Shown here: piece after piece, positions 1 through 64,000 of the stretch | Layout of the letters: each line of letters starts with the position of its first letter | Position numbering within the stretch: position 1 is the stretch's first letter | Origin: Thiomicrorhabdus lithotrophica | GTDB lineage: Bacteria; Pseudomonadota; Gammaproteobacteria; Thiomicrospirales; Thiomicrospiraceae | Direction: 5' to 3' | Assembly: GCF_029201445.1 (NCBI RefSeq) | Contig: NZ_CP102381.1 | Coordinates: 1,984,001 to 2,048,000, forward strand | Length of the DNA stretch: 64,000 nucleotides | Position numbers and translations under genes: made by a program | The notes under the pieces: model-generated | Database searches by the model: none | The model's input: only the letters and a program-made list of their open reading frames with translations | What the model was told of the DNA's origin: nothing

Positions 1-1139
1 TAGAAGACATAGCAGGCCTGGTAACTTTTGCGAAAGATAACCATATCGATTTAGCGATTGTAGGCCCTGAAGTACCTTTAGTTTTAGGAGTGGTTGACGC
101 CTTCAATGAAGCAGGACTTAAATGTTTTGGGCCTACGGCTGGTGCAGCCCAGTTAGAAGGTTCTAAAGCCTTCTCTAAAGACTTCTTAGCAAAACATAAC
201 ATTCCCACTGCTGCGTATGATGTATTTACTGAGATTGAACCGGCTCATGCCTACTTAGAAAAAGTAGGTGTTCCAATTGTTATCAAGGCTGATGGATTAG
301 CGGCTGGTAAAGGCGTCATTCTCGCCGACACCATGCAAGAAGCAAAAGAGGCTGTTTCTGACATGTTGGCTGGAAACAAATTCGGGGACGCAGGTTCTCG
401 TGTAGTTATAGAAGAGTTTTTAGTGGGTGAAGAAGCCAGCTTTATTGTGATGGCAGATGGTAAAAATGTTCTACCAATGGCCACTTCGCAAGATCATAAA
501 GCTCGTAATAATGGTGACACTGGACCAAATACAGGTGGCATGGGGGCTTATACTCCTGCTCCAGTAGTGACACGTGAAATTCATAACCGTATTATGGAAA
601 CCGTGATTTACCCAACTATCGAAGGTATGGCAAAAGATGGTCTTCCGTATACTGGCTTTTTATATGCAGGTGTTATGATTGATAGAAACGGTATTCCAAA
701 GGTTTTAGAGTTCAACTGTCGTTTTGGTGATCCTGAAACTCAGCCAATTATGATGCGTTTGAAATCAGATTTAGCCGCCTTATGTCTCGCGGCTATTGAT
801 GGTAAATTGGATACCGTTACCGCTAAATGGGACTCACGCGCGGCTTTAGGTGTAGTTATGGCCGCAGGCGGGTATCCTGATGCCTATCGTAAAGCAGACG
901 TCATTTCTGGCATAAACGACGCAAATTCTGCTGACCTTAAGGTTTTTCATGCAGGTACAAGCCTGAATGAGAATAATGAAGTCATCACTTCTGGGGGTCG
1001 TGTACTTTGTGTTACCGCTTTAGGTGAAAACGTTACTGCTGCGCAGAAACGTGCCTATGAAGGTGTTGCCAAAGTTAACTGGGATGAAGTTTACTACCGT
1101 ACAGACATCGGTCATAGAGCTGTATCACGTGAAAAATAA
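1..1139 (+). CDS. purD: phosphoribosylamine-glycine ligase (GARS), 5' end outside window
   Basis: PurD makes glycinamide ribonucleotide from phosphoribosylamine, glycine and ATP in cytoplasmic purine synthesis. The reading frame is open from base 3, and the residues before the first possible start (EDIAGLVTFAKDNHIDLAIV, then GPEVPL) already match the PurD N-terminal domain, so the gene enters from the left edge. About 378 residues are visible, against some 425-430 in the family. ATP-grasp features follow: VIKADGLAAGKGV near 65-77 after the internal GTG at 90, SQDHKARNNGDTGPNTGGMG, and LEFNCRFGDPETQ. A CAGGCCTG palindrome lies in the coding sequence at 13-20. A hairpin terminator follows the stop. 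Confidence 0.97.
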   Translation, partial: EDIAGLVTFAKDNHIDLAIVGPEVPLVLGVVDAFNEAGLKCFGPTAGAAQLEGSKAFSKDFLAKHNIPTAAYDVFTEIEPAHAYLEKVGVPIVIKADGLAAGKGVILADTMQEAKEAVSDMLAGNKFGDAGSRVVIEEFLVGEEASFIVMADGKNVLPMATSQDHKARNNGDTGPNTGGMGAYTPAPVVTREIHNRIMETVIYPTIEGMAKDGLPYTGFLYAGVMIDRNGIPKVLEFNCRFGDPETQPIMMRLKSDLAALCLAAIDGKLDTVTAKWDSRAALGVVMAAGGYPDAYRKADVISGINDANSADLKVFHAGTSLNENNEVITSGGRVLCVTALGENVTAAQKRAYEGVAKVNWDEVYYRTDIGHRAVSREK

Positions 1140-1170
1140 AGCTCAGTTACAACTTATGAGTCACTAAATT

Positions 1171-1194
1171 AAAGCACCCTTAGGTGCTTTTTTT
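1171..1194 (+). terminator. Rho-independent terminator after purD
   Basis: Perfect 8-bp stem AAAGCACC / GGTGCTTT with a CTTA loop, followed by a run of T. It lies 31 bases after the purD stop. Confidence 0.9.
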
Positions 1195-1296
1195 ATGTAC
1201 GGAAGTAAGGTATAGTTAAAAAAACGTAATTTTTAATGGATAAACGATAGGAACTGCTCAATGTATATCCCAGGAACCGTCCGTAAGGAGGCTATG

Positions 1297-1572
1297 ATGC
1301 CAATGGATAGCGTACATAATTATTTTGAACGATTAGTCTTTAATGAAATCAACGAAAATTATGCTGATAAATTTGAAGACAACAATGCCTTAGCAGATAT
1401 GGCTTGTATCGCCTTAAATCGCATTGCTCCACGCTACATTCGTTATGATATTGATATGTCTTTTTACATGTCGGCCGATGAACATATCGAAGTAGAACAA
1501 AAGGTTCAAAAAGCAGTTAAGAAAGCCTATAAAAAAGTAAAGCGATTTGAAAACAATCAAGAGAAAGATTAA
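1297..1572 (+). CDS. ComFB-family protein
   Basis: Small acidic, helical protein of 91 residues resembling the late-competence protein ComFB family (VHNYFERLVFNEINENY at the N terminus, then DMACIALNRIAPRYI). The biochemical role of this family is not settled. An upstream in-frame ATG at 1261 exists, but a strong AAGGAGG at 1285-1291 sits five bases before the ATG at 1297, so that start is preferred; ATG 1303 is an alternative. The lysine-rich tail (VKKAYKKVKRFENNQEKD) is predicted helical. The gene stands alone between a terminator and a 300-bp gap, so no partner can be named. The family call rests on sequence resemblance only. Confidence 0.7.
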   Translation: MPMDSVHNYFERLVFNEINENYADKFEDNNALADMACIALNRIAPRYIRYDIDMSFYMSADEHIEVEQKVQKAVKKAYKKVKRFENNQEKD

Positions 1573-1881
1573 CCAACTGTTCTGATATCTTTTGTCCTTT
1601 ATTATTCTAGTTAGCTTAAATACCTTGTTGAGTTAACTAGTTAATCATTTCTTTTTTATGCTAACCCTCTTACGTTTCCAGACATTAGTAATTTCTTTAA
1701 TAAAACAAACTAATAGCATATAAAAATTATCACCCCCTTAACACTGATGACAGTCATCTATACCCATCTTATTTTTGATAAACTTCACTAGCTACTTTAC
1801 TTAGTGCACTCTTTAATTCTAGTCCCTATATAAGCAGCAAAAACAATAATAAATATAATAAAAAGAAACGTGCTACAGACC
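1573..1881. other. AT-rich gap before the ccm operon
   Basis: About 310 bases without a gene or a convincing repeat. It should hold the ccm promoter, but no -35/-10 pair stands out among the many AT-rich stretches. Confidence 0.5.
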
Positions 1882-2499
1882 ATGCTGTTTTCAGCTCACC
1901 AACTTAGCTGTATACGCAGCCACAAGACACTATTTCAAAATGTCTCATTTGAACTATCTCCTGGCCAACTTTTACTAGTTGAGGGTAAGAATGGTGCGGG
2001 TAAAACTTCCCTGCTAAAACTTCTGTCAGGGCTACGCCGTCCTGATTCCGGTGAAGTAAAATGGAATCAAGTTAACATTCTACAAGCCGAATCAGACTTC
2101 CGAACTTACCTTGCCTGGCTAGGGCATCAAAACCCATTGAAAGAAGATCAGACAGCGCTTGAGAATTTAACAATGCTTGGTCATATCCGCCAACGCAATC
2201 AGATCTCGATGATTGAAGCCGTAAAAACCGTACACCTTGGTCATGTTAAACATAAGTTTGTTAAAACCTTTTCTGCCGGCATGAAACGCCGCCTATCTTT
2301 AGCAAGTTTGCTGATTGCTAAAACGCCTTTATGGATTTTAGATGAACCTCAAGCAGCTCTAGATAAAGCTGGCATTACTTTGTTTGAAACTCTTGCGGAA
2401 CAACACTTAAAAAAGGGTGGCATGATTATTATGACTTCTCACCATTCGGTCAACATTGCGCCTGAATACATTCAAACACTCGTTTTAGGGCATGATTAA
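1882..2499 (+). CDS. ccmA: heme exporter ATP-binding protein CcmA
   Basis: ATPase of the CcmABCD complex, which releases holo-CcmE for cytochrome c maturation; cytoplasmic face of the inner membrane. Walker A is VEGKNGAGKTSLLK, the signature region is TFSAGMKRRLSLASLL, and Walker B is LWILDEPQAALDK followed by the switch histidine in MTSHHS. An in-frame GTG at 1870 would add four residues; the ATG at 1882 gives MLFSAHQLSCIRSHKTLF, which lines up with other CcmA N termini, and 205 residues is the usual length. It is the first gene of ccmABCDEFGHI, with only two bases before ccmB. Confidence 0.95.
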   Translation: MLFSAHQLSCIRSHKTLFQNVSFELSPGQLLLVEGKNGAGKTSLLKLLSGLRRPDSGEVKWNQVNILQAESDFRTYLAWLGHQNPLKEDQTALENLTMLGHIRQRNQISMIEAVKTVHLGHVKHKFVKTFSAGMKRRLSLASLLIAKTPLWILDEPQAALDKAGITLFETLAEQHLKKGGMIIMTSHHSVNIAPEYIQTLVLGHD

Positions 2500-2501
2500 G
2501 C

Positions 2502-3170
2502 ATGAACAGTTTTTTAAGCCTCATTAAACGTGATCTAGTTCTTGCCTATCGTGGTAGAGGTGAAGCTTTCAATTCGCTCATCTTTTTTGGTTTAGTTATC
2601 CTTCTCTTTCCTATTGGCATTAGCGCCTCTGAGAAACTGCTTGCCGAAATTGCACCAGGCCTGATATGGATCGCGGCTTTATTAGCCACCATGGTCTCTT
2701 TAGACAATCTATTTAAAGAAGACTTTCAAGATGGCACCCTAGAGCAGTGGGCTGTTAGCCCGCATTCGCTCATCAGCTTTGCCTGGGCAAGATTGCTTTC
2801 TCACTGGATAATCACCTCTGTACCCCTTATTATCATTGCCCCCCTATTTGCCTTGTCGTTAAATTTGCCGCCTGAAGCTATTGGAGTATTAATTCTTTCA
2901 CTACTCCTAGGAACACCGCTATTAACCTTTATTGGTGGTATTGGTGTAGCCCTAACAACTGGTCTAAAAAAGAGCAGTATGTTACTACCTCTTCTGGTTT
3001 TACCATTTTATATTCCTGTACTTATTTTTGGTGCCAGTGCCGTCGATGTTGCTGCAGACGGTTGGTCCGCGGCCGGCCAATTGTATATACTAGCTGGCTT
3101 ATTTGTTTTAGGCATTACTCTTGCCCCATTTGCGGTGGCTACATCCTTAAAGGTCAGTGTTTCACAATGA
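2502..3170 (+). CDS. ccmB: heme exporter membrane protein CcmB
   Basis: Integral membrane partner of CcmA, 222 residues with about six hydrophobic segments (first near 24-45, last near 195-215). The N-terminal LIKRDLVLAYRGRGEAFNSL and the central TLEQWAVSPHSL stretch are characteristic of CcmB. It starts two bases after ccmA and its stop overlaps the ccmC start (ATGA), which suggests translational coupling. A CAGGCCTG palindrome occurs at 2656-2663. Confidence 0.96.
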   Translation: MNSFLSLIKRDLVLAYRGRGEAFNSLIFFGLVILLFPIGISASEKLLAEIAPGLIWIAALLATMVSLDNLFKEDFQDGTLEQWAVSPHSLISFAWARLLSHWIITSVPLIIIAPLFALSLNLPPEAIGVLILSLLLGTPLLTFIGGIGVALTTGLKKSSMLLPLLVLPFYIPVLIFGASAVDVAADGWSAAGQLYILAGLFVLGITLAPFAVATSLKVSVSQ

Positions 3171-3940
3171 ATATTATTATTAAATGGTACTACCGTTTAG
3201 GTGCCCCTCTTTGGTTCTATCCTTTAGCGGGCAAACTTATTCCGTGGGTAACCGCGCTGTTTTTACTTTTTTTAATACCCGGTCTGTATATGGGATTAGT
3301 AACCGCCCCTGCGGATTATCAGCAGGGGGAATCTTTTAGAATAATGTATGTACATGTTCCGGCAGCTTGGATGTCAATGCTGGTCTATCTTGTTATGGCA
3401 ATTTCAGCCGTAGTGGCCTTAGTCTGGCGGGTACGCATGGCAGAGATAGTGATTATTTCTAGCGTACCTATTGGCGCAAGCTTTGCCCTAATCGCTCTAC
3501 TAACGGGTGCTTTTTGGGGTAAACCTATGTGGGGTGCCTGGTGGGTATGGGATGCACGCTTAACCTCAGAATTAATTTTACTTTTTATTTATTTAGGAAT
3601 TTTAGCTCTCTATAACGCAATTGAAGACAAAGCGACCTCGGGTAAAGCGATGAGTATTTTGACTTTAGTTGGGGTCGTAAACCTCCCAATTATCCACTAC
3701 TCTGTTGTTTGGTGGAACACCCTACACCAAGCTGCAACAGTAACCGCTTTTGATAAACCAAGTATTCATATTGATATGCTTATTCCGCTACTATTAATGG
3801 CGACTGCCTTTAAATTTCTATTTCTATTAGTCTTACTACTAAAGATGCGTGCGAATTTAATTGAACAAGATATTCATTCTGGCTGGGTGAAAAAAATCAT
3901 TCAAGACAAACAAAAAGCCGAGGAGAATAAACATGACTGA
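3167..3940 (+). CDS. ccmC: heme exporter protein CcmC
   Basis: CcmC delivers heme to CcmE in the inner membrane. The tryptophan-rich WWD signature WGAWWVWDARLTSEL is near residues 123-137, and conserved histidines flank it (YVHVPAAW; the later IIHYSVVWWNTLHQ). Six membrane segments are expected in 257 residues. The frame stays open upstream to 3062, but that extension lies inside ccmB; the ATG at 3167 overlaps the ccmB stop and is the natural start. The 3' end overlaps ccmD by eight bases. Confidence 0.96.
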   Translation: MNIIIKWYYRLGAPLWFYPLAGKLIPWVTALFLLFLIPGLYMGLVTAPADYQQGESFRIMYVHVPAAWMSMLVYLVMAISAVVALVWRVRMAEIVIISSVPIGASFALIALLTGAFWGKPMWGAWWVWDARLTSELILLFIYLGILALYNAIEDKATSGKAMSILTLVGVVNLPIIHYSVVWWNTLHQAATVTAFDKPSIHIDMLIPLLLMATAFKFLFLLVLLLKMRANLIEQDIHSGWVKKIIQDKQKAEENKHD

Positions 3941-4088
3941 ATTTTTTAATATGGGTGGTTACGGTTTTTATGTATGGAGCTCTTTTGGCATAACAGCCGT
4001 TGTGGTTTTAGCCAATATTATTGAACCGATATTTCATCACAAAAACGCGTTAAATGAAGCGGGTGATTTCTATAGCGAAGAAAGCTAA
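3933..4088 (+). CDS. ccmD: heme exporter protein CcmD (51 residues)
   Basis: Tiny membrane protein that completes the CcmABC complex and helps release holo-CcmE. Translation from ATG 3933 gives MTEFFNMGGYGFYVWSSFGI and then one hydrophobic segment (TAVVVLANII) and a charged tail ending in EES. The FFNMGGYGFYVWSSFG start is typical of CcmD. It overlaps the end of ccmC by eight bases and lies 44 bases before ccmE. It is short enough to be missed by length-filtered gene finders. Confidence 0.93.
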   Translation: MTEFFNMGGYGFYVWSSFGITAVVVLANIIEPIFHHKNALNEAGDFYSEES

Positions 4089-4132
4089 ATAGTAAAAATA
4101 ATAACAAAAAATAAAAAAAAGAGAAGCGGTCT

Positions 4133-4621
4133 ATGAGTCCAGTTAGAAAAAAACGATTTTACATGGTACTACTATTAGTAGTAGGTGTAAGTATTGCCAC
4201 GTTCTTGATTGTTCAAGCATTCAGTCAAAACATGATGTTCTTTTTCTCAACAAGTGAAGTCAAACAAGGTAAAGCACCTGCCGATAGAGACTTCAGACTA
4301 GGAGGCCTGGTGGTTGAAGGTTCGGTAAAACGAGACAGCCAATCATTAATGGTTCGCTTTGACCTTACCGATACATTAACAACCGTTCCCGTTGAATACA
4401 CAGGAATTCTGCCTGACTTATTTCGAGAAGGCCAAGGAATTATTTCTAAAGGAAGCTTAAATGCACAGGGCGTTTTTATTGCTGAAGAAGTTCTCGCCAA
4501 ACATGATGAAAACTATATGCCGCCTGAAGTAGCGGATAGCTTAAAGAAAGCGACAGAGCAGAATTTAATAAAACCAACACCAACAACCTCAAATGAAATA
4601 AACCTAGAGGTGAAACAATGA
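4133..4621 (+). CDS. ccmE: cytochrome c maturation heme chaperone CcmE
   Basis: Periplasmic heme chaperone anchored by one N-terminal helix (about residues 9-30). The heme-attaching histidine is His124 in LAKHDENYMPPEV, with Tyr128 four residues on, the standard HxxxY arrangement. The OB-fold body includes LGGLVVEGSVKR and VEYTGILPDLFREGQ. The 162-residue length is usual. The stop overlaps the ccmF start (ATGA). Confidence 0.96.
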   Translation: MSPVRKKRFYMVLLLVVGVSIATFLIVQAFSQNMMFFFSTSEVKQGKAPADRDFRLGGLVVEGSVKRDSQSLMVRFDLTDTLTTVPVEYTGILPDLFREGQGIISKGSLNAQGVFIAEEVLAKHDENYMPPEVADSLKKATEQNLIKPTPTTSNEINLEVKQ

Positions 4622-6561
4622 TTCCAGAAATTGGCCACTTCTCTCTCATTATCGGCTTAGCTTTTGCATTTGTATTAGCAACCGTTCCTCTTTTTGGTAA
4701 TCACCACAAACACACAGTTTTAATGCAATTAGCTGTTCCTGCTGCCGTGGGTCAGTTTCTGTTTCTCGCTCTCTCTTTTGGCTGCTTACTTTATAGTTTT
4801 ACGATAGATGACTTCTCTGTTAAATACATCGCTAATAATTCGAATACACAGCTTCCTATGATATTCAAGGTCTCTGCTACCTGGGGAGCACATGAAGGCT
4901 CTTTATTATTGTGGGCATGGATTCTGACTGGATGGGCATTAGCCGTCAGTTTATTCAGTAAAACTTTACCTCTGTCATTACAAAGTAAAATGCTCAGTGT
5001 TTTAGGCATGGTAACCATCGGCTTTATTCTTTTTATCCTACTCACTTCAAACCCCTTTGAGCGTTTGCTTGAAATCCCACATGAAGGACGTAGTCTAAAT
5101 CCACTGTTACAAGATATCGGTTTAGCCATTCATCCACCTGTTTTATACATGGGTTATGTCGGTATGGCTGTTACCTTTGCATTTGCTATTGCCGTTCTTT
5201 TAGAAGGCAGGTTTGAGATGGCCTGGGCTAGATGGGCTAAAACCTGGGCTATTGTTGCCTGGGCTTTTTTAACCTTAGGTATCTCATTAGGAAGTTGGTG
5301 GGCATATTACGAACTCGGCTGGGGCGGCTGGTGGTTCTGGGACCCAGTTGAAAATGCCTCATTACTGCCGTGGATTATTGCGACGGCACTTATTCACTCT
5401 CTAAGTATTACCGCCAGCAGAGGCTCTTTTCAATCTTGGACATTATTATTAGCCATACTAGCTTTCTCACTCAGCTTGTTAGGCGTATTCTTAGTCCGTT
5501 CAGGCGTCATTACCTCCGTACATGCATTTGCAACGGATCCAACTCGTGGTATTTATATTCTGGTTTTCTTGGTTGTTGTAGTCGGTGCATCACTCTCTTT
5601 ATATGCCAGTCACGCACACAAAGTGACCCAAAGAAAAGCATTTTCATTAATCTCTAAAGACACCCTTCTTTTACTCAACAATGTCATATTAGTCACGATG
5701 ATGGCAACGGTTTTATTAGGTACACTTTATCCACTGATATTGGACGCATTAGGTGTGGCCAAATTATCCGTAGGCGCGCCTTATTTTAACTCTGTCATGT
5801 TGCCACTAACAGTTCCACTGGCTCTACTTATGGGCTTAGGTTTTGCCACTCACTGGCGAGAAGACAGTAGCAAACGCCTATTCAGTAAATTATGGTTACC
5901 TGCTGTTGCTAGCTTACTGGTTGCCTTTTTAGTTCCTTTATTGCTTCTGCCTGATGTATCAGGCCTGGCAATTTTAGGGTTACTTATGAGTAGCTGGATT
6001 GCTTTTACCGCACTCATTTGGTTATTAAAAGAAAACTCAACAGGCCTGGTAAAACCCAATATGCAAAAATTTGGTTCAGCACTTGCCCACATTGGTTTTG
6101 CCGTAACGCTTACCGGTATCACCATCACATCAATCTACTCTATTGAGAAAGATGTGCGTCTTGAACCTGGACAAAACTATCAAATTAACGAATACCGATT
6201 CCAATTTATTGGCGTTCAACAAAAACAGGTTGATAACTATTTGGCCTCTGAAGGCCACATTAAAGTCTTTGTTGATAACCAACTCATTACGGAGCTCTAT
6301 CCTCAAAAAAGAACTTATATGAGTCAAGTCATGCCAATGACCGAGGCGGGAATTGATGCTGAACTATCACGCGATCTATTTGTCGCATTAGGTGAGAAAT
6401 TAGATGAAACAGCTTGGAGTCTCAGAATTCAATACAAACCTTTTATTCGTTGGATTTGGCTTGGTTCAATCTTAATGGCTATTGGCGGTGTATTAACATT
6501 GTTACAACGAAGAAAAAAAGAAAAACCTGAAAATGCCAATACCCTTGAGGTTAATGCATGA
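4618..6561 (+). CDS. ccmF: cytochrome c heme lyase subunit CcmF
   Basis: Large membrane protein, 647 residues with many membrane helices, that transfers heme from holo-CcmE to apocytochrome together with CcmH. The WWD domain reads GWGGWWFWDPVENASLLPW near residues 235-253, and GAHEGSLLLW and IHPPVLYMGYVG carry the conserved histidine regions. Two CAGGCCTG palindromes lie inside the gene (5960-5967 and 6041-6048). It overlaps ccmE before it and the thioredoxin-like gene after it by four bases each. Confidence 0.97.
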   Translation: MIPEIGHFSLIIGLAFAFVLATVPLFGNHHKHTVLMQLAVPAAVGQFLFLALSFGCLLYSFTIDDFSVKYIANNSNTQLPMIFKVSATWGAHEGSLLLWAWILTGWALAVSLFSKTLPLSLQSKMLSVLGMVTIGFILFILLTSNPFERLLEIPHEGRSLNPLLQDIGLAIHPPVLYMGYVGMAVTFAFAIAVLLEGRFEMAWARWAKTWAIVAWAFLTLGISLGSWWAYYELGWGGWWFWDPVENASLLPWIIATALIHSLSITASRGSFQSWTLLLAILAFSLSLLGVFLVRSGVITSVHAFATDPTRGIYILVFLVVVVGASLSLYASHAHKVTQRKAFSLISKDTLLLLNNVILVTMMATVLLGTLYPLILDALGVAKLSVGAPYFNSVMLPLTVPLALLMGLGFATHWREDSSKRLFSKLWLPAVASLLVAFLVPLLLLPDVSGLAILGLLMSSWIAFTALIWLLKENSTGLVKPNMQKFGSALAHIGFAVTLTGITITSIYSIEKDVRLEPGQNYQINEYRFQFIGVQQKQVDNYLASEGHIKVFVDNQLITELYPQKRTYMSQVMPMTEAGIDAELSRDLFVALGEKLDETAWSLRIQYKPFIRWIWLGSILMAIGGVLTLLQRRKKEKPENANTLEVNA

Positions 6562-7097
6562 ACAAGCAGATAATTCCTTTGGCAATTTTTTCAGCCCTCG
6601 TTATTTTTTTAGCGATTGGTTTAACACTAGATCCCAAAGAAGTCCCCTCTCCTCTCATTGGCAAGCCGGCGGCCAACTTTGAACTGCAAAAACTTTACAG
6701 CGAAGAATCTTTTAGTCCAAATGAACTAAAAGGCGAGCCTTGGATTTTGAATATATGGGCTTCTTGGTGTGTCTCATGTAAGCAAGAGCATAAACTATTG
6801 GTTGATTTAGCCAAACAACACCCTGTAACAATAGTTGGCCTTAACTATAAAGACACCCCAGAAGAGGCCAAGTCTTGGCTTAAAGAACTTGGAAACCCCT
6901 ACCAAGTTACTGTTCAAGATCCAAATGGTCAAGCGGGCATTGACTGGGGAGTTTACGGTGTACCAGAAACGTTTGTCATGGACAGGGAAGGTATTATCCG
7001 TTATAAGTTCACTGGCCCATTAACTAAAAAGCGTATTAATAAAACTCTAGTACCTCTGCTATCTGAACTAAAAGACAATAAAACACAGGTTAAATAA
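6558..7097 (+). CDS. ccmG: periplasmic thiol:disulfide oxidoreductase CcmG/DsbE
   Basis: Membrane-anchored thioredoxin-fold protein that keeps apocytochrome CxxCH cysteines reduced. An N-terminal helix (about 5-22) is followed by the active site WCVSC with Cys71 and Cys74, and the cis-proline loop GVYGVPETFVMD. It has 179 residues, as usual. It is coupled to ccmF by an ATGA overlap and precedes ccmH by five bases. The symbol dsbE is also used. Confidence 0.95.
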   Translation: MNKQIIPLAIFSALVIFLAIGLTLDPKEVPSPLIGKPAANFELQKLYSEESFSPNELKGEPWILNIWASWCVSCKQEHKLLVDLAKQHPVTIVGLNYKDTPEEAKSWLKELGNPYQVTVQDPNGQAGIDWGVYGVPETFVMDREGIIRYKFTGPLTKKRINKTLVPLLSELKDNKTQVK

Positions 7098-7102
7098 ACG
7101 AT

Positions 7103-7567
7103 ATGAAAATGCTTTACCTTTTACGTTCTATTTTTTTTAGCTTTCTCACTTTTACGGCATTAATGCATACTGTAAATGCATCCATTGAAACCTATTCATT
7201 TGAAACAGCACAACAAGAAAAAGACTACAACGTCTTAATCGATGAGCTTCGCTGTTTGGTTTGCCAAAACCAAAACTTAGCGGATTCTAACGCAGAGTTG
7301 GCTCAAGACTTAAGAAGACAAGTACATACAATGCTTGTTACAGAAAAGAAAGACAAAGACAGCGTAGTCGAATTTATGGTTGAACGCTATGGCGACTTTG
7401 TTCTATACAACCCTCCTGTTAAATCACAAACTCTACTATTATGGGCAGGCCCATTTATTTTTTTACTACTCGGAATAGGCTTCCTCATGCGCATTGTTAA
7501 ACAATCAAACAACATTCAACCTTTAAAAAATGAAGAAGCTGAACACTTCACTTCTAAATCGGAATAA
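7103..7567 (+). CDS. ccmH: cytochrome c maturation protein CcmH, N-terminal type
   Basis: Thiol-redox subunit of the heme ligation complex. A signal peptide (about 1-26, ending LMHTVNA) precedes the motif LRCLVCQNQNLADS with the redox pair Cys51 and Cys54, and a C-terminal membrane helix (TLLLWAGPFIFLLLGIGFLM). This is the short form; the TPR half found fused in E. coli CcmH is the separate next gene. Confidence 0.95.
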   Translation: MKMLYLLRSIFFSFLTFTALMHTVNASIETYSFETAQQEKDYNVLIDELRCLVCQNQNLADSNAELAQDLRRQVHTMLVTEKKDKDSVVEFMVERYGDFVLYNPPVKSQTLLLWAGPFIFLLLGIGFLMRIVKQSNNIQPLKNEEAEHFTSKSE

Positions 7568-7572
7568 TATCT

Positions 7573-8616
7573 ATGACAACGTTAAGTATTGGTCTTTCAA
7601 TTTTAGTGACAATCGCCCTGTTAATCTTACTGCTACCTATCGCTACGAAAAGCCAACTAAAAAACGACACCCCTGCCAAGAAAGCAATTATTGCGATCGC
7701 TATCTTTGTACCTGTATTTACAATGGTAAGCTACTTTAGCTTGGGAACACCTGAGTTTGCTGAAATGGCAACAGAACAAGCTCCGCCACCAATGACAACA
7801 TTGGTGGATGAATTAGAATTAAAGCTGGCTCAAAAACCCAAAGACATTAATGGCTGGCTCTTATTAGGTCGCTCTTATATGGTGACTGAAAATTATGCTA
7901 AAGCCACTTATGCTTTTGAAAAAGCAATCGCCTTAGAGCCGAACAACCTAAATGCTATCCTACCCTTAGCAGACGCGCTTGCGGTAATCGCAGGTGGTAA
8001 CTTAAAGGGCAGACCCTATCAATTACTCTTACAAGCATACGACCTTGAACCCAAAAATGAAATGACCTTATGGTTATTAGGTATGGCTGAGAAGCAGAAA
8101 GGTAATAAATTGTTGGCTAAAAAGTATTGGCAAACACTTTACGAACTACTTCCTGAAAACTCAAAAGATAGAACTAAGGTCACTTCACTGCTAGCAAGCA
8201 TCGGTTCAAAAACAGAACACTCTTCACCAGTTACCAAACCACAGACTTTAGCGGTTAATGAAAAGAAGCTTACGCAGAAAGAAACTCCAATAAACACAGA
8301 AGTGCCAATTGTATTTAAAATATCAGAATCAGTAAGAGCTAAAATTGCCAATTCAAATGTATTTATATACGCCAAACAAGCGCAAGGCATGCCTATGCCC
8401 ATAGCGGCTCAACGCTATAAAGGAAGCGATCTTCCAAACCAAATCGTATTAAATAAAGGTGATGAACTTATGCCCGGAAGAAGCCTAAATCAGTTCAAAG
8501 AGTTCGTTATAGGTGTCAAAATAAGTGCTGGCGATGCTATGCAAGGCAACACTTTATTTAAGAAAGAACAGTTTATATCAAGACAAGAAACTGCCCAATT
8601 CATTATCACATTCTAA
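7573..8616 (+). CDS. ccmI: c-type cytochrome biogenesis protein CcmI
   Basis: Apocytochrome-binding subunit of the heme ligation complex, 347 residues. Two membrane helices at the N terminus (about 4-20 and 35-55) precede TPR-like repeats (WLLLGRSYMVTENYAKATYAFEKAIALEPNN, around 95-125, is split here by its TPR boundary) and a C-terminal periplasmic domain (VFKISESVRAKIANSNVFIY). It begins five bases after ccmH and ends the operon. Confidence 0.9.
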   Translation: MTTLSIGLSILVTIALLILLLPIATKSQLKNDTPAKKAIIAIAIFVPVFTMVSYFSLGTPEFAEMATEQAPPPMTTLVDELELKLAQKPKDINGWLLLGRSYMVTENYAKATYAFEKAIALEPNNLNAILPLADALAVIAGGNLKGRPYQLLLQAYDLEPKNEMTLWLLGMAEKQKGNKLLAKKYWQTLYELLPENSKDRTKVTSLLASIGSKTEHSSPVTKPQTLAVNEKKLTQKETPINTEVPIVFKISESVRAKIANSNVFIYAKQAQGMPMPIAAQRYKGSDLPNQIVLNKGDELMPGRSLNQFKEFVIGVKISAGDAMQGNTLFKKEQFISRQETAQFIITF

Positions 8617-8636
8617 TATTAGGTTTTTATTAAATA

Positions 8637-8654
8637 AGCCCACCCTATAGGGCA
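8637..8654 (+). terminator. weak hairpin after ccmI
   Basis: GCCC / GGGC stem around CCCTATAGGG, followed by a loosely T-rich stretch. It could end the ccm transcript; the stem is short. Confidence 0.35.
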
Positions 8655-8714
8655 TTAAATTTCTTTTCTTTACCCCTAATTTGTTTTTACATATCATAAG
8701 ACCAGTTCAGTAAA

Positions 8715-8736
8715 AAACCGTATAACTATACGGTTT
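8715..8736. promoter_or_regulatory. operator-like palindrome upstream of the NapC-like gene
   Basis: AAACCGTATA and TATACGGTTT form a perfect 10-bp inverted repeat around two bases, 53 bases before the cytochrome start. No T tract follows, so it looks more like a dimer-binding site than a terminator. The regulator is unknown. Confidence 0.5.
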
Positions 8737-8789
8737 ACATACTTTCTAAAGTTATATTTAAAACAATAAAATAAAAAAAGAAAACAACG

Positions 8790-9398
8790 ATGTTTACAAA
8801 AAAAACTGGTCTACTTGTCATTATCTTCCTTCTAGGTTTTGCTTCATTCGGAGCGATGAATTCATTTTTTGCTTATACCAATACAACTGAGTTTTGTACC
8901 TCATGCCACAGCATGCAAGTCAATTTGAAAGAATACAAAGAAACCATTCACTATAAGAACGCATCTGGAGTTCGCGCTGAGTGTGCCGATTGTCATGTAC
9001 CTAAAGAATTCCTGCCAAAAATGAAAGCCAAGATTCTTGCTGCAAAGGATGTTTACCATGAATTTATTGGTGATTTTGCTGTAAGTAATGAATTGAAGGC
9101 AGATGAAGAGAAGTATTTAGAACACTACGACAAACATCGTTGGGCTATGGCAACTGCAGTTTGGGACAAAATGAAAGCATCCGATTCGCGTGAATGTAAA
9201 ACTTGTCACTCTTGGGATGCTATGGACCTTGATGAGCAAGGTAAGCAGGCTCGTAATAAGCACCCTCGCGCGCTAACAAAAGGTCAAACTTGTATCGACT
9301 GCCATAAAGGGATTGCTCATGAGGAACCTGATGAACCAGAAGAAGTAGAAGAACAATACCGTGATGGTCTAGTTGGAGACCTTCTTCCTAAACGTTAA
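8790..9398 (+). CDS. tetraheme NapC/NirT-type cytochrome c
   Basis: Membrane-anchored multiheme cytochrome, 202 residues. One N-terminal helix (about 5-27) acts as anchor and export signal. Four CxxCH heme sites are visible: CTSCH, CADCH, CKTCH and CIDCH, and the CHSMQVN stretch after the first is typical of the family. Relatives pass electrons between the quinone pool and periplasmic enzymes. It is followed after 94 bases by fccAB on the same strand, which suggests a role in sulfide oxidation rather than nitrate reduction; no nap or nir genes are in the window. The partner assignment is inference from context. Confidence 0.9.
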   Translation: MFTKKTGLLVIIFLLGFASFGAMNSFFAYTNTTEFCTSCHSMQVNLKEYKETIHYKNASGVRAECADCHVPKEFLPKMKAKILAAKDVYHEFIGDFAVSNELKADEEKYLEHYDKHRWAMATAVWDKMKASDSRECKTCHSWDAMDLDEQGKQARNKHPRALTKGQTCIDCHKGIAHEEPDEPEEVEEQYRDGLVGDLLPKR

Positions 9399-19331: not shown

Positions 19332-20570
19332 ATGTTAACTATTAAACACCGTACCTTTCAAATGATGATTATCGCTGTATTTTTAGCACTTACAGCTAGT
19401 GTGCATGCTAAGTCAGACAACTTCAGCCCATCCGAGGCTGACTTTAAACAGTGGTTAGGTGATTTTAAACAACAAGCCTTAAATAGGGGAATTTCTCAGT
19501 CCACTTTAGACAGCGCTTTCAAAAATATAAAACTCAATCAAAAAGTACTGCAATCAGACAAAAAACAACCTGAATTCACTAAAACATTTTTTGAATATTT
19601 TGATCGTGCGGTAAGTGATACTCGAATTAATAACGGCTTAAAAAACTATTCTAAACATCAAGAACTGCTTGATGAAGTCACAAAAAAATATAGCGTACCT
19701 GGTCGTTATTTAGTCGCTTTTTGGGGCATGGAAACGAATTACGGCAGCTATACGGGTAACATCCCGATTATTGAATCCTTAGCCACTTTAGCTTACGACC
19801 CACGTCGTAGTGAGTTCTTTACTAAACAACTGATTAGCGCCTTAACCATTCTAGACAAAGGGCATGTCTCTTTAAAACAGATGAAAGGCTCTTGGGCCGG
19901 TGCGATGGGACAATGCCAGTTTATGCCAACCAACTACATTCAATACGCAGTTGACGGTGACGGCGATGGCAAAATCAATTTATGGGATAGCTTGCCTGAT
20001 GTATTTCACTCTGCTGGCAACTTTTTACAGCAACTTGGTTGGCAAAAAGAAGAAAACTGGGGACGAGAAGTCAAGCTTCCAAAAGGTTTTGATTACGCAC
20101 TAGCCGACAATAAAACCAATCGCGCTTTAGCTGAATGGAAAAAAATGGGGATTACTTTAGCTGATGGCCGTGTCCTACCTCAAGAAGATATGCAGGCTAA
20201 ACTCCTTTTAGCCAGTGATTATCGAGGCCCAGCCTTTCTAGTCTATGAAAACTTTAGAGTGATTAAGCGTTGGAACAATGCCGATAAGTATGCCATTGCG
20301 GTAGGTCATTTAGCTGACCGTATTGTGAAACGCCCGCCGTTAAGCAAACAGCGCCCTAAAGATGATAAAGGCATGAGCCGTGCACAAATTGAAGAAATTC
20401 AAACCCTATTGAATAGTTTTGGCTACGATACAGGAACGCCTGACGGTATTGCCGGAAGCAAAACACGAAACGCTTTACGTGAATTTCAAAACAAACACAA
20501 ATTGCCAGCTGATGGCTTCGCAAGTTTAAAGATGTTAGAATTTTTAAAGAAAACGGCTGCAAATAATTAA
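19332..20570 (+). CDS. lytic murein transglycosylase with peptidoglycan-binding domain
   Basis: Cleaves glycan strands to 1,6-anhydro muropeptides in the periplasm. A signal peptide (about 1-26, ending ASVHA) is followed by an SLT_2/MltB-like domain: the probable catalytic glutamate lies in FWGMETNYGSYTG, and GSWAGAMGQCQFMPTNY and DGDGKINLWDSLPD are family motifs. The C terminus (about 350-405) is a PG_binding_1 domain (IQTLLNSFGYDTGTPDGIAG). There is no lipobox, so it is probably soluble. 412 residues. Confidence 0.92.
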   Translation: MLTIKHRTFQMMIIAVFLALTASVHAKSDNFSPSEADFKQWLGDFKQQALNRGISQSTLDSAFKNIKLNQKVLQSDKKQPEFTKTFFEYFDRAVSDTRINNGLKNYSKHQELLDEVTKKYSVPGRYLVAFWGMETNYGSYTGNIPIIESLATLAYDPRRSEFFTKQLISALTILDKGHVSLKQMKGSWAGAMGQCQFMPTNYIQYAVDGDGDGKINLWDSLPDVFHSAGNFLQQLGWQKEENWGREVKLPKGFDYALADNKTNRALAEWKKMGITLADGRVLPQEDMQAKLLLASDYRGPAFLVYENFRVIKRWNNADKYAIAVGHLADRIVKRPPLSKQRPKDDKGMSRAQIEEIQTLLNSFGYDTGTPDGIAGSKTRNALREFQNKHKLPADGFASLKMLEFLKKTAANN

Positions 20571-20636
20571 ACAGTCTATTACTCACACTGCCCAAATTAT
20601 CATGTTGAAAAATAAGATAATACAGAGGTAAAAATC

Positions 20637-20915
20637 ATGACTAAATCTGTTAAGTCAAACCAATCACACGAAACACCTGATTCGCTGACTTCTCTTGATT
20701 TAAATTCAACTTCTGAGCCCTCTACAAACGTTCAAAAATTTGCCGTAAAAGCCCCAAATAATAAAATGGTGTGCGATGAACCTGCCTACCTTTTCTGGAA
20801 AATACAGAGTCGTTTAGCCAAATTAACCAATCGTTTAAGATTAGAAAAACGCATTATTATAGATACTGAAGAAACCAAAGCGGCCAAGATGCAGCGTGAT
20901 GCTCACCGTGGTTAA
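20637..20915 (+). CDS. hypothetical protein, 92 residues
   Basis: Not recognised. The first 35 residues are Ser/Thr/Asn-rich and probably disordered; the second half is basic and helical (FWKIQSRLAKLTNRLRLEKR). There is no signal peptide or membrane segment. A Shine-Dalgarno-like GAGG lies upstream of the ATG. It follows the transglycosylase by 66 bases on the same strand and converges on the PqiA-like gene. Confidence 0.6.
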   Translation: MTKSVKSNQSHETPDSLTSLDLNSTSEPSTNVQKFAVKAPNNKMVCDEPAYLFWKIQSRLAKLTNRLRLEKRIIIDTEETKAAKMQRDAHRG

Positions 20916-20931
20916 TCACTTAACTTCGATT

Positions 20932-21540
20932 TCAAGATTGAACGTTTCGAGTCAACAATTGACTAGATAGGATAGAAAGCAAGCAATAACCTAAAAAGTA
21001 ATAAAAACCACTCTCAAGTGTAATGTCTGTTTGCAATAATGTGGATGTACCTGCACTGGCTTTAATCGCTAGGAATGAGATGATTAACGCCATCACAAAT
21101 ACATCGGCCATTGACCACTTAGCCAACAAACCACTCGTATTTTCTAGCATCACACCTGTTTTGGCGTTCTTCATTAAGTAAGAAATCGCCAATAGCGTTA
21201 TCTTAAGTAACGGGACTACCAAGCTAAAAAAGACAATTAAAAAGGCAACCAAAAAGTTTTCATCCTGCCATAACCCTTCTGCCGTACCCAAAATACTCTT
21301 AGCGGTATCTTGAATCACCACTGTACCGGTTACATTAATCTGGTTCAGGATTTCCATAGTCACAGGCATTAAAAAATTGGGAATACTACCGCTTGTCAAT
21401 ATTGCCTCTTTACCTAATACCGTCAATTCCGCTTTGTCTAAAGTTGTAGTGATATGTAATACAGGTTCGGTAATACCTGGAATTAACAACGCATAAGCAA
21501 AAATAAGAACAATAAAACCTAAAATTAAACGAGGGTTCAC
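20932..21540 (-). CDS. PqiA-family (paraquat-inducible protein A) membrane protein
   Basis: Single PqiA-type unit with about four membrane helices; KWSMADVFVMALIISFLAIK is a family signature. Relatives act with MCE-domain proteins in lipid transport or envelope stress, but no MCE gene is nearby. The frame is open to ATG 21681, but residues 1-25 of that form would be encoded by an intergenic repeat copy (21628-21671). The GTG at 21540, giving VNPRLILGFIVLIFAYALLI and 202 residues, matches the family start and has GGAA about 10 bases upstream. Confidence 0.8.
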   Translation of the reverse strand: MNPRLILGFIVLIFAYALLIPGITEPVLHITTTLDKAELTVLGKEAILTSGSIPNFLMPVTMEILNQINVTGTVVIQDTAKSILGTAEGLWQDENFLVAFLIVFFSLVVPLLKITLLAISYLMKNAKTGVMLENTSGLLAKWSMADVFVMALIISFLAIKASAGTSTLLQTDITLESGFYYFLGYCLLSILSSQLLTRNVQS

Positions 21541-21627
21541 AACGATACAGTTCCAAAATAATAGGGTTTTGATTATACGGTTTAAATAACAAACTACAAA
21601 TGTACTAAATCCCAGAAGAAAGTGTAC

Positions 21628-21671
21628 AGGCAAGGCATGCCCTGTGGCCGTCCCTGTTTTGTGAGCATAGG
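21628..21671 (-). repeat. copy of the GGCCACAGGGCATGCC intergenic repeat
   Basis: Read on the minus strand it runs CCCTATGCTCACAAAACAGG, a short spacer, then GGCCACAGGGCATGCC. It resembles copies at 21978, 28014 and 32006. It underlies the doubtful N-terminal extension of the PqiA-like frame. Confidence 0.8.
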
Positions 21672-21704
21672 GTAAATTCAAAATTTCCTGATTATTCTTA
21701 CCTG

Positions 21705-22319
21705 TTGAGAAGCCTTTTTAATATTTATAGGCCCTAGGTAATTCCTTTTAGGCTTCCCCTCCCTTTCTTTGCTTGCCCAAAGAAAGGAAGCAAAGAAAAT
21801 GCACCCCACTCCATAAATTGGCAAGTTCTAAAACTCATTCACTGAAACTTCAGAACTCGCTTCGCTCAAACAACTGAAGTTTTTAACCGTTCACTTCGTT
21901 AAGAACTTTGCACAATTTATTACAAGGGGAATCAAGGCGTTTTTGCTTAGCTTCATCTATTTAAAATAACTACTTACCTATGCTCATAAAATATGGTCGG
22001 CCACAGGGATTGCCAGGCCTGGTAAAATTTAAAATCATCAACTCAAGATTAAGCATAAGATAGTAATACGGAACTAACGTAGAAAAAGCACCCCTCTGTA
22101 AGAAATCGCCCTTTTACTTAGTGAAGGATGCGGTTAAAGATTCCCATTGTTTGAGCGAAGCCTGCGTAGCGAGTTATGGGAATCTCAGCAGACAAGCTTA
22201 GTAAAATCGGTTTCGTCAGCGGGGTTCGTTTTTTGGTTACTTTTTGCCGAACAGCAAAAAGTAACGGGAAGCCTAATAGACAATTATCAAGGTATATAAA
22301 TATTAAAAGGGCTTCTCAA
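21705..22319. repeat. 615-bp element with about 55-bp imperfect terminal inverted repeats
   Basis: The left end (21705-21756) begins TTGAGAAGCC, then YTTTTAATATTTATA, and ends TAGGCTTCCC; the reverse complement of 22266-22319 reads the same with a diverged middle. Inside are hairpins: TTTCTTTGCTT / AAGCAAAGAAA (21764-21774 with 21788-21798) and the perfect 12-bp GTTACTTTTTGC / GCAAAAAGTAAC (22236-22247 with 22254-22265). A segment TTGTTTGAGCGAAG occurs inverted at about 21870 and 22146. No gene or transposase frame is present. It contains a copy of the shorter intergenic repeat. Confidence 0.75.
21978..22022 (+). repeat. copy of the GGCCACAGGG intergenic repeat ending in CCAGGCCTGGT
   Basis: CTATGCTCATAAA, spacer, GGCCACAGGGATTGCC and directly the palindrome CAGGCCTGGT. 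It lies inside the 615-bp element. Confidence 0.8.
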
Positions 22320-22332
22320 TCAAAATCAAATT

Positions 22333-22353
22333 AAAAGGGTAGCGTCCCCTTTT
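22333..22353 (-). terminator. possible terminator after the HEPN-like gene
   Basis: AAAAGGG / CCCTTTT stem with a seven-base loop, 36 bases past the stop on the minus strand. The following T-rich stretch is interrupted. Confidence 0.45.
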
Positions 22354-22388
22354 CCATAATGTATAGCAAAGCGAAACCGAGCCAACTG

Positions 22389-22967
22389 TTAAGAATCCGA
22401 CTTTAATACCTTGTTAAGTAGCTCTTCAGTGATACTGCGAACTGCTTTTTGAAAATTTAAAACACCGTCATAACTTAATTGCACTCTATCTAGATGAATA
22501 CTATACATATTTGGGTTACGGACAATTAAATCGTTTAATGCTTGAGTATCTTTTGATAGTGACACTCTCCCCGCAATATGAAGCAAAGAATTTCTAATTT
22601 TTTGAGCATCAGATATTTGTTGATATGCATGATGCTGTCCAATGTCTGTTTGCAATGTTGTTTTAATATAGGTTTTGAATTTCGTAATTCCAAAACCTTT
22701 TTTGTCCAACTCAATATTTGAAGGATTGTACTGCCTCCATAAAAGATAGAGCATTTCCTCGAAATGCCCAAACATCATTAGAAATGTTGTATTCCTCAGT
22801 TGTTTAGGGAAGTTATTTTCATAGATATTCTTCCAATAAACCTTATCTTTGTCAGATAAAGTTTCTATCTCCAGAATCTCCTTGACCTTTTCTTTTAAAA
22901 TCACATCAATGTGATTGTGAAAAATAGCAGACCAATTTAGGTTATTTTCCATCATCCATTTAAACAT
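22389..22967 (-). CDS. HEPN-like protein, orphan
   Basis: Not assigned to a named family. The 192-residue protein is predicted all-helical and carries R-N-x3-H (RNSLLH, Arg125 to His130) inside a helix (YQQISDAQKIRNSLLHIAGR), the active-site motif of HEPN ribonucleases, where the second residue is often Asn. An upstream helix (TTFLMMFGHFEEMLYLLWRQ) fits the four-helix bundle. HEPN proteins are often toxins or defence effectors. No MNT-type or other antitoxin gene is adjacent. It lies in a repeat-rich, low-G+C patch between the PqiA-like gene and lspA. HEPN assignment is by motif and helix pattern only. Confidence 0.6.
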   Translation of the reverse strand: MFKWMMENNLNWSAIFHNHIDVILKEKVKEILEIETLSDKDKVYWKNIYENNFPKQLRNTTFLMMFGHFEEMLYLLWRQYNPSNIELDKKGFGITKFKTYIKTTLQTDIGQHHAYQQISDAQKIRNSLLHIAGRVSLSKDTQALNDLIVRNPNMYSIHLDRVQLSYDGVLNFQKAVRSITEELLNKVLKSDS

Positions 22968-23233
22968 TTTGTGCTGGATAGTTTGATACTCCGTATAGCT
23001 ACTTAACTATTATTAGACATCCTAAATCCAATATTAAACATGACACAAACGTGCATAAAATTGCAGTTTAATCTATTTTTTAGGATGTGTGTATTTGTCA
23101 TTTTATTGAATGTTTAGAGTTATAAAATATCTTTTACCCGATTAGACAATCTAAATACTGGGTGGAATTTACATTCAATTTACATTTTAAAATCAGTATA
23201 AACAAGTAAGCGTATTTTTACTAACCTTAAAAC
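22968..23233. other. AT-rich region upstream of the HEPN-like gene
   Basis: About 270 very AT-rich bases without a gene. The near-identical pieces TTAGACATCCTAAAT (around 23014) and TTAGACAATCTAAAT (around 23141) occur in the same orientation and may be binding sites or remnants of a duplication. Confidence 0.4.
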
Positions 23234-23268
23234 AAAAAACGACCAGGCCTGTTAAGACGTTGGTCGCT
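23234..23268 (-). terminator. terminator of lspA, with a palindrome copy in its loop
   Basis: On the minus strand GCGACCA, a loop, TGGTCG and a T run (A run at 23234-23239 on plus). The left arm and loop contain CCAGGCCTG (23244-23251), so the repeated palindrome forms part of the hairpin. Confidence 0.75.
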
Positions 23269-23297
23269 TCAAAGAGCTTGAATTATTAAATTCTTAT

Positions 23298-23810
23298 TTA
23301 TGAATCAGTTGCTTCCGCTTGTTTTTCTTGTCTTGGTTTTAGAATCAATTCCGAAAGAATTAACAGGCCTGCTCCGATGGTAATGGCAATATCCGCAATA
23401 TTGAAAGTCGCATAGTGCCAAGTGCCTATATAGAAATCGATAAAATCCGTTACACGACCTTCTAAGAATCGATCAATCACATTACCAACCGCGCCACCTA
23501 AAACCAGGTTAATTCCCCAAGTTTCAATGGTTAGTTTATTTGGTAGTTTAGCCAACCAAACAAGCAACACCGCACTGACCACTAAGGCTAAACCTGCAAA
23601 AAACCAACGTTGCCAGCCACCCATATCTGCCAAAAAGCTAAATGCTGCACCGTAGTTATAAGCCAACGTCCAGTTTAGGTTTGGCATAACCGCAACAGGC
23701 TCACCAAACACCAAAGTATCGACTGCCCACATTTTAGTAAGTTGATCAAAAACAATCACTAAAATGGCTAACCACACGGTTTTAATCGCGGTTGAGTTTT
23801 TTTGTGGCAT
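23298..23810 (-). CDS. lspA: lipoprotein signal peptidase
   Basis: Aspartyl protease of the inner membrane cleaving prolipoprotein signal peptides. 170 residues with four helices. Catalytic aspartates are in GGAVGNVIDRFLEGRVTDF: the Asp of NVIDR and the Asp of VTDF. NWTLAYNYGAAF is the other conserved stretch (usually N-x-G-A-A-F). It follows ileS in the standard ribF-ileS-lspA order. A CAGGCCTG site is at 23364. Confidence 0.96.
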   Translation of the reverse strand: MPQKNSTAIKTVWLAILVIVFDQLTKMWAVDTLVFGEPVAVMPNLNWTLAYNYGAAFSFLADMGGWQRWFFAGLALVVSAVLLVWLAKLPNKLTIETWGINLVLGGAVGNVIDRFLEGRVTDFIDFYIGTWHYATFNIADIAITIGAGLLILSELILKPRQEKQAEATDS

Positions 23811-23851
23811 TTTTATCTCTTTTTAATTCATTAGCTAAATTCAATTTTGAT

Positions 23852-23977
23852 ATAAAACCGTCGTGAGAAGCTTAAAGACAAGGCGAAAAAGGCCAAAAAT
23901 GCGCAGTTTACACGTAGTAAATGAGCACATTTTTGGCCTTTTTTAACGCAGTATTTGAGCTTCGCAACAGGTTTTAT
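23852..23977. repeat. long nested-hairpin repeat, copy A (ileS-lspA)
   Basis: Outer arms ATAAAACC / GGTTTTAT; inner arms AAAAAGGCCAAAAATG / CATTTTTGGCC followed by TTTTTT; core CAGTTTACACGTAGTAAATG. CAAGGCG before and AACGCAG after the core are shared with copies at 32553 and 63791. The right end overlaps the ileS stop. Confidence 0.85.
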
Positions 23978-26808
23978 GCAAAATTGCGAACTTCACCGTT
24001 GCCATTTTCATCAATGTTATCTACACAACGCTGACAAAGTTCTGGATGTTCGGCAATTTTTCCGACTTCTTCACGGTGATGCCAACAACGAGCACATTTC
24101 TCTTGCTCTGCTGCGCCAGCATCAATCCACAGGCCTGCCATTTCAGATTCAATTGCTGTATCTGTTTTATCAGCAATAGACTTTAGTGTTGCTTCAGAAG
24201 TGATCAGTACAAAACGTAGTTCATCTTTTAGCATGTTTAACTTACTGAAGATCGCATCATCACAATATAGAGTAACCTCAGCGGTTAATGAACCTTTAAT
24301 CACTTTGTCGTTACGAAGTTGTTCAAGCTGTTTAGCTACCGCTGAACGTACTGCCATCATCTCGGCCCAGTACTCAGAGTTCATATCAGTAGATTCATCC
24401 AACGCTGTTAGACCTTCATACCAAGTTGCAACAAATACTGTCTCAGAATGATTTCCTGGAATTTCTTTCCAAATCTCTTCTGCGGTAAAGCTTAAGATCG
24501 GTGCCATCCAACGAGTTAATGCTTCTACAATATGGTAAAGCGCTGTCTGTGCTGAACGGCGCGCAAGACCATCTGACTTACATGTGTATTGACGATCTTT
24601 AATCACATCTAAGTAGAATGAACCTAGTTCAATCGAACAGAAGTGTGTCATGGCTTGATAGATATTATGGAAGTTGTAGCTATCGTAAGCTTCAATAATT
24701 TCTTGCTGAAGTTTCGCTGCATGACCTATTGCCCACTTATCTAATGGCAATAAGTCATCGTAAGCCACCATATCTGTTTCTGGGTTAAAGCCATTGATGT
24801 TAGCCAATAAGAAACGTGCCGTGTTACGAATACGACGGTATGAATCAGCAGTACGGCTGATGATTTCATCTGATACGGTCATCTCATAGCGATAATCAGC
24901 AGCTGAAATCCATAGACGTAAAATATCGGCACCCAACTTGTTAGCAATTTGCTGAGGCGCAACTACGTTACCCTTAGACTTAGACATTTTTTTACCGTCT
25001 TTATCAACGGTAAAACCATGGGTTAATACTTGTTTATAAGGGGCTTCGCCATCTGTTGCTAAAGCTGTTAACAAAGAAGATTGGAACCAACCACGATGCT
25101 GATCCGACCCTTCTAAATATAAATCTGCTGGTGCGTGTAACTCGTCTCTTTGACCAAGAACCGTAAAGTGTGAGATACCAGAATCGAACCATACATCTAA
25201 AATATCGGTTACTTGCTCGTAGTCCTTCGCCTCATCTCCTAGTAAAGAAGCCACATCTAAGTCATACCACGCATCGATTGAGTTAACTTCAACTAACTTA
25301 GCAACATCTTCCATCAATTCAGTCGTACGCGGATGCATCTCACCCGTTACTTTATGAACAAAGATTGTGATGGGTACACCCCAAAAACGTTGACGTGAAA
25401 TACACCAGTCAGGACGTCCATCAACCATACCTTCAATACGATTTTGTCCCCACTCAGGAACCCACTCAACTTTAGGAATGGCTGTCATGGCTTTATCGCG
25501 CAGACCCGCTTCGGTCATTGAGATAAACCACTGTGGCGTTGCACGGAAAATTAATGGTGTTTTTGTACGCCAGCAATGCGGATAACTGTGTTCAATCACT
25601 TCAATGTGCACTAAGGCTTTATGCTCTTTTAATACTTCAATAACATGATCATCCACTTTAAGTACGTTTTCACCTTCAAACAGAGGCGTACCTGTAACAT
25701 AGTTACCGTTACCATCAACTGGACAATCAACTTCTAAGTCATATTTTAGACCTACCTGGAAATCCTCCACACCGTGGCCTGGAGCCGTATGTACACAACC
25801 AGTACCTGCTTCGGTAGTGACGTGGTCACCTAAAATCAGTGGCACAATTCTGTCGTAAAACGGGTGGTGTAAACGGATTAAATCGAACTGTTCACCGCGT
25901 CCATAAGCAATCACGTTGTACTTATCAAAGCCCCATTTATCCATTGAGTCTTTAATCATCGCTTCTGCAATAAACAGACGTTCAGGACCGTGTTCACCTT
26001 CTACCTGTACTACAGAGTATTCAAGTTCTGGGTTGATAGAAACCGCTTGGTTAGCAGGAAGTGTCCAAGGCGTGGTTGTCCAAATTACAACCGATAAAGG
26101 ACCTTCACCTGTATGGTTTTCTACATGATGACAACGCTTAAAGAAAGCTTCTTCATCAACCACTGGGAAACGTACATCAATCGATTTTGAACGTTTGTTT
26201 TCGTATTCTACTTCCGCTTCCGCTAAAGCAGAACGTCCGCCCACTGACCAGTAAACCGGTTTAGTGCCTTTAACTAGGTGACCGTTTTCAATAATTTTAG
26301 CTAAAGCACGAATTTCATTCGCTTCAAAACTGAAATCTTTTGTTAGGTATGGGTTTTCCCAATCCGCCATAATACCTAGACGCTGGAAATCCGCCATCTG
26401 CCCTTCTACTTGCTTTTGAGCGTAGTCACGACATTCTTGACGGAACTCTGTTGCGCCAATTTTTTGGCCAACCTTACCTTTTTTCTTCTCAACATTTAAC
26501 TCGATTGGCAGACCGTGACAATCCCAACCAGGAACAAATGGCGCATCAAAACCACTTAGACCTTTTGACTTAACAATCATGTCTTTTAGCACTTTATTTA
26601 CCGCGTGACCGATGTGAATATCACCATTTGCATACGGAGGACCATCATGCAAAATAAACTTTGGACGACCTTCCATGTGTTCACGTACTGTTTTGTACAG
26701 TGATTCAGACAGCCAAGTCTTTACTTGAGCAGGCTCACGGTTAGGCAAATTTCCACGCATTGGAAAATCTGTTTCAGGAAGGTTTAAAGTCGGTTTATAG
26801 TCTGTCAT
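23974..26808 (-). CDS. ileS: isoleucyl-tRNA synthetase
   Basis: Class I synthetase charging tRNA-Ile, 944 residues. HIGH motif as [12 protein letters not shown] near residue 65, KMSKSKGNV near 610, a CP1 editing domain with [12 protein letters not shown], and a C-terminal zinc site (CARCWHHR and CQRC). Mupirocin-sensitive bacterial-type layout. Seventy-four bases separate it from ribF upstream. A CAGGCCTG site at 24130 falls in the AGLWIDAG stretch. Confidence 0.97.
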
Positions 26809-26882
26809 TCTTTAACTTCACATGTTGAGAGGGCTAAGCCCTAATATTAAAATTTTAAAATCTGTTTTATCTTTTTTTCAAA

Positions 26883-27854
26883 CTAATCTGAAAGGCCAAA
26901 GTACTGCTTGGCTTTTTCTGCATCGAGAGCAATTTGTTGTTTTAAAGCCTCAATGCCATTAAATTTCATTTCTGCTCGGATAAACTTTTGCAACGTGACT
27001 TGAACATGTTGGCCATACAAGTCTTTATCCCAGTTAAAAAGATGCACTTCAATTGAAGGTCTTATTCCATCTACTGTGGGGCGTAACCCTAAATTAGCTA
27101 CGCCAGGCCAAGGCTTATCCGCAATACCTTCAACGCTCACTGCAAACACGCCCTGTACCGGCATTTGGATGCGTTTAGGGTTTAAGTTTAAGGTTCTAAA
27201 ACCAATGGTTCTGCCTAATTTTTGACCATGAATCACACGGCCGTTAAAGCTAAATTCTTTACCTAATAACGCCTTAGCTTCAGCTAAATCTGGTGTAATA
27301 CTTAAACCATCCTGGCTCTTGTTGACTAAAGCTGCTCGAATTCGAGTGCTGCTGACACGATCTTTTTCTACACCAAAAGTGGGCATATCCGTGACACTAA
27401 AACCATGTGTTCTGCCAGCCTGCTGCAATAAAGCAAAATTACCTTGGCGCTGTTTACCAAACTTAAAGTCATCACCCACAACAAGATGTTTTATATTCAA
27501 ACCATCTAATAGAATTTTTTGTACAAATTCATCGGCGGTTAAATTCGAGAATTCCGTATTAAAACGAACACACAAAACATAGTCTATTTCTGTGTTCTGA
27601 AAAGCACGCAGCTTTTCTCTAAAGTTCATCAATCTAACTGGCGCTTTCTCAGGCGCAAAAAACTCAATTGGCAGCGGTTCAAAAATCATCACAACACTAG
27701 GCAAAGCCAATTCTTTTGCTTTGATATTAACGGCATTTAACACTTGCTGATGACCTAAATGAACCCCATCAAAGTTACCAATCGTTAACACACACCCTTG
27801 TGTAAGTTTGTTTTGAAAGCCTGGTAAATTATGTAAGCCGCGAATTAGCTGCAT
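26883..27854 (-). CDS. ribF: bifunctional riboflavin kinase / FAD synthetase
   Basis: Makes FMN and FAD. N-terminal nucleotidyltransferase with TIGNFDGVHLGHQQVL and the SSTRIRAAL motif; C-terminal kinase with GRVIHGQKLGRTIGFRTLNL, where the usual G-x-P-T-A-N appears as GFRTLN, and VANLGLRPTVDG. 323 residues. FAD from this enzyme would also serve FccB. Confidence 0.95.
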   Translation of the reverse strand: MQLIRGLHNLPGFQNKLTQGCVLTIGNFDGVHLGHQQVLNAVNIKAKELALPSVVMIFEPLPIEFFAPEKAPVRLMNFREKLRAFQNTEIDYVLCVRFNTEFSNLTADEFVQKILLDGLNIKHLVVGDDFKFGKQRQGNFALLQQAGRTHGFSVTDMPTFGVEKDRVSSTRIRAALVNKSQDGLSITPDLAEAKALLGKEFSFNGRVIHGQKLGRTIGFRTLNLNPKRIQMPVQGVFAVSVEGIADKPWPGVANLGLRPTVDGIRPSIEVHLFNWDKDLYGQHVQVTLQKFIRAEMKFNGIEALKQQIALDAEKAKQYFGLSD

Positions 27855-28013
27855 GCGTTAATGTCTAAAGTTTAAAATCAAGCCGTAAATTATAGCCTAT
27901 TGAAGACGCTAACACTTTGTAAATCTTTTAAAAACAGGTGTTTTTTTGGTCAAACATTAGCCTACTTAAAAATATTTTAATGATATTAAGCAATATTGCT
28001 AAACAGCAAACCT

Positions 28014-28060
28014 ACCAGGCCTGGCATGGCCTGTGGCCGACTATAATTATTAGGCATAGG
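28014..28060 (-). repeat. copy of the GGCCACAGG intergenic repeat joined to CCAGGCCTGG
   Basis: On the minus strand: CCTATGCCTAATAATTATAG, TCGGCCACAGGCCATGCC, then AGGCCTGGT. It lies between ribF and murJ. Confidence 0.75.
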
Positions 28061-28096
28061 CTAACTTCATTTAAAAGCGCCAAAGATTTTTCTAAA

Positions 28097-29632
28097 TTAA
28101 CTGCTTTTATTCACCAATTTTCTAGGGTTTAGCCCAAGCATAACCAACACTAAACCATAGAGTACGATTGAGCCAATCACCAAACCGAACAACCAGCCCA
28201 TTCTCATCCAAACATCATAGCCATGCCACAACTCTACTGCAGGTGAAAGACTCAATAAAAAGCCGACTAAAACTGCATTGGCTATTAAAATCTGGACGAT
28301 TAATTTGCCCCAGCCCTGCATAGGCGTAAACACTTGTTGCTTTTGCAAATACCAGTAAAGCAAACCCGCATTCACAAAAGCTGAAATCGTGGTTGCCGCC
28401 GCTAATCCAACGTGGGCAAAGGGTCCAATGAAAATTAAATTTAATACGGTATTGGTCACTAAAGCCACTACGGCGACTTTTACAGGGGTTTTCATATCCT
28501 TACGTGCATAAAAAGCAGGCGCTAAAATTTTAACCAAAATAAAACCTAGTAAGCCAAAAGAGTAAGCCATCAAACTCATGCTAGACATCGTCGCATCGTG
28601 CGCAGTAAACGCGCCATAGAAGAACAGAGTCGTGATTAAAGGTTCAGCCAAAAGCAATAGTCCTAAAGTTGCTGGTAGACCAATGATCAACACTAAACGT
28701 AAAGCGCTATCGATGTCTTCTTGAAAGCCTTGCCAATTTTCATTGGCCGCTTTTTTAGACAGGCCTGGTAAAACCACTGTTGCTAAAGCCACACCAAATA
28801 CGCCCAATGGAAACTCCATTAAACGATCTGAATAATACAACCAAGAGACTGAACCCGTGACTAGGAACGACGCTAATATCGTATCGACCAGTAAATTAAT
28901 TTGTGCCACTGAAACCCCAAATAGAGCAGGTAACATCAAACGTTTTACATCGTCTACGCCTTCGTCTTTTTCTCGTGTTGGATGCGGTAACAAATCTAAT
29001 TTATATAGGAATGGCAAGTGGAACAGCAACTGTACAACACCCGCAACCAATACACCCCAGGCTAACGCCATAATTGGAATGTCCATTAAAGGCGCCACCC
29101 AAATAGCAAAGGTAATCAATACTAAATTTAAAAATACGGGAGTAAAAGCGGGAACAGCAAATTGGTTATAGGTATTCATAATGGCGGAAGAAAATGCCAC
29201 TAAAGAGATTAACAACAAGTAAGGGAAAGTAATCGCCAACATATCCGAGGCGAGATTAAACTTTTCTGGTTGATCCATGAATCCAGGTGCAAAAACCATC
29301 ATCCACAAAGAGGAACCAAACACCCCAAAAGCGGTCAGCAATAAGAGAATACCACCTAAGCGAAAACTAATCGCATTAACCAAATGCTTAACTGCGGCAT
29401 GGCCTCGCTTCTCTTTAGCCTCTGCTAGAACAGGAACAAATGCCTGTGAAAACGCGCCTTCTGCGAATAACCGACGAAAAAAGTTAGGAATTTTAAATGC
29501 CACAAAAAAGGCATCCGCCCCCATGCTCGCACCAAAATAACGGGCAATAACAACATCACGCACAAAGCCTAAAATGCGCGAAATCATTGTCATACCACCA
29601 ACCGTTGCGGTGGCTTTTATTATTCTTTTCAA
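28097..29632 (-). CDS. murJ: lipid II flippase MurJ
   Basis: Flips lipid II across the inner membrane for peptidoglycan synthesis. 511 residues, about 14 membrane helices, with the family start TVGGMTMISRILGFVRDVVIARYFGAS and FAEGAFSQAFVPVLAE. The start is a TTG; GGAA about nine bases upstream supports it, and no earlier ATG is in frame. A CAGGCCTG site (28760) encodes part of PGLSKK. Confidence 0.95.
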   Translation of the reverse strand: MKRIIKATATVGGMTMISRILGFVRDVVIARYFGASMGADAFFVAFKIPNFFRRLFAEGAFSQAFVPVLAEAKEKRGHAAVKHLVNAISFRLGGILLLLTAFGVFGSSLWMMVFAPGFMDQPEKFNLASDMLAITFPYLLLISLVAFSSAIMNTYNQFAVPAFTPVFLNLVLITFAIWVAPLMDIPIMALAWGVLVAGVVQLLFHLPFLYKLDLLPHPTREKDEGVDDVKRLMLPALFGVSVAQINLLVDTILASFLVTGSVSWLYYSDRLMEFPLGVFGVALATVVLPGLSKKAANENWQGFQEDIDSALRLVLIIGLPATLGLLLLAEPLITTLFFYGAFTAHDATMSSMSLMAYSFGLLGFILVKILAPAFYARKDMKTPVKVAVVALVTNTVLNLIFIGPFAHVGLAAATTISAFVNAGLLYWYLQKQQVFTPMQGWGKLIVQILIANAVLVGFLLSLSPAVELWHGYDVWMRMGWLFGLVIGSIVLYGLVLVMLGLNPRKLVNKSS

Positions 29633-29859
29633 AAGTTATTTCCAGCTGTTTTTCTGATTTATTAAATTGTAACAAACACCGCTGTTTTGGCCTATTTAAT
29701 TAAACTTTAATTAGGGCTTAACAAAAAGGTTTTATTTTTCATCTAACTTCAAATATGACACTATAAATTTAGTGACTAGCGTTGAAATAAATAGACTGCA
29801 TTAAGTGTCTATTAGTTTAAGCGCAAAAATTTAGGTAAACGCCAAAAAAGGTTATAACC

Positions 29860-31491
29860 ATGAAAGCTGCAGAAGTATTTGTTAAATGTTTAGAGAATGA
29901 AGAGGTTGAATATATTTTTGGTATACCAGGAGAAGAGAACCTCGATTTAATGGATGCCTTGCTAGACAGTCATATTAAATTCATCCTGACACGACACGAA
30001 CAAGGCGCGGCTTTTATGGCAGATGTGTATGGACGATTAACAGGACAAGCAGGCGTTTGCTTAGCGACGCTTGGGCCTGGCGCCACTAACCTGGTAACTG
30101 GCGTAGCAGATGCCAATATGGACAGAGCACCCGTTGTTGCAATTGCTGGCCAAGCGAGCACTCAGAGACTGCATAAAGAGAGTCATCAAGTTTTAGATTT
30201 GGTGAACCTTTTCAAACCCATTACCAAATACAGTACCCAAATCTTAACACCCGAAGTCATTCCAGAAGTGGTTCGCAAAGCCTTTAAAGTGGCTCAAGCT
30301 GAAAAACCTGGCTGTAGCTTTATTGATTTCCCTGAAAATATAGCAGAACAACCGCTCGATAAACCGCCTTTGAAAAAACAGAGCCCGCTGCCCTCTTATG
30401 TAAACCCTCTAAAAGTGGAACAGGCGTCAGAAATCATCTCCAATGCGAAGTTTCCCATTATTATTGCTGGTAACGGTGTAATTCGTTCGCAAGCCAGTGA
30501 TGCGCTGTTTGAATTTGCTACCAAATTAAATATTCCTGTTGCCACCACCTTTATGGCTAAGGGTGCCTTACCTTGTAGCAATGAACTTTCTTTAGGAACA
30601 ATAGGCCTACAAGCACACGATTACATCTCATGCGGTATTGACCGTGCGGATGTTGTCATTTGCGTAGGCTACGACATAGTGGAATACCATCCACACCTTT
30701 GGAATCGAAACCCTGAAACTAAAATCATTCACATAGACACCCAACCTGCCGAAGTGGACGAGTTTTATATTGTTGCTGCTGGCTTAATTGGCAATATTGG
30801 CCAAGCTCTAGAGAGTATCGCCGCTCTGAGTAAACGCCATACAGGCTCGCCATATCAAGGATTAAAACAGCGTATTGAAGAGACTTTTCATCAACTTGAT
30901 AATAGTGAAAGCTTTCCTGTCAAACCCCAAAAGATTCTCACCGATTTACGTAAAGCATTAGATATTGAAGATATTATTATTTCTGATGTAGGTGCTCACA
31001 AGATGTGGATTGCCAGAATGTATCAAGCGCAATCACCCAACAGTTGTATTATTTCTAATGGATTTGCATCTATGGGAATTGCCTTGCCAGGTGCAATTGC
31101 AGCCAAACTAGCTAAACCTAATCAGGTTACCGTAGCCGTAACGGGTGACGCAGGCTTTATGATGAACGTACAAGAAATAGAAACGGCTGTGCGCTTAAAC
31201 ATTCCCATCATTGTTTTAATTTGGAATGACGCACAATACGGTTTAATTCAATGGAAACAGATGAATCAATTTGGCAGAGAGAGCAATGTTAGCTTTACCA
31301 ACCCTGACTTTGTAAAGCTGGCCGAAGCATTTGGTGCCAAAGGTTATAAAATAGAACAAACAGAAGATTTATTGCCCACACTTAAACAAGCAATTAAAGA
31401 CAACTGCGTAGTCCTAATTGACTGTCCAGTGGACTATTCTGAGAACCTAAAACTTACTGAGGAATTGGGTGAGATGATCTGCCCGACTTAA
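29860..31491 (+). CDS. acetolactate synthase-like ThDP-dependent enzyme
   Basis: Large-subunit-type enzyme of 543 residues that would condense two pyruvates to acetolactate. EYIFGIPGEENLDLMDALLD, then RHEQGAAFMADVYGR with the ThDP-activating glutamate, and the ThDP/Mg motif GDAGFMMNVQEIETAV ending in WND. No regulatory small subunit (ilvN/ilvH) or other branched-chain gene is adjacent, and the sequence looks closer to the catabolic AlsS group than to IlvB/IlvI. No alsD follows either, so the pathway is open. The ATG has AAGG upstream. Confidence 0.82.
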   Translation: MKAAEVFVKCLENEEVEYIFGIPGEENLDLMDALLDSHIKFILTRHEQGAAFMADVYGRLTGQAGVCLATLGPGATNLVTGVADANMDRAPVVAIAGQASTQRLHKESHQVLDLVNLFKPITKYSTQILTPEVIPEVVRKAFKVAQAEKPGCSFIDFPENIAEQPLDKPPLKKQSPLPSYVNPLKVEQASEIISNAKFPIIIAGNGVIRSQASDALFEFATKLNIPVATTFMAKGALPCSNELSLGTIGLQAHDYISCGIDRADVVICVGYDIVEYHPHLWNRNPETKIIHIDTQPAEVDEFYIVAAGLIGNIGQALESIAALSKRHTGSPYQGLKQRIEETFHQLDNSESFPVKPQKILTDLRKALDIEDIIISDVGAHKMWIARMYQAQSPNSCIISNGFASMGIALPGAIAAKLAKPNQVTVAVTGDAGFMMNVQEIETAVRLNIPIIVLIWNDAQYGLIQWKQMNQFGRESNVSFTNPDFVKLAEAFGAKGYKIEQTEDLLPTLKQAIKDNCVVLIDCPVDYSENLKLTEELGEMICPT

Positions 31492-31541
31492 AGTTTAACT
31501 GTGTCTATTTAAAAGTTAAAGAACATTAAGGATGATGAAAT

Positions 31542-31973
31542 ATGACCAAAAGATTACTCTTAAATACTGTGGCAAGTTTACTGATAGGTTTCTCTATCAA
31601 TACTCAGGCAGCTGAAGACTTTAAACCATCCAGCTCCGTGGTTACCTTAATGCCCATTGTGATGGATAACTTAGATATCCTTGACCTTCAACCAGAACAG
31701 ATAAACGAAGTTAGAGCGATTGCTCGGAAAAACTTTTCGGTAGTCGAGTTTATTAATGCCGAATACCATAATCTCAAAACCGAACTAAAAGAAGTTTTAT
31801 TAGATGCAAACAACCTCAATACTCAACGGGCAACTGAAATCGTAGCAGAGTTAGCCGAACTGGATAAAAAACGTATGACACTGACAATGGAATGCGCTTT
31901 TGGTTTAAAACAAGCACTAGGGAAAGAGACGTTTCAAGAAATTGTATCAACCTTAGAGTTTCAAAGCCATTAA
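31542..31973 (+). CDS. Spy/CpxP-like periplasmic protein
   Basis: 143 residues with a signal peptide ending QAAEDF (about 1-23). The rest is helical: LDLQPEQINEVRAIARKNF resembles the LTxxQ repeat of Spy/CpxP chaperones, followed by VIVAELAELDKKR-like helix (AELAELDKKRMTLTMECAF). Relatives bind unfolded proteins or metals in the periplasm. It follows the ThDP enzyme by 50 bases and has its own AAGGATG ribosome site. The family call is tentative. Confidence 0.55.
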   Translation: MTKRLLLNTVASLLIGFSINTQAAEDFKPSSSVVTLMPIVMDNLDILDLQPEQINEVRAIARKNFSVVEFINAEYHNLKTELKEVLLDANNLNTQRATEIVAELAELDKKRMTLTMECAFGLKQALGKETFQEIVSTLEFQSH

Positions 31974-32005
31974 GCAACAAATTCATAAAGTGATTTGAAG
32001 TTACC

Positions 32006-32127
32006 CTATGCTCACATTGTATTAAAGGCCACAGGGCATGCCACTATGCTCACATTGTATTAAAGGCCACAGAGCATGCCACTATGCTCACAATATACGG
32101 ATAGCCAGAGAATATACCAGGCCTGGT
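32006..32127 (+). repeat. 38-bp tandem repeat, two copies plus a diverged third, ending in ACCAGGCCTGGT
   Basis: Units at 32006-32043 and 32044-32081 differ at one base (CACAGGGCATG against CACAGAGCATG). Each runs CTATGCTCACATTGTATTAA, then AGGCCACAGGGCATGCCA. The third start (32082) keeps CTATGCTCACAA and then diverges until the palindrome at 32116-32127. Lies between the Spy-like gene and the DUF3817 gene. Confidence 0.9.
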
Positions 32128-32203
32128 TACTTCTAAATATTGAATTAAACCAGGTAAATCCTTTGTCTAAACCTATAAACAACAATCAGATTGTTTACAC
32201 CTT

Positions 32204-32473
32204 CTAATTCAAAACCTTTGCCTTAAAATAAAATGTACCAAAAGGTATTAAAGACGCTAAAAAACCTAAAAAGCCTTTCACCTCTGAAATCTGACCTTTA
32301 AACACATGATAAAAAAGCACGATATTAAAGGCAATAAACAAACCACCATGGGCACGTCCTACTAAGCTCACATACTCAGGCATACCAAATTGATATTTAA
32401 GCGGCATCGCAACAAACAGTAAAAGCAACAAAGAGGTCCCTTCTAATAACGCCATAAATTTCAAAAACTTCAT
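32204..32473 (-). CDS. DUF3817 membrane protein
   Basis: 89 residues with three hydrophobic segments; LEGTSLLLLLFVAMPLKY and GRAHGGLFIAFNIVLFYHV are typical of DUF3817. Function unknown. The frame opens at 32497, but ATG 32473 has AAGGAATTGAGT just before it and removes a charged extension that would overlap a terminator. Confidence 0.8.
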   Translation of the reverse strand: MKFLKFMALLEGTSLLLLLFVAMPLKYQFGMPEYVSLVGRAHGGLFIAFNIVLFYHVFKGQISEVKGFLGFLASLIPFGTFYFKAKVLN

Positions 32474-32499
32474 ACTCAATTCCTTTTCTCCAGACAATA

Positions 32500-32527
32500 A
32501 AAAACCGGGAATAAAATCCCGGTTTTT
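32500..32527 (-). terminator. Rho-independent terminator downstream of rpsT
   Basis: Perfect 11-bp stem AAAAACCGGGA / TCCCGGTTTTT. It is the first strong terminator after rpsT on the minus strand, just upstream of the DUF3817 ribosome site. Confidence 0.85.
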
Positions 32528-32552
32528 CTAATAACTCAATTTATAAGTCATT

Positions 32553-32648
32553 TCGTTTCTAAAGTGCGTGTACTCAAGGTGAGAAATGTGAGTTTACAAA
32601 TGTAAACGTCCATTTCTCTAACGCAGAAGACGCGTGCTTTAGAGACGA
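32553..32648. repeat. long nested-hairpin repeat, copy B (downstream of rpsT)
   Basis: Outer arms TCGTTTCTAAAG / CTTTAGAGACGA, inner GAGAAATG / CATTTCTC, core GTTTACAAATGTAAAC. CAAGGTG and AACGCAG flank the core as in copies A and C. Confidence 0.85.
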
Positions 32649-32661
32649 CAATGGCTATAAA

Positions 32662-32925
32662 TTATGCCATTGCTTTGATGCGAGCGTTGATACGGCTCTT
32701 AGAACGTGCAGCTTTGTTTTTAGCAATGATGCCTTTACGTGACATACCATCTAATTTTGACTGAGCTGAACGGAAAGCAACGTTTGCTGCTTCTTTATCA
32801 CCAGCTTCGATTGCTGCTAATACTTTTTTAACTGCTGTACGCATGTCTGAACGTTGTGCAACGTTCTTGATACGACTTTTCTCTGCTTGACGTGCGCGCT
32901 TTGCTGCCTGTGCTGAATTTGCCAT
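32662..32925 (-). CDS. rpsT: 30S ribosomal protein S20
   Basis: Primary 16S rRNA-binding protein, 87 residues. Begins MANSAQAAKRARQAEKSR and contains SKLDGMSRKGIIAKNKAARSK, rich in lysine and arginine. Good ribosome site (GGGAGAAA) upstream. It stands near murJ, as is common in gammaproteobacteria. Confidence 0.97.
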   Translation of the reverse strand: MANSAQAAKRARQAEKSRIKNVAQRSDMRTAVKKVLAAIEAGDKEAANVAFRSAQSKLDGMSRKGIIAKNKAARSKSRINARIKAMA

Positions 32926-33126
32926 TTGTATTTCTCCCGAAATATTGTTTTTACGTGTTAACGATCCGTAGACCTATCATTAACATTTAACACAACATTG
33001 CTCTATGCGTACACAGAAACAATGACTACGATGTAATAAGAGCGAGAATTATCCACATTTAGGTAGACTGGGTCAAGCCAAAACCAAAGATACTTTATAA
33101 AAATTAATAAGTTATTAACTCAAACT

Positions 33127-33525
33127 CTACTTCCAATCTGCGTAACCACCTAATAACACTCTTACATTTTCATAACCCACTAGCTTTAAAGCAAAGTGGG
33201 CTTTTGAAGACAGTAAACCTGAATCACAATAAAGCACCACCGTTTTATCTGTTGGAATCTCATCCAAATGATGCAAAGTCTGACGCCACTCAATATTGAT
33301 TGCGCCTTGAATGTGCTCAGCTTCAAAACGCGCTTTACTGCGAGCATCAATAATAAAGAGGTTATCCATACCTAGAGACTTCACCTGCGCTTGAGTAATG
33401 GTGCCATCAGAATAGGAAGCAAACTCCATATATCCTATCAATTTTTCAGTTATTGGACTTTGTTCAGCATAACTATAACTTGCTGAAATTATTAGCGTAA
33501 ACCCTAGAAATATTTTTAGTAGCAT
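33127..33525 (-). CDS. periplasmic rhodanese-like protein
   Basis: 132 residues with a signal peptide (about 1-20, ending ASYSYAE). Rhodanese fold with FIIDARSKARFEAEHIQGAINIEW and the active loop VLYCDSGLLSSKAHFAL, where the cysteine would carry persulfide. It follows rlmH by 38 bases on the same strand. A sulfur-transfer role fits a sulfur oxidiser, but the substrate is unknown. Confidence 0.85.
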   Translation of the reverse strand: MLLKIFLGFTLIISASYSYAEQSPITEKLIGYMEFASYSDGTITQAQVKSLGMDNLFIIDARSKARFEAEHIQGAINIEWRQTLHHLDEIPTDKTVVLYCDSGLLSSKAHFALKLVGYENVRVLLGGYADWK

Positions 33526-33563
33526 ATTCGTTTTTACGTCCTTTTAAAAAATATGAGGGTTAT

Positions 33564-34034
33564 TTACTCTCTATGATATGGATGATTATTTATGACGGAA
33601 TAAGCACGGTAAATTTGTTCCGCCACTAAGATACGTACCATGGGATGTGGCATTGTAAGTTTAGACAAACCCCATTTCCATTTAGCTTGTTGGATTAGAC
33701 TTTGTTCTAACCCATCTGGCCCACCAACGATTAGAGCAACGTCTTGCCCGCTAGCTAACCAATCTTCTAATTTAACCGCTAACCCCTTAGTGGTCACTTG
33801 CTCACCATGTTCATCTAACACAATCAACTGCGCGCCTTTTGGAATAGCGGCCAGAATTTTTTTGGCTTCTTCGGCTTTATATTTATCTGCAGAACCCGTT
33901 TTACCACGTTGTGCCATTGGCAATTCAACCAGCTTAATGGCACATGATTTCGGCAGGCGTTTAGCATACTCTGCATAACCATCTTGCACCCATTTTGGCA
34001 TTTTTTGGCCGACGGTAATAAAGTGAATAACCAT
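33564..34034 (-). CDS. rlmH: 23S rRNA pseudouridine-1915 N3-methyltransferase
   Basis: SPOUT methyltransferase of 156 residues acting on the 70S ribosome. LIVLDEHGEQVTTKGLA, FIVGGPDG-type loop (ALIVGGPDGLEQS) and the C-terminal MPHPMVRILVAEQIYRAYSV with NNHPYHRE ending are diagnostic. It follows rsfS by 31 bases, the usual order. Confidence 0.96.
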   Translation of the reverse strand: MVIHFITVGQKMPKWVQDGYAEYAKRLPKSCAIKLVELPMAQRGKTGSADKYKAEEAKKILAAIPKGAQLIVLDEHGEQVTTKGLAVKLEDWLASGQDVALIVGGPDGLEQSLIQQAKWKWGLSKLTMPHPMVRILVAEQIYRAYSVINNHPYHRE

Positions 34035-34065
34035 AAAAAATCAAACTTATCCTAAAATGAAGAAT

Positions 34066-34425
34066 TTATTCTGCTTCTACTTCAGCAGCAGCTTGGCTTT
34101 TTACATCCCAAAGTTTTTCCAACGCATAATGTGCACGTGCACCTTCTGTCATCACATGAACAATCGCATTACCTAAATCCACTAAAACCCAGTCAGGCTG
34201 GGGTCCTGCCTCTACACCTAAAGGTTGTTCACCCGCATCTTTAAACGCTTTCTCAACGTGAGCACCTAATGATTTTACATGTGTCGTTGATGTACCTGTT
34301 GCAACAACCATTAGGTCTGCAAAACTACTGATACCCTTAACATCCATTACTTGAATATCGCGGCCTTTTGAATCTTCTAATGTGTTAACAATTAGCGCTT
34401 CAACTTCTTTTATATCCATACTCAT
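34066..34425 (-). CDS. rsfS: ribosomal silencing factor RsfS
   Basis: Binds L14 and blocks subunit joining under starvation. 119 residues; DVKGISSFADLMVVATGTST and EAGPQPDWVLVDLGNAIVHV are family motifs. Lies between nadD and rlmH in the standard order. Confidence 0.96.
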   Translation of the reverse strand: MSMDIKEVEALIVNTLEDSKGRDIQVMDVKGISSFADLMVVATGTSTTHVKSLGAHVEKAFKDAGEQPLGVEAGPQPDWVLVDLGNAIVHVMTEGARAHYALEKLWDVKSQAAAEVEAE

Positions 34426-34485
34426 TGAACTATTGTTCTCCTTAATCGAACATCAATTTTTTGTCTTTTATTTTGGCCAATACCA

Positions 34486-35112
34486 TTATTTAGGTTGGTA
34501 AAGGCCATGTTTATTTATATATTCCATAACGCACGACGGCAGCAAATATTCTGCTGACTGCCCTGCTTGTAGATGGTTTCGCACGAGAGTTGAACTAATA
34601 TCTAATTGCGTTACATCCATATCTCTTATCTGTCCATGTGTTTGAGTAAATTGATCTACATGGTGCTTTTGATAAATTTCACCTGACTTACCGCTCTGAG
34701 GCACGGGTTCTCTTGGCCTATGCATAACCAAAATATTAGCAAGTTCAAGAATTCTTTGCCAATTATGCCAAGAATCAAATTTTGCAAAGGCATCCGTTCC
34801 CATCATTAAGACCAAACCGTAATCAGCGAACTGTTCTTTTAGAGTGGCTAAAGTATCTACCATATAGGATGGACCGCCTTTGTCCATTTCAATGGTATCT
34901 AATGCAAACTTAGGCTGTTTGCTAATAGCTAAACGTATCATTTCGCTACGTTGTTGCGCAGAAACATGTGGCTGACCTTTATGAACTGGTCGATAACACG
35001 GAACAAAACGCACCTGTTCTAAACCCAGTATTTGCATGACTTCTAGCGCTGGACGCAAATGACCATAGTGTACAGGGTCAAAAGTACCGCCATTTATACC
35101 AATTAACTTCAT
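34486..35112 (-). CDS. nadD: nicotinate-nucleotide adenylyltransferase
   Basis: Makes deamido-NAD from NaMN and ATP. 208 residues; GGTFDPVHYGHLRPA holds the HxGH motif and LDISSTLVRNHL the ISSTxxR motif. MGTDAFAKFDSWHNW is also typical. Confidence 0.96.
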   Translation of the reverse strand: MKLIGINGGTFDPVHYGHLRPALEVMQILGLEQVRFVPCYRPVHKGQPHVSAQQRSEMIRLAISKQPKFALDTIEMDKGGPSYMVDTLATLKEQFADYGLVLMMGTDAFAKFDSWHNWQRILELANILVMHRPREPVPQSGKSGEIYQKHHVDQFTQTHGQIRDMDVTQLDISSTLVRNHLQAGQSAEYLLPSCVMEYINKHGLYQPK

Positions 35113-35136
35113 GAAAAATGGCGATTTTTAATGAGC

Positions 35137-36390
35137 TTATCCACGAATAGAACCATCGCCTAATACAATGTATTTTTGCGAAGTTAACCCTTCCAGGCCA
35201 ACTGGCCCGCGAGCATGGAACTTATCCGTACTGATACCAATTTCTGCACCTAGACCGTATTCAAAGCCATCCGCAAAACGAGTGGATGCATTAACCATAA
35301 CCGAGCTTGAATCCACCTCAGCTAAAAAGCGGCGTGATGTGCTTAGATTTTCAGTAATAATTGATTCTGTATGACCCGAGCTGTACTGAGCAATATGATC
35401 CATCGCTTCATTGGCATCAGCCACCACTTTAATCGATAAAATCGCGGCAAGGTATTCCGTTGCCCAATCTTCGTCAGTTGCTTCATTAGCCGTAATAATT
35501 TGACGAGTTTTTGCACAACCACGCAATTCCACACCTTTTTCTGTGTACATTTCAGCCAGTATCGGCAAGATAGTTTGCGCTTGAGACTCGGCTACTAGCA
35601 AGGTTTCCATCGCATTACACACACCATATCGATGCGTTTTTGAGTTAAATGCGACTTTAACCGCTTTATCTTGGTCAGCATCATCATCGATATACACGTG
35701 ACAAATACCATCAAGGTGTTTAATAACAGGCACTCGCGCACCTTCGCTAATGCGTTCAATCAAGCCTTTACCACCACGCGGAATAATCACATCTACAAAT
35801 TTTGGCATCGCAATCAACTCACCCACTGCCGCTCTATCCGTCGTTTCGACTACCTGTACAGAAGCGACTGGTAAACCTGCCGCTTTTAAACCGACCTGAA
35901 TACATGATGCTAAAGCTTGGTTAGAAAAAGTTGCTTCAGAACCGCCTCGTAAAATAGCCGCATTACCCGACTTTAAACATAAAGCCGCAGCATCAATGGT
36001 CACGTTAGGACGAGATTCGTAAATAATACCAACAACCCCTAAAGGCACACGCATCTTACCAATCTGAATACCTGATGGGCGATAGCTCATATCGCTGATT
36101 TCACCAACTGGATCTTGTAAAGCGGCAATTTGACGCAAACCTTCTGCCATGCCTGCAATACCCGCATCAGTAATCGCTAAACGATCTAACATCGCAGCAT
36201 CCAAACCATTCGCTTTACCATTCGCCAAATCTTTAGCGTTTTCTGATTTTAACTGTTCGGCCGAATCTTCAATTGCAGATGCCATCGCTAATAAAGCGGC
36301 ATTTTTCTCTTGAGTAGTTGCACGCACTAAAGCACGAGAAGCTTTACGAGCTTGCTCACCTAAATTTGTCATATACGCTTTTACATTCAT
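35137..36390 (-). CDS. proA: glutamate-5-semialdehyde dehydrogenase (gamma-glutamyl phosphate reductase)
   Basis: Second step of proline synthesis. 417 residues; [25 protein letters not shown] is split here into its two halves [13 protein letters not shown] and [13 protein letters not shown], and the catalytic cysteine is in [11 protein letters not shown]. The frame is open from TTG 36393, but the next codon, ATG 36390, is the better start. Sits between holA and nadD; proB is not in the window. Confidence 0.95.
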
Positions 36391-36444
36391 CAACGGACTC
36401 TCTTTATTTTTGTTCTAATTTCGGTACTGATTTTTTGTATATCT

Positions 36445-36456
36445 ACCAGGCCTGGT
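36445..36456. repeat. ACCAGGCCTGGT palindrome (holA-proA gap)
   Basis: Full copy, extended to 14 bp (TA at the outer ends), in the 73-base gap between holA and proA. Confidence 0.95.
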
Positions 36457-36463
36457 AATAACT

Positions 36464-37492
36464 TTATCTTGCGATTTTTGTCACTAAATCCGACAAGTTA
36501 AACCAAACTTCGTGATCATTTAATGTGGGTTTTATGCCTTTAATCATCATGTCAATTTGCAAGGCTTGTTTTAATAAGCCTTGCCATTGCTGCAAGCTAT
36601 GGCGCTGAATGGCTTTTGAGTATTCACCTTGGCGTGACTGCCAAATACGACACTTTTGAAACGCTTGATTTAAAGAAACTTGCTGCGTTAATTGCGCCAA
36701 CTCAATTAACTGTCTTATCTCTTTAGACAATAGCCACAATATAACTGGTGCCTCAATGCCCTCTTGCTGCAGACGTGACAACATTTGCACACTATAAGCC
36801 GCGTTGCCATTTAACATCGCCGTAGCCAAAGCAAACAACTGGTAATGCGCTTGGTCAACAACATGATCTAAAATATGCTGAGCAGTAATCACTGAACCAG
36901 CAGGTAAACTCAACGAGAGTTTAGTTATCTCTTGGTCAGCCGCCAATAAATTGCCTTCCACTCTGTCTGCCAAAAGGCTTGCCGCTTCTGGTTCTAGAGA
37001 TAAACCCTGTTTTTGCGCTTGGTTTTGACACCAACCTGGCAGTTGATTAATGGGGACAGGTTTAGCCTGAACTACCAGGCCTGCTGATTCTATTGATGTA
37101 ACCCATTTTGCTTTGCTCTGGCGACTATCTAAACGCTCACACAACACCACTAAAACAATTTCTGGCGGTAAAGCCTGCGTAAAGGCGCACCAATCTTGAA
37201 AGAACTTACCGCCCTCTCTACCAGGTGAGCCTTTAGGCATGTTAATCAAAATCATTCGAGTTTCTGCAAATAGCGAACCCGCTTGGGTATCCATCTGCAA
37301 ATTCTGCCAATCAAAGTTAGCGTCTACATCGTAACTTTCGCTTGCCATGTAGCCCAAAGACAATAACTGTTTGCGTAACCCATCTAGGCTATCTCGTAAA
37401 AACAGTGGTTCTTCACCGTACAACAAATAGATTGGTTTTACATCTACGTTAGGGCTATTTAACTGATTTAAAAATGCACTCGCTAAAATCAA
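36464..37492 (-). CDS. holA: DNA polymerase III delta subunit
   Basis: Clamp-loader subunit that opens the beta clamp. 342 residues; IYLLYGEEPLFLRDSLDGLR at the start and NLLAADQEITKLSLSL in the middle are typical. The start codon is TTG, with AAGAG upstream; no in-frame ATG fits better. A CAGGCCTG site (37076) encodes AGL. Confidence 0.93.
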   Translation of the reverse strand: MILASAFLNQLNSPNVDVKPIYLLYGEEPLFLRDSLDGLRKQLLSLGYMASESYDVDANFDWQNLQMDTQAGSLFAETRMILINMPKGSPGREGGKFFQDWCAFTQALPPEIVLVVLCERLDSRQSKAKWVTSIESAGLVVQAKPVPINQLPGWCQNQAQKQGLSLEPEAASLLADRVEGNLLAADQEITKLSLSLPAGSVITAQHILDHVVDQAHYQLFALATAMLNGNAAYSVQMLSRLQQEGIEAPVILWLLSKEIRQLIELAQLTQQVSLNQAFQKCRIWQSRQGEYSKAIQRHSLQQWQGLLKQALQIDMMIKGIKPTLNDHEVWFNLSDLVTKIAR

Positions 37493-37539
37493 AATTGACT
37501 CTTTTTATCATTAAATGACAATCGATAATTCAACATGCG

Positions 37540-38079
37540 TTATTTAACTTCACCTTGTGAACTAGGCTGACTATTAGCCTGCATAGCACGTCGAACTCTG
37601 TCTAGAATTTGACGCGCCAAATCTTCAGTCATAGTTTTTTTAATGCTACGTAACTCACTATCGGAAGACAAAACCGCAGCTGTATTTATCTGTCTATCGC
37701 GGTAAACCGAACTAGAGTCTGAAACAATGTTTTGGCCTGTTACCAAATCAATCACTTTAAATGATTGAGTCATTTTAAGCAGCTCAGAAGTAGTGTCACC
37801 CAAACCACTGGTGCTAGTTCTTGACGCAGTATAATTCGTTGCCAACAATTTAATCTGAACTTCGGCTGTTTGGTTATCTAATAACTCAACACCAGAATAC
37901 TTTAGTTGACGTTCCAATGCCGCTTCAATATCTGGCATTACACCTGCACTTACTTCAATTTGAGCAGACTTAAAGGTTAAAGCGCCTACTGACCCCATGC
38001 CTCGCAAATGGAATCCACAAGCGGATAATTGAGCTACCAACAAAAACAACAGAGAATAAAGTCCAAGTTTTTTCAGCAT
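37540..38079 (-). CDS. lptE: LPS-assembly lipoprotein LptE
   Basis: Outer-membrane lipoprotein plugging LptD for LPS insertion. 179 residues with the lipobox LSACGFHLRG (cysteine about 21), the standard LptE start. ATG 38079 is used; an in-frame TTG at 38082 precedes it directly. Between leuS and holA, the usual order. Confidence 0.92.
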   Translation of the reverse strand: MLKKLGLYSLLFLLVAQLSACGFHLRGMGSVGALTFKSAQIEVSAGVMPDIEAALERQLKYSGVELLDNQTAEVQIKLLATNYTASRTSTSGLGDTTSELLKMTQSFKVIDLVTGQNIVSDSSSVYRDRQINTAAVLSSDSELRSIKKTMTEDLARQILDRVRRAMQANSQPSSQGEVK

Positions 38080-38083
38080 CAAA

Positions 38084-40558
<2,475 letters not shown>

Positions 40559-40671
40559 CTACTTCTTAAACGGTTATCACAGGTTAAATTTGGTGTTCTA
40601 AATTCAACTTGCTAATTAAATTAAATAAGTTCAATATTATAGTTGAAAGCGTCCATTAACAGGAGAAAATA

Positions 40672-41061
40672 ATGAGCGAAAACAAAATGCTCAAAGCATA
40701 TCGTGCCCTTTTAAATCATGCGAAGGAATTTGCAGTAAAAGCAGAAAACAAAACTTGGGACACTTTAGGTGAAGGTATTGAAAAAGCAGAGCAAGCAGAT
40801 CACGCCTTAGCGGAGTTAAGTGCGCAAGAATTTAAACAAGTTCAAGAAGATTTACGCGCTGATTTAAATCAAACTGCTGAATATCTCGCGGAAGTGGAGC
40901 AGGGGGTTGAGGAGTTTATTGAAATGGATTTACCAATATTGGAAAAATACCTGACCGATAAAGCCTTAACTTTAGCAGATCCAACCAATATCACTTTGTT
41001 GCGTTACAGAATGGCCGCGGCCATGGATGAAAACCACCCAGTCTTTAACAAGCCACACTAA
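40672..41061 (+). CDS. YbeL/DUF1451-like protein without the zinc ribbon
   Basis: 129-residue acidic helical protein. It resembles the N-terminal part of E. coli YbeL (YRALLNHAKEFA, an acidic stretch, then EFKQVQEDLRADLNQTAEYL), and ybeL is also divergent from leuS in E. coli. The C terminus has no cysteines, so the zinc ribbon that gives that family its name is missing. The gene ends naturally (NKPH then TAA) and is followed by a terminator. Assignment rests on synteny plus partial resemblance. Confidence 0.6.
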   Translation: MSENKMLKAYRALLNHAKEFAVKAENKTWDTLGEGIEKAEQADHALAELSAQEFKQVQEDLRADLNQTAEYLAEVEQGVEEFIEMDLPILEKYLTDKALTLADPTNITLLRYRMAAAMDENHPVFNKPH

Positions 41062-41100
41062 GTAAAAGATTAGTCCATAAAAAACTGAGTTTTCATATAC

Positions 41101-41130
41101 AAAAACGCACCTATCAAGGTGCGTTTTTTA
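41101..41130. terminator. bidirectional terminator between the YbeL-like gene and lnt
   Basis: Perfect 11-bp stem AAAAACGCACC / GGTGCGTTTTT with a TATCAA loop, T run on plus and A run on the other side, serving both converging genes. Confidence 0.88.
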
Positions 41131-41144
41131 TTTACGATTTCAAT

Positions 41145-41174
41145 ACGTGTTTCTGTATCACGTATTTCTGTATC
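41145..41174 (+). repeat. 15-bp direct duplication
   Basis: ACGTGTTTCTGTATC followed directly by ACGTATTTCTGTATC, one difference. It lies just past the end of lnt. Probably a slippage product. Confidence 0.8.
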
Positions 41175-41189
41175 AACATTAAGATTAAC

Positions 41190-42716
41190 TTAAAACCGCC
41201 CTCTTAAAAAGTAACGTTTTGCTAACAAAAAGCCAAAGTAGGTAAACAGCAAAAACAGTATTGGCATTTTTTTCCATTCTGCATAAAACGTTAAACCTTC
41301 ATAAGGTTGTACTTTACCGCGCAACACACCTTCTTCATAAGCAGGGATTTGCTGCTTAATATTGCCTTTAATATCGACTATGGCGGTATAACCAGTATTG
41401 GTACTTCGGGCAATTTCTCTACCAAGCTCTAAAGCACGCATTTGTACTTCTTGTAACTGCTGCGCGGGTTCAAAAGTACCTGCAAACCAGGCATCGTTAC
41501 TAACTGTAATCAAATACTTAGCTTGTGGCAACTGCGCTGCCAACTCTTCCCCAAATGCCATTTCATAACAAATACTCAATCCAGCATCCTGACCACCTAA
41601 ATTAATAGGTTTTTGATCGGATGGGCCGTGCGTGAAGGTTGCAAACGGAATATCAAACAAGCCACTGACAAACGCAAATGCACTCGTAAAAGGAAAGAAT
41701 TCACTAAAAGGAACTAAATGTTTTTTGTAGTAGCGATCTTCTGGATTATGGACATTAATCAACGCATTATAATAATGTTCAGAATTGGCACCTCCAGCTA
41801 TTACACCGACTAAAATATCGGTATTGAGAAGTTTTGCATCTTTAATAAAGCCTAGTAAAGCGCCCTTTTCAACCACATCATAATAGGCTGGAATGGCGGT
41901 TTCAGGCCAAACAACCACATCCGCATCCATATTTTGTTTAGTTAAACCAATATAAGTTTTTAAGGTTGGATAAAAAGCATTTGGCAGCCACTTTTCTTCT
42001 TGTGGAATATTACCCTGAATTAAAGCGACATCAATCGGTTTAGCTATTGGCTTAACCCACTCAACCTGTTGCAGTAAACCGCCCAGTGACCAAATCAAAC
42101 ACAAAGACATGCTTGCGGCCACCCAGCTCTTTTGTTTAAACAACCATAAAAGTAGGCCTGCTGATATGGCTACCGCCCAACTCACACCCCACACACCAAA
42201 TACCGGGGCAAAGCCATCCAACCAAGTATGTAAATGCGTTGTACCGCTCAATAAGAATGGGAAGCCGCCAAAAATAGTAGAGCGAATTAATTCAATCAAA
42301 ACCCAAACAGCAGGAAATAATAGGGTAAGAACCAGGCCTGGTCGATTTGGATTTTTAAAATAGTGGGCAAGCCAACCGCCAATGGCAACCGACAAAGATA
42401 AGAACAGAACAAAACCGGCCGTAAGAATGACCGCGAAAGGCAACGCAACACCAGAATAAAAATACATGCTTGAAAACAGCCAGCTAACACCTAAGCCAAA
42501 CTGACCAAGTCCAAACCAGAGTCCGATTTTAGCAGCTTCAAAACGGCTTTTAGCATCTAGCCAAAGCATAAACAAACCCGCTATGGCCGCCAGCATAAGC
42601 GGAGACACCTCAAAAGGTGCAAAAGCAAACACACTCATTGCACCGAGTAACAAGGCTAAACCGTGTTTCTTAGCAGGCACAAAGACATTTTTTAGAAAGT
42701 TAAAAACCGATTTCAA
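41190..42716 (-). CDS. lnt: apolipoprotein N-acyltransferase
   Basis: Final step of lipoprotein maturation in the inner membrane. 508 residues: several N-terminal helices, then a nitrilase-fold domain with the Glu of VVWPETAIPAY, the Lys of YKKHLVPFSEFFP and the Cys of LSICYEMAFGE. Start is TTG with AAGGGAAC upstream. A full ACCAGGCCTGGT is at 42331. Follows corC in the standard order. Confidence 0.95.
   Translation of the reverse strand: MKSVFNFLKNVFVPAKKHGLALLLGAMSVFAFAPFEVSPLMLAAIAGLFMLWLDAKSRFEAAKIGLWFGLGQFGLGVSWLFSSMYFYSGVALPFAVILTAGFVLFLSLSVAIGGWLAHYFKNPNRPGLVLTLLFPAVWVLIELIRSTIFGGFPFLLSGTTHLHTWLDGFAPVFGVWGVSWAVAISAGLLLWLFKQKSWVAASMSLCLIWSLGGLLQQVEWVKPIAKPIDVALIQGNIPQEEKWLPNAFYPTLKTYIGLTKQNMDADVVVWPETAIPAYYDVVEKGALLGFIKDAKLLNTDILVGVIAGGANSEHYYNALINVHNPEDRYYKKHLVPFSEFFPFTSAFAFVSGLFDIPFATFTHGPSDQKPINLGGQDAGLSICYEMAFGEELAAQLPQAKYLITVSNDAWFAGTFEPAQQLQEVQMRALELGREIARSTNTGYTAIVDIKGNIKQQIPAYEEGVLRGKVQPYEGLTFYAEWKKMPILFLLFTYFGFLLAKRYFLRGRF
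42331..42342. repeat. ACCAGGCCTGGT palindrome (in lnt)
   Basis: Full copy, coding for RPGLV in a membrane segment of Lnt. Confidence 0.95.
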
Positions 42717-42757
42717 AACAGTTCCCTTTGTTTAACTAACAAGTTTGACTAATGTTA

Positions 42758-43639
42758 TTAAACTCTCTGTTCTTCTAACTCAAGAGCTTGTTCATCGGTA
42801 ATTTCAATCACTTGATCATCAATCGGTTTAACTTCAAAAACTTCCGCTCTGCGCTCGGTGGCTTTTAAAACTCGAATGCACAAACCATGCGTTTCTAGAA
42901 TCTCGCCAGCAATTGGTACATGCCCAAGTTCTGCACCAACAAAACCACCGATAGTTTCTGAATTTTCAGAATCAATATTAACCTGGAAAAACTCATTAAA
43001 CTCTTCTAGGGCTGTTAAAGCTTGAACGGAAAATGCTCCCCCTGCACGCTTTTGAATATTTTCATCTTCTTCAACATCATGTTCGTCTTCAATATCACCA
43101 ACAATCTGCTCTAAAACATCCTCAATAGTTACCAGGCCTGCTAACTCTGCATATTCATCAACCACCAAGGCTAAGTGATTACGGCTGGATTTAAATTCGC
43201 GTAGCAATACATTTAAACGCTTACTTTCAGGTATAAAAATCGCATCACGATAAATTTTTTGCAAGTCTTCTTTTGTATTCAACTCGCCTTTAACCACAGC
43301 TCTTAAAACATCCTTAGCTAACAAGATTCCCACAATTTCTTTATCTTGCATAACAGGATAGCGAGAGTGTGAACTCTCAAGCATGGTTTCTAAAATAGAT
43401 TCTAAAGGTTCAGCCGCGTCAATAATTTCAATCTGTAAACGAGGAATCATTACATCACGTACACGTGCCTCAGAAACATCCAAGACACCTTCAATCATTA
43501 ACAATGCATCTGCATCAATCAACCCTTGTGATTCTGCATCTTGTAAAACGGTTACTAGCTCTTCTCGACTCTCCGGTTCATCTGAAAATACTTTTCCAAG
43601 ACGCTCTAACCACGAAGAGCCGCTACTACTGTCACTCAT
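42758..43639 (-). CDS. ybeX: CorC/YbeX family CBS-domain protein
   Basis: 293 residues, cytosolic: two CBS domains (VRDVMIPRLQIEIID and HLALVVDEYAELAGLVTIED) and a C-terminal CorC_HlyC domain. Relatives are linked to Mg/Co efflux and ribosome maturation. No membrane part. A CAGGCCTG site (43133) encodes LAGLVT within the second CBS domain. Confidence 0.93.
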   Translation of the reverse strand: MSDSSSGSSWLERLGKVFSDEPESREELVTVLQDAESQGLIDADALLMIEGVLDVSEARVRDVMIPRLQIEIIDAAEPLESILETMLESSHSRYPVMQDKEIVGILLAKDVLRAVVKGELNTKEDLQKIYRDAIFIPESKRLNVLLREFKSSRNHLALVVDEYAELAGLVTIEDVLEQIVGDIEDEHDVEEDENIQKRAGGAFSVQALTALEEFNEFFQVNIDSENSETIGGFVGAELGHVPIAGEILETHGLCIRVLKATERRAEVFEVKPIDDQVIEITDEQALELEEQRV

Positions 43640-43713
43640 TTCTTTTTATTACCTTTATTATAAAATTCAGTTTTTAATACAACCTAGTCTTGGTGTGTAT
43701 TTTATTGTTCAAT

Positions 43714-44187
43714 TCATTGCTCACTATATGGATTGGCATAACCTAGGTTTTGCATAATCTCAATTTCGATGCCTTCCATCTCTTCGGCATCATCTTCCTC
43801 TATATGGTCATAGCCTTGTAAATGCAAGGTGCCGTGAATAATCATATGTGCCCAATGTGCTTCTAATGATTTATTTTGCTCTTGGGCTTCCTTGGCAACG
43901 ATCTCTGCACATATCACCAAATCACCTAAATACGGAAGTTCCTCACCAATATCTACCAGGCCTGGTGGTTGCTCAAACTCAAACGATAAAACATTGGTTG
44001 GCTTATCTTTATCACGGTAATCAGCATTAAGTTGCTGACTTTCTTGCTGGTCTACAATGCGAATCGTCATCTCAACTGGCTCAAAACAACGTGGTTCAAG
44101 CACACTAGCATGCACCCATTTCTGGCACTGTTCCATGGTTGGAATAGCTTGCTCGTCGATTCCCCACTGCAAATCAATATCTATCAT
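43714..44187 (-). CDS. ybeY: endoribonuclease YbeY
   Basis: Metal-dependent RNase for rRNA 3' end maturation and quality control. 157 residues; metal motif [11 protein letters not shown] with three histidines. [18 protein letters not shown] contains the sequence coded by a full ACCAGGCCTGGT (43955-43966); the extra PPGLV stretch is in a variable loop. Confidence 0.95.
43955..43966. repeat. ACCAGGCCTGGT palindrome (in ybeY)
   Basis: Full copy encoding PPGLV after the conserved VLSFEF motif. Confidence 0.95.
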
Positions 44188-44208
44188 TTTAGTGCATCCC
44201 GTTTGTTG

Positions 44209-45210
44209 CTAACTTGAAGACTTGCCATGGTCTTTGCCATCTTTAATACGTTCTTGCTTGCGATCATATTTATCATAGGCTCTAACTATCTTTTTAACCA
44301 AAGCATGCCTAACCACATCCTGCGCTTGATAAAAGGTAAAGCCAATTCCTTCAACGCCATCTAACACTTCAATAACATGACGTAAACCTGATTTTTGATG
44401 TTTAGGTAAATCACACTGAGTAATATCACCGGTAATCACCGCCGTTGAAGCAAACCCTATTCGGGTTAAAAACATCTTCATCTGCTCTACTGTGGTGTTT
44501 TGAGCCTCATCTAAAATAATAAAAGAGTCATTCAAGGTTCTACCACGCATAAAGGCAAGAGGCGCAACTTCAATCACGTTTTTTTCCATTAAACGCTCTA
44601 CCGTCTCAAAGCCCATCATTTCAAACAAGGCATCAAACAAAGGACGAAGATATGGATCCACCTTTTGACTTAAATCCCCCGGTAAAAAACCTAACTTCTC
44701 ACCCGCTTCAACAGCCGGTCGAGTTAAAATAATACGGCGTACTTTTTCATTTTCTAGCGCTTCTACTGCGCAAGCAACCGCTAGATACGTCTTTCCTGTT
44801 CCTGCCGGACCAATTCCAAAGTTCACATCGTAAGACTGAATCGCTTCAATATAATTCGCTTGATTTGGATTACGGGTTTTAATCGTCTTACGACGTGTTT
44901 TAACTAGCATTTGTTCTGAGTCTAAAGCCTTTGCACTATCTAAACCGTACTCATGTAGCAGTAAATGCACTTTCTCAGGTGACAGGGTTTCTTCATCGGT
45001 AGAGTCATATAAATCTCTTACCACCTCTTCAGCCTTAACAATTCTGTCGGCTAAACCAGTAATGGAAACTTGGAATCCGCGAGCATTGATTTCAACCCCC
45101 ATACGCAGTTCAACTTGGTCAAAATGTTCATTGCGCCATCCACAAAGGTTTTGCAAACGCTCGTTATCTTCTGGAAATAAAGAAAATTGAATTGTATGTA
45201 AAGCTGGCAA
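44209..45210 (-). CDS. ybeZ: PhoH-like ATPase YbeZ
   Basis: Cytosolic P-loop protein acting with YbeY. N-terminal KH-like domain, then Walker A GPAGTGKTYLAVA and DSFIILDEAQNTTVEQMKMF. No ATG lies near the start: the frame opens at TTG 45222, but that TTGAGG carries a GAGG eight bases before the TTG at 45210, which is preferred and gives 333 residues. Confidence 0.93.
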   Translation of the reverse strand: MPALHTIQFSLFPEDNERLQNLCGWRNEHFDQVELRMGVEINARGFQVSITGLADRIVKAEEVVRDLYDSTDEETLSPEKVHLLLHEYGLDSAKALDSEQMLVKTRRKTIKTRNPNQANYIEAIQSYDVNFGIGPAGTGKTYLAVACAVEALENEKVRRIILTRPAVEAGEKLGFLPGDLSQKVDPYLRPLFDALFEMMGFETVERLMEKNVIEVAPLAFMRGRTLNDSFIILDEAQNTTVEQMKMFLTRIGFASTAVITGDITQCDLPKHQKSGLRHVIEVLDGVEGIGFTFYQAQDVVRHALVKKIVRAYDKYDRKQERIKDGKDHGKSSS

Positions 45211-45248
45211 GGTGCGCCTCAAGAGTACGGTATAGAATTAAATCATAA

Positions 45249-45275
45249 TAAAAAAACCAACAAGTTGTTGGTTTA
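45249..45275 (-). terminator. hairpin between miaB and ybeZ
   Basis: AAACCAACAA / TTGTTGGTTT around one base, with A run at 45249-45256 (T on the minus strand). It could terminate part of the miaB transcript. Confidence 0.7.
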
Positions 45276-45338
45276 ATTATGCATTTTCACTATATATTTA
45301 AAAGAATTTTGTTTTGTGGCAAGCTTATAACAAATAAA

Positions 45339-46751
45339 TTATAACGAATGATACTGTGGTGCAACGTGGGTATCCGATTCTGGCGTAGCCACTAACTTTC
45401 CGCGTAATGAGTTAGTTAACCCTTCGGTAATTTCCACATCCACAAACTGACCAATTAACTCAGGCGAACCTTCAAAGTTCACCACACGGTTATTTTCGGT
45501 ACGACCCGCTACTTCGGTAAACGAGTTGCGTGAAAGACGTTCAACCAACACACGCTGGACAGTACCAATCATGCCTTCACTAATCGCTAAGGTCTGTTTA
45601 TTCAGCACTTCTTGTAACATGAATAGACGGCGTTTTTTCTTTTCCATCGGCTCATCATCAGGGAATCCTGCTGCAGGCGTACCAGGGCGTTCGCTATAGA
45701 TAAAACTAAACGAGCGGTCGTAATTTAACTCTTCAACCAATGCTAAAGTCTCTTTAAAGTCATCGCAGGTCTCGCCAGGGAAACCGATAATAAAATCACC
45801 TGACAAACTTAGATTTGGACGTAATGCTCTGACTTTACGAATCGTCGATTTATACTCAAGAACCATATGGTTACGCTTCATCATCGCCAGAACTTTATCT
45901 GAACCAGACTGAATAGGAAGATGCAGGTGAGAAACCAACTCCGGAATCTCGCCATAACAATCAATAATGCTTTGTGTCATTTCATTCGGGTGCGAAGTGG
46001 TAAAACGAATACGGTCAATACCATCAATCGTTCTAACGGCATGCATTAGCACCGCTAAATCTGCAATTTCACCATCGGCCATTTCACCACGGTAAGCATT
46101 GACGTTCTGCCCTAAAAGGTTCACTTCACGCACACCTTGAGAAGCCAAAACTTCAATCTCATGCATTACATCTTCAAACGGACGACTGACCTCTTCACCA
46201 CGGGTATAAGGCACAACACAGAAAGTACAGTATTTAGAACACCCTTCCATGATTGACACCATCGCCGATACGCCATTCACCTCTGGCTCAGGCAAGTTAT
46301 CAAACTTCTCAATTTCTGGAAAAGAGATATCAATTACCGCTTTTTTCTTTTTGATAGAGTCATCACCACGCACCCGCAACGCTTCATCAATCATCGCAGG
46401 CAAACGGTGCAAAGTCTGCGGACCAAAAATCACATCGACACTTGGCGCACGTTGACGAATGACTTTACCCTCTTGAGAGGCTACACAACCGCCTACACCA
46501 ATAATACGATTCGGCTTTTTCGCTTTCCACTTAGACCAACGACCTAACTCAGAAAACACCTTCTCTTGTGCTTTCTCACGTACAGAACACGTATTCATCA
46601 AAACCACATCCGCTTCCTCTGGCTCGGTTACCAGCTTTAAGCCATAAGTTTTTTCCAACAGACTCGCCATTTTGTCAGAATCATACTCATTCATCTGACA
46701 ACCATAAGTAATCACATAAAGACCGCCAGTAAAAGGAGTGGTTTGAGACAT
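45339..46751 (-). CDS. miaB: tRNA-2-methylthio-N6-dimethylallyladenosine synthase
   Basis: Radical SAM methylthiotransferase modifying A37 of tRNA. 470 residues: N-terminal UPF0004 domain with [13 protein letters not shown] and [13 protein letters not shown] cluster [18 protein letters not shown], and C-terminal TRAM domain. First gene of the miaB-ybeZ-ybeY-ybeX-lnt run. Confidence 0.97.
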
Positions 46752-46898
46752 ATAAATTCCGTAAAAATTAAAGGGTAAATAAACTATAAATTTTAATCTA
46801 TCTCACTGAATATACTACAGATTTTAAGAGAATAGAAATAAGGGCGGGTATTCTAACACAGGGAAAGAATAAAAAGAAAACTTGTGATTAAAATAGAG

Positions 46899-46914
46899 TT
46901 ACCAGGCCTGGTAA
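46899..46914. repeat. ACCAGGCCTGGT palindrome, extended to 16 bp
   Basis: TTACCAGGCCTGGTAA between miaB and the prepilin gene, in a 183-base gap with no other feature. Confidence 0.95.
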
Positions 46915-46934
46915 ATTAGAGAAAAAGCTGAAAA

Positions 46935-47501
46935 TTATAATTCTAAACAAATAGTAACCAGCGTTCCTTCTTCATACGCATCCTCAGGAGAAGCGATGGC
47001 AGTTTCTGCTTGCAGAATACCACTAGTAGAATCACCATTATCAAACTTAAAATCTAAACCTTGAGCGATAACACCATCAACCCCAGTTATGCATAACTGG
47101 TTTCGACCTGGAATAACAGCATTATTAGCATCTGCCGCCACTTGGTCTGCAATATAGTAGGCTTCGTATGCCAAGGCTAAACCTTTAGGCGGAATTGGAT
47201 TTTGGTTGGAAATAAAACCCTGTCCAGCTAACAATCCAAAATAATCAGTGGTACTATTCGCGGATGCTAAAGCACTGGTTATCTGGCCAATAGAAGCTTG
47301 ATTAGGAAGAATACCCGTTCTATCCAGGAAGGAATAATGCGCCGTTCTAATTGCTTCAACATCAGCAGCTAAACGTTTAATATTGGCATTTTCGAAAAGT
47401 TGATTACCTTTAAATAACCCTCCCAGTAAAAGACCAATTATCATCAAAACGATTGACAACTCTACCAATGTAAAGCCATTTTCCTTATAAACTCGCTTCA
47501 T
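46935..47501 (-). CDS. type IV prepilin-like protein, 188 residues
   Basis: Class III prepilin: NGFTLVELSIVLMIIGLLLGG near the N terminus, with cleavage after Gly9 and Glu at +5. The globular part is small, with two cysteines (NQLCITG and TICLEL at the very C terminus) that could form the pilin disulfide. GTG 47510 is possible, but TAGGTGAGATTT places the start at ATG 47501. It is a separate unit from the upstream prepilin gene, with a strong terminator between. Paralogous to 47637-48227 in the pattern KGNQLF / KGQELI and DRTGILP / DRTGNLP. Confidence 0.88.
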   Translation of the reverse strand: MKRVYKENGFTLVELSIVLMIIGLLLGGLFKGNQLFENANIKRLAADVEAIRTAHYSFLDRTGILPNQASIGQITSALASANSTTDYFGLLAGQGFISNQNPIPPKGLALAYEAYYIADQVAADANNAVIPGRNQLCITGVDGVIAQGLDFKFDNGDSTSGILQAETAIASPEDAYEEGTLVTICLEL

Positions 47502-47570
47502 AAATCTCACCTACCAACATCTATAGAAAGTTAATATTGAATATACAATAGCGTATATATCAACATTACC

Positions 47571-47619
47571 TTTTTGCATATAAAAAAACCGCCATAAGGC
47601 GGTTTTTTATATGCAAAAA
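47571..47619 (-). terminator. unusually long terminator hairpin between two prepilin genes
   Basis: Core AAAAAACCGCC / GGCGGTTTTTT (47583-47608); the flanks TTTTTGCATAT and ATATGCAAAAA extend the stem to about 22 pairs with one bulge. Downstream of the 196-residue prepilin gene. Confidence 0.9.
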
Positions 47620-47636
47620 TAAAATCAATAAAAAAA

Positions 47637-48227
47637 TTATAAAGCTTTACACAGAGTATTCAAAGTTTCTGTATTCGCATAAGCCGCCAATAAAGTCAAT
47701 GGTGCTGCCATAGTAGCCGAACGGATATTACCAGTGTCTGGATTTCCATCATCTAACTTAGCATCAATACCCGAAGCAAAGTTATCAGGAATATTTGATG
47801 CACAAATATGATTAGTTGCAAACAAAGCATTACCAGCCGTTCCTGCTGCTGCAACAGTATTACCTGGTAATGCTGACCAAATTCCTGATAAATCATGCGA
47901 AGGTCCTGTTGCAACAGCAACATCACCACCTATAAACCCTTCAGTTCTTAACTCAATCCAAATCCTATTATCAGCAATAGCACCATCATATGTAGTTGTA
48001 CCTCCCGCAGCAACCCCATCACCAGGTAAATTTCCCGTACGATCTTGATACGCATAAACCGCAGCACTAATATTATCAAAATCAGATGTTACCGCTTTGA
48101 TTTTAGCGTTAGTGATTAATTCTTGACCTTTAAGTACACCACCTAGTAGTAAACCGATGATAACTAATACGATTGCGATTTCAACTAATGTGAAACCTTT
48201 TTGTGTTTGTAAGTTTTTAACTTGCAT
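47637..48227 (-). CDS. type IV prepilin-like protein, 196 residues
   Basis: Prepilin with QKGFTLVEIAIVLVIIGLLLG, cleavage after the glycine before FTLVE, Glu at +5. Globular part Gly/Ala/Thr-rich with cysteines in NHICASN and the C-terminal TLCKAL, a likely disulfide. The frame opens at 48254, but ATG 48227 has AAGGAAG upstream. Its simple make-up and strong terminator suggest a major pilin, which is inference. Confidence 0.88.
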   Translation of the reverse strand: MQVKNLQTQKGFTLVEIAIVLVIIGLLLGGVLKGQELITNAKIKAVTSDFDNISAAVYAYQDRTGNLPGDGVAAGGTTTYDGAIADNRIWIELRTEGFIGGDVAVATGPSHDLSGIWSALPGNTVAAAGTAGNALFATNHICASNIPDNFASGIDAKLDDGNPDTGNIRSATMAAPLTLLAAYANTETLNTLCKAL

Positions 48228-48295
48228 GAGTATCTTCCTTTTTAAAATAAACATTACACTGTTTGTGTAGGTTCCATACTAATGGCTCAAAAATA

Positions 48296-48323
48296 TAAAA
48301 AAAGAGTAAAAGTTTTTTACTCC
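48296..48323 (-). terminator. terminator of the pilin / two-component operon
   Basis: GAGTAAAA / TTTTACTC stem with a short loop and, on the minus strand, seven T. It lies 56 bases past the histidine kinase stop. Confidence 0.85.
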
Positions 48324-48378
48324 TTGATTTTTTTATTTACACATTCAATTAAAATATGACAAACACTCAAACGCTTTC

Positions 48379-49524
48379 TTAACTTACCAGGCCTGGTAAT
48401 GTGACTAAAAACTTAAATTCTTTAATGGATTGTTCAAAACTTATTTGTCCATCAAACTGTTTTAACAACTCTCGTGCTAGAAACAAGCCTAAACCCATAC
48501 CACTTTCGCTAGTGGTCCAAAAGGGTTCAAATAAACGCTCAGAGACCATTGCATTCTGTAGACCATAAAGCTGACCAATTATTTCTACCTGAACCATCTC
48601 TCCATTAGCCGCACTATTAATAACAATTTGAACGGGCTCTTTAGAGGATGGGTGGTCATTAAAGTTGCCTAAAATATTTTTAAACACCTCTAGCAAGAGT
48701 GGACGAGACAAATTCACAGAAGCACTACCCTTAATCTTTGAATCAAGGCCATACATTGCGACCACCTCTTGGATGATTGAGCGTATATCTATATAACTAC
48801 TTTCATACATCTCAGTAATTGGATTTTGCATATGCTGAACGGTTTTTCTCGCTCTTTTGGCCATCACAGGCAAGCTGTCATGCAGACGGTCGACTAAACG
48901 TATTTTGCCGATATCATTAGGCACTTGTTTAACTTGGTCACTGAGTAATTGAATAAATTGGGCAATATTTTTTATTTCGTGCTGAACGTACATTTGATAA
49001 CGTTCTAACCGTTTTTGAGAGGTTAGGATTTCCGCTTCTTTAACTACCAAATCTTGTTCAAGAATATTAATAAAGGTTTTAACCACTAAACTTGAAAGAC
49101 TTTCTGGCCCAGCCGCCTTACGAGTTAGAAACAACAATATTTCAAAAGACATGTCCTCTCTAAACACTTTGAAATGTGCTCTGCGCCCTGATATTTTACG
49201 TTTAGCCCCTAGCGTGACTTTACGCCTTTCCCCAAACCACTCAATATTCGCTTGAATTTGCACACCACCAACCGATTCTAAAACAGGCCACGCTTGGTAA
49301 AAAAAGTTTAAAGCATCTTGCTCAACTTCTTGGTTAATTGCATACAACCGAGAAATCGCACTACCCAATCGAGTTGATTTAAAACGAATATAAAACACAA
49401 GCCCAAAAAGAAATAGACCAAAGACAACGAGTGCCAACCACCCCCAATGAACCAGGGTCAGTTTAATATCAACTGGCACTAAATCTATAAAATCCAGACT
49501 TTCTTTAAGCGTGACTAAATCCAT
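48379..49524 (-). CDS. membrane sensor histidine kinase
   Basis: 381 residues. One N-terminal helix (about 25-47), a linker with no recognised sensor domain, H-box YVQHEIKNIAQFIQLL with His182, and an ATPase domain ending GMGLGLFLARELL. It starts on the last base of the response regulator stop (TAATG), so the two are coupled. Only one membrane helix is seen and no periplasmic domain, so the signal may be sensed through the membrane or a partner. The last codons contain a full ACCAGGCCTGGT (PGLVS at the C terminus). Confidence 0.9.
   Translation of the reverse strand: MDLVTLKESLDFIDLVPVDIKLTLVHWGWLALVVFGLFLFGLVFYIRFKSTRLGSAISRLYAINQEVEQDALNFFYQAWPVLESVGGVQIQANIEWFGERRKVTLGAKRKISGRRAHFKVFREDMSFEILLFLTRKAAGPESLSSLVVKTFINILEQDLVVKEAEILTSQKRLERYQMYVQHEIKNIAQFIQLLSDQVKQVPNDIGKIRLVDRLHDSLPVMAKRARKTVQHMQNPITEMYESSYIDIRSIIQEVVAMYGLDSKIKGSASVNLSRPLLLEVFKNILGNFNDHPSSKEPVQIVINSAANGEMVQVEIIGQLYGLQNAMVSERLFEPFWTTSESGMGLGLFLARELLKQFDGQISFEQSIKEFKFLVTLPGLVS
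48386..48397. repeat. ACCAGGCCTGGT palindrome at the 3' end of the kinase gene
   Basis: Extended to 16 bp, TTACCAGGCCTGGTAA. It encodes LPGLV just before the stop. Confidence 0.95.
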
Positions 49525-50126
49525 TAACGTTGTAAACCGTATTTTTTGATTAAATAATAGACATTTTCACGCTTTAGACCAAGCCTTCTAGCAGCCTCAT
49601 GTACATTAAACTCAGTATCCGCTAAAACCTGCCTAATCAATTTCTCTTCAGCCTGGTTACGGATAGCTTTGACACCATCACCCAATGTCACTTCTACCTG
49701 TAAATGCTGCACTCCTTCTTGCTGTTTCAATTTTGCTGCTTGCTCGTAGAATAAAAAAGCACGCTTAACGGCATTTAAAACCGCTTCAGCTGAAATAGGT
49801 TTTTCTAAGAAATCGAATGCACCATGTTTAAGTGCTAAATAAGAAGTGGCTTCCGCATCTTGCCCTGTTAACACCACCACCTTAACAAGTGCATCTTTTA
49901 CTCTCACCCACTCTAAAACTGCAAGGCCTTCTTGTGGAGTAAATTCATGAGGTGGCATCCCCATGTCTAATAAAATGACTTGAAAACTCTCGGTTTGCAA
50001 TGCCTTAATCGCATCTGCTCTAGAACCGACTTCTGTTACTTGGTAACCAGCCAACTCCAAAGAAAAACCCAGCATGCCACGCAATGCTGGGTCATCATCT
50101 ACAAGTAATACTTTTTGCTCAACCAT
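49524..50126 (-). CDS. response regulator with Fis-type DNA-binding domain
   Basis: 200 residues. Receiver domain with the acidic pocket VDDD (10-12), phosphate acceptor Asp54 in ILLDMGMPP and Lys109 in FLEKP. C-terminal helix-turn-helix (about 160-198, NVHEAARRLGLKRENVYYLI) of the Fis type. The sigma-54 ATPase domain usually found between these parts in NtrC-type regulators is absent, so the layout is like RegA/PrrA. Only 15 bases follow the RTX-like prepilin gene, so the system is in the pilin operon. Confidence 0.92.
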   Translation of the reverse strand: MVEQKVLLVDDDPALRGMLGFSLELAGYQVTEVGSRADAIKALQTESFQVILLDMGMPPHEFTPQEGLAVLEWVRVKDALVKVVVLTGQDAEATSYLALKHGAFDFLEKPISAEAVLNAVKRAFLFYEQAAKLKQQEGVQHLQVEVTLGDGVKAIRNQAEEKLIRQVLADTEFNVHEAARRLGLKRENVYYLIKKYGLQR

Positions 50127-50141
50127 GTTAATAAACCAATT

Positions 50142-51617
50142 TTATGGACATGAAACACCAACCTCACAATGCGATCTTGTACCACTTCCATCATCTGCAA
50201 AAATAATATATTCAAATCCTGCAACATTAAAAAACTGGGGTGGACTTGCTGTCCAAAAATCTGCGGCACTGGCAAAGTTTTCCAAAACTAGAATATCTAC
50301 ACCATCACCACCAGTTATAAACTGTTTAATATTTCCACTGCTCGGATTGGCAGAATCTCCAACCCATAAAACATCATCGCCAGCCCCTAAGTTTAAATTA
50401 GAACCAGCAACAACATCTCCACGAACCCATACTTGGTCATTTCCATCGTCTGCGGATAATGCTTTAGTTAAATCAGCACCTATGACGAAAATATCATCAC
50501 CATCACCTAACGTAATATCTGAATTTGCAGAGTTTGATATATAAACAGTATCATTACCCTCACCCGTATCTAAAGCGGCATTTGAGCCATCATTAGTTAT
50601 AACACCAGTTTCGTTATTGTATTCCAACTCCGAAGACAAATTACCACCGATCATAAGATAGTCATCACCCTGGCCTAAATCTAGAGCGGTCGTGACATTA
50701 TGGTCCACGTAAATCACATCAGGATTTGCGGGGTCATCTAAGGGTGTGTAACTTCCTGCATTTAAGTCATAACCTTGGTAAGTCGGTGTTAACGGAGTAG
50801 TCGCAGTAGCATTACTCCAGACAATTACTGGTGATAGAATCTCTGACTTAATCTCATAGCCACTGATTGATAAAATCGTATCATCAAAAAAACTACCCGA
50901 GGCGGAAGTCAATTGTTGCTGATGATAATAATCATCTATATCACAATTTTCCGCATTGGCGCCTGTAGCAGAACCACATGCAGCAAGTGTTGACGCACCA
51001 TCTTCATTATAAGCAACTAACACTACCACCGCAGAATCGCTAACAAGATTATTAGGGGCAGGCGTTCCAGAACAAGTATTGGTATTTTCATTACAAATAT
51101 AGTAATTTCCTACCCCTCTATCACCTGATACTGGTGGTGTCAGTGTCATATTAAAAATAGCGGTACCAGGCGTAGAATTACAGAAAAAACTTGCAGAAGA
51201 GGTGTTGTTGCATATTACACCTGATACAGCATCATCCGCATCACGGTTTATGGCATATCGTATAAAATTACCATAAGCATCTTGTGCATCGGCACGCTTC
51301 ATCCCTATATCAACGTAAGGCACAGTGCCATTATCTGCACTACAGACATTTACGGAAGCACCAGCAACCGTCGCTAAAACTCGATTTTCAGCACCATCGC
51401 CATCTGTATCAGGGCAAGGTAAGTACTTATTAATCACCGCAAATTTAATTAGCTGATCTTTAATATTCGCTTGATTTTTTTGTGACTCAAGTTGTTTAGC
51501 TGTGCTTCTATGCTCACCTAAACCAGAAATAGCTCCAACAAAAACGATACCTATAATCCCTAGTACAATTGCCAACTCAACCACAGAAAAACCATTTTGT
51601 TTAACTTGTCTATTCAT
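50142..51617 (-). CDS. prepilin-like protein fused to RTX-type repeats
   Basis: 491 residues. N-terminal prepilin signal QNGFSVVELAIVLGIIGIVF (cleavage after Gly9, Glu at +5). Then the shared module KYLPCPDTDGDGAENR (CPDTDGDG at 68-75) and TVPYVDIGMKRADAQDAYGN. The C-terminal third (about 314-445) holds six nonapeptide-like repeats: LGQGDDYLMIGG, TGEGNDTVYIS, LGDGDDIFVIG, DDGNDQVWVRG, LGAGDDVLWVG and GGDGVDILVL, resembling calcium-binding RTX repeats. Two C-terminal cysteines. The start overlaps the upstream stop by four bases (ATGA). It is not a known pilin type to me. Confidence 0.85.
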   Translation of the reverse strand: MNRQVKQNGFSVVELAIVLGIIGIVFVGAISGLGEHRSTAKQLESQKNQANIKDQLIKFAVINKYLPCPDTDGDGAENRVLATVAGASVNVCSADNGTVPYVDIGMKRADAQDAYGNFIRYAINRDADDAVSGVICNNTSSASFFCNSTPGTAIFNMTLTPPVSGDRGVGNYYICNENTNTCSGTPAPNNLVSDSAVVVLVAYNEDGASTLAACGSATGANAENCDIDDYYHQQQLTSASGSFFDDTILSISGYEIKSEILSPVIVWSNATATTPLTPTYQGYDLNAGSYTPLDDPANPDVIYVDHNVTTALDLGQGDDYLMIGGNLSSELEYNNETGVITNDGSNAALDTGEGNDTVYISNSANSDITLGDGDDIFVIGADLTKALSADDGNDQVWVRGDVVAGSNLNLGAGDDVLWVGDSANPSSGNIKQFITGGDGVDILVLENFASAADFWTASPPQFFNVAGFEYIIFADDGSGTRSHCEVGVSCP

Positions 51618-52996
51618 CAGTTGAAAACATCCGTTTGGTCAATACCTGGAATTGGCGTTACCGATGGAAATGAAGGAGGAGCATCTGGCGCACTGTACAT
51701 TACTGCATTAATGTTACTTACTGTAACTTCTTCACTTACATGAGTAGAAAAAACAGCAAAATCAATATTTAGCTCACCATTTGAATCAAGAACCACGTTG
51801 TACGATGCATACTCATACCATGTATTATCGCTATCGAGATTTTCATCATAGAAGAAACTGTCTGTTAGTTGATGACCATCAAACTCTGCAACACCAGCAT
51901 CCAAATTAACCAATTGATCATCCAAATGACTGACATCGCCGCCATTTAAACCAACCAAAAATCTATCTTGAGTTTCAAGATCACCACTGCTATTGGTATC
52001 AGGCGTCCCACCATTCACACCAGCATCTTCCCAACCACCTTCAATAACTGCGTCAAATGTCAAAGTGACAGTCTGGCCAGCATTTTCAGCACCAAAAGCA
52101 ATTGTGGTCGATTCAATATTCACACCAATACTGTCACTAAATCTATTGTTATCCCCTGTACCACCAGCAATACCTACTGTTCCAGTAGCTGAAGGATTTG
52201 TATTTACCCCAACAGTTGTACTCGTATTGTTAACTAACGCAATAACTTCAGCCTCATACCTATCTTTCAGCTCATTAGCTGAAATGGTTTGAATTAAATC
52301 ATCAAAATAAGGGCTTTCTGAATAATCATCTTGAACAAAAAATAAATCATTATCTCTATTTTCTGCTTCAGCAACTCCTAAACCATTAGCTGTAGTACCA
52401 TTTTCATTTAAAGATACCAATACGGCTATTAAAGCATCACCATCAATAGATGCCCCAGCCGTACCAGCATTACAGCTAGCGGTATTACAGACACGAAGAT
52501 TATTAGTTCCCGCATTACCCATCATAGGTAAAGTCGATAAGTCAAACGCAGGAATAGTCGTATTATTAAAAAAACAAGCCGAATCTATTGGGCAGTTAGC
52601 AATACTCGCAGCAGATGTAGCACTTTGATTAATTGCATATCTTAAAGCGTTCCCCCAGCTATCCTGAACATCCGCTTGTGATATACCTAGATCATTGAAC
52701 GGAACGGTACCATTATTGGCTGTACAAGCCATGCCTGTACGATTTTCAAGACCATCACCATCCGTATCCGGACAGGGTAAAAATTTATTGACCCTACTAA
52801 ACTTTAATAATGAGGCTTTAGATAAAAGAAGTTTTGAATCACCTTCCATCCATTTAACATGAGTTTGCTGCTCTGAATACATGCCTACCGAACCAGCTGT
52901 AATTAACCCCACCACACCTAAAACAACAGCCATCTCAATCAGAGAAAAACCGGAGTTTTTAATAGTTTTTTGCTGTTTGTTTGTAAAAAATCTCAT
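51617..52996 (-). CDS. large prepilin-like protein with CPDTDGDG module
   Basis: 459 residues. SGFSLIEMAVVLGVVGLITAG with cleavage after Gly16, then KFLPCPDTDGDGLENR (motif 75-82) and TVPFNDLGISQADVQDSWGN. The C-terminal half is rich in Asp, Asn, Thr and Ser and predicted beta; it has an HxLDDQ-like loop (GGDVSHLDDQLVNLD) and resembles an extracellular binding domain, but no family is recognised. No RTX repeats. Coupled to the next gene by overlap. Confidence 0.85.
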   Translation of the reverse strand: MRFFTNKQQKTIKNSGFSLIEMAVVLGVVGLITAGSVGMYSEQQTHVKWMEGDSKLLLSKASLLKFSRVNKFLPCPDTDGDGLENRTGMACTANNGTVPFNDLGISQADVQDSWGNALRYAINQSATSAASIANCPIDSACFFNNTTIPAFDLSTLPMMGNAGTNNLRVCNTASCNAGTAGASIDGDALIAVLVSLNENGTTANGLGVAEAENRDNDLFFVQDDYSESPYFDDLIQTISANELKDRYEAEVIALVNNTSTTVGVNTNPSATGTVGIAGGTGDNNRFSDSIGVNIESTTIAFGAENAGQTVTLTFDAVIEGGWEDAGVNGGTPDTNSSGDLETQDRFLVGLNGGDVSHLDDQLVNLDAGVAEFDGHQLTDSFFYDENLDSDNTWYEYASYNVVLDSNGELNIDFAVFSTHVSEEVTVSNINAVMYSAPDAPPSFPSVTPIPGIDQTDVFN

Positions 52997-53091
52997 AATT
53001 TATAGCCTCCATAAAGTGGCCTTTAATAACACTGATGAATGCTATCTTACTGTATTTAAAGGGGTTTAGATATCAAAATTATTAACAAGCA

Positions 53092-53916
53092 CTAGGGTAA
53101 GGTACCACCTGATTTAATGACAGCATACTTAACGTCATAACCTGTCAACCAAACGAGTTGATCATCAAACTCCTGACCAGCTGCATTGCTCCCTGCGGCT
53201 TGCCAAAAGTAATTATCATCATCCGCATTTTCAGTTTCAGCATCATCTAGACCAGCTTCTGTACCTGCTGTACGCCTAGCCCATGTATTCGCACCATTCT
53301 TACCAAAACTAATCACTACGGCTATAGCAGCGCATTCAATTGCATAACTTGGACATGTTGATACAGCACAACTCGTTGCAGACTCGCCACAAACGGTATA
53401 GTTACCCGTTCCCTTAATCGCACCATAAGGCGGTGTATTAAAGCCAAATACTGGTGGGGATTGGTCACTAAAGTAGCTAGCAGAAGCATCAAGGTCTAAA
53501 ATAGGTATCGGTGTACCTGTATCATTATCAGCCTGATTATTAACCGCGTAATACAAAGGCTGATTCCAGATATCCGTAGGGTTAACACCTAAATCTAAAT
53601 AGGGTAATTGTCCATCTTTATCACTGCATTCAAATGGTGCGGCAAGCTCTCTGTTTTCAACCCCATCCCCATCGGTATCTGGGCACGGTAAAAAGCTATT
53701 AACCTGAACATAAGTCAATAAAGATTCCTGTACTTTTTCTAGATAGACTTTATTTTCAACATAGTCATCAAAATCACCCACTTTATTTAAGGCTCCTACT
53801 GCCCCATATGAAAGTATCGCCAGTATAGTTAATGCAATACTTATTTCTAATAGCGTAAAACCAAAATTATTCGCTTTAGATACTTGTATAGAATTAACGC
53901 TATTCTTTTTATGCAT
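53092..53916 (-). CDS. prepilin-like protein with CPDTDGDG module
   Basis: 274 residues. NNFGFTLLEISIALTILAIL with cleavage after Gly19; then SFLPCPDTDGDGVENRE (motif 78-85) and QLPYLDLGVNPTDIWNQPLY. Several cysteine pairs follow (CGESATSC, CPSYAIEC). The frame is open to 53952, but ATG 53916 has AAGGGTATAT before it. It follows the PilX-like gene by eight bases. Confidence 0.85.
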   Translation of the reverse strand: MHKKNSVNSIQVSKANNFGFTLLEISIALTILAILSYGAVGALNKVGDFDDYVENKVYLEKVQESLLTYVQVNSFLPCPDTDGDGVENRELAAPFECSDKDGQLPYLDLGVNPTDIWNQPLYYAVNNQADNDTGTPIPILDLDASASYFSDQSPPVFGFNTPPYGAIKGTGNYTVCGESATSCAVSTCPSYAIECAAIAVVISFGKNGANTWARRTAGTEAGLDDAETENADDDNYFWQAAGSNAAGQEFDDQLVWLTGYDVKYAVIKSGGTLP

Positions 53917-53924
53917 ATATACCC

Positions 53925-54893
53925 TTACGGACAACTCAAAGCTGTACGCCACCCCTGACCAAATAGATTTTCATCTAGTGTTGTTGTATTTTGCGCACAT
54001 GTAAATGGAGGTGCGCTTGCCCCCGTGTAAATACAATCATTAAACCAACTATAGTCGGTTACAGCATTGCCAATTGAAGTACATAAATCAGGTACATTGT
54101 TTGAATCAGCATCAACACTTACTCTACTGAGCATTGCAGCATTCCATTCATTTCTTGTAATCGGAATCACATAATCATTAAAGTCTCCTGAAACTGGAAC
54201 GGGGCTGGTAATCAGGGAGTTTTTATAATGAGAAATAAAATTAACATCACCATCAGCATTATCTAAATCTAGAAAATTAGCAATATTGATTGTAGATTGA
54301 TTTTGTCCATTAACAGCCTCACCGGCATACATCAATACCATTACAATATCTGTTGTACCATCCAACGTTAAGCTTGCAGTAGCTGGATTAGTATTATTTA
54401 AGGGTACAAATCGTTTTGTCACACTATTAAAAGTAAAGTCTGTATTTTGAGTGACAAAGCGTGCATCTACTGCGTACCAATATCTATTAGCCTCTAGTGG
54501 TCTATGAACAAAAGTAAAATAACGAGAACTTATATTTTCTGGAACCATACCTATTATGACCGATGCACCGCCACCCCCACAAGGGGCGTTAGAATCACCA
54601 TCCCCATTGGTATCAGGGCATGGAAAATAACCCGGACCAGGTATATCTTCAGGGGCATTTAAATTACTTGATGTATCGGTTCTAAAAATTTCTGGCTGAA
54701 ATAAAGCATAAGTTAGCATCTTATCTTTAATTCGATACAAATCTCTTACATCCTGATTCTGAAGCTTAATATCCATAGACTCTGAGCGAATACTACTAGC
54801 CGTACCAAACCACACAGCTGCACCTAAAACTAATGCAAGCATACCCATCAGGATAATGAAGCCTTGTTGTTTTTTCTGTTTACTAGCGTGCAT
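53925..54893 (-). CDS. PilX-like prepilin-family protein with CPDTNGDG module
   Basis: First gene of the operon, 322 residues. KQQGFIILMGMLALVLGAAV is a pilin-like N terminus without Glu at +5, as in PilX/GspK-type minor pilins. The module reads YFPCPDTNGDGDSNAPC (motif 92-99). Cysteines at the C terminus (TALSCP). No assembly ATPase, platform protein or prepilin peptidase is in the window, so those must be supplied elsewhere. Confidence 0.82.
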   Translation of the reverse strand: MHASKQKKQQGFIILMGMLALVLGAAVWFGTASSIRSESMDIKLQNQDVRDLYRIKDKMLTYALFQPEIFRTDTSSNLNAPEDIPGPGYFPCPDTNGDGDSNAPCGGGGASVIIGMVPENISSRYFTFVHRPLEANRYWYAVDARFVTQNTDFTFNSVTKRFVPLNNTNPATASLTLDGTTDIVMVLMYAGEAVNGQNQSTINIANFLDLDNADGDVNFISHYKNSLITSPVPVSGDFNDYVIPITRNEWNAAMLSRVSVDADSNNVPDLCTSIGNAVTDYSWFNDCIYTGASAPPFTCAQNTTTLDENLFGQGWRTALSCP

Positions 54894-55034
54894 AGTCTAC
54901 TTTAGTCTTAAATTTACATATTATTAGCTTTTAAGTATAAAAGATATCACCTGTAAACAGGATATTTTTCTTTTTATAGTTCTATTAAATACACAATATT
55001 TTTTATATATTCCATATACCTTAAAAAACTAACT

Positions 55035-55080
55035 AATTGATAAAAAACACTCTTTACAGTAAAAGTATTTTTTATCAATT
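55035..55080. promoter_or_regulatory. 17-bp imperfect inverted repeat upstream of the pilin operon
   Basis: AATTGATAAAAAACACT and AGTATTTTTTATCAATT, 16 of 17 pairs matching, around 12 bases. It lies between the porin terminator and the pilin operon start, about 140 bases upstream of that start. It may be an operator or a second terminator. Confidence 0.6.
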
Positions 55081-55087
55081 ATTAAGC

Positions 55088-55120
55088 AAAAAAAAACCCC
55101 GTCAAAATGACGGGGTTTCT
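55088..55120 (-). terminator. Rho-independent terminator of the porin gene
   Basis: Perfect 11-bp stem AAACCCCGTCA / TGACGGGGTTT with an A run on plus (T on minus). Confidence 0.92.
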
Positions 55121-55159
55121 CAACAAAGTTTAATCAAACTGTCTTACGACAGCAATTGA

Positions 55160-56116
55160 TTAGAACTTGTGCTGTAGACCAATAGATGAAACTGTTGTTG
55201 TAGAATCACCAGCTGTATCTGTGTCAAATGTACCGTATTCGATATAAGCAGTAGTCTTTTTACCTAAAGAATAGTTAAGACCAATAGCTACAGTCGAAGG
55301 ACTTGCAGTACTATTATCTAAATCAGTAGTAGAGTACTTGATTTTTGGCATCATTTTACCGATTTTGTAACCAGCTGAAGCTGTAACGTTTGTACCAGTA
55401 TTATCTTCATCCTGCCACATAGCATTTGCAGTTAAACCACCAGTTTTGTACTGTGCAGAAATACGAGTTTCTTCAGCATTGTCAAACTGATCACCACCGT
55501 TATAAGCTGCCGCTAGGTAAAGACCTTTTTTAGCTGAACCATACATTACTGCAACTGAGTAAGCGTCAGCCAATTCAGAATCTTCACGACCAAGTGTATC
55601 TGGAGCAATAGGAGCAGCATCTGGATCAACTGTACCAGAAACAGCCGCAGCAACTAATTTAACACCTGAGAAAGAAGGAGAAACGTAAGCAATTACGTTA
55701 TCTGCACGAACTTCACCACCAGAAACTAGAACACCACCAGCAGTTTTAGAGTTATCAAACTTACCGTCGTTGAAAAGGTCTTTAGGTTGAGACATCTTTA
55801 AAGGTGTATCATGTGTACCCATTAAGAAAGTACCGAAACCACCAGCAAGACCAACATATTGGTTACGAGCAGTAACACCGTTAGAACCAGCTAAATCTAG
55901 ACCAAATTCCATTTTATAAACAGCTTTAAGACCGTTACCTAGATCTTCAGAACCTTTAACACCTAGACGTGAAGCAATTGAATCTGTAGAAGAACCAGCG
56001 TCTTCAACAGTGTTGATTGCCATGTTAGCAATACCGTAAACAACAGGCGCGTCAGCCATAGCAACTGGAGCAGAGATAGCAGATGCAACTGCTAGAGCGA
56101 TGATATTCTTTTTCAT
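55160..56116 (-). CDS. outer-membrane porin (Gram-negative porin family)
   Basis: 318 residues; signal peptide MKKNIIALAVASAISAPVAMA, then VVYGIANMAINTVED and GSEDLGNGLKAVYKMEFGLD, family hallmarks of trimeric general porins, and the terminal phenylalanine of SIGLQHKF. The frame runs open to 56281, but that extension has no porin character; ATG 56116 with AAGGAC upstream is the start. A small hairpin (GCCTGC / GCAGGC) lies in the 5' region. Not a known specific porin. Confidence 0.93.
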   Translation of the reverse strand: MKKNIIALAVASAISAPVAMADAPVVYGIANMAINTVEDAGSSTDSIASRLGVKGSEDLGNGLKAVYKMEFGLDLAGSNGVTARNQYVGLAGGFGTFLMGTHDTPLKMSQPKDLFNDGKFDNSKTAGGVLVSGGEVRADNVIAYVSPSFSGVKLVAAAVSGTVDPDAAPIAPDTLGREDSELADAYSVAVMYGSAKKGLYLAAAYNGGDQFDNAEETRISAQYKTGGLTANAMWQDEDNTGTNVTASAGYKIGKMMPKIKYSTTDLDNSTASPSTVAIGLNYSLGKKTTAYIEYGTFDTDTAGDSTTTVSSIGLQHKF

Positions 56117-56445
56117 TTGAAAAGTCCTTAAATTAGTTAAAACTGCCTGCGCTTTGCAGGCTTGTGTTGCACTATATTGAATAACATTACCTAGCGCAAC
56201 CCTCTTTGTTAAAAAAAGCAACAAAGATTTCCTGTGTTGTTTTTTTGCAACACTTATTCCAGTACAACCCCAAATAAACAACTAATAACATGATAAAACC
56301 AACCAGGCCTGGTTAGTTTATTTTCATTATATCTAATTCAAACCTTAATCTAATCGTTACATCCTCAATCTTACACAGTCTATTAACCGCACCTTTATAC
56401 CTTTGAACCCACTCCCAGCCATTGCACATCTTAACAATCAGACAT
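56117..56445. other. porin upstream region
   Basis: About 330 bases. Contains the hairpin GCCTGC / GCAGGC (56145-56161), which is likely in the porin 5' leader, and a full ACCAGGCCTGGT (56302-56313). No clear promoter. Confidence 0.5.
56302..56313. repeat. ACCAGGCCTGGT palindrome (porin-rpsI gap)
   Basis: Full copy extended to 14 bp (AACCAGGCCTGGTT) between the porin promoter region and the rpsI terminator. Confidence 0.95.
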
Positions 56446-56482
56446 AAAAAAACCCGCGCTGGCGAACCAGGCGGGTTTTTTT
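56446..56482 (-). terminator. Rho-independent terminator after rpsI
   Basis: AAAAAACCCGC / GCGGGTTTTTT stem with an inner CTGG / CCAG pair. It follows the rpsI stop by about 40 bases on the minus strand. Confidence 0.9.
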
Positions 56483-56522
56483 AGAACCAAAAGGCAATAT
56501 ATATAAATGAAATTTATAAATA

Positions 56523-56915
56523 TTAACGTTTTGAGAACTGTGGACGACGACGCGCTTTGCGAAGACCGACTTTTTTACGCTCAACTTGACGCGCATCACG
56601 AGTCAATAGACCTCGTGCACGTAAAGCAGAACGATTACCTTCTTCATATGCAACTAGTGCACGAGAAAGTCCGTGACGTACCGCACCGGCTTGACCAGTA
56701 GTACCACCACCAGCAACCGTGATGAATGCATCAAACTGCTCAAGGCTAGCTGTTGCTTCTAGAGGCTGGTTAATTACCATTAAGTCTGTTTCACGAGCAA
56801 AGTACTCAGTGATATCACGACCATTTACTGTCATCTTTCCAGAACCCGCTTTTAAGAATACGCGAGCTACTGAGCTTTTACGACGACCTGTTCCGTAGTA
56901 TTGTTCTGTTGCCAT
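56523..56915 (-). CDS. rpsI: 30S ribosomal protein S9
   Basis: 130 residues; [17 protein letters not shown] at the start, [14 protein letters not shown] in the middle and the basic RRRPQFSKR tail that reaches the decoding site. 15 bases after rplM, the universal pair. Confidence 0.97.
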
Positions 56916-56930
56916 TTTAATATTCCTTTA

Positions 56931-57359
56931 TTACAAGTCTAGAGTTGTTGGCTGCTGAGCAGTATGCGGGTGATCTGTACCAGCATATACTTTTAGCTTT
57001 TTAAACATTGCGCGACCTAAAGGCCCTTTTGGCAACATTCCCTTAACTGCAAATTCAAGTGGGCGACCTGGTGCTTTTTCATTTAACTTTTCAAAGTTAG
57101 TTGATTTTAAGCTACCAATGTAACCAGTATGGTGATGGTACATTTTATCTGAACGCTTATTACCTGTTACCGCTACTTTTTCTGCGTTAACAACAACAAT
57201 ATAGTCACCACAATCTGCATGCGGAGTATATTCTGGCTTGTGCTTACCACGTAAACGTAGAGCGATTTCTGCAGCTAAACGACCTAAAGTCTTATTTTCT
57301 GCATCTACAACATACCAGTCGCGTTTGATTTCAGCTGGTTTTGCAACAAATGTTTTCAT
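56931..57359 (-). CDS. rplM: 50S ribosomal protein L13
   Basis: 142 residues; [22 protein letters not shown] and [12 protein letters not shown] are family motifs. First gene of the rplM-rpsI operon; a 5' leader of unknown length precedes it. Confidence 0.97.
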
Positions 57360-57653
57360 AATTTGTTCCTAAATATTTAAATAATCCAAATCCAAGAATT
57401 TGATTAATACAAGTTTAACAAGCTTGTAAAAGCCAAATCCACTTACTGTTTAACGGGCAATAAGGGGGAAGGGATTAACAAGACGCGTGATTATACTGAA
57501 AACCTTGTTTATAAGCAAACTTAATAATCAATTATCTTTCATAAAAATAACTTACTACACCCCGCAAGTGGACATAAAAGCCTCTCATACTCATTTGCCG
57601 TTAATAAAATTTAAGCATAATTTAGATTGTTACAAAACCTAATAGATAGAACC
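57360..57653. other. rplM upstream region
   Basis: About 290 bases, AT-rich. It should hold the rplM-rpsI promoter; no autoregulatory leader structure was recognised. Confidence 0.5.
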
Positions 57654-57690
57654 AAAAAAGCCAGTCAAGCATCATGCTTGACTGGCTCTT
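57654..57690 (-). terminator. terminator of the TorF-type porin gene
   Basis: Perfect AGCCAGTCAAGCAT / ATGCTTGACTGGCT stem and, on the minus strand, six T. Confidence 0.92.
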
Positions 57691-57724
57691 AAGGCTTTAA
57701 CTATTTTTTAGATTTAATCTTTAA

Positions 57725-58399
57725 TTACATTAAATCAAATGACTTTGAAACACCAAGAATTAAATATGACTGATCTTTTGTTGCATCATCTTCTGAAGAA
57801 GTTGCCACAAAATTGATAGAACCATCAAATCCGGCAGCTAACTCAGTTGAATACCCTAAATCTAAATAAGACAAAGCGTCATCTGATGTATCAATATCAC
57901 CATCATTCACACCATATGTCGCAGAAAAATCTTCATACGCAACTGAAAGATATTTATGATCATAATCAACATCACCAGAAGATGGCTTGTAAGTACCTTT
58001 GTCATAACCGATTGTGAACATGCCATAACCGATAGATGCATTCACCTCTTCATATGTTGAATCAAAAGCTGTGTCAGTATAGTAAAAACCAGACGCACCT
58101 AAACCAAGTGAAACACCTTCAAATTCACCTGCCCAACCACCATATAGGTCATACTCTAAACCAGACTCTACGTCAGCTGCCCATGTACCAATATAAAAAC
58201 CAGAATCGCTTTCAAAATCTAAACCAGCAGAAGCTGAAGCGCTTTCAGTTTGCTCGATACCACGGAAAACATAATTTGAAACCATACCAATATTAGCCGA
58301 AACACCTGCTTGTGAAGCTGCAGGAACCATTGCCACTGAAGCCGCACCAGCAACCGCCAAAGAAAGAGCTAGATTTTTTAATTTAAAAGTTTTTTTCAT
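57725..58399 (-). CDS. TorF-family putative porin (Gcw_chp)
   Basis: 224 residues. Signal peptide (about 1-31, ending SQAGVSA), then SANIGMVSNYVFRGIEQTES, the start typical of this beta-barrel family, and alternating beta strands up to SYLILGVSKSFDLM. The name reflects relatives placed next to TMAO reductase genes; none are seen here. The substrate is unknown. Confidence 0.85.
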   Translation of the reverse strand: MKKTFKLKNLALSLAVAGAASVAMVPAASQAGVSANIGMVSNYVFRGIEQTESASASAGLDFESDSGFYIGTWAADVESGLEYDLYGGWAGEFEGVSLGLGASGFYYTDTAFDSTYEEVNASIGYGMFTIGYDKGTYKPSSGDVDYDHKYLSVAYEDFSATYGVNDGDIDTSDDALSYLDLGYSTELAAGFDGSINFVATSSEDDATKDQSYLILGVSKSFDLM

Positions 58400-58571
58400 T
58401 TTTTCTCTCCAAAGAAAAGTTTTAAGGTAATCAATTATTTTCGAATTCTATTTAGCTACCATGATGCCAATAATTAAAATAAACTTTATTTACAACAAGT
58501 TAAGATAATTATTAGCTTTTCCTTAAATACTCAACCTTAAATCTTTGCACCGAAAGTTAAATTTATTCGCA

Positions 58572-58943
58572 CTAATCTAGAGCAAGTAATTCGCTCGATT
58601 GCTGTAAAAATAACACTAGCTGTTGCTCAATTACCCTAAATTCCTTTATTAAAAGCTTTCCTTTAGGTGTTAACACACTCCCCCCACCTGATTTACCGCC
58701 CTGCGCTTTAACAATTAATGGCTGATCGTACATTCCGTTTAGTTCTTCAATAAGCTTCCAGGCTTTTTTGTATGACATACCCATGCTTTTCGCCGCTTGA
58801 CTCATGGAGCCAAGTTCCTCTATCTTTTCTAGCAATTCAATTCTACCAATACCGATATATCCGGAATTCTTTCCTGTTATCCAAAACCTAGCACGAATAT
58901 GTTCCGAATAAGCTTCTCCAGGTAATTTATCTTCTTTTGACAT
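58572..58943 (-). CDS. ModE-like winged-helix transcription regulator
   Basis: 123 residues: LysR-type winged helix of ModE with RIELLEKIEELGSMSQAAKS and YKKAWKLIEELN, and the GGKSGGGSVLTPKGK wing. The molybdate-binding Mop domains are absent, so it is a standalone DNA-binding form. The frame extends to 59102, but the extension is unrelated; ATG 58943 is used. No molybdate genes are adjacent. Confidence 0.85.
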   Translation of the reverse strand: MSKEDKLPGEAYSEHIRARFWITGKNSGYIGIGRIELLEKIEELGSMSQAAKSMGMSYKKAWKLIEELNGMYDQPLIVKAQGGKSGGGSVLTPKGKLLIKEFRVIEQQLVLFLQQSSELLALD

Positions 58944-59155
58944 CTTTCTCTCAAGTAGGGTTATAAAATCTGTGACGGCATTTGCAAACATCTTATGGAT
59001 GCAGAACATAAGTAATAACAACATTTCGTTGACAAGCTCTTGGCTAATTGACACCATATAACGCAGTAGTAATAGACGATTACTTGTTTGCTCTACTCGC
59101 AAAGTACAACATAAATAGATTATATATAAAACTAAAAGAACTTTAGGAGCACATT

Positions 59156-59356
59156 ATGAACGTAGGCACACTAGACAGAATCATTCGTATCATTTTAGGC
59201 CTAGCATTTATTGCCCTTGCTTACACAGGCATGATTGGCACTTGGGGTTATATTGGAATAATCCCTCTTGCAACAGGATTATTGAAATGGTGCCCTTTAT
59301 ACACCTTACTCGGTGTTCAAACTTGTCCATTACATGAAACCGTTAAGCGCGATTAA
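59156..59356 (+). CDS. DUF2892 membrane protein (YgaP membrane part)
   Basis: 66 residues with two membrane segments; NVGTLDRIIRIILGLAFIAL and LLKWCPLYTLLGVQTC are the DUF2892 pattern, as in the C-terminal half of YgaP rhodanese. Function unknown, often found near sulfur-metabolism genes. Good AGGAGC ribosome site. Divergent from the ModE-like gene. Confidence 0.88.
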   Translation: MNVGTLDRIIRIILGLAFIALAYTGMIGTWGYIGIIPLATGLLKWCPLYTLLGVQTCPLHETVKRD

Positions 59357-59659
59357 ACACCATAAAGTCAAAACCATTTTGTAATATCTCAAAACCAGTA
59401 CACAAAATAAACGTGGCCTGGTTTTTTATTCTCAACTCAAGACACCCTGCTTATGAAGTTACAGCAAATTCCCTAGTTATTTTTCTAGTGTAAAAATAGA
59501 ACCTTTCTTTATATGATCTACCCACCCAAGGACTCCAATATTTAAAACCAAGAATTAAAGATAACTTCAAAACTATCAAACAAAGTTCTGACTCTATTAA
59601 ATATAACTAAAGCCAAGAATACTCATCAATAACAAAGTTTTTACAACACCACCACTTAA
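59357..59659. other. region after the DUF2892 gene
   Basis: About 300 bases. Early part has AAACCAG and CTGGTTTTTT (about 59389-59426), a weak terminator with a long loop; the rest shows nothing. Confidence 0.4.
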
Positions 59660-59863
59660 AACGCTGCGCATTCTGCTATTGTTCAAGCAACCCTACAGAC
59701 CGTACACAGCTTAAAGATTGATACCATAGCTAAAGGGATTGAAAAAATTGCACAATTTACCGTTTTAAAATCGTTAGAATGTGATGGAACACAAGGCTAC
59801 TGGGATAGTAAGCCATTCTCTTTCAACCATCTAGTTCGCTTCATTACAAAAAAACATAATTAA
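59660..59863 (+). pseudogene. EAL-domain C-terminal remnant
   Basis: Open from a TAA at 59657 and without a start codon, the frame reads NAAHSAIVQATLQTVHSLKI, DTIAKGIEKIAQFTVLKSLE, then CDGTQGYWDSKPF and stop. This matches the end of EAL phosphodiesterases (usually IVRAI, VIAEGVET, LGCD, QGYLFSKP). The usual Glu of AEGVE is Lys here. Only about 67 residues remain, so the gene is inactive; the rest has been lost or is unrecognisable upstream. Confidence 0.75.
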
Positions 59864-59909
59864 TAGTAATGAGTTTGAACGCGCAGCCCACAGATAACAC
59901 CTAAAATCC

Positions 59910-61010
59910 ATGTTCAAAAATATTCGTAAAAAAACAGCAGTAAACCTCATAACAGGCTCTCTAGGAGCTGGTAAAACGACCCTAGTACGAAATTTTATTG
60001 AACAGAAGCCCCAAAATGAAACATGGGCCATATTGGTCAATGAATTTGGCGCCATTGGAATAGATGGCCCTATATTGGCTAGCCAAAACAGTATTAGCGT
60101 ATCGCAAATCCCTGGCGGCTGCATTTGTTGCTCAGCACAAAATGAGCTTAAAGATGCGATTGAACAAATATTAGAACAATATACGCCTGACAGGTTATTT
60201 ATTGAGCCAACTGGCCTTGGAGAGCCAGATACCTTAGTTGACTTACTGCAAAGCCAATTCTTTCAACAACGCTTTGAAATACAAACCGTGTTTGCCGTAT
60301 TAGATGCTTCTACAACGAAAATAACGGATTTTGAACAATACACCATCATGCAAAACTTATTAAATATGGCAGATGCGATTATCTTCAATAAAAGCAGTTT
60401 GGCAACAAAAGAACAAATCCGCATTTTAGAAAACTATGCTATTAACCTTTACCCTCCTAAAAGCGCGGTGATAGTGACCAACCAGGCTGAAGTCGATGTT
60501 AACTTACTCAACCTCAACCACACCCATAAACAAACTAACATTACAAAAGAACTTGCCCAAATAAGCCACCAAGAAGGTAAAAGCACGCCACAAAACTCTA
60601 AAGCCTATCACATAGATAAAACAGAAAACTTAATACAGCCGGGCAACCCTAGCTTCAATTCAAAAATTGAGTTACCAGGCCTGGTAACTCGCGAATTACA
60701 AAATCAACTCAATACCTTATCTGTTGGCTGGATTTTTGATGATTCCGTTGAATTTGACTGGTCTGCTCTATTTTCTCAATTTAAGACTTTTAATGCATTA
60801 AATAAAGATCAACAGCCATTAAGAGCTAAAGGCGTATTTAAAGTCGGCAAACCTTGGATGCTATTTCAGTGGGTTAGCAACCAAGCGACACGAGAATTTA
60901 TTGCTTATCGTCGAGATTCCAGAGTTGAGCTTTTACTTTCACAAGATAGTCAGTTTGATTTTGAAGCATTCGAAATTTCGCTTAAAAATTGCATAAAACC
61001 ATCAAGCTAA
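59910..61010 (+). CDS. CobW-family G3E GTPase (metal chaperone type)
   Basis: 366 residues. Walker A GSLGAGKTTLVRNF, the metal site GGCICCSA (CxCC), and FIEPTGLGEPDT. The guanine-specificity NKxD is degenerate, as IIFNKSSL. A variable linker (about 200-255) carries HTHKQ and the stretch KIELPGLVTREL, coded by the longest palindrome copy of the window. The C-terminal CobW_C-like domain is present but short. Metal and client unknown. Confidence 0.85.
   Translation: MFKNIRKKTAVNLITGSLGAGKTTLVRNFIEQKPQNETWAILVNEFGAIGIDGPILASQNSISVSQIPGGCICCSAQNELKDAIEQILEQYTPDRLFIEPTGLGEPDTLVDLLQSQFFQQRFEIQTVFAVLDASTTKITDFEQYTIMQNLLNMADAIIFNKSSLATKEQIRILENYAINLYPPKSAVIVTNQAEVDVNLLNLNHTHKQTNITKELAQISHQEGKSTPQNSKAYHIDKTENLIQPGNPSFNSKIELPGLVTRELQNQLNTLSVGWIFDDSVEFDWSALFSQFKTFNALNKDQQPLRAKGVFKVGKPWMLFQWVSNQATREFIAYRRDSRVELLLSQDSQFDFEAFEISLKNCIKPSS
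60669..60690. repeat. ACCAGGCCTGGT palindrome, extended to a perfect 22-bp palindrome
   Basis: Full copy 60674-60685; the flanks GAGTT and AACTC keep the symmetry. Inside the CobW gene, in its variable linker. Confidence 0.95.
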
Positions 61011-61202
61011 CATTGCAATTTTTTACCCGATTATCTTAGTGCAAAGCACTTCCCATTTTGATGCAAAATCATTCGTAAAAAAACGCACCCCCGTCAATAC
61101 GCGCTTTCTAAAATGCAAGCGTTTTTTTACAATTTTGACCATAGATTTTTTTCTAACCGAATAGAATTTTTTTTCAAAAAAAAATCCGAATACCCCACAG
61201 AG

Positions 61203-61256
61203 TTATCCACAGGCCAACAACCAAGTTTTTACAAGGATTTAAGGGTTTTTTCCACA
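61203..61256. promoter_or_regulatory. DnaA boxes upstream of nrdA
   Basis: TTATCCACA at 61203-61211 is a perfect DnaA box; TTTTCCACA at 61248-61256 matches at 8 of 9. E. coli nrdAB also carries DnaA boxes. Confidence 0.7.
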
Positions 61257-61300
61257 GTTTAATTTAGAAACTTTGTCTCTATAAAGGTAAATTTAGGCAC

Positions 61301-61329
61301 TTGCGTCAAATACCAAAATCTACTATATT
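61301..61329 (+). promoter_or_regulatory. predicted nrdA promoter
   Basis: TTGCGT (61301-61306) and TATATT (61324-61329), 17 bases apart. The -10 lies in the first NrdR box. Confidence 0.65.
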
Positions 61330-61367
61330 TTGCGTTATGGTTTTTACCGTAAAGCTAGATATTGTGT
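61320..61367. promoter_or_regulatory. pair of NrdR boxes
   Basis: CTACTATATTTTGCGT (61320-61335) and AAGCTAGATATTGTGT (61352-61367) fit the NrdR consensus ACACWATATATWGTGT imperfectly; they are 32 bp apart start to start, the spacing known for NrdR. They overlap and follow the -10. Confidence 0.7.
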
Positions 61368-61516
61368 ATATAGCAATAAGCCTACACAATACAATTAATG
61401 CCTTATATTACAATTAATTTTCTATTATTACGCTAAGCCAATGAATTTATTAAAAATTCGTTTTTACACCTTCTTTTTAGTTCGTATTTTTTATACACAG
61501 GTTGAAAAAAAAGCCC

Positions 61517-63784
61517 ATGACCAGTCAAAATATTCAAGTTAGCAAACGAAATGGAACCAAAGAACCTATTGATTTAGAAAAAATCCATAGGGTTATTACA
61601 TGGGCGGCTGAAGGCTTAGAAAATGTTTCCGTTTCAGAAGTGGAACTGCGTTCTCATATCCAGTTTTATGATGGCATTACCACCTCGGATATTCATGAGA
61701 CGATTGTCAAATCAGCAGCGGATTTAATCTCTGAAAACGCACCAGATTACCAACATCTTTCGGCTCGTTTGGCCATTTTCCATCTGCGTAAAAAAGCGTT
61801 TGACCGTTTTACGCCTCCTGCGCTTTTTGAACACATCAATAAAATGGTTCGTAGTGGTCACTATGACAACCAAATTTTAGAAGACTTTTCTAAAGCGGAT
61901 ATTGATGAACTTGATGAATATATTGATCATAGCCGTGACTTAACTTTCAGTTATGCGGCAGTTAAGCAGCTAGAAGGTAAGTACCTGGTTCAAAACCGTG
62001 TTACCGGTAAAATTTACGAGAGTCCGCAGTTTATCTACATGCTGATTCCAATGTGCTTATTTGCTCATTACCCCGCTGAAACTCGTTTGCAGTACATTAA
62101 AGACTTCTACGATGCTTCATCACAATTTAAACTGTCTTTGCCAACACCAATTATGTCTGGTGTTCGTACTCCAACACGCCAGTTCAGTTCTTGTGTTTTA
62201 ATTGAATGTGGAGACTCTTTAGACTCTATCAATGCGACCTCCTCATCTATTGTTAAATATGTTTCTCAACGCGCCGGAATCGGTGTGAATGTAGGTCGTA
62301 TTCGTGCACTAGGTAGTGAAATCCGTGGTGGTGAAGCCTACCACACAGGCATGATTCCTTTTATTAAGCACTTCCAAACTGCAGTTAAATCTTGTTCGCA
62401 AGGTGGTGTTCGTGGTGGAGCAGCCACTCTGTTCTACCCAATTTGGCACTTAGAAGTTGAGTCTCTGATAGTTCTTAAAAACAATCGTGGTGTTGAAGAG
62501 AACCGTGCTCGTCACTTAGATTATGGTGTTCAAATCAATAAAATGATGTATCAACGTATGATTGAAGGTGGAGATATCTCCTTATTCAGCCCATCAGATG
62601 CACCAGGCCTGTATGACGCTTTCTTTGAAGATCAAGAAGAGTTTGAACGTCTGTATAAAATCTATGAAGCGGACGACAGCATTCGTAAAAAGAAAGTAAA
62701 AGCGATTGATCTATTTACTCAAATTGCGCAAGAACGTGCACAAACAGGACGAATCTACATTCAAAACGTAGACCACTGTAATACACATAGTCCATTTGAC
62801 CCAAGTAAAGCACCAGTTCATCAATCTAACTTATGTTTAGAAATTGCTTTACCGACCAAACCTTTGAATTCAGTAGAAGATCCAAATGGTGAAATCGCCC
62901 TTTGTACTCTGTCTGCATTTAATTTAGGTGCTATTGAAAACTTAGAAGAGCTAGAGTCACTATCAAATCTAATCGTACGTGCTTTAGATAGCCTACTAGA
63001 TTACCAAGACTACCCAGTTGAAGCGGCACGCCACTCAAGTATGGGGCGTCGTACTTTGGGTGTAGGTGTGACTAACATGGCTTACTACCTAGCTAAAAAC
63101 AAAACCAAATACTCTGATGGCTCAGCCAATGGCCTGATGCACCGTACTTTTGAAGCGATTCAATATAACTTATTAAAAGCTTCAAATACATTGGCGAAAG
63201 AACAAGGCGCATGTGATTACTTTGAAGATACCACTTACTCACAAGGTATTTTGCCAATTGATACCTATAAAAAAGAGTTAGACGAAGTCTGTAAGGAACC
63301 ACTGCATTTAGATTGGGAAGCGTTACGTTCTGAGATAAAAGAACACGGCTTACGTAACTCAACCTTAACCGCATTAATGCCTTGTGAGACGTCTTCACAG
63401 ATTACTAACTCAACCAATGGTATTGAACCACCACGTGGTTATGTATCGGTTAAAGCGTCTAAAGACGGGATTCTAAAACAAGTTGTCCCTGGCTTTAAAG
63501 AACACCGTGATGACTATGAATTACTCTGGCATATTCCAGATAACAAAGGTTATTTACAGTTAGTGGGAATCATGCAGAAGTTTGTTGACCAAGCGATTTC
63601 ATCAAACACAAACTACGATCCAGCACGATTTAACGAAGATAAAGTTCCAATTAAATTGGTTCTTCAAGATCTGCTTTATGCTTATAAAATGGGATTAAAA
63701 ACGCTGTATTACCACAACACACGTGATGGGGCGGATGACAACCAGGAAGATGATGGTTGCGCAGGTGGTGCTTGCAAGCTTTAA
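61517..63784 (+). CDS. nrdA: ribonucleoside-diphosphate reductase class Ia, alpha subunit
   Basis: Reduces ribonucleotides to deoxyribonucleotides with NrdB, which is not in the window. 755 residues: ATP-cone at the N terminus (RNGTKEPIDLEKIHRVITWA), FSSCVLIECGD with a catalytic cysteine, QSNLCLEIALPTK with NxCxE, TLSALMP-like stretch (NSTLTALMPCETSS), and the C-terminal tail GCAGGACKL that carries the redox cysteines. TTG 61502 is in frame, but ATG 61517 gives the E. coli-like start. A CAGGCCTG site (62604) encodes APGLYDAFF. Confidence 0.97.
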   Translation: MTSQNIQVSKRNGTKEPIDLEKIHRVITWAAEGLENVSVSEVELRSHIQFYDGITTSDIHETIVKSAADLISENAPDYQHLSARLAIFHLRKKAFDRFTPPALFEHINKMVRSGHYDNQILEDFSKADIDELDEYIDHSRDLTFSYAAVKQLEGKYLVQNRVTGKIYESPQFIYMLIPMCLFAHYPAETRLQYIKDFYDASSQFKLSLPTPIMSGVRTPTRQFSSCVLIECGDSLDSINATSSSIVKYVSQRAGIGVNVGRIRALGSEIRGGEAYHTGMIPFIKHFQTAVKSCSQGGVRGGAATLFYPIWHLEVESLIVLKNNRGVEENRARHLDYGVQINKMMYQRMIEGGDISLFSPSDAPGLYDAFFEDQEEFERLYKIYEADDSIRKKKVKAIDLFTQIAQERAQTGRIYIQNVDHCNTHSPFDPSKAPVHQSNLCLEIALPTKPLNSVEDPNGEIALCTLSAFNLGAIENLEELESLSNLIVRALDSLLDYQDYPVEAARHSSMGRRTLGVGVTNMAYYLAKNKTKYSDGSANGLMHRTFEAIQYNLLKASNTLAKEQGACDYFEDTTYSQGILPIDTYKKELDEVCKEPLHLDWEALRSEIKEHGLRNSTLTALMPCETSSQITNSTNGIEPPRGYVSVKASKDGILKQVVPGFKEHRDDYELLWHIPDNKGYLQLVGIMQKFVDQAISSNTNYDPARFNEDKVPIKLVLQDLLYAYKMGLKTLYYHNTRDGADDNQEDDGCAGGACKL

Positions 63785-63790
63785 ACAGGC

Positions 63791-63873
63791 CTTTTTGCGC
63801 AAACTCTGCGTTGGTTGACGGTTCGTTTACACAAGTAAACTTCACCATAAACCGCCTTGATTTTAAGCAAAAA
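63791..63873. repeat. long nested-hairpin repeat, copy C (after nrdA)
   Basis: TTTTTGC / GCAAAAA outside, GGTT / AACC and core GTTTACACAAGTAAAC. On the minus strand CAAGGCG and AACGCAG flank the core as in copies A and B. It begins seven bases after nrdA. Confidence 0.82.
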
Positions 63874-63913
63874 TTCTCTGTTTAAAGAAATAGAACATTC
63901 ATCTATACAAGAA

Positions 63914-63944
63914 AGCGATTGAAGCAATTCAATCGTTTTTTTGT
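63914..63944 (+). terminator. Rho-independent terminator after nrdA
   Basis: CGATTGAA / TTCAATCG stem, GCAA loop, seven T. Confidence 0.88.
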
Positions 63945-63964
63945 TTTTAGAGATAAAAAACATC

Positions 63965-63976
63965 ACCAGGCCTGGT
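63965..63976. repeat. ACCAGGCCTGGT palindrome (right edge)
   Basis: Full copy in the gap after the nrdA terminator. Confidence 0.95.
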
Positions 63977-64000
63977 AACAATTAGATATTGATTAAAATA

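What the first reader, a model, noticed from the sequence alone, without database searches (positions are those of the whole stretch)
1..64000. A short palindrome, ACCAGGCCTGGT, is scattered through the whole window
By eye, the core CAGGCCTG occurs 28 times: 13, 2656, 5960, 6041, 12324, 13377, 14429, 16807, 18066, 22014, 23244, 23364, 24130, 28016, 28760, 32118, 36447, 37076, 38618, 42333, 43133, 43957, 46903, 48388, 56304, 60676, 62604, 63967. At 40 % G+C about 0.4 would be expected by chance. Eleven have the full ACCAGGCCTGGT (expected about 0.001). Twenty are in genes and eight between genes, so intergenic DNA is over-represented. It is a perfect palindrome and contains two overlapping CCWGG sites, so it could be a nucleoid or segregation protein site, a methylation-linked site, or a HIP1-like highly iterated palindrome. 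Role unknown.
Basis: partly seen in the sequence, partly recalled or inferred. Interest (0 to 1): 0.85.

Follow-up and report, generated by a model that had tools for sequence, protein, structure and literature searches.

The report
Palindromic self-DNA tag in sulfur bacteria
A short palindrome is scattered hundreds of times through the genome of a sulfur-oxidising bacterium, and some relatives carry altered versions of it, in part at the same places, which looks like the 'take up only my own kind's DNA' tags so far described in two other bacterial families.

Summary
In detail: 28 CAGGCCTG and 11 ACCAGGCCTGGT in the window, and 454 ACCAGGCCTGGT in the 2.52 Mb genome, reversed control 0. The genome is Thiomicrorhabdus-like. 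The eight core bases are nearly invariant; outer bases and A/T flanks are loose. Of 62 family genomes, 27 carry at least 80 copies. Several others carry a different iterated word with shared parts: ACCGGCCGGT, AACAGGCCGGGT, CCCARCCTGGYAGATTTT, CCACCCCTGGCGATTTT. Some are asymmetric with a T tract on one side, like Pasteurellaceae uptake sequences. Some dialects replace one another at orthologous positions by substitution. Two DNA methyltransferase families are both absent from 11 of the 27 rich genomes, which disfavours a methylation or HIP1-type cause. ComEC matches 55 of 60 genomes, and pilus-motor ATPases all 8 tested. Best explanation: a DNA uptake sequence system with dialects in a third bacterial family, palindromic in this lineage. 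Uptake is untested, no receptor was found, PilP was not detected in G000, and word-free relatives keep ComEC.

The parts
13..20 (.). core with one full half (CAGGCCTGGT), in purD (gene names in this list are my reading of the translations, not a database result)
2656..2663 (.). core with one full half, in ccmB-like gene
5960..5967 (.). core only, in ccmF-like gene
6041..6048 (.). core with one full half, in ccmF-like gene
12324..12331 (.). core only, in clpB
13377..13384 (.). core only, in clpB
14429..14436 (.). core with one full half, in YdcF-like gene
16805..16816 (.). full 12-mer ACCAGGCCTGGT, in rlmKL
18064..18075 (.). full 12-mer, in rlmKL
22014..22021 (.). core with one full half, intergenic
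23244..23251 (.). core with one full half, intergenic, 54 bp beyond the 3' end of lspA
23364..23371 (.). core only, in lspA
24130..24137 (.). core only, in ileS
28016..28023 (.). core with one full half, intergenic between ribF and murJ
28760..28767 (.). core with one full half, in murJ
32116..32127 (.). full 12-mer, in the gap between ORFs ending 31491 and starting 33564 (ORFs under 150 aa there not examined)
36445..36456 (.). full 12-mer, intergenic, just beyond the 3' end of holA
37076..37083 (.). core with one full half, in holA; kept at the orthologous place in many relatives with the word
38618..38625 (.). core with one full half, in leuS
42331..42342 (.). full 12-mer, in lnt
43133..43140 (.). 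core with one full half, in corC; G023 has CAGGCCGG here, but so has word-free G051
43955..43966 (.). full 12-mer, in ybeY; G024/G046/G047 have AGCAGGCCTGGT and G023 has AACAGGCCGGGT at this place
46901..46912 (.). full 12-mer within TTACCAGGCCTGGTAA, intergenic, 32 bp beyond the 3' end of a prepilin gene
48386..48397 (.). full 12-mer within TTACCAGGCCTGGTAA, at the extreme 3' end of a histidine kinase gene
56302..56313 (.). full 12-mer, intergenic, 23 bp upstream of the porin ORF as listed (true start uncertain)
60674..60685 (.). full 12-mer within the 18-bp palindrome GTTACCAGGCCTGGTAAC, in CobW-like gene
62604..62611 (.). core with one full half, in nrdA
63965..63976 (.). full 12-mer, intergenic, about 180 bp after nrdA

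Best explanation
The palindrome is an uptake-type sequence. It is a short genomic tag that a surface DNA receptor of the competence machinery recognises, so that cells preferentially import DNA of their own kind. Imported tagged fragments that recombine spread the tag, and copies arise by point substitution at near-matches. The site in this genome is a strict core CAGGCCTG, then looser AC/GT, then soft A/T positions (AANYTACCAGGCCTGGTARNTT). The right half, CCTGGTARNTT, lines up with the CCTGGYAGATTTT of the asymmetric Hydrogenovibrio word, so I infer that the recognised unit is one half-site plus A/T tract and that the palindrome is two such units head to head. SHOWN by the calls: copy number, core/flank structure, dialects, replacement in place at some sites, phylogenetic nesting, presence of ComEC and of pilus-motor-type ATPases. 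INFERRED: that the cells are competent, that uptake is biased by the word, that the receptor is a pilus component, and the naming of ATPases as PilB/PilT/PilU (by size and arrangement).
For: Copy number: 454 full sites and about 900 cores by extrapolation from 167 in 464 kb. Core strictness: in G000, 76 perfect 12-mers against 49 with one outer mismatch and 1 with one core mismatch. Dialects: G027 has ACCGGCCGGT and G023 has AACAGGCCGGGT. G007, G008 and G013 have CCCARCCTGGYAGATTT at 278, 274 and 331 copies. G014 has CCACCCCTGGCGATTTT with a second T tract. In-place switching: at the ybeY site G000, G024 and G023 have different words, G023 its own dialect, and for 5 of 6 aligned G007 sites G008 has its own word there (chance 0.02). 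Placement: 1.7 full sites per kb between convergent genes against 0.41 between divergent ones; 16 of 22 tandem-gap sites lie nearer the upstream stop. A/T periodicity near 10 bp beside the word has p under 0.05 in 4 of 6 sets. Machinery: ComEC in 55 of 60; PilB-like and PilT-like ATPases in 8 of 8. Absent from 75 outgroup loci (1.26 Mb: 12-mer 0, core 36 against 87 expected).
Against: No uptake data: no paper of the library holds 'uptake sequence' with 'Thiomicrospira' or 'uptake signal' with 'Hydrogenovibrio'. PilP matched 1 of 60 genomes, not G000 (the 14 control genomes gave none either). No receptor was found: GspH/FimT matched 3 of 60 genomes, all word-free; the window's prepilins are acidic, and none was seen in the matching region of word-rich G006, G052 and G061. 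Word-free relatives keep ComEC (G029, G030, G051, G042, G025, G028) and pilus motors (G029, G030), so loss of the word is not explained. Rich but incomplete G035 has no ComEC match. The known uptake sequences cited here are not palindromic. Several dialect pairs show no in-place switch (G000/G027 0 of 4, G015/G007 0 of 4, G015/G008 0 of 4). The ybeY site lies in codons for a PGL peptide, so protein constraint may hold part of the word. Even spacing is weak.
Confidence: 0.6

Rival explanations
1. A HIP1-like palindrome made or maintained by a DNA methyltransferase and methylation-linked repair, as Elhai proposed for cyanobacteria.
For: Perfect palindrome; strict inner core with deviations at the outer bases, as for HIP1 (abstract of PMC4390886); G000 itself has two PF00145 genes.
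Against: Of the 27 genomes with at least 80 copies, 18 have no PF00145 match, 16 no PF01555 match and 11 neither (G048 and G057 of these are incomplete). Asymmetric dialects with a one-sided T tract are not expected of a type II methyltransferase site. Families such as PF02384 and PF02086 were not searched.
Confidence: 0.1
2. Binding site of an abundant dimeric chromosome-organising or nucleoid protein.
For: Two-fold symmetric site of about 22 bp with strict core and soft flanks; fairly even density around the chromosome in the sample.
Against: Easily lost: relatives of the same genus with single-contig genomes have 0-1 copies (G029, G030, G027). Asymmetric dialects in Hydrogenovibrio and in G023. 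Copy number far above what I recall for matS-, SlmA- or parS-type sites (tens).
Confidence: 0.15
3. Mainly a transcription-termination element (small hairpin plus T tract) that became iterated.
For: Bias to gene 3' ends: convergent gaps 1.7 per kb, median 51 bp after the upstream stop in tandem gaps.
Against: 20 of 28 window sites are inside genes; predicted hairpins are mostly weak (26 of 28 weaker than -9 kcal/mol over up to 32 nt); no reason for base-by-base dialect switching. Neisserial uptake sequences show a terminator association too (passage of PMC3630211).
Confidence: 0.05
4. Mutational or codon-usage artefact, such as Dcm/very-short-patch repair at CCWGG or a common peptide.
For: The palindrome contains two CCWGG; in genes the core is mostly read xCA GGC CTG (75 of 114).
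Against: CCWGG is not among the 15 most enriched 5-mers of the window; the outer C of CCWGG is the most variable base; density is higher between genes than in them; all three reading frames are used.
Confidence: 0.02

Closest known systems
Uptake signal sequence (USS) of Pasteurellaceae (AAGTGCGGT, ACAAGCGGT)
   Same: Core with an A/T-rich segment 3' of it and a second one further on, about 12 positions in the Hin type (section 9 of PMC1626085); arises by mutation, with subclade-specific types (abstract); core bases crucial and flanks weaker (passage of PMC7811141).
   Different: Unrelated sequence; here one dialect is a perfect palindrome; about 900 cores by extrapolation against 1,465 in H. 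influenzae; no uptake data; host is a sulfur oxidiser.
DNA uptake sequence (DUS) dialects of Neisseriaceae
   Same: Several dialects sharing a short core (CTG there; GGCC or CCTGG parts here), distributed along the phylogeny; word-free members in the family; association with terminators and inverted pairs (passages of PMC3630211).
   Different: Unrelated sequence; ComP-like receptor not found; palindromic dialect; lower copy number (the dialect counts in those passages are 2,245-5,918).
HIP1 and alternate HIPs of cyanobacteria
   Same: Highly iterated palindromes replaced by other words in some relatives (abstract and sections 7, 12 and part 1 of 18 of PMC4390886).
   Different: No consistent methyltransferase for the two families tested; some dialects here are not palindromes and carry a T tract; sparser.
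matS / SlmA / parS palindromes (recalled, no call)
   Same: Short palindromes bound by chromosome proteins.
   Different: Those number tens and cluster by position; here hundreds, spread over the sampled chromosome.

Membership tests
DNA uptake sequence (DUS/USS) | Hundreds to thousands of copies genome-wide, far above Markov expectation | tested here: met
   454 12-mers; 76 against 0.035 expected in 464 kb
DNA uptake sequence (DUS/USS) | In genes and between genes, denser between genes | tested here: met
   Density ratio 8.9 for the 12-mer, 3.2 for the core, with crude ORF calls of at least 90 aa
DNA uptake sequence (DUS/USS) | Strict core with weaker A/T-rich flanks | tested here: met
   A/T periodicity in 4 of 6 sets
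DNA uptake sequence (DUS/USS) | Dialects among relatives, distributed along the phylogeny | tested here: met
   and the LeuS tree of 47 taxa, read by eye
DNA uptake sequence (DUS/USS) | Copies arise by point mutation in place, not by insertion | tested here: met
   Coding sites align without gaps in most relatives; in-place dialect switches in some pairs, none in others
DNA uptake sequence (DUS/USS) | Bias to gene 3' ends / terminators | tested here: met
   Convergent 1.7, tandem 0.65, divergent 0.41 per kb for 41 of the 43 intergenic 12-mers; terminator function itself not shown
DNA uptake sequence (DUS/USS) | Competence machinery present | tested here: inconclusive
   ComEC 55 of 60, PilB/PilT-type ATPases 8 of 8, but PilP 1 of 60
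DNA uptake sequence (DUS/USS) | Sequence-specific receptor (ComP-, ComN- or FimT-like minor pilin) | tested here: inconclusive
   Not identified; PF12019 in 3 of 60; window prepilins acidic
DNA uptake sequence (DUS/USS) | Preferential uptake of DNA with the word | not testable with these tools
   Needs an experiment
HIP1-like palindrome | Iterated palindrome | tested here: met
HIP1-like palindrome | Cognate DNA methyltransferase in genomes with the word | tested here: not met
   11 of 27 rich genomes lack both PF00145 and PF01555; other methyltransferase families not tested
Dcm / very short patch repair product | CCWGG is the constrained unit | tested here: not met
   Outer C of CCWGG is the most variable base; both CCWGG intact in 13 of 28 window sites
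Segregation or division site (matS, SlmA, parS) | Position bias on the chromosome | tested here: not met
   5-11 cores per 20 kb in 22 of 23 sampled blocks; the other block (1 core) is mostly a giant repeat gene

The most novel reading that the evidence does not exclude
A third, independently evolved uptake-sequence system, ancestral to the Thiomicrospira / Hydrogenovibrio / Thiomicrorhabdus family. Its ancestral tag is a palindrome that the receptor can read from either side, and several lineages have shifted it to asymmetric dialects or lost it, so that the family records how such a self-recognition code changes.
Probability: 0.55. Interest if true: 0.9.

Novelty: new variant of a known kind. 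Interest (0 to 1): 0.8.

Why it matters
Two papers seen here in passages (PMC7811141; PMC5031613) name two families with uptake sequences, Pasteurellaceae and Neisseriaceae, and the first says these mainly occur in mucosal environments. A third family, of sulfur oxidisers, would bear on why such tags evolve. The palindromic and asymmetric dialects, and sites that switch from one word to another at the same place, would let one test whether the tag drives itself through biased uptake. It would also predict how to transform these autotrophs: put the right word on the DNA.

Tried and rejected
Methyltransferase cause: not supported for two families. Dcm/CCWGG: rejected. FimT/GspH as receptor: matches only in 3 word-free genomes, the G051 one inside a run of four prepilin genes that looks like a type II secretion pseudopilin cluster. 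Window prepilin cluster as receptor locus: prepilins acidic, and none seen by my search expression in the matching region of G006, G052, G061. A pilin cluster of G000 at 2.33-2.35 Mb that looks MSHA-like: recognised in the list of prepilin matches of G000, G026 and G031 but not of the other seven genomes, so not a correlate of the word. Even spacing of cores: not significant by gap variance (p 0.42), nominal for gaps under 300 bp (p 0.046), and significant for 20 kb blocks only after leaving out one block post hoc (p 0.083 with it, 0.004 without); for 12-mers p 0.093 and 0.087. Order-level search added nothing: the order holds the same 62 genomes. Viral contigs: 36 stretches with one TACCAGGCCTGGTA each, not pursued. 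Plasmids: one intergenic site with its flanks (141 bases) found no match. No structure was predicted.

Limits: most dialects were found in samples of 20-140 kb, and 'word-free' for G042, G025, G028, G040, G044, G017 and G004 rests on 8-20 kb each. Gene calls were longest-ORF calls, and gene names are my reading of translations. In the LeuS tree (47 taxa) I labelled G045 and G037 word-free and G058, G060 and G054 word-rich from the counts alone; G045, G037, G058, G056, G060 and G054 entered by short loci. The periodicity test was not corrected for six sets; its strongest period in G000 was 8.0 rather than 10-11.
Full report
WHAT IS THERE. The window is 1984001-2048000 of a single-contig genome of 2,516,205 bp (G000), which has 454 full 12-mers and 0 of the reversed word. 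The nearest named relatives by PhoH are Thiomicrorhabdus marina and Hydrogenovibrio sp. UBA650 (81 % each). Contig lengths suggest G028 = T. marina and G012 = Hydrogenovibrio SC-1; genome length suggests G008 = H. marinus MH-110 (abstract in the listing). So genus g1 is Thiomicrorhabdus-like and g3 Hydrogenovibrio-like (inference); g6 is taken to be Thiomicrospira (weaker inference, from L005, a Thiomicrospira contig with 11 cores and 7 full 12-mers in 14.7 kb).

SHAPE OF THE SITE. I sampled 20 further stretches of 20 kb of G000; with the window this is 464 kb. There are 167 cores (order-3 expectation 6.8) and 76 full sites (order-2 expectation 0.035). Single-base variants of the 12-mer fall almost only on the two outer positions: 49 outer against 1 in the eight core positions. 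The same holds in the other Thiomicrorhabdus with this word (28 against 4), in Hydrogenovibrio with this word (15 against 0) and less sharply in g6 (21 against 7); nine word-free genomes have 0 perfect and 1 one-off word in 579 kb. Outside the 12-mer the preferred bases are T/A, T/C, any, A, A going outward, giving AANYTACCAGGCCTGGTARNTT. Of 166 cores with enough flank, 76 have both halves full, 62 one, 28 none.

PLACEMENT. The full 12-mer is 8.9 times denser between genes (43 in 59 kb) than in genes (33 in 405 kb); the core 3.2 times. Of the 43, 41 lie in gaps between two called ORFs: convergent gaps 13 sites (1.7 per kb), tandem 22 (0.65), divergent 6 (0.41); in tandem gaps 16 of 22 lie nearer the upstream stop. 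In genes the core is read mostly as xGL (75), then QA[W/C] (32), then RP (7). Counts per 20 kb are 5-11 in 22 of 23 blocks and 1 in the other, which is mostly a giant repeat-protein gene. Evenness beyond that is weak.

RELATIVES. In 62 family genomes the 12-mer is present at 84-718 copies in 27, at 1-38 in 14 and absent in 21; the reversed control is 0 in all 62 (repeated as the whole order). In 75 outgroup loci (L006-L080, nearly all gammaproteobacterial by title, 1.26 Mb) the 12-mer is absent and the core is below expectation, 36 against 87. So the excess is a property of this family and not of the composition of gammaproteobacteria at large.

DIALECTS. Genomes without the 12-mer, or with few, were sampled for other iterated words (fetched; words). 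G027: ACCGGCCGGT, 47 in 120 kb (44 with distinct flanks) against 0.2 expected. G023: AACAGGCCGGGT, asymmetric. G024, G046, G047: CAGGCCTG with mixed outer bases. G007: CCCAGCCTGGYAGATTTT. G008 and G013: CCCAACCTGGYAGATTTT. G014: CCACCCCTGGCGATTTTT followed about ten bases on by a second T tract. CCCARCCTGGYAGATTT counted over 60 whole genomes gives 278, 274 and 331 in G007, G008 and G013, 1 in each of three others and 0 in 54, reversed control 0. No comparable word was seen in G029, G030, G051 and G050 (80-140 kb each), nor in 8-20 kb of G042, G025, G028, G040, G044, G017 and G004. The other family genomes with low counts were not sampled.

WHAT THE DIALECTS SAY. The right half of the G000 palindrome, CCTGGTARNTT, lines up with CCTGGYAGATTTT of Hydrogenovibrio. 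The asymmetric words have a core, a T tract next to it on one side and, in G014 clearly and in G007/8/13 weakly, another A/T peak 10-13 bases on. That is the plan of the Pasteurellaceae uptake signal: core, A/T segment 3' of it, second A/T segment (centred 12 positions further in the Hin type; section 9 of PMC1626085). A/T periodicity of 10-11.5 bp beside the word has p 0.013 in G000, 0.004 in other Thiomicrorhabdus, 0.004 in g6 and 0.001 in G014, but 0.055 in G007/8/13 and 0.086 in G027, uncorrected; the strongest period in G000 was 8.0.

SITES CHANGE IN PLACE. At the ybeY site (43955-43966) G000, G026, G031, G049, G032 and G021 have ACCAGGCCTGGT, G024/G046/G047 AGCAGGCCTGGT, G023 AACAGGCCGGGT, and word-free G029 ACCAAACCAGGG, without gaps. 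The site encodes a PGL peptide, so protein constraint may hold part of it. Over the orthologous 20 kb, 5 of 6 aligned G007 sites have the G008 word at the same place (chance 0.02). Other pairs, scored on the core words: G000/G023 2 of 4, G031/G023 2 of 6, G021/G023 1 of 5, G024/G023 2 of 6, G000/G024 3 of 6 (same core), G021/G027 1 of 5, G015/G014 1 of 4, G052/G000 1 of 4; none in G000/G027 (0 of 4), G015/G007 and G015/G008 (0 of 4 each), G061/G007, G061/G008 and G061/G000 (0 of 1 each); no aligned sites in G006/G007, G006/G014, G007/G014. Of the two G000/G023 coincidences only ybeY has the full G023 word; at corC word-free G051 has the same CAGGCCGG. G008/G013, which share a word, keep 5 of 5. 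A recogniser whose preference shifts by a base, followed by the sites, explains the G007/G008 pattern; insertion of a repeat does not.

PHYLOGENY. On a LeuS tree of 47 taxa the 12-mer occurs across g6, several Hydrogenovibrio, G061 and Thiomicrorhabdus, while asymmetric dialects and losses are nested. I read the palindrome as ancestral (inference by eye, no formal reconstruction).

MECHANISM TESTS. Methylation: of the 27 rich genomes 9 match PF00145 and 11 match PF01555; 11 match neither (two of the 11 are incomplete assemblies, and three of the matches, G032, G009 and G056, are below the curated cut-off; G000 itself has two PF00145 genes). Competence: ComEC in 55 of 60; not matched in G050, G036, G035, G019, G020; the open frame in G023 is shorter (594 aa) than in most. 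Motors: PilB-like and PilT-like ATPases in 8 of 8 tested; a second, PilU-like one beside PilT in G000, G029, G030, G027, G006 and G008 (names by size and arrangement, inference). Against: PilP in 1 of 60 (the 14 control genomes gave no match either, so sensitivity is uncertain), no receptor found, and word-free genomes keep ComEC.

COMPARISON. Neisseriaceae uptake-sequence dialects share a short core, follow the phylogeny, occur as inverted pairs associated with terminators, and five genomes of that family lack an obvious one (passages of PMC3630211). In H. influenzae the central GCGG is crucial and flanks are weaker (passage of PMC7811141). This paper and PMC5031613 (passages) name only Pasteurellaceae and Neisseriaceae. 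Cyanobacterial HIP1 is the closest palindrome, with alternates in some species, but its author ties it to cognate methyltransferases (abstract, sections 7 and 12, part 1 of section 18 of PMC4390886). Novelty searches: 'uptake sequence' with 'Thiomicrospira' and 'uptake signal' with 'Hydrogenovibrio' are in no paper of the library (0 and 0). Broader searches showed no report in the rows listed, which are only part of what matched (25 of 1,282, 25 of 710, 12 of 164, 15 of 19, 10 of 3,852, 10 of 82). The passages of PMC6501319 (a Hydrogenovibrio genome paper) do not mention competence, and use 'palindromic' only for CRISPR. The library lacks most subscription journals.

VERDICT. The feature behaves like an uptake sequence in the sequence-level properties tested, except that one dialect is a palindrome. 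Membership is not claimed, because uptake and receptor are untested.

Noticed in passing
L200 (G000:C1:160001-180000), 7-16126: Giant repeat-protein gene (one open frame of 4336 aa and further frames upstream with the same repeats), the only 20 kb block of the sample with a single core.
   Followed up: partly
window 46935-54893: Run of five acidic prepilin-like proteins and one neighbouring ORF (53925-54893, no Pfam match) around a histidine kinase and a response regulator next to miaB; prepilins also beside miaB in several relatives, none seen in the matching stretch of G006, G052, G061.
   Followed up: partly
L267-L268 (G000:C1:2324001-2358000): Pilus cluster that looks MSHA-like, followed by a type II secretion cluster (by ORF starts and order, not by a family scan).
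   Followed up: no
leuS of many family genomes, for example G047, G051, G027, G030, G007, G061: LeuS match split at about residue 575 with some 45 extra residues, absent from LeuS of the window's genome, its nearest relatives and g6.
   Followed up: no
L123-L124 (G021): 37-40 copies of words such as GTGGATTGAA and CCCGCGGG, suggesting a CRISPR array.
   Followed up: no
L077 9151-18560 (Thiotrichales bacterium BB31): Four paired inverted repeats AAGACTGCCAGTCCTT...AAGGACTGGCAGTCTT (one copy with a variant base) with shared flanks, MITE-like.
   Followed up: partly
window, scattered: The octamer CACCTAAA (22 on both strands, 3.7 expected; 77 in 464 kb against 34) is mildly over-represented and unrelated to the palindrome.
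   Followed up: no
IMG/VR, 36 stretches (L289-L324): TACCAGGCCTGGTA occurs once in each listed viral stretch.
   Followed up: no
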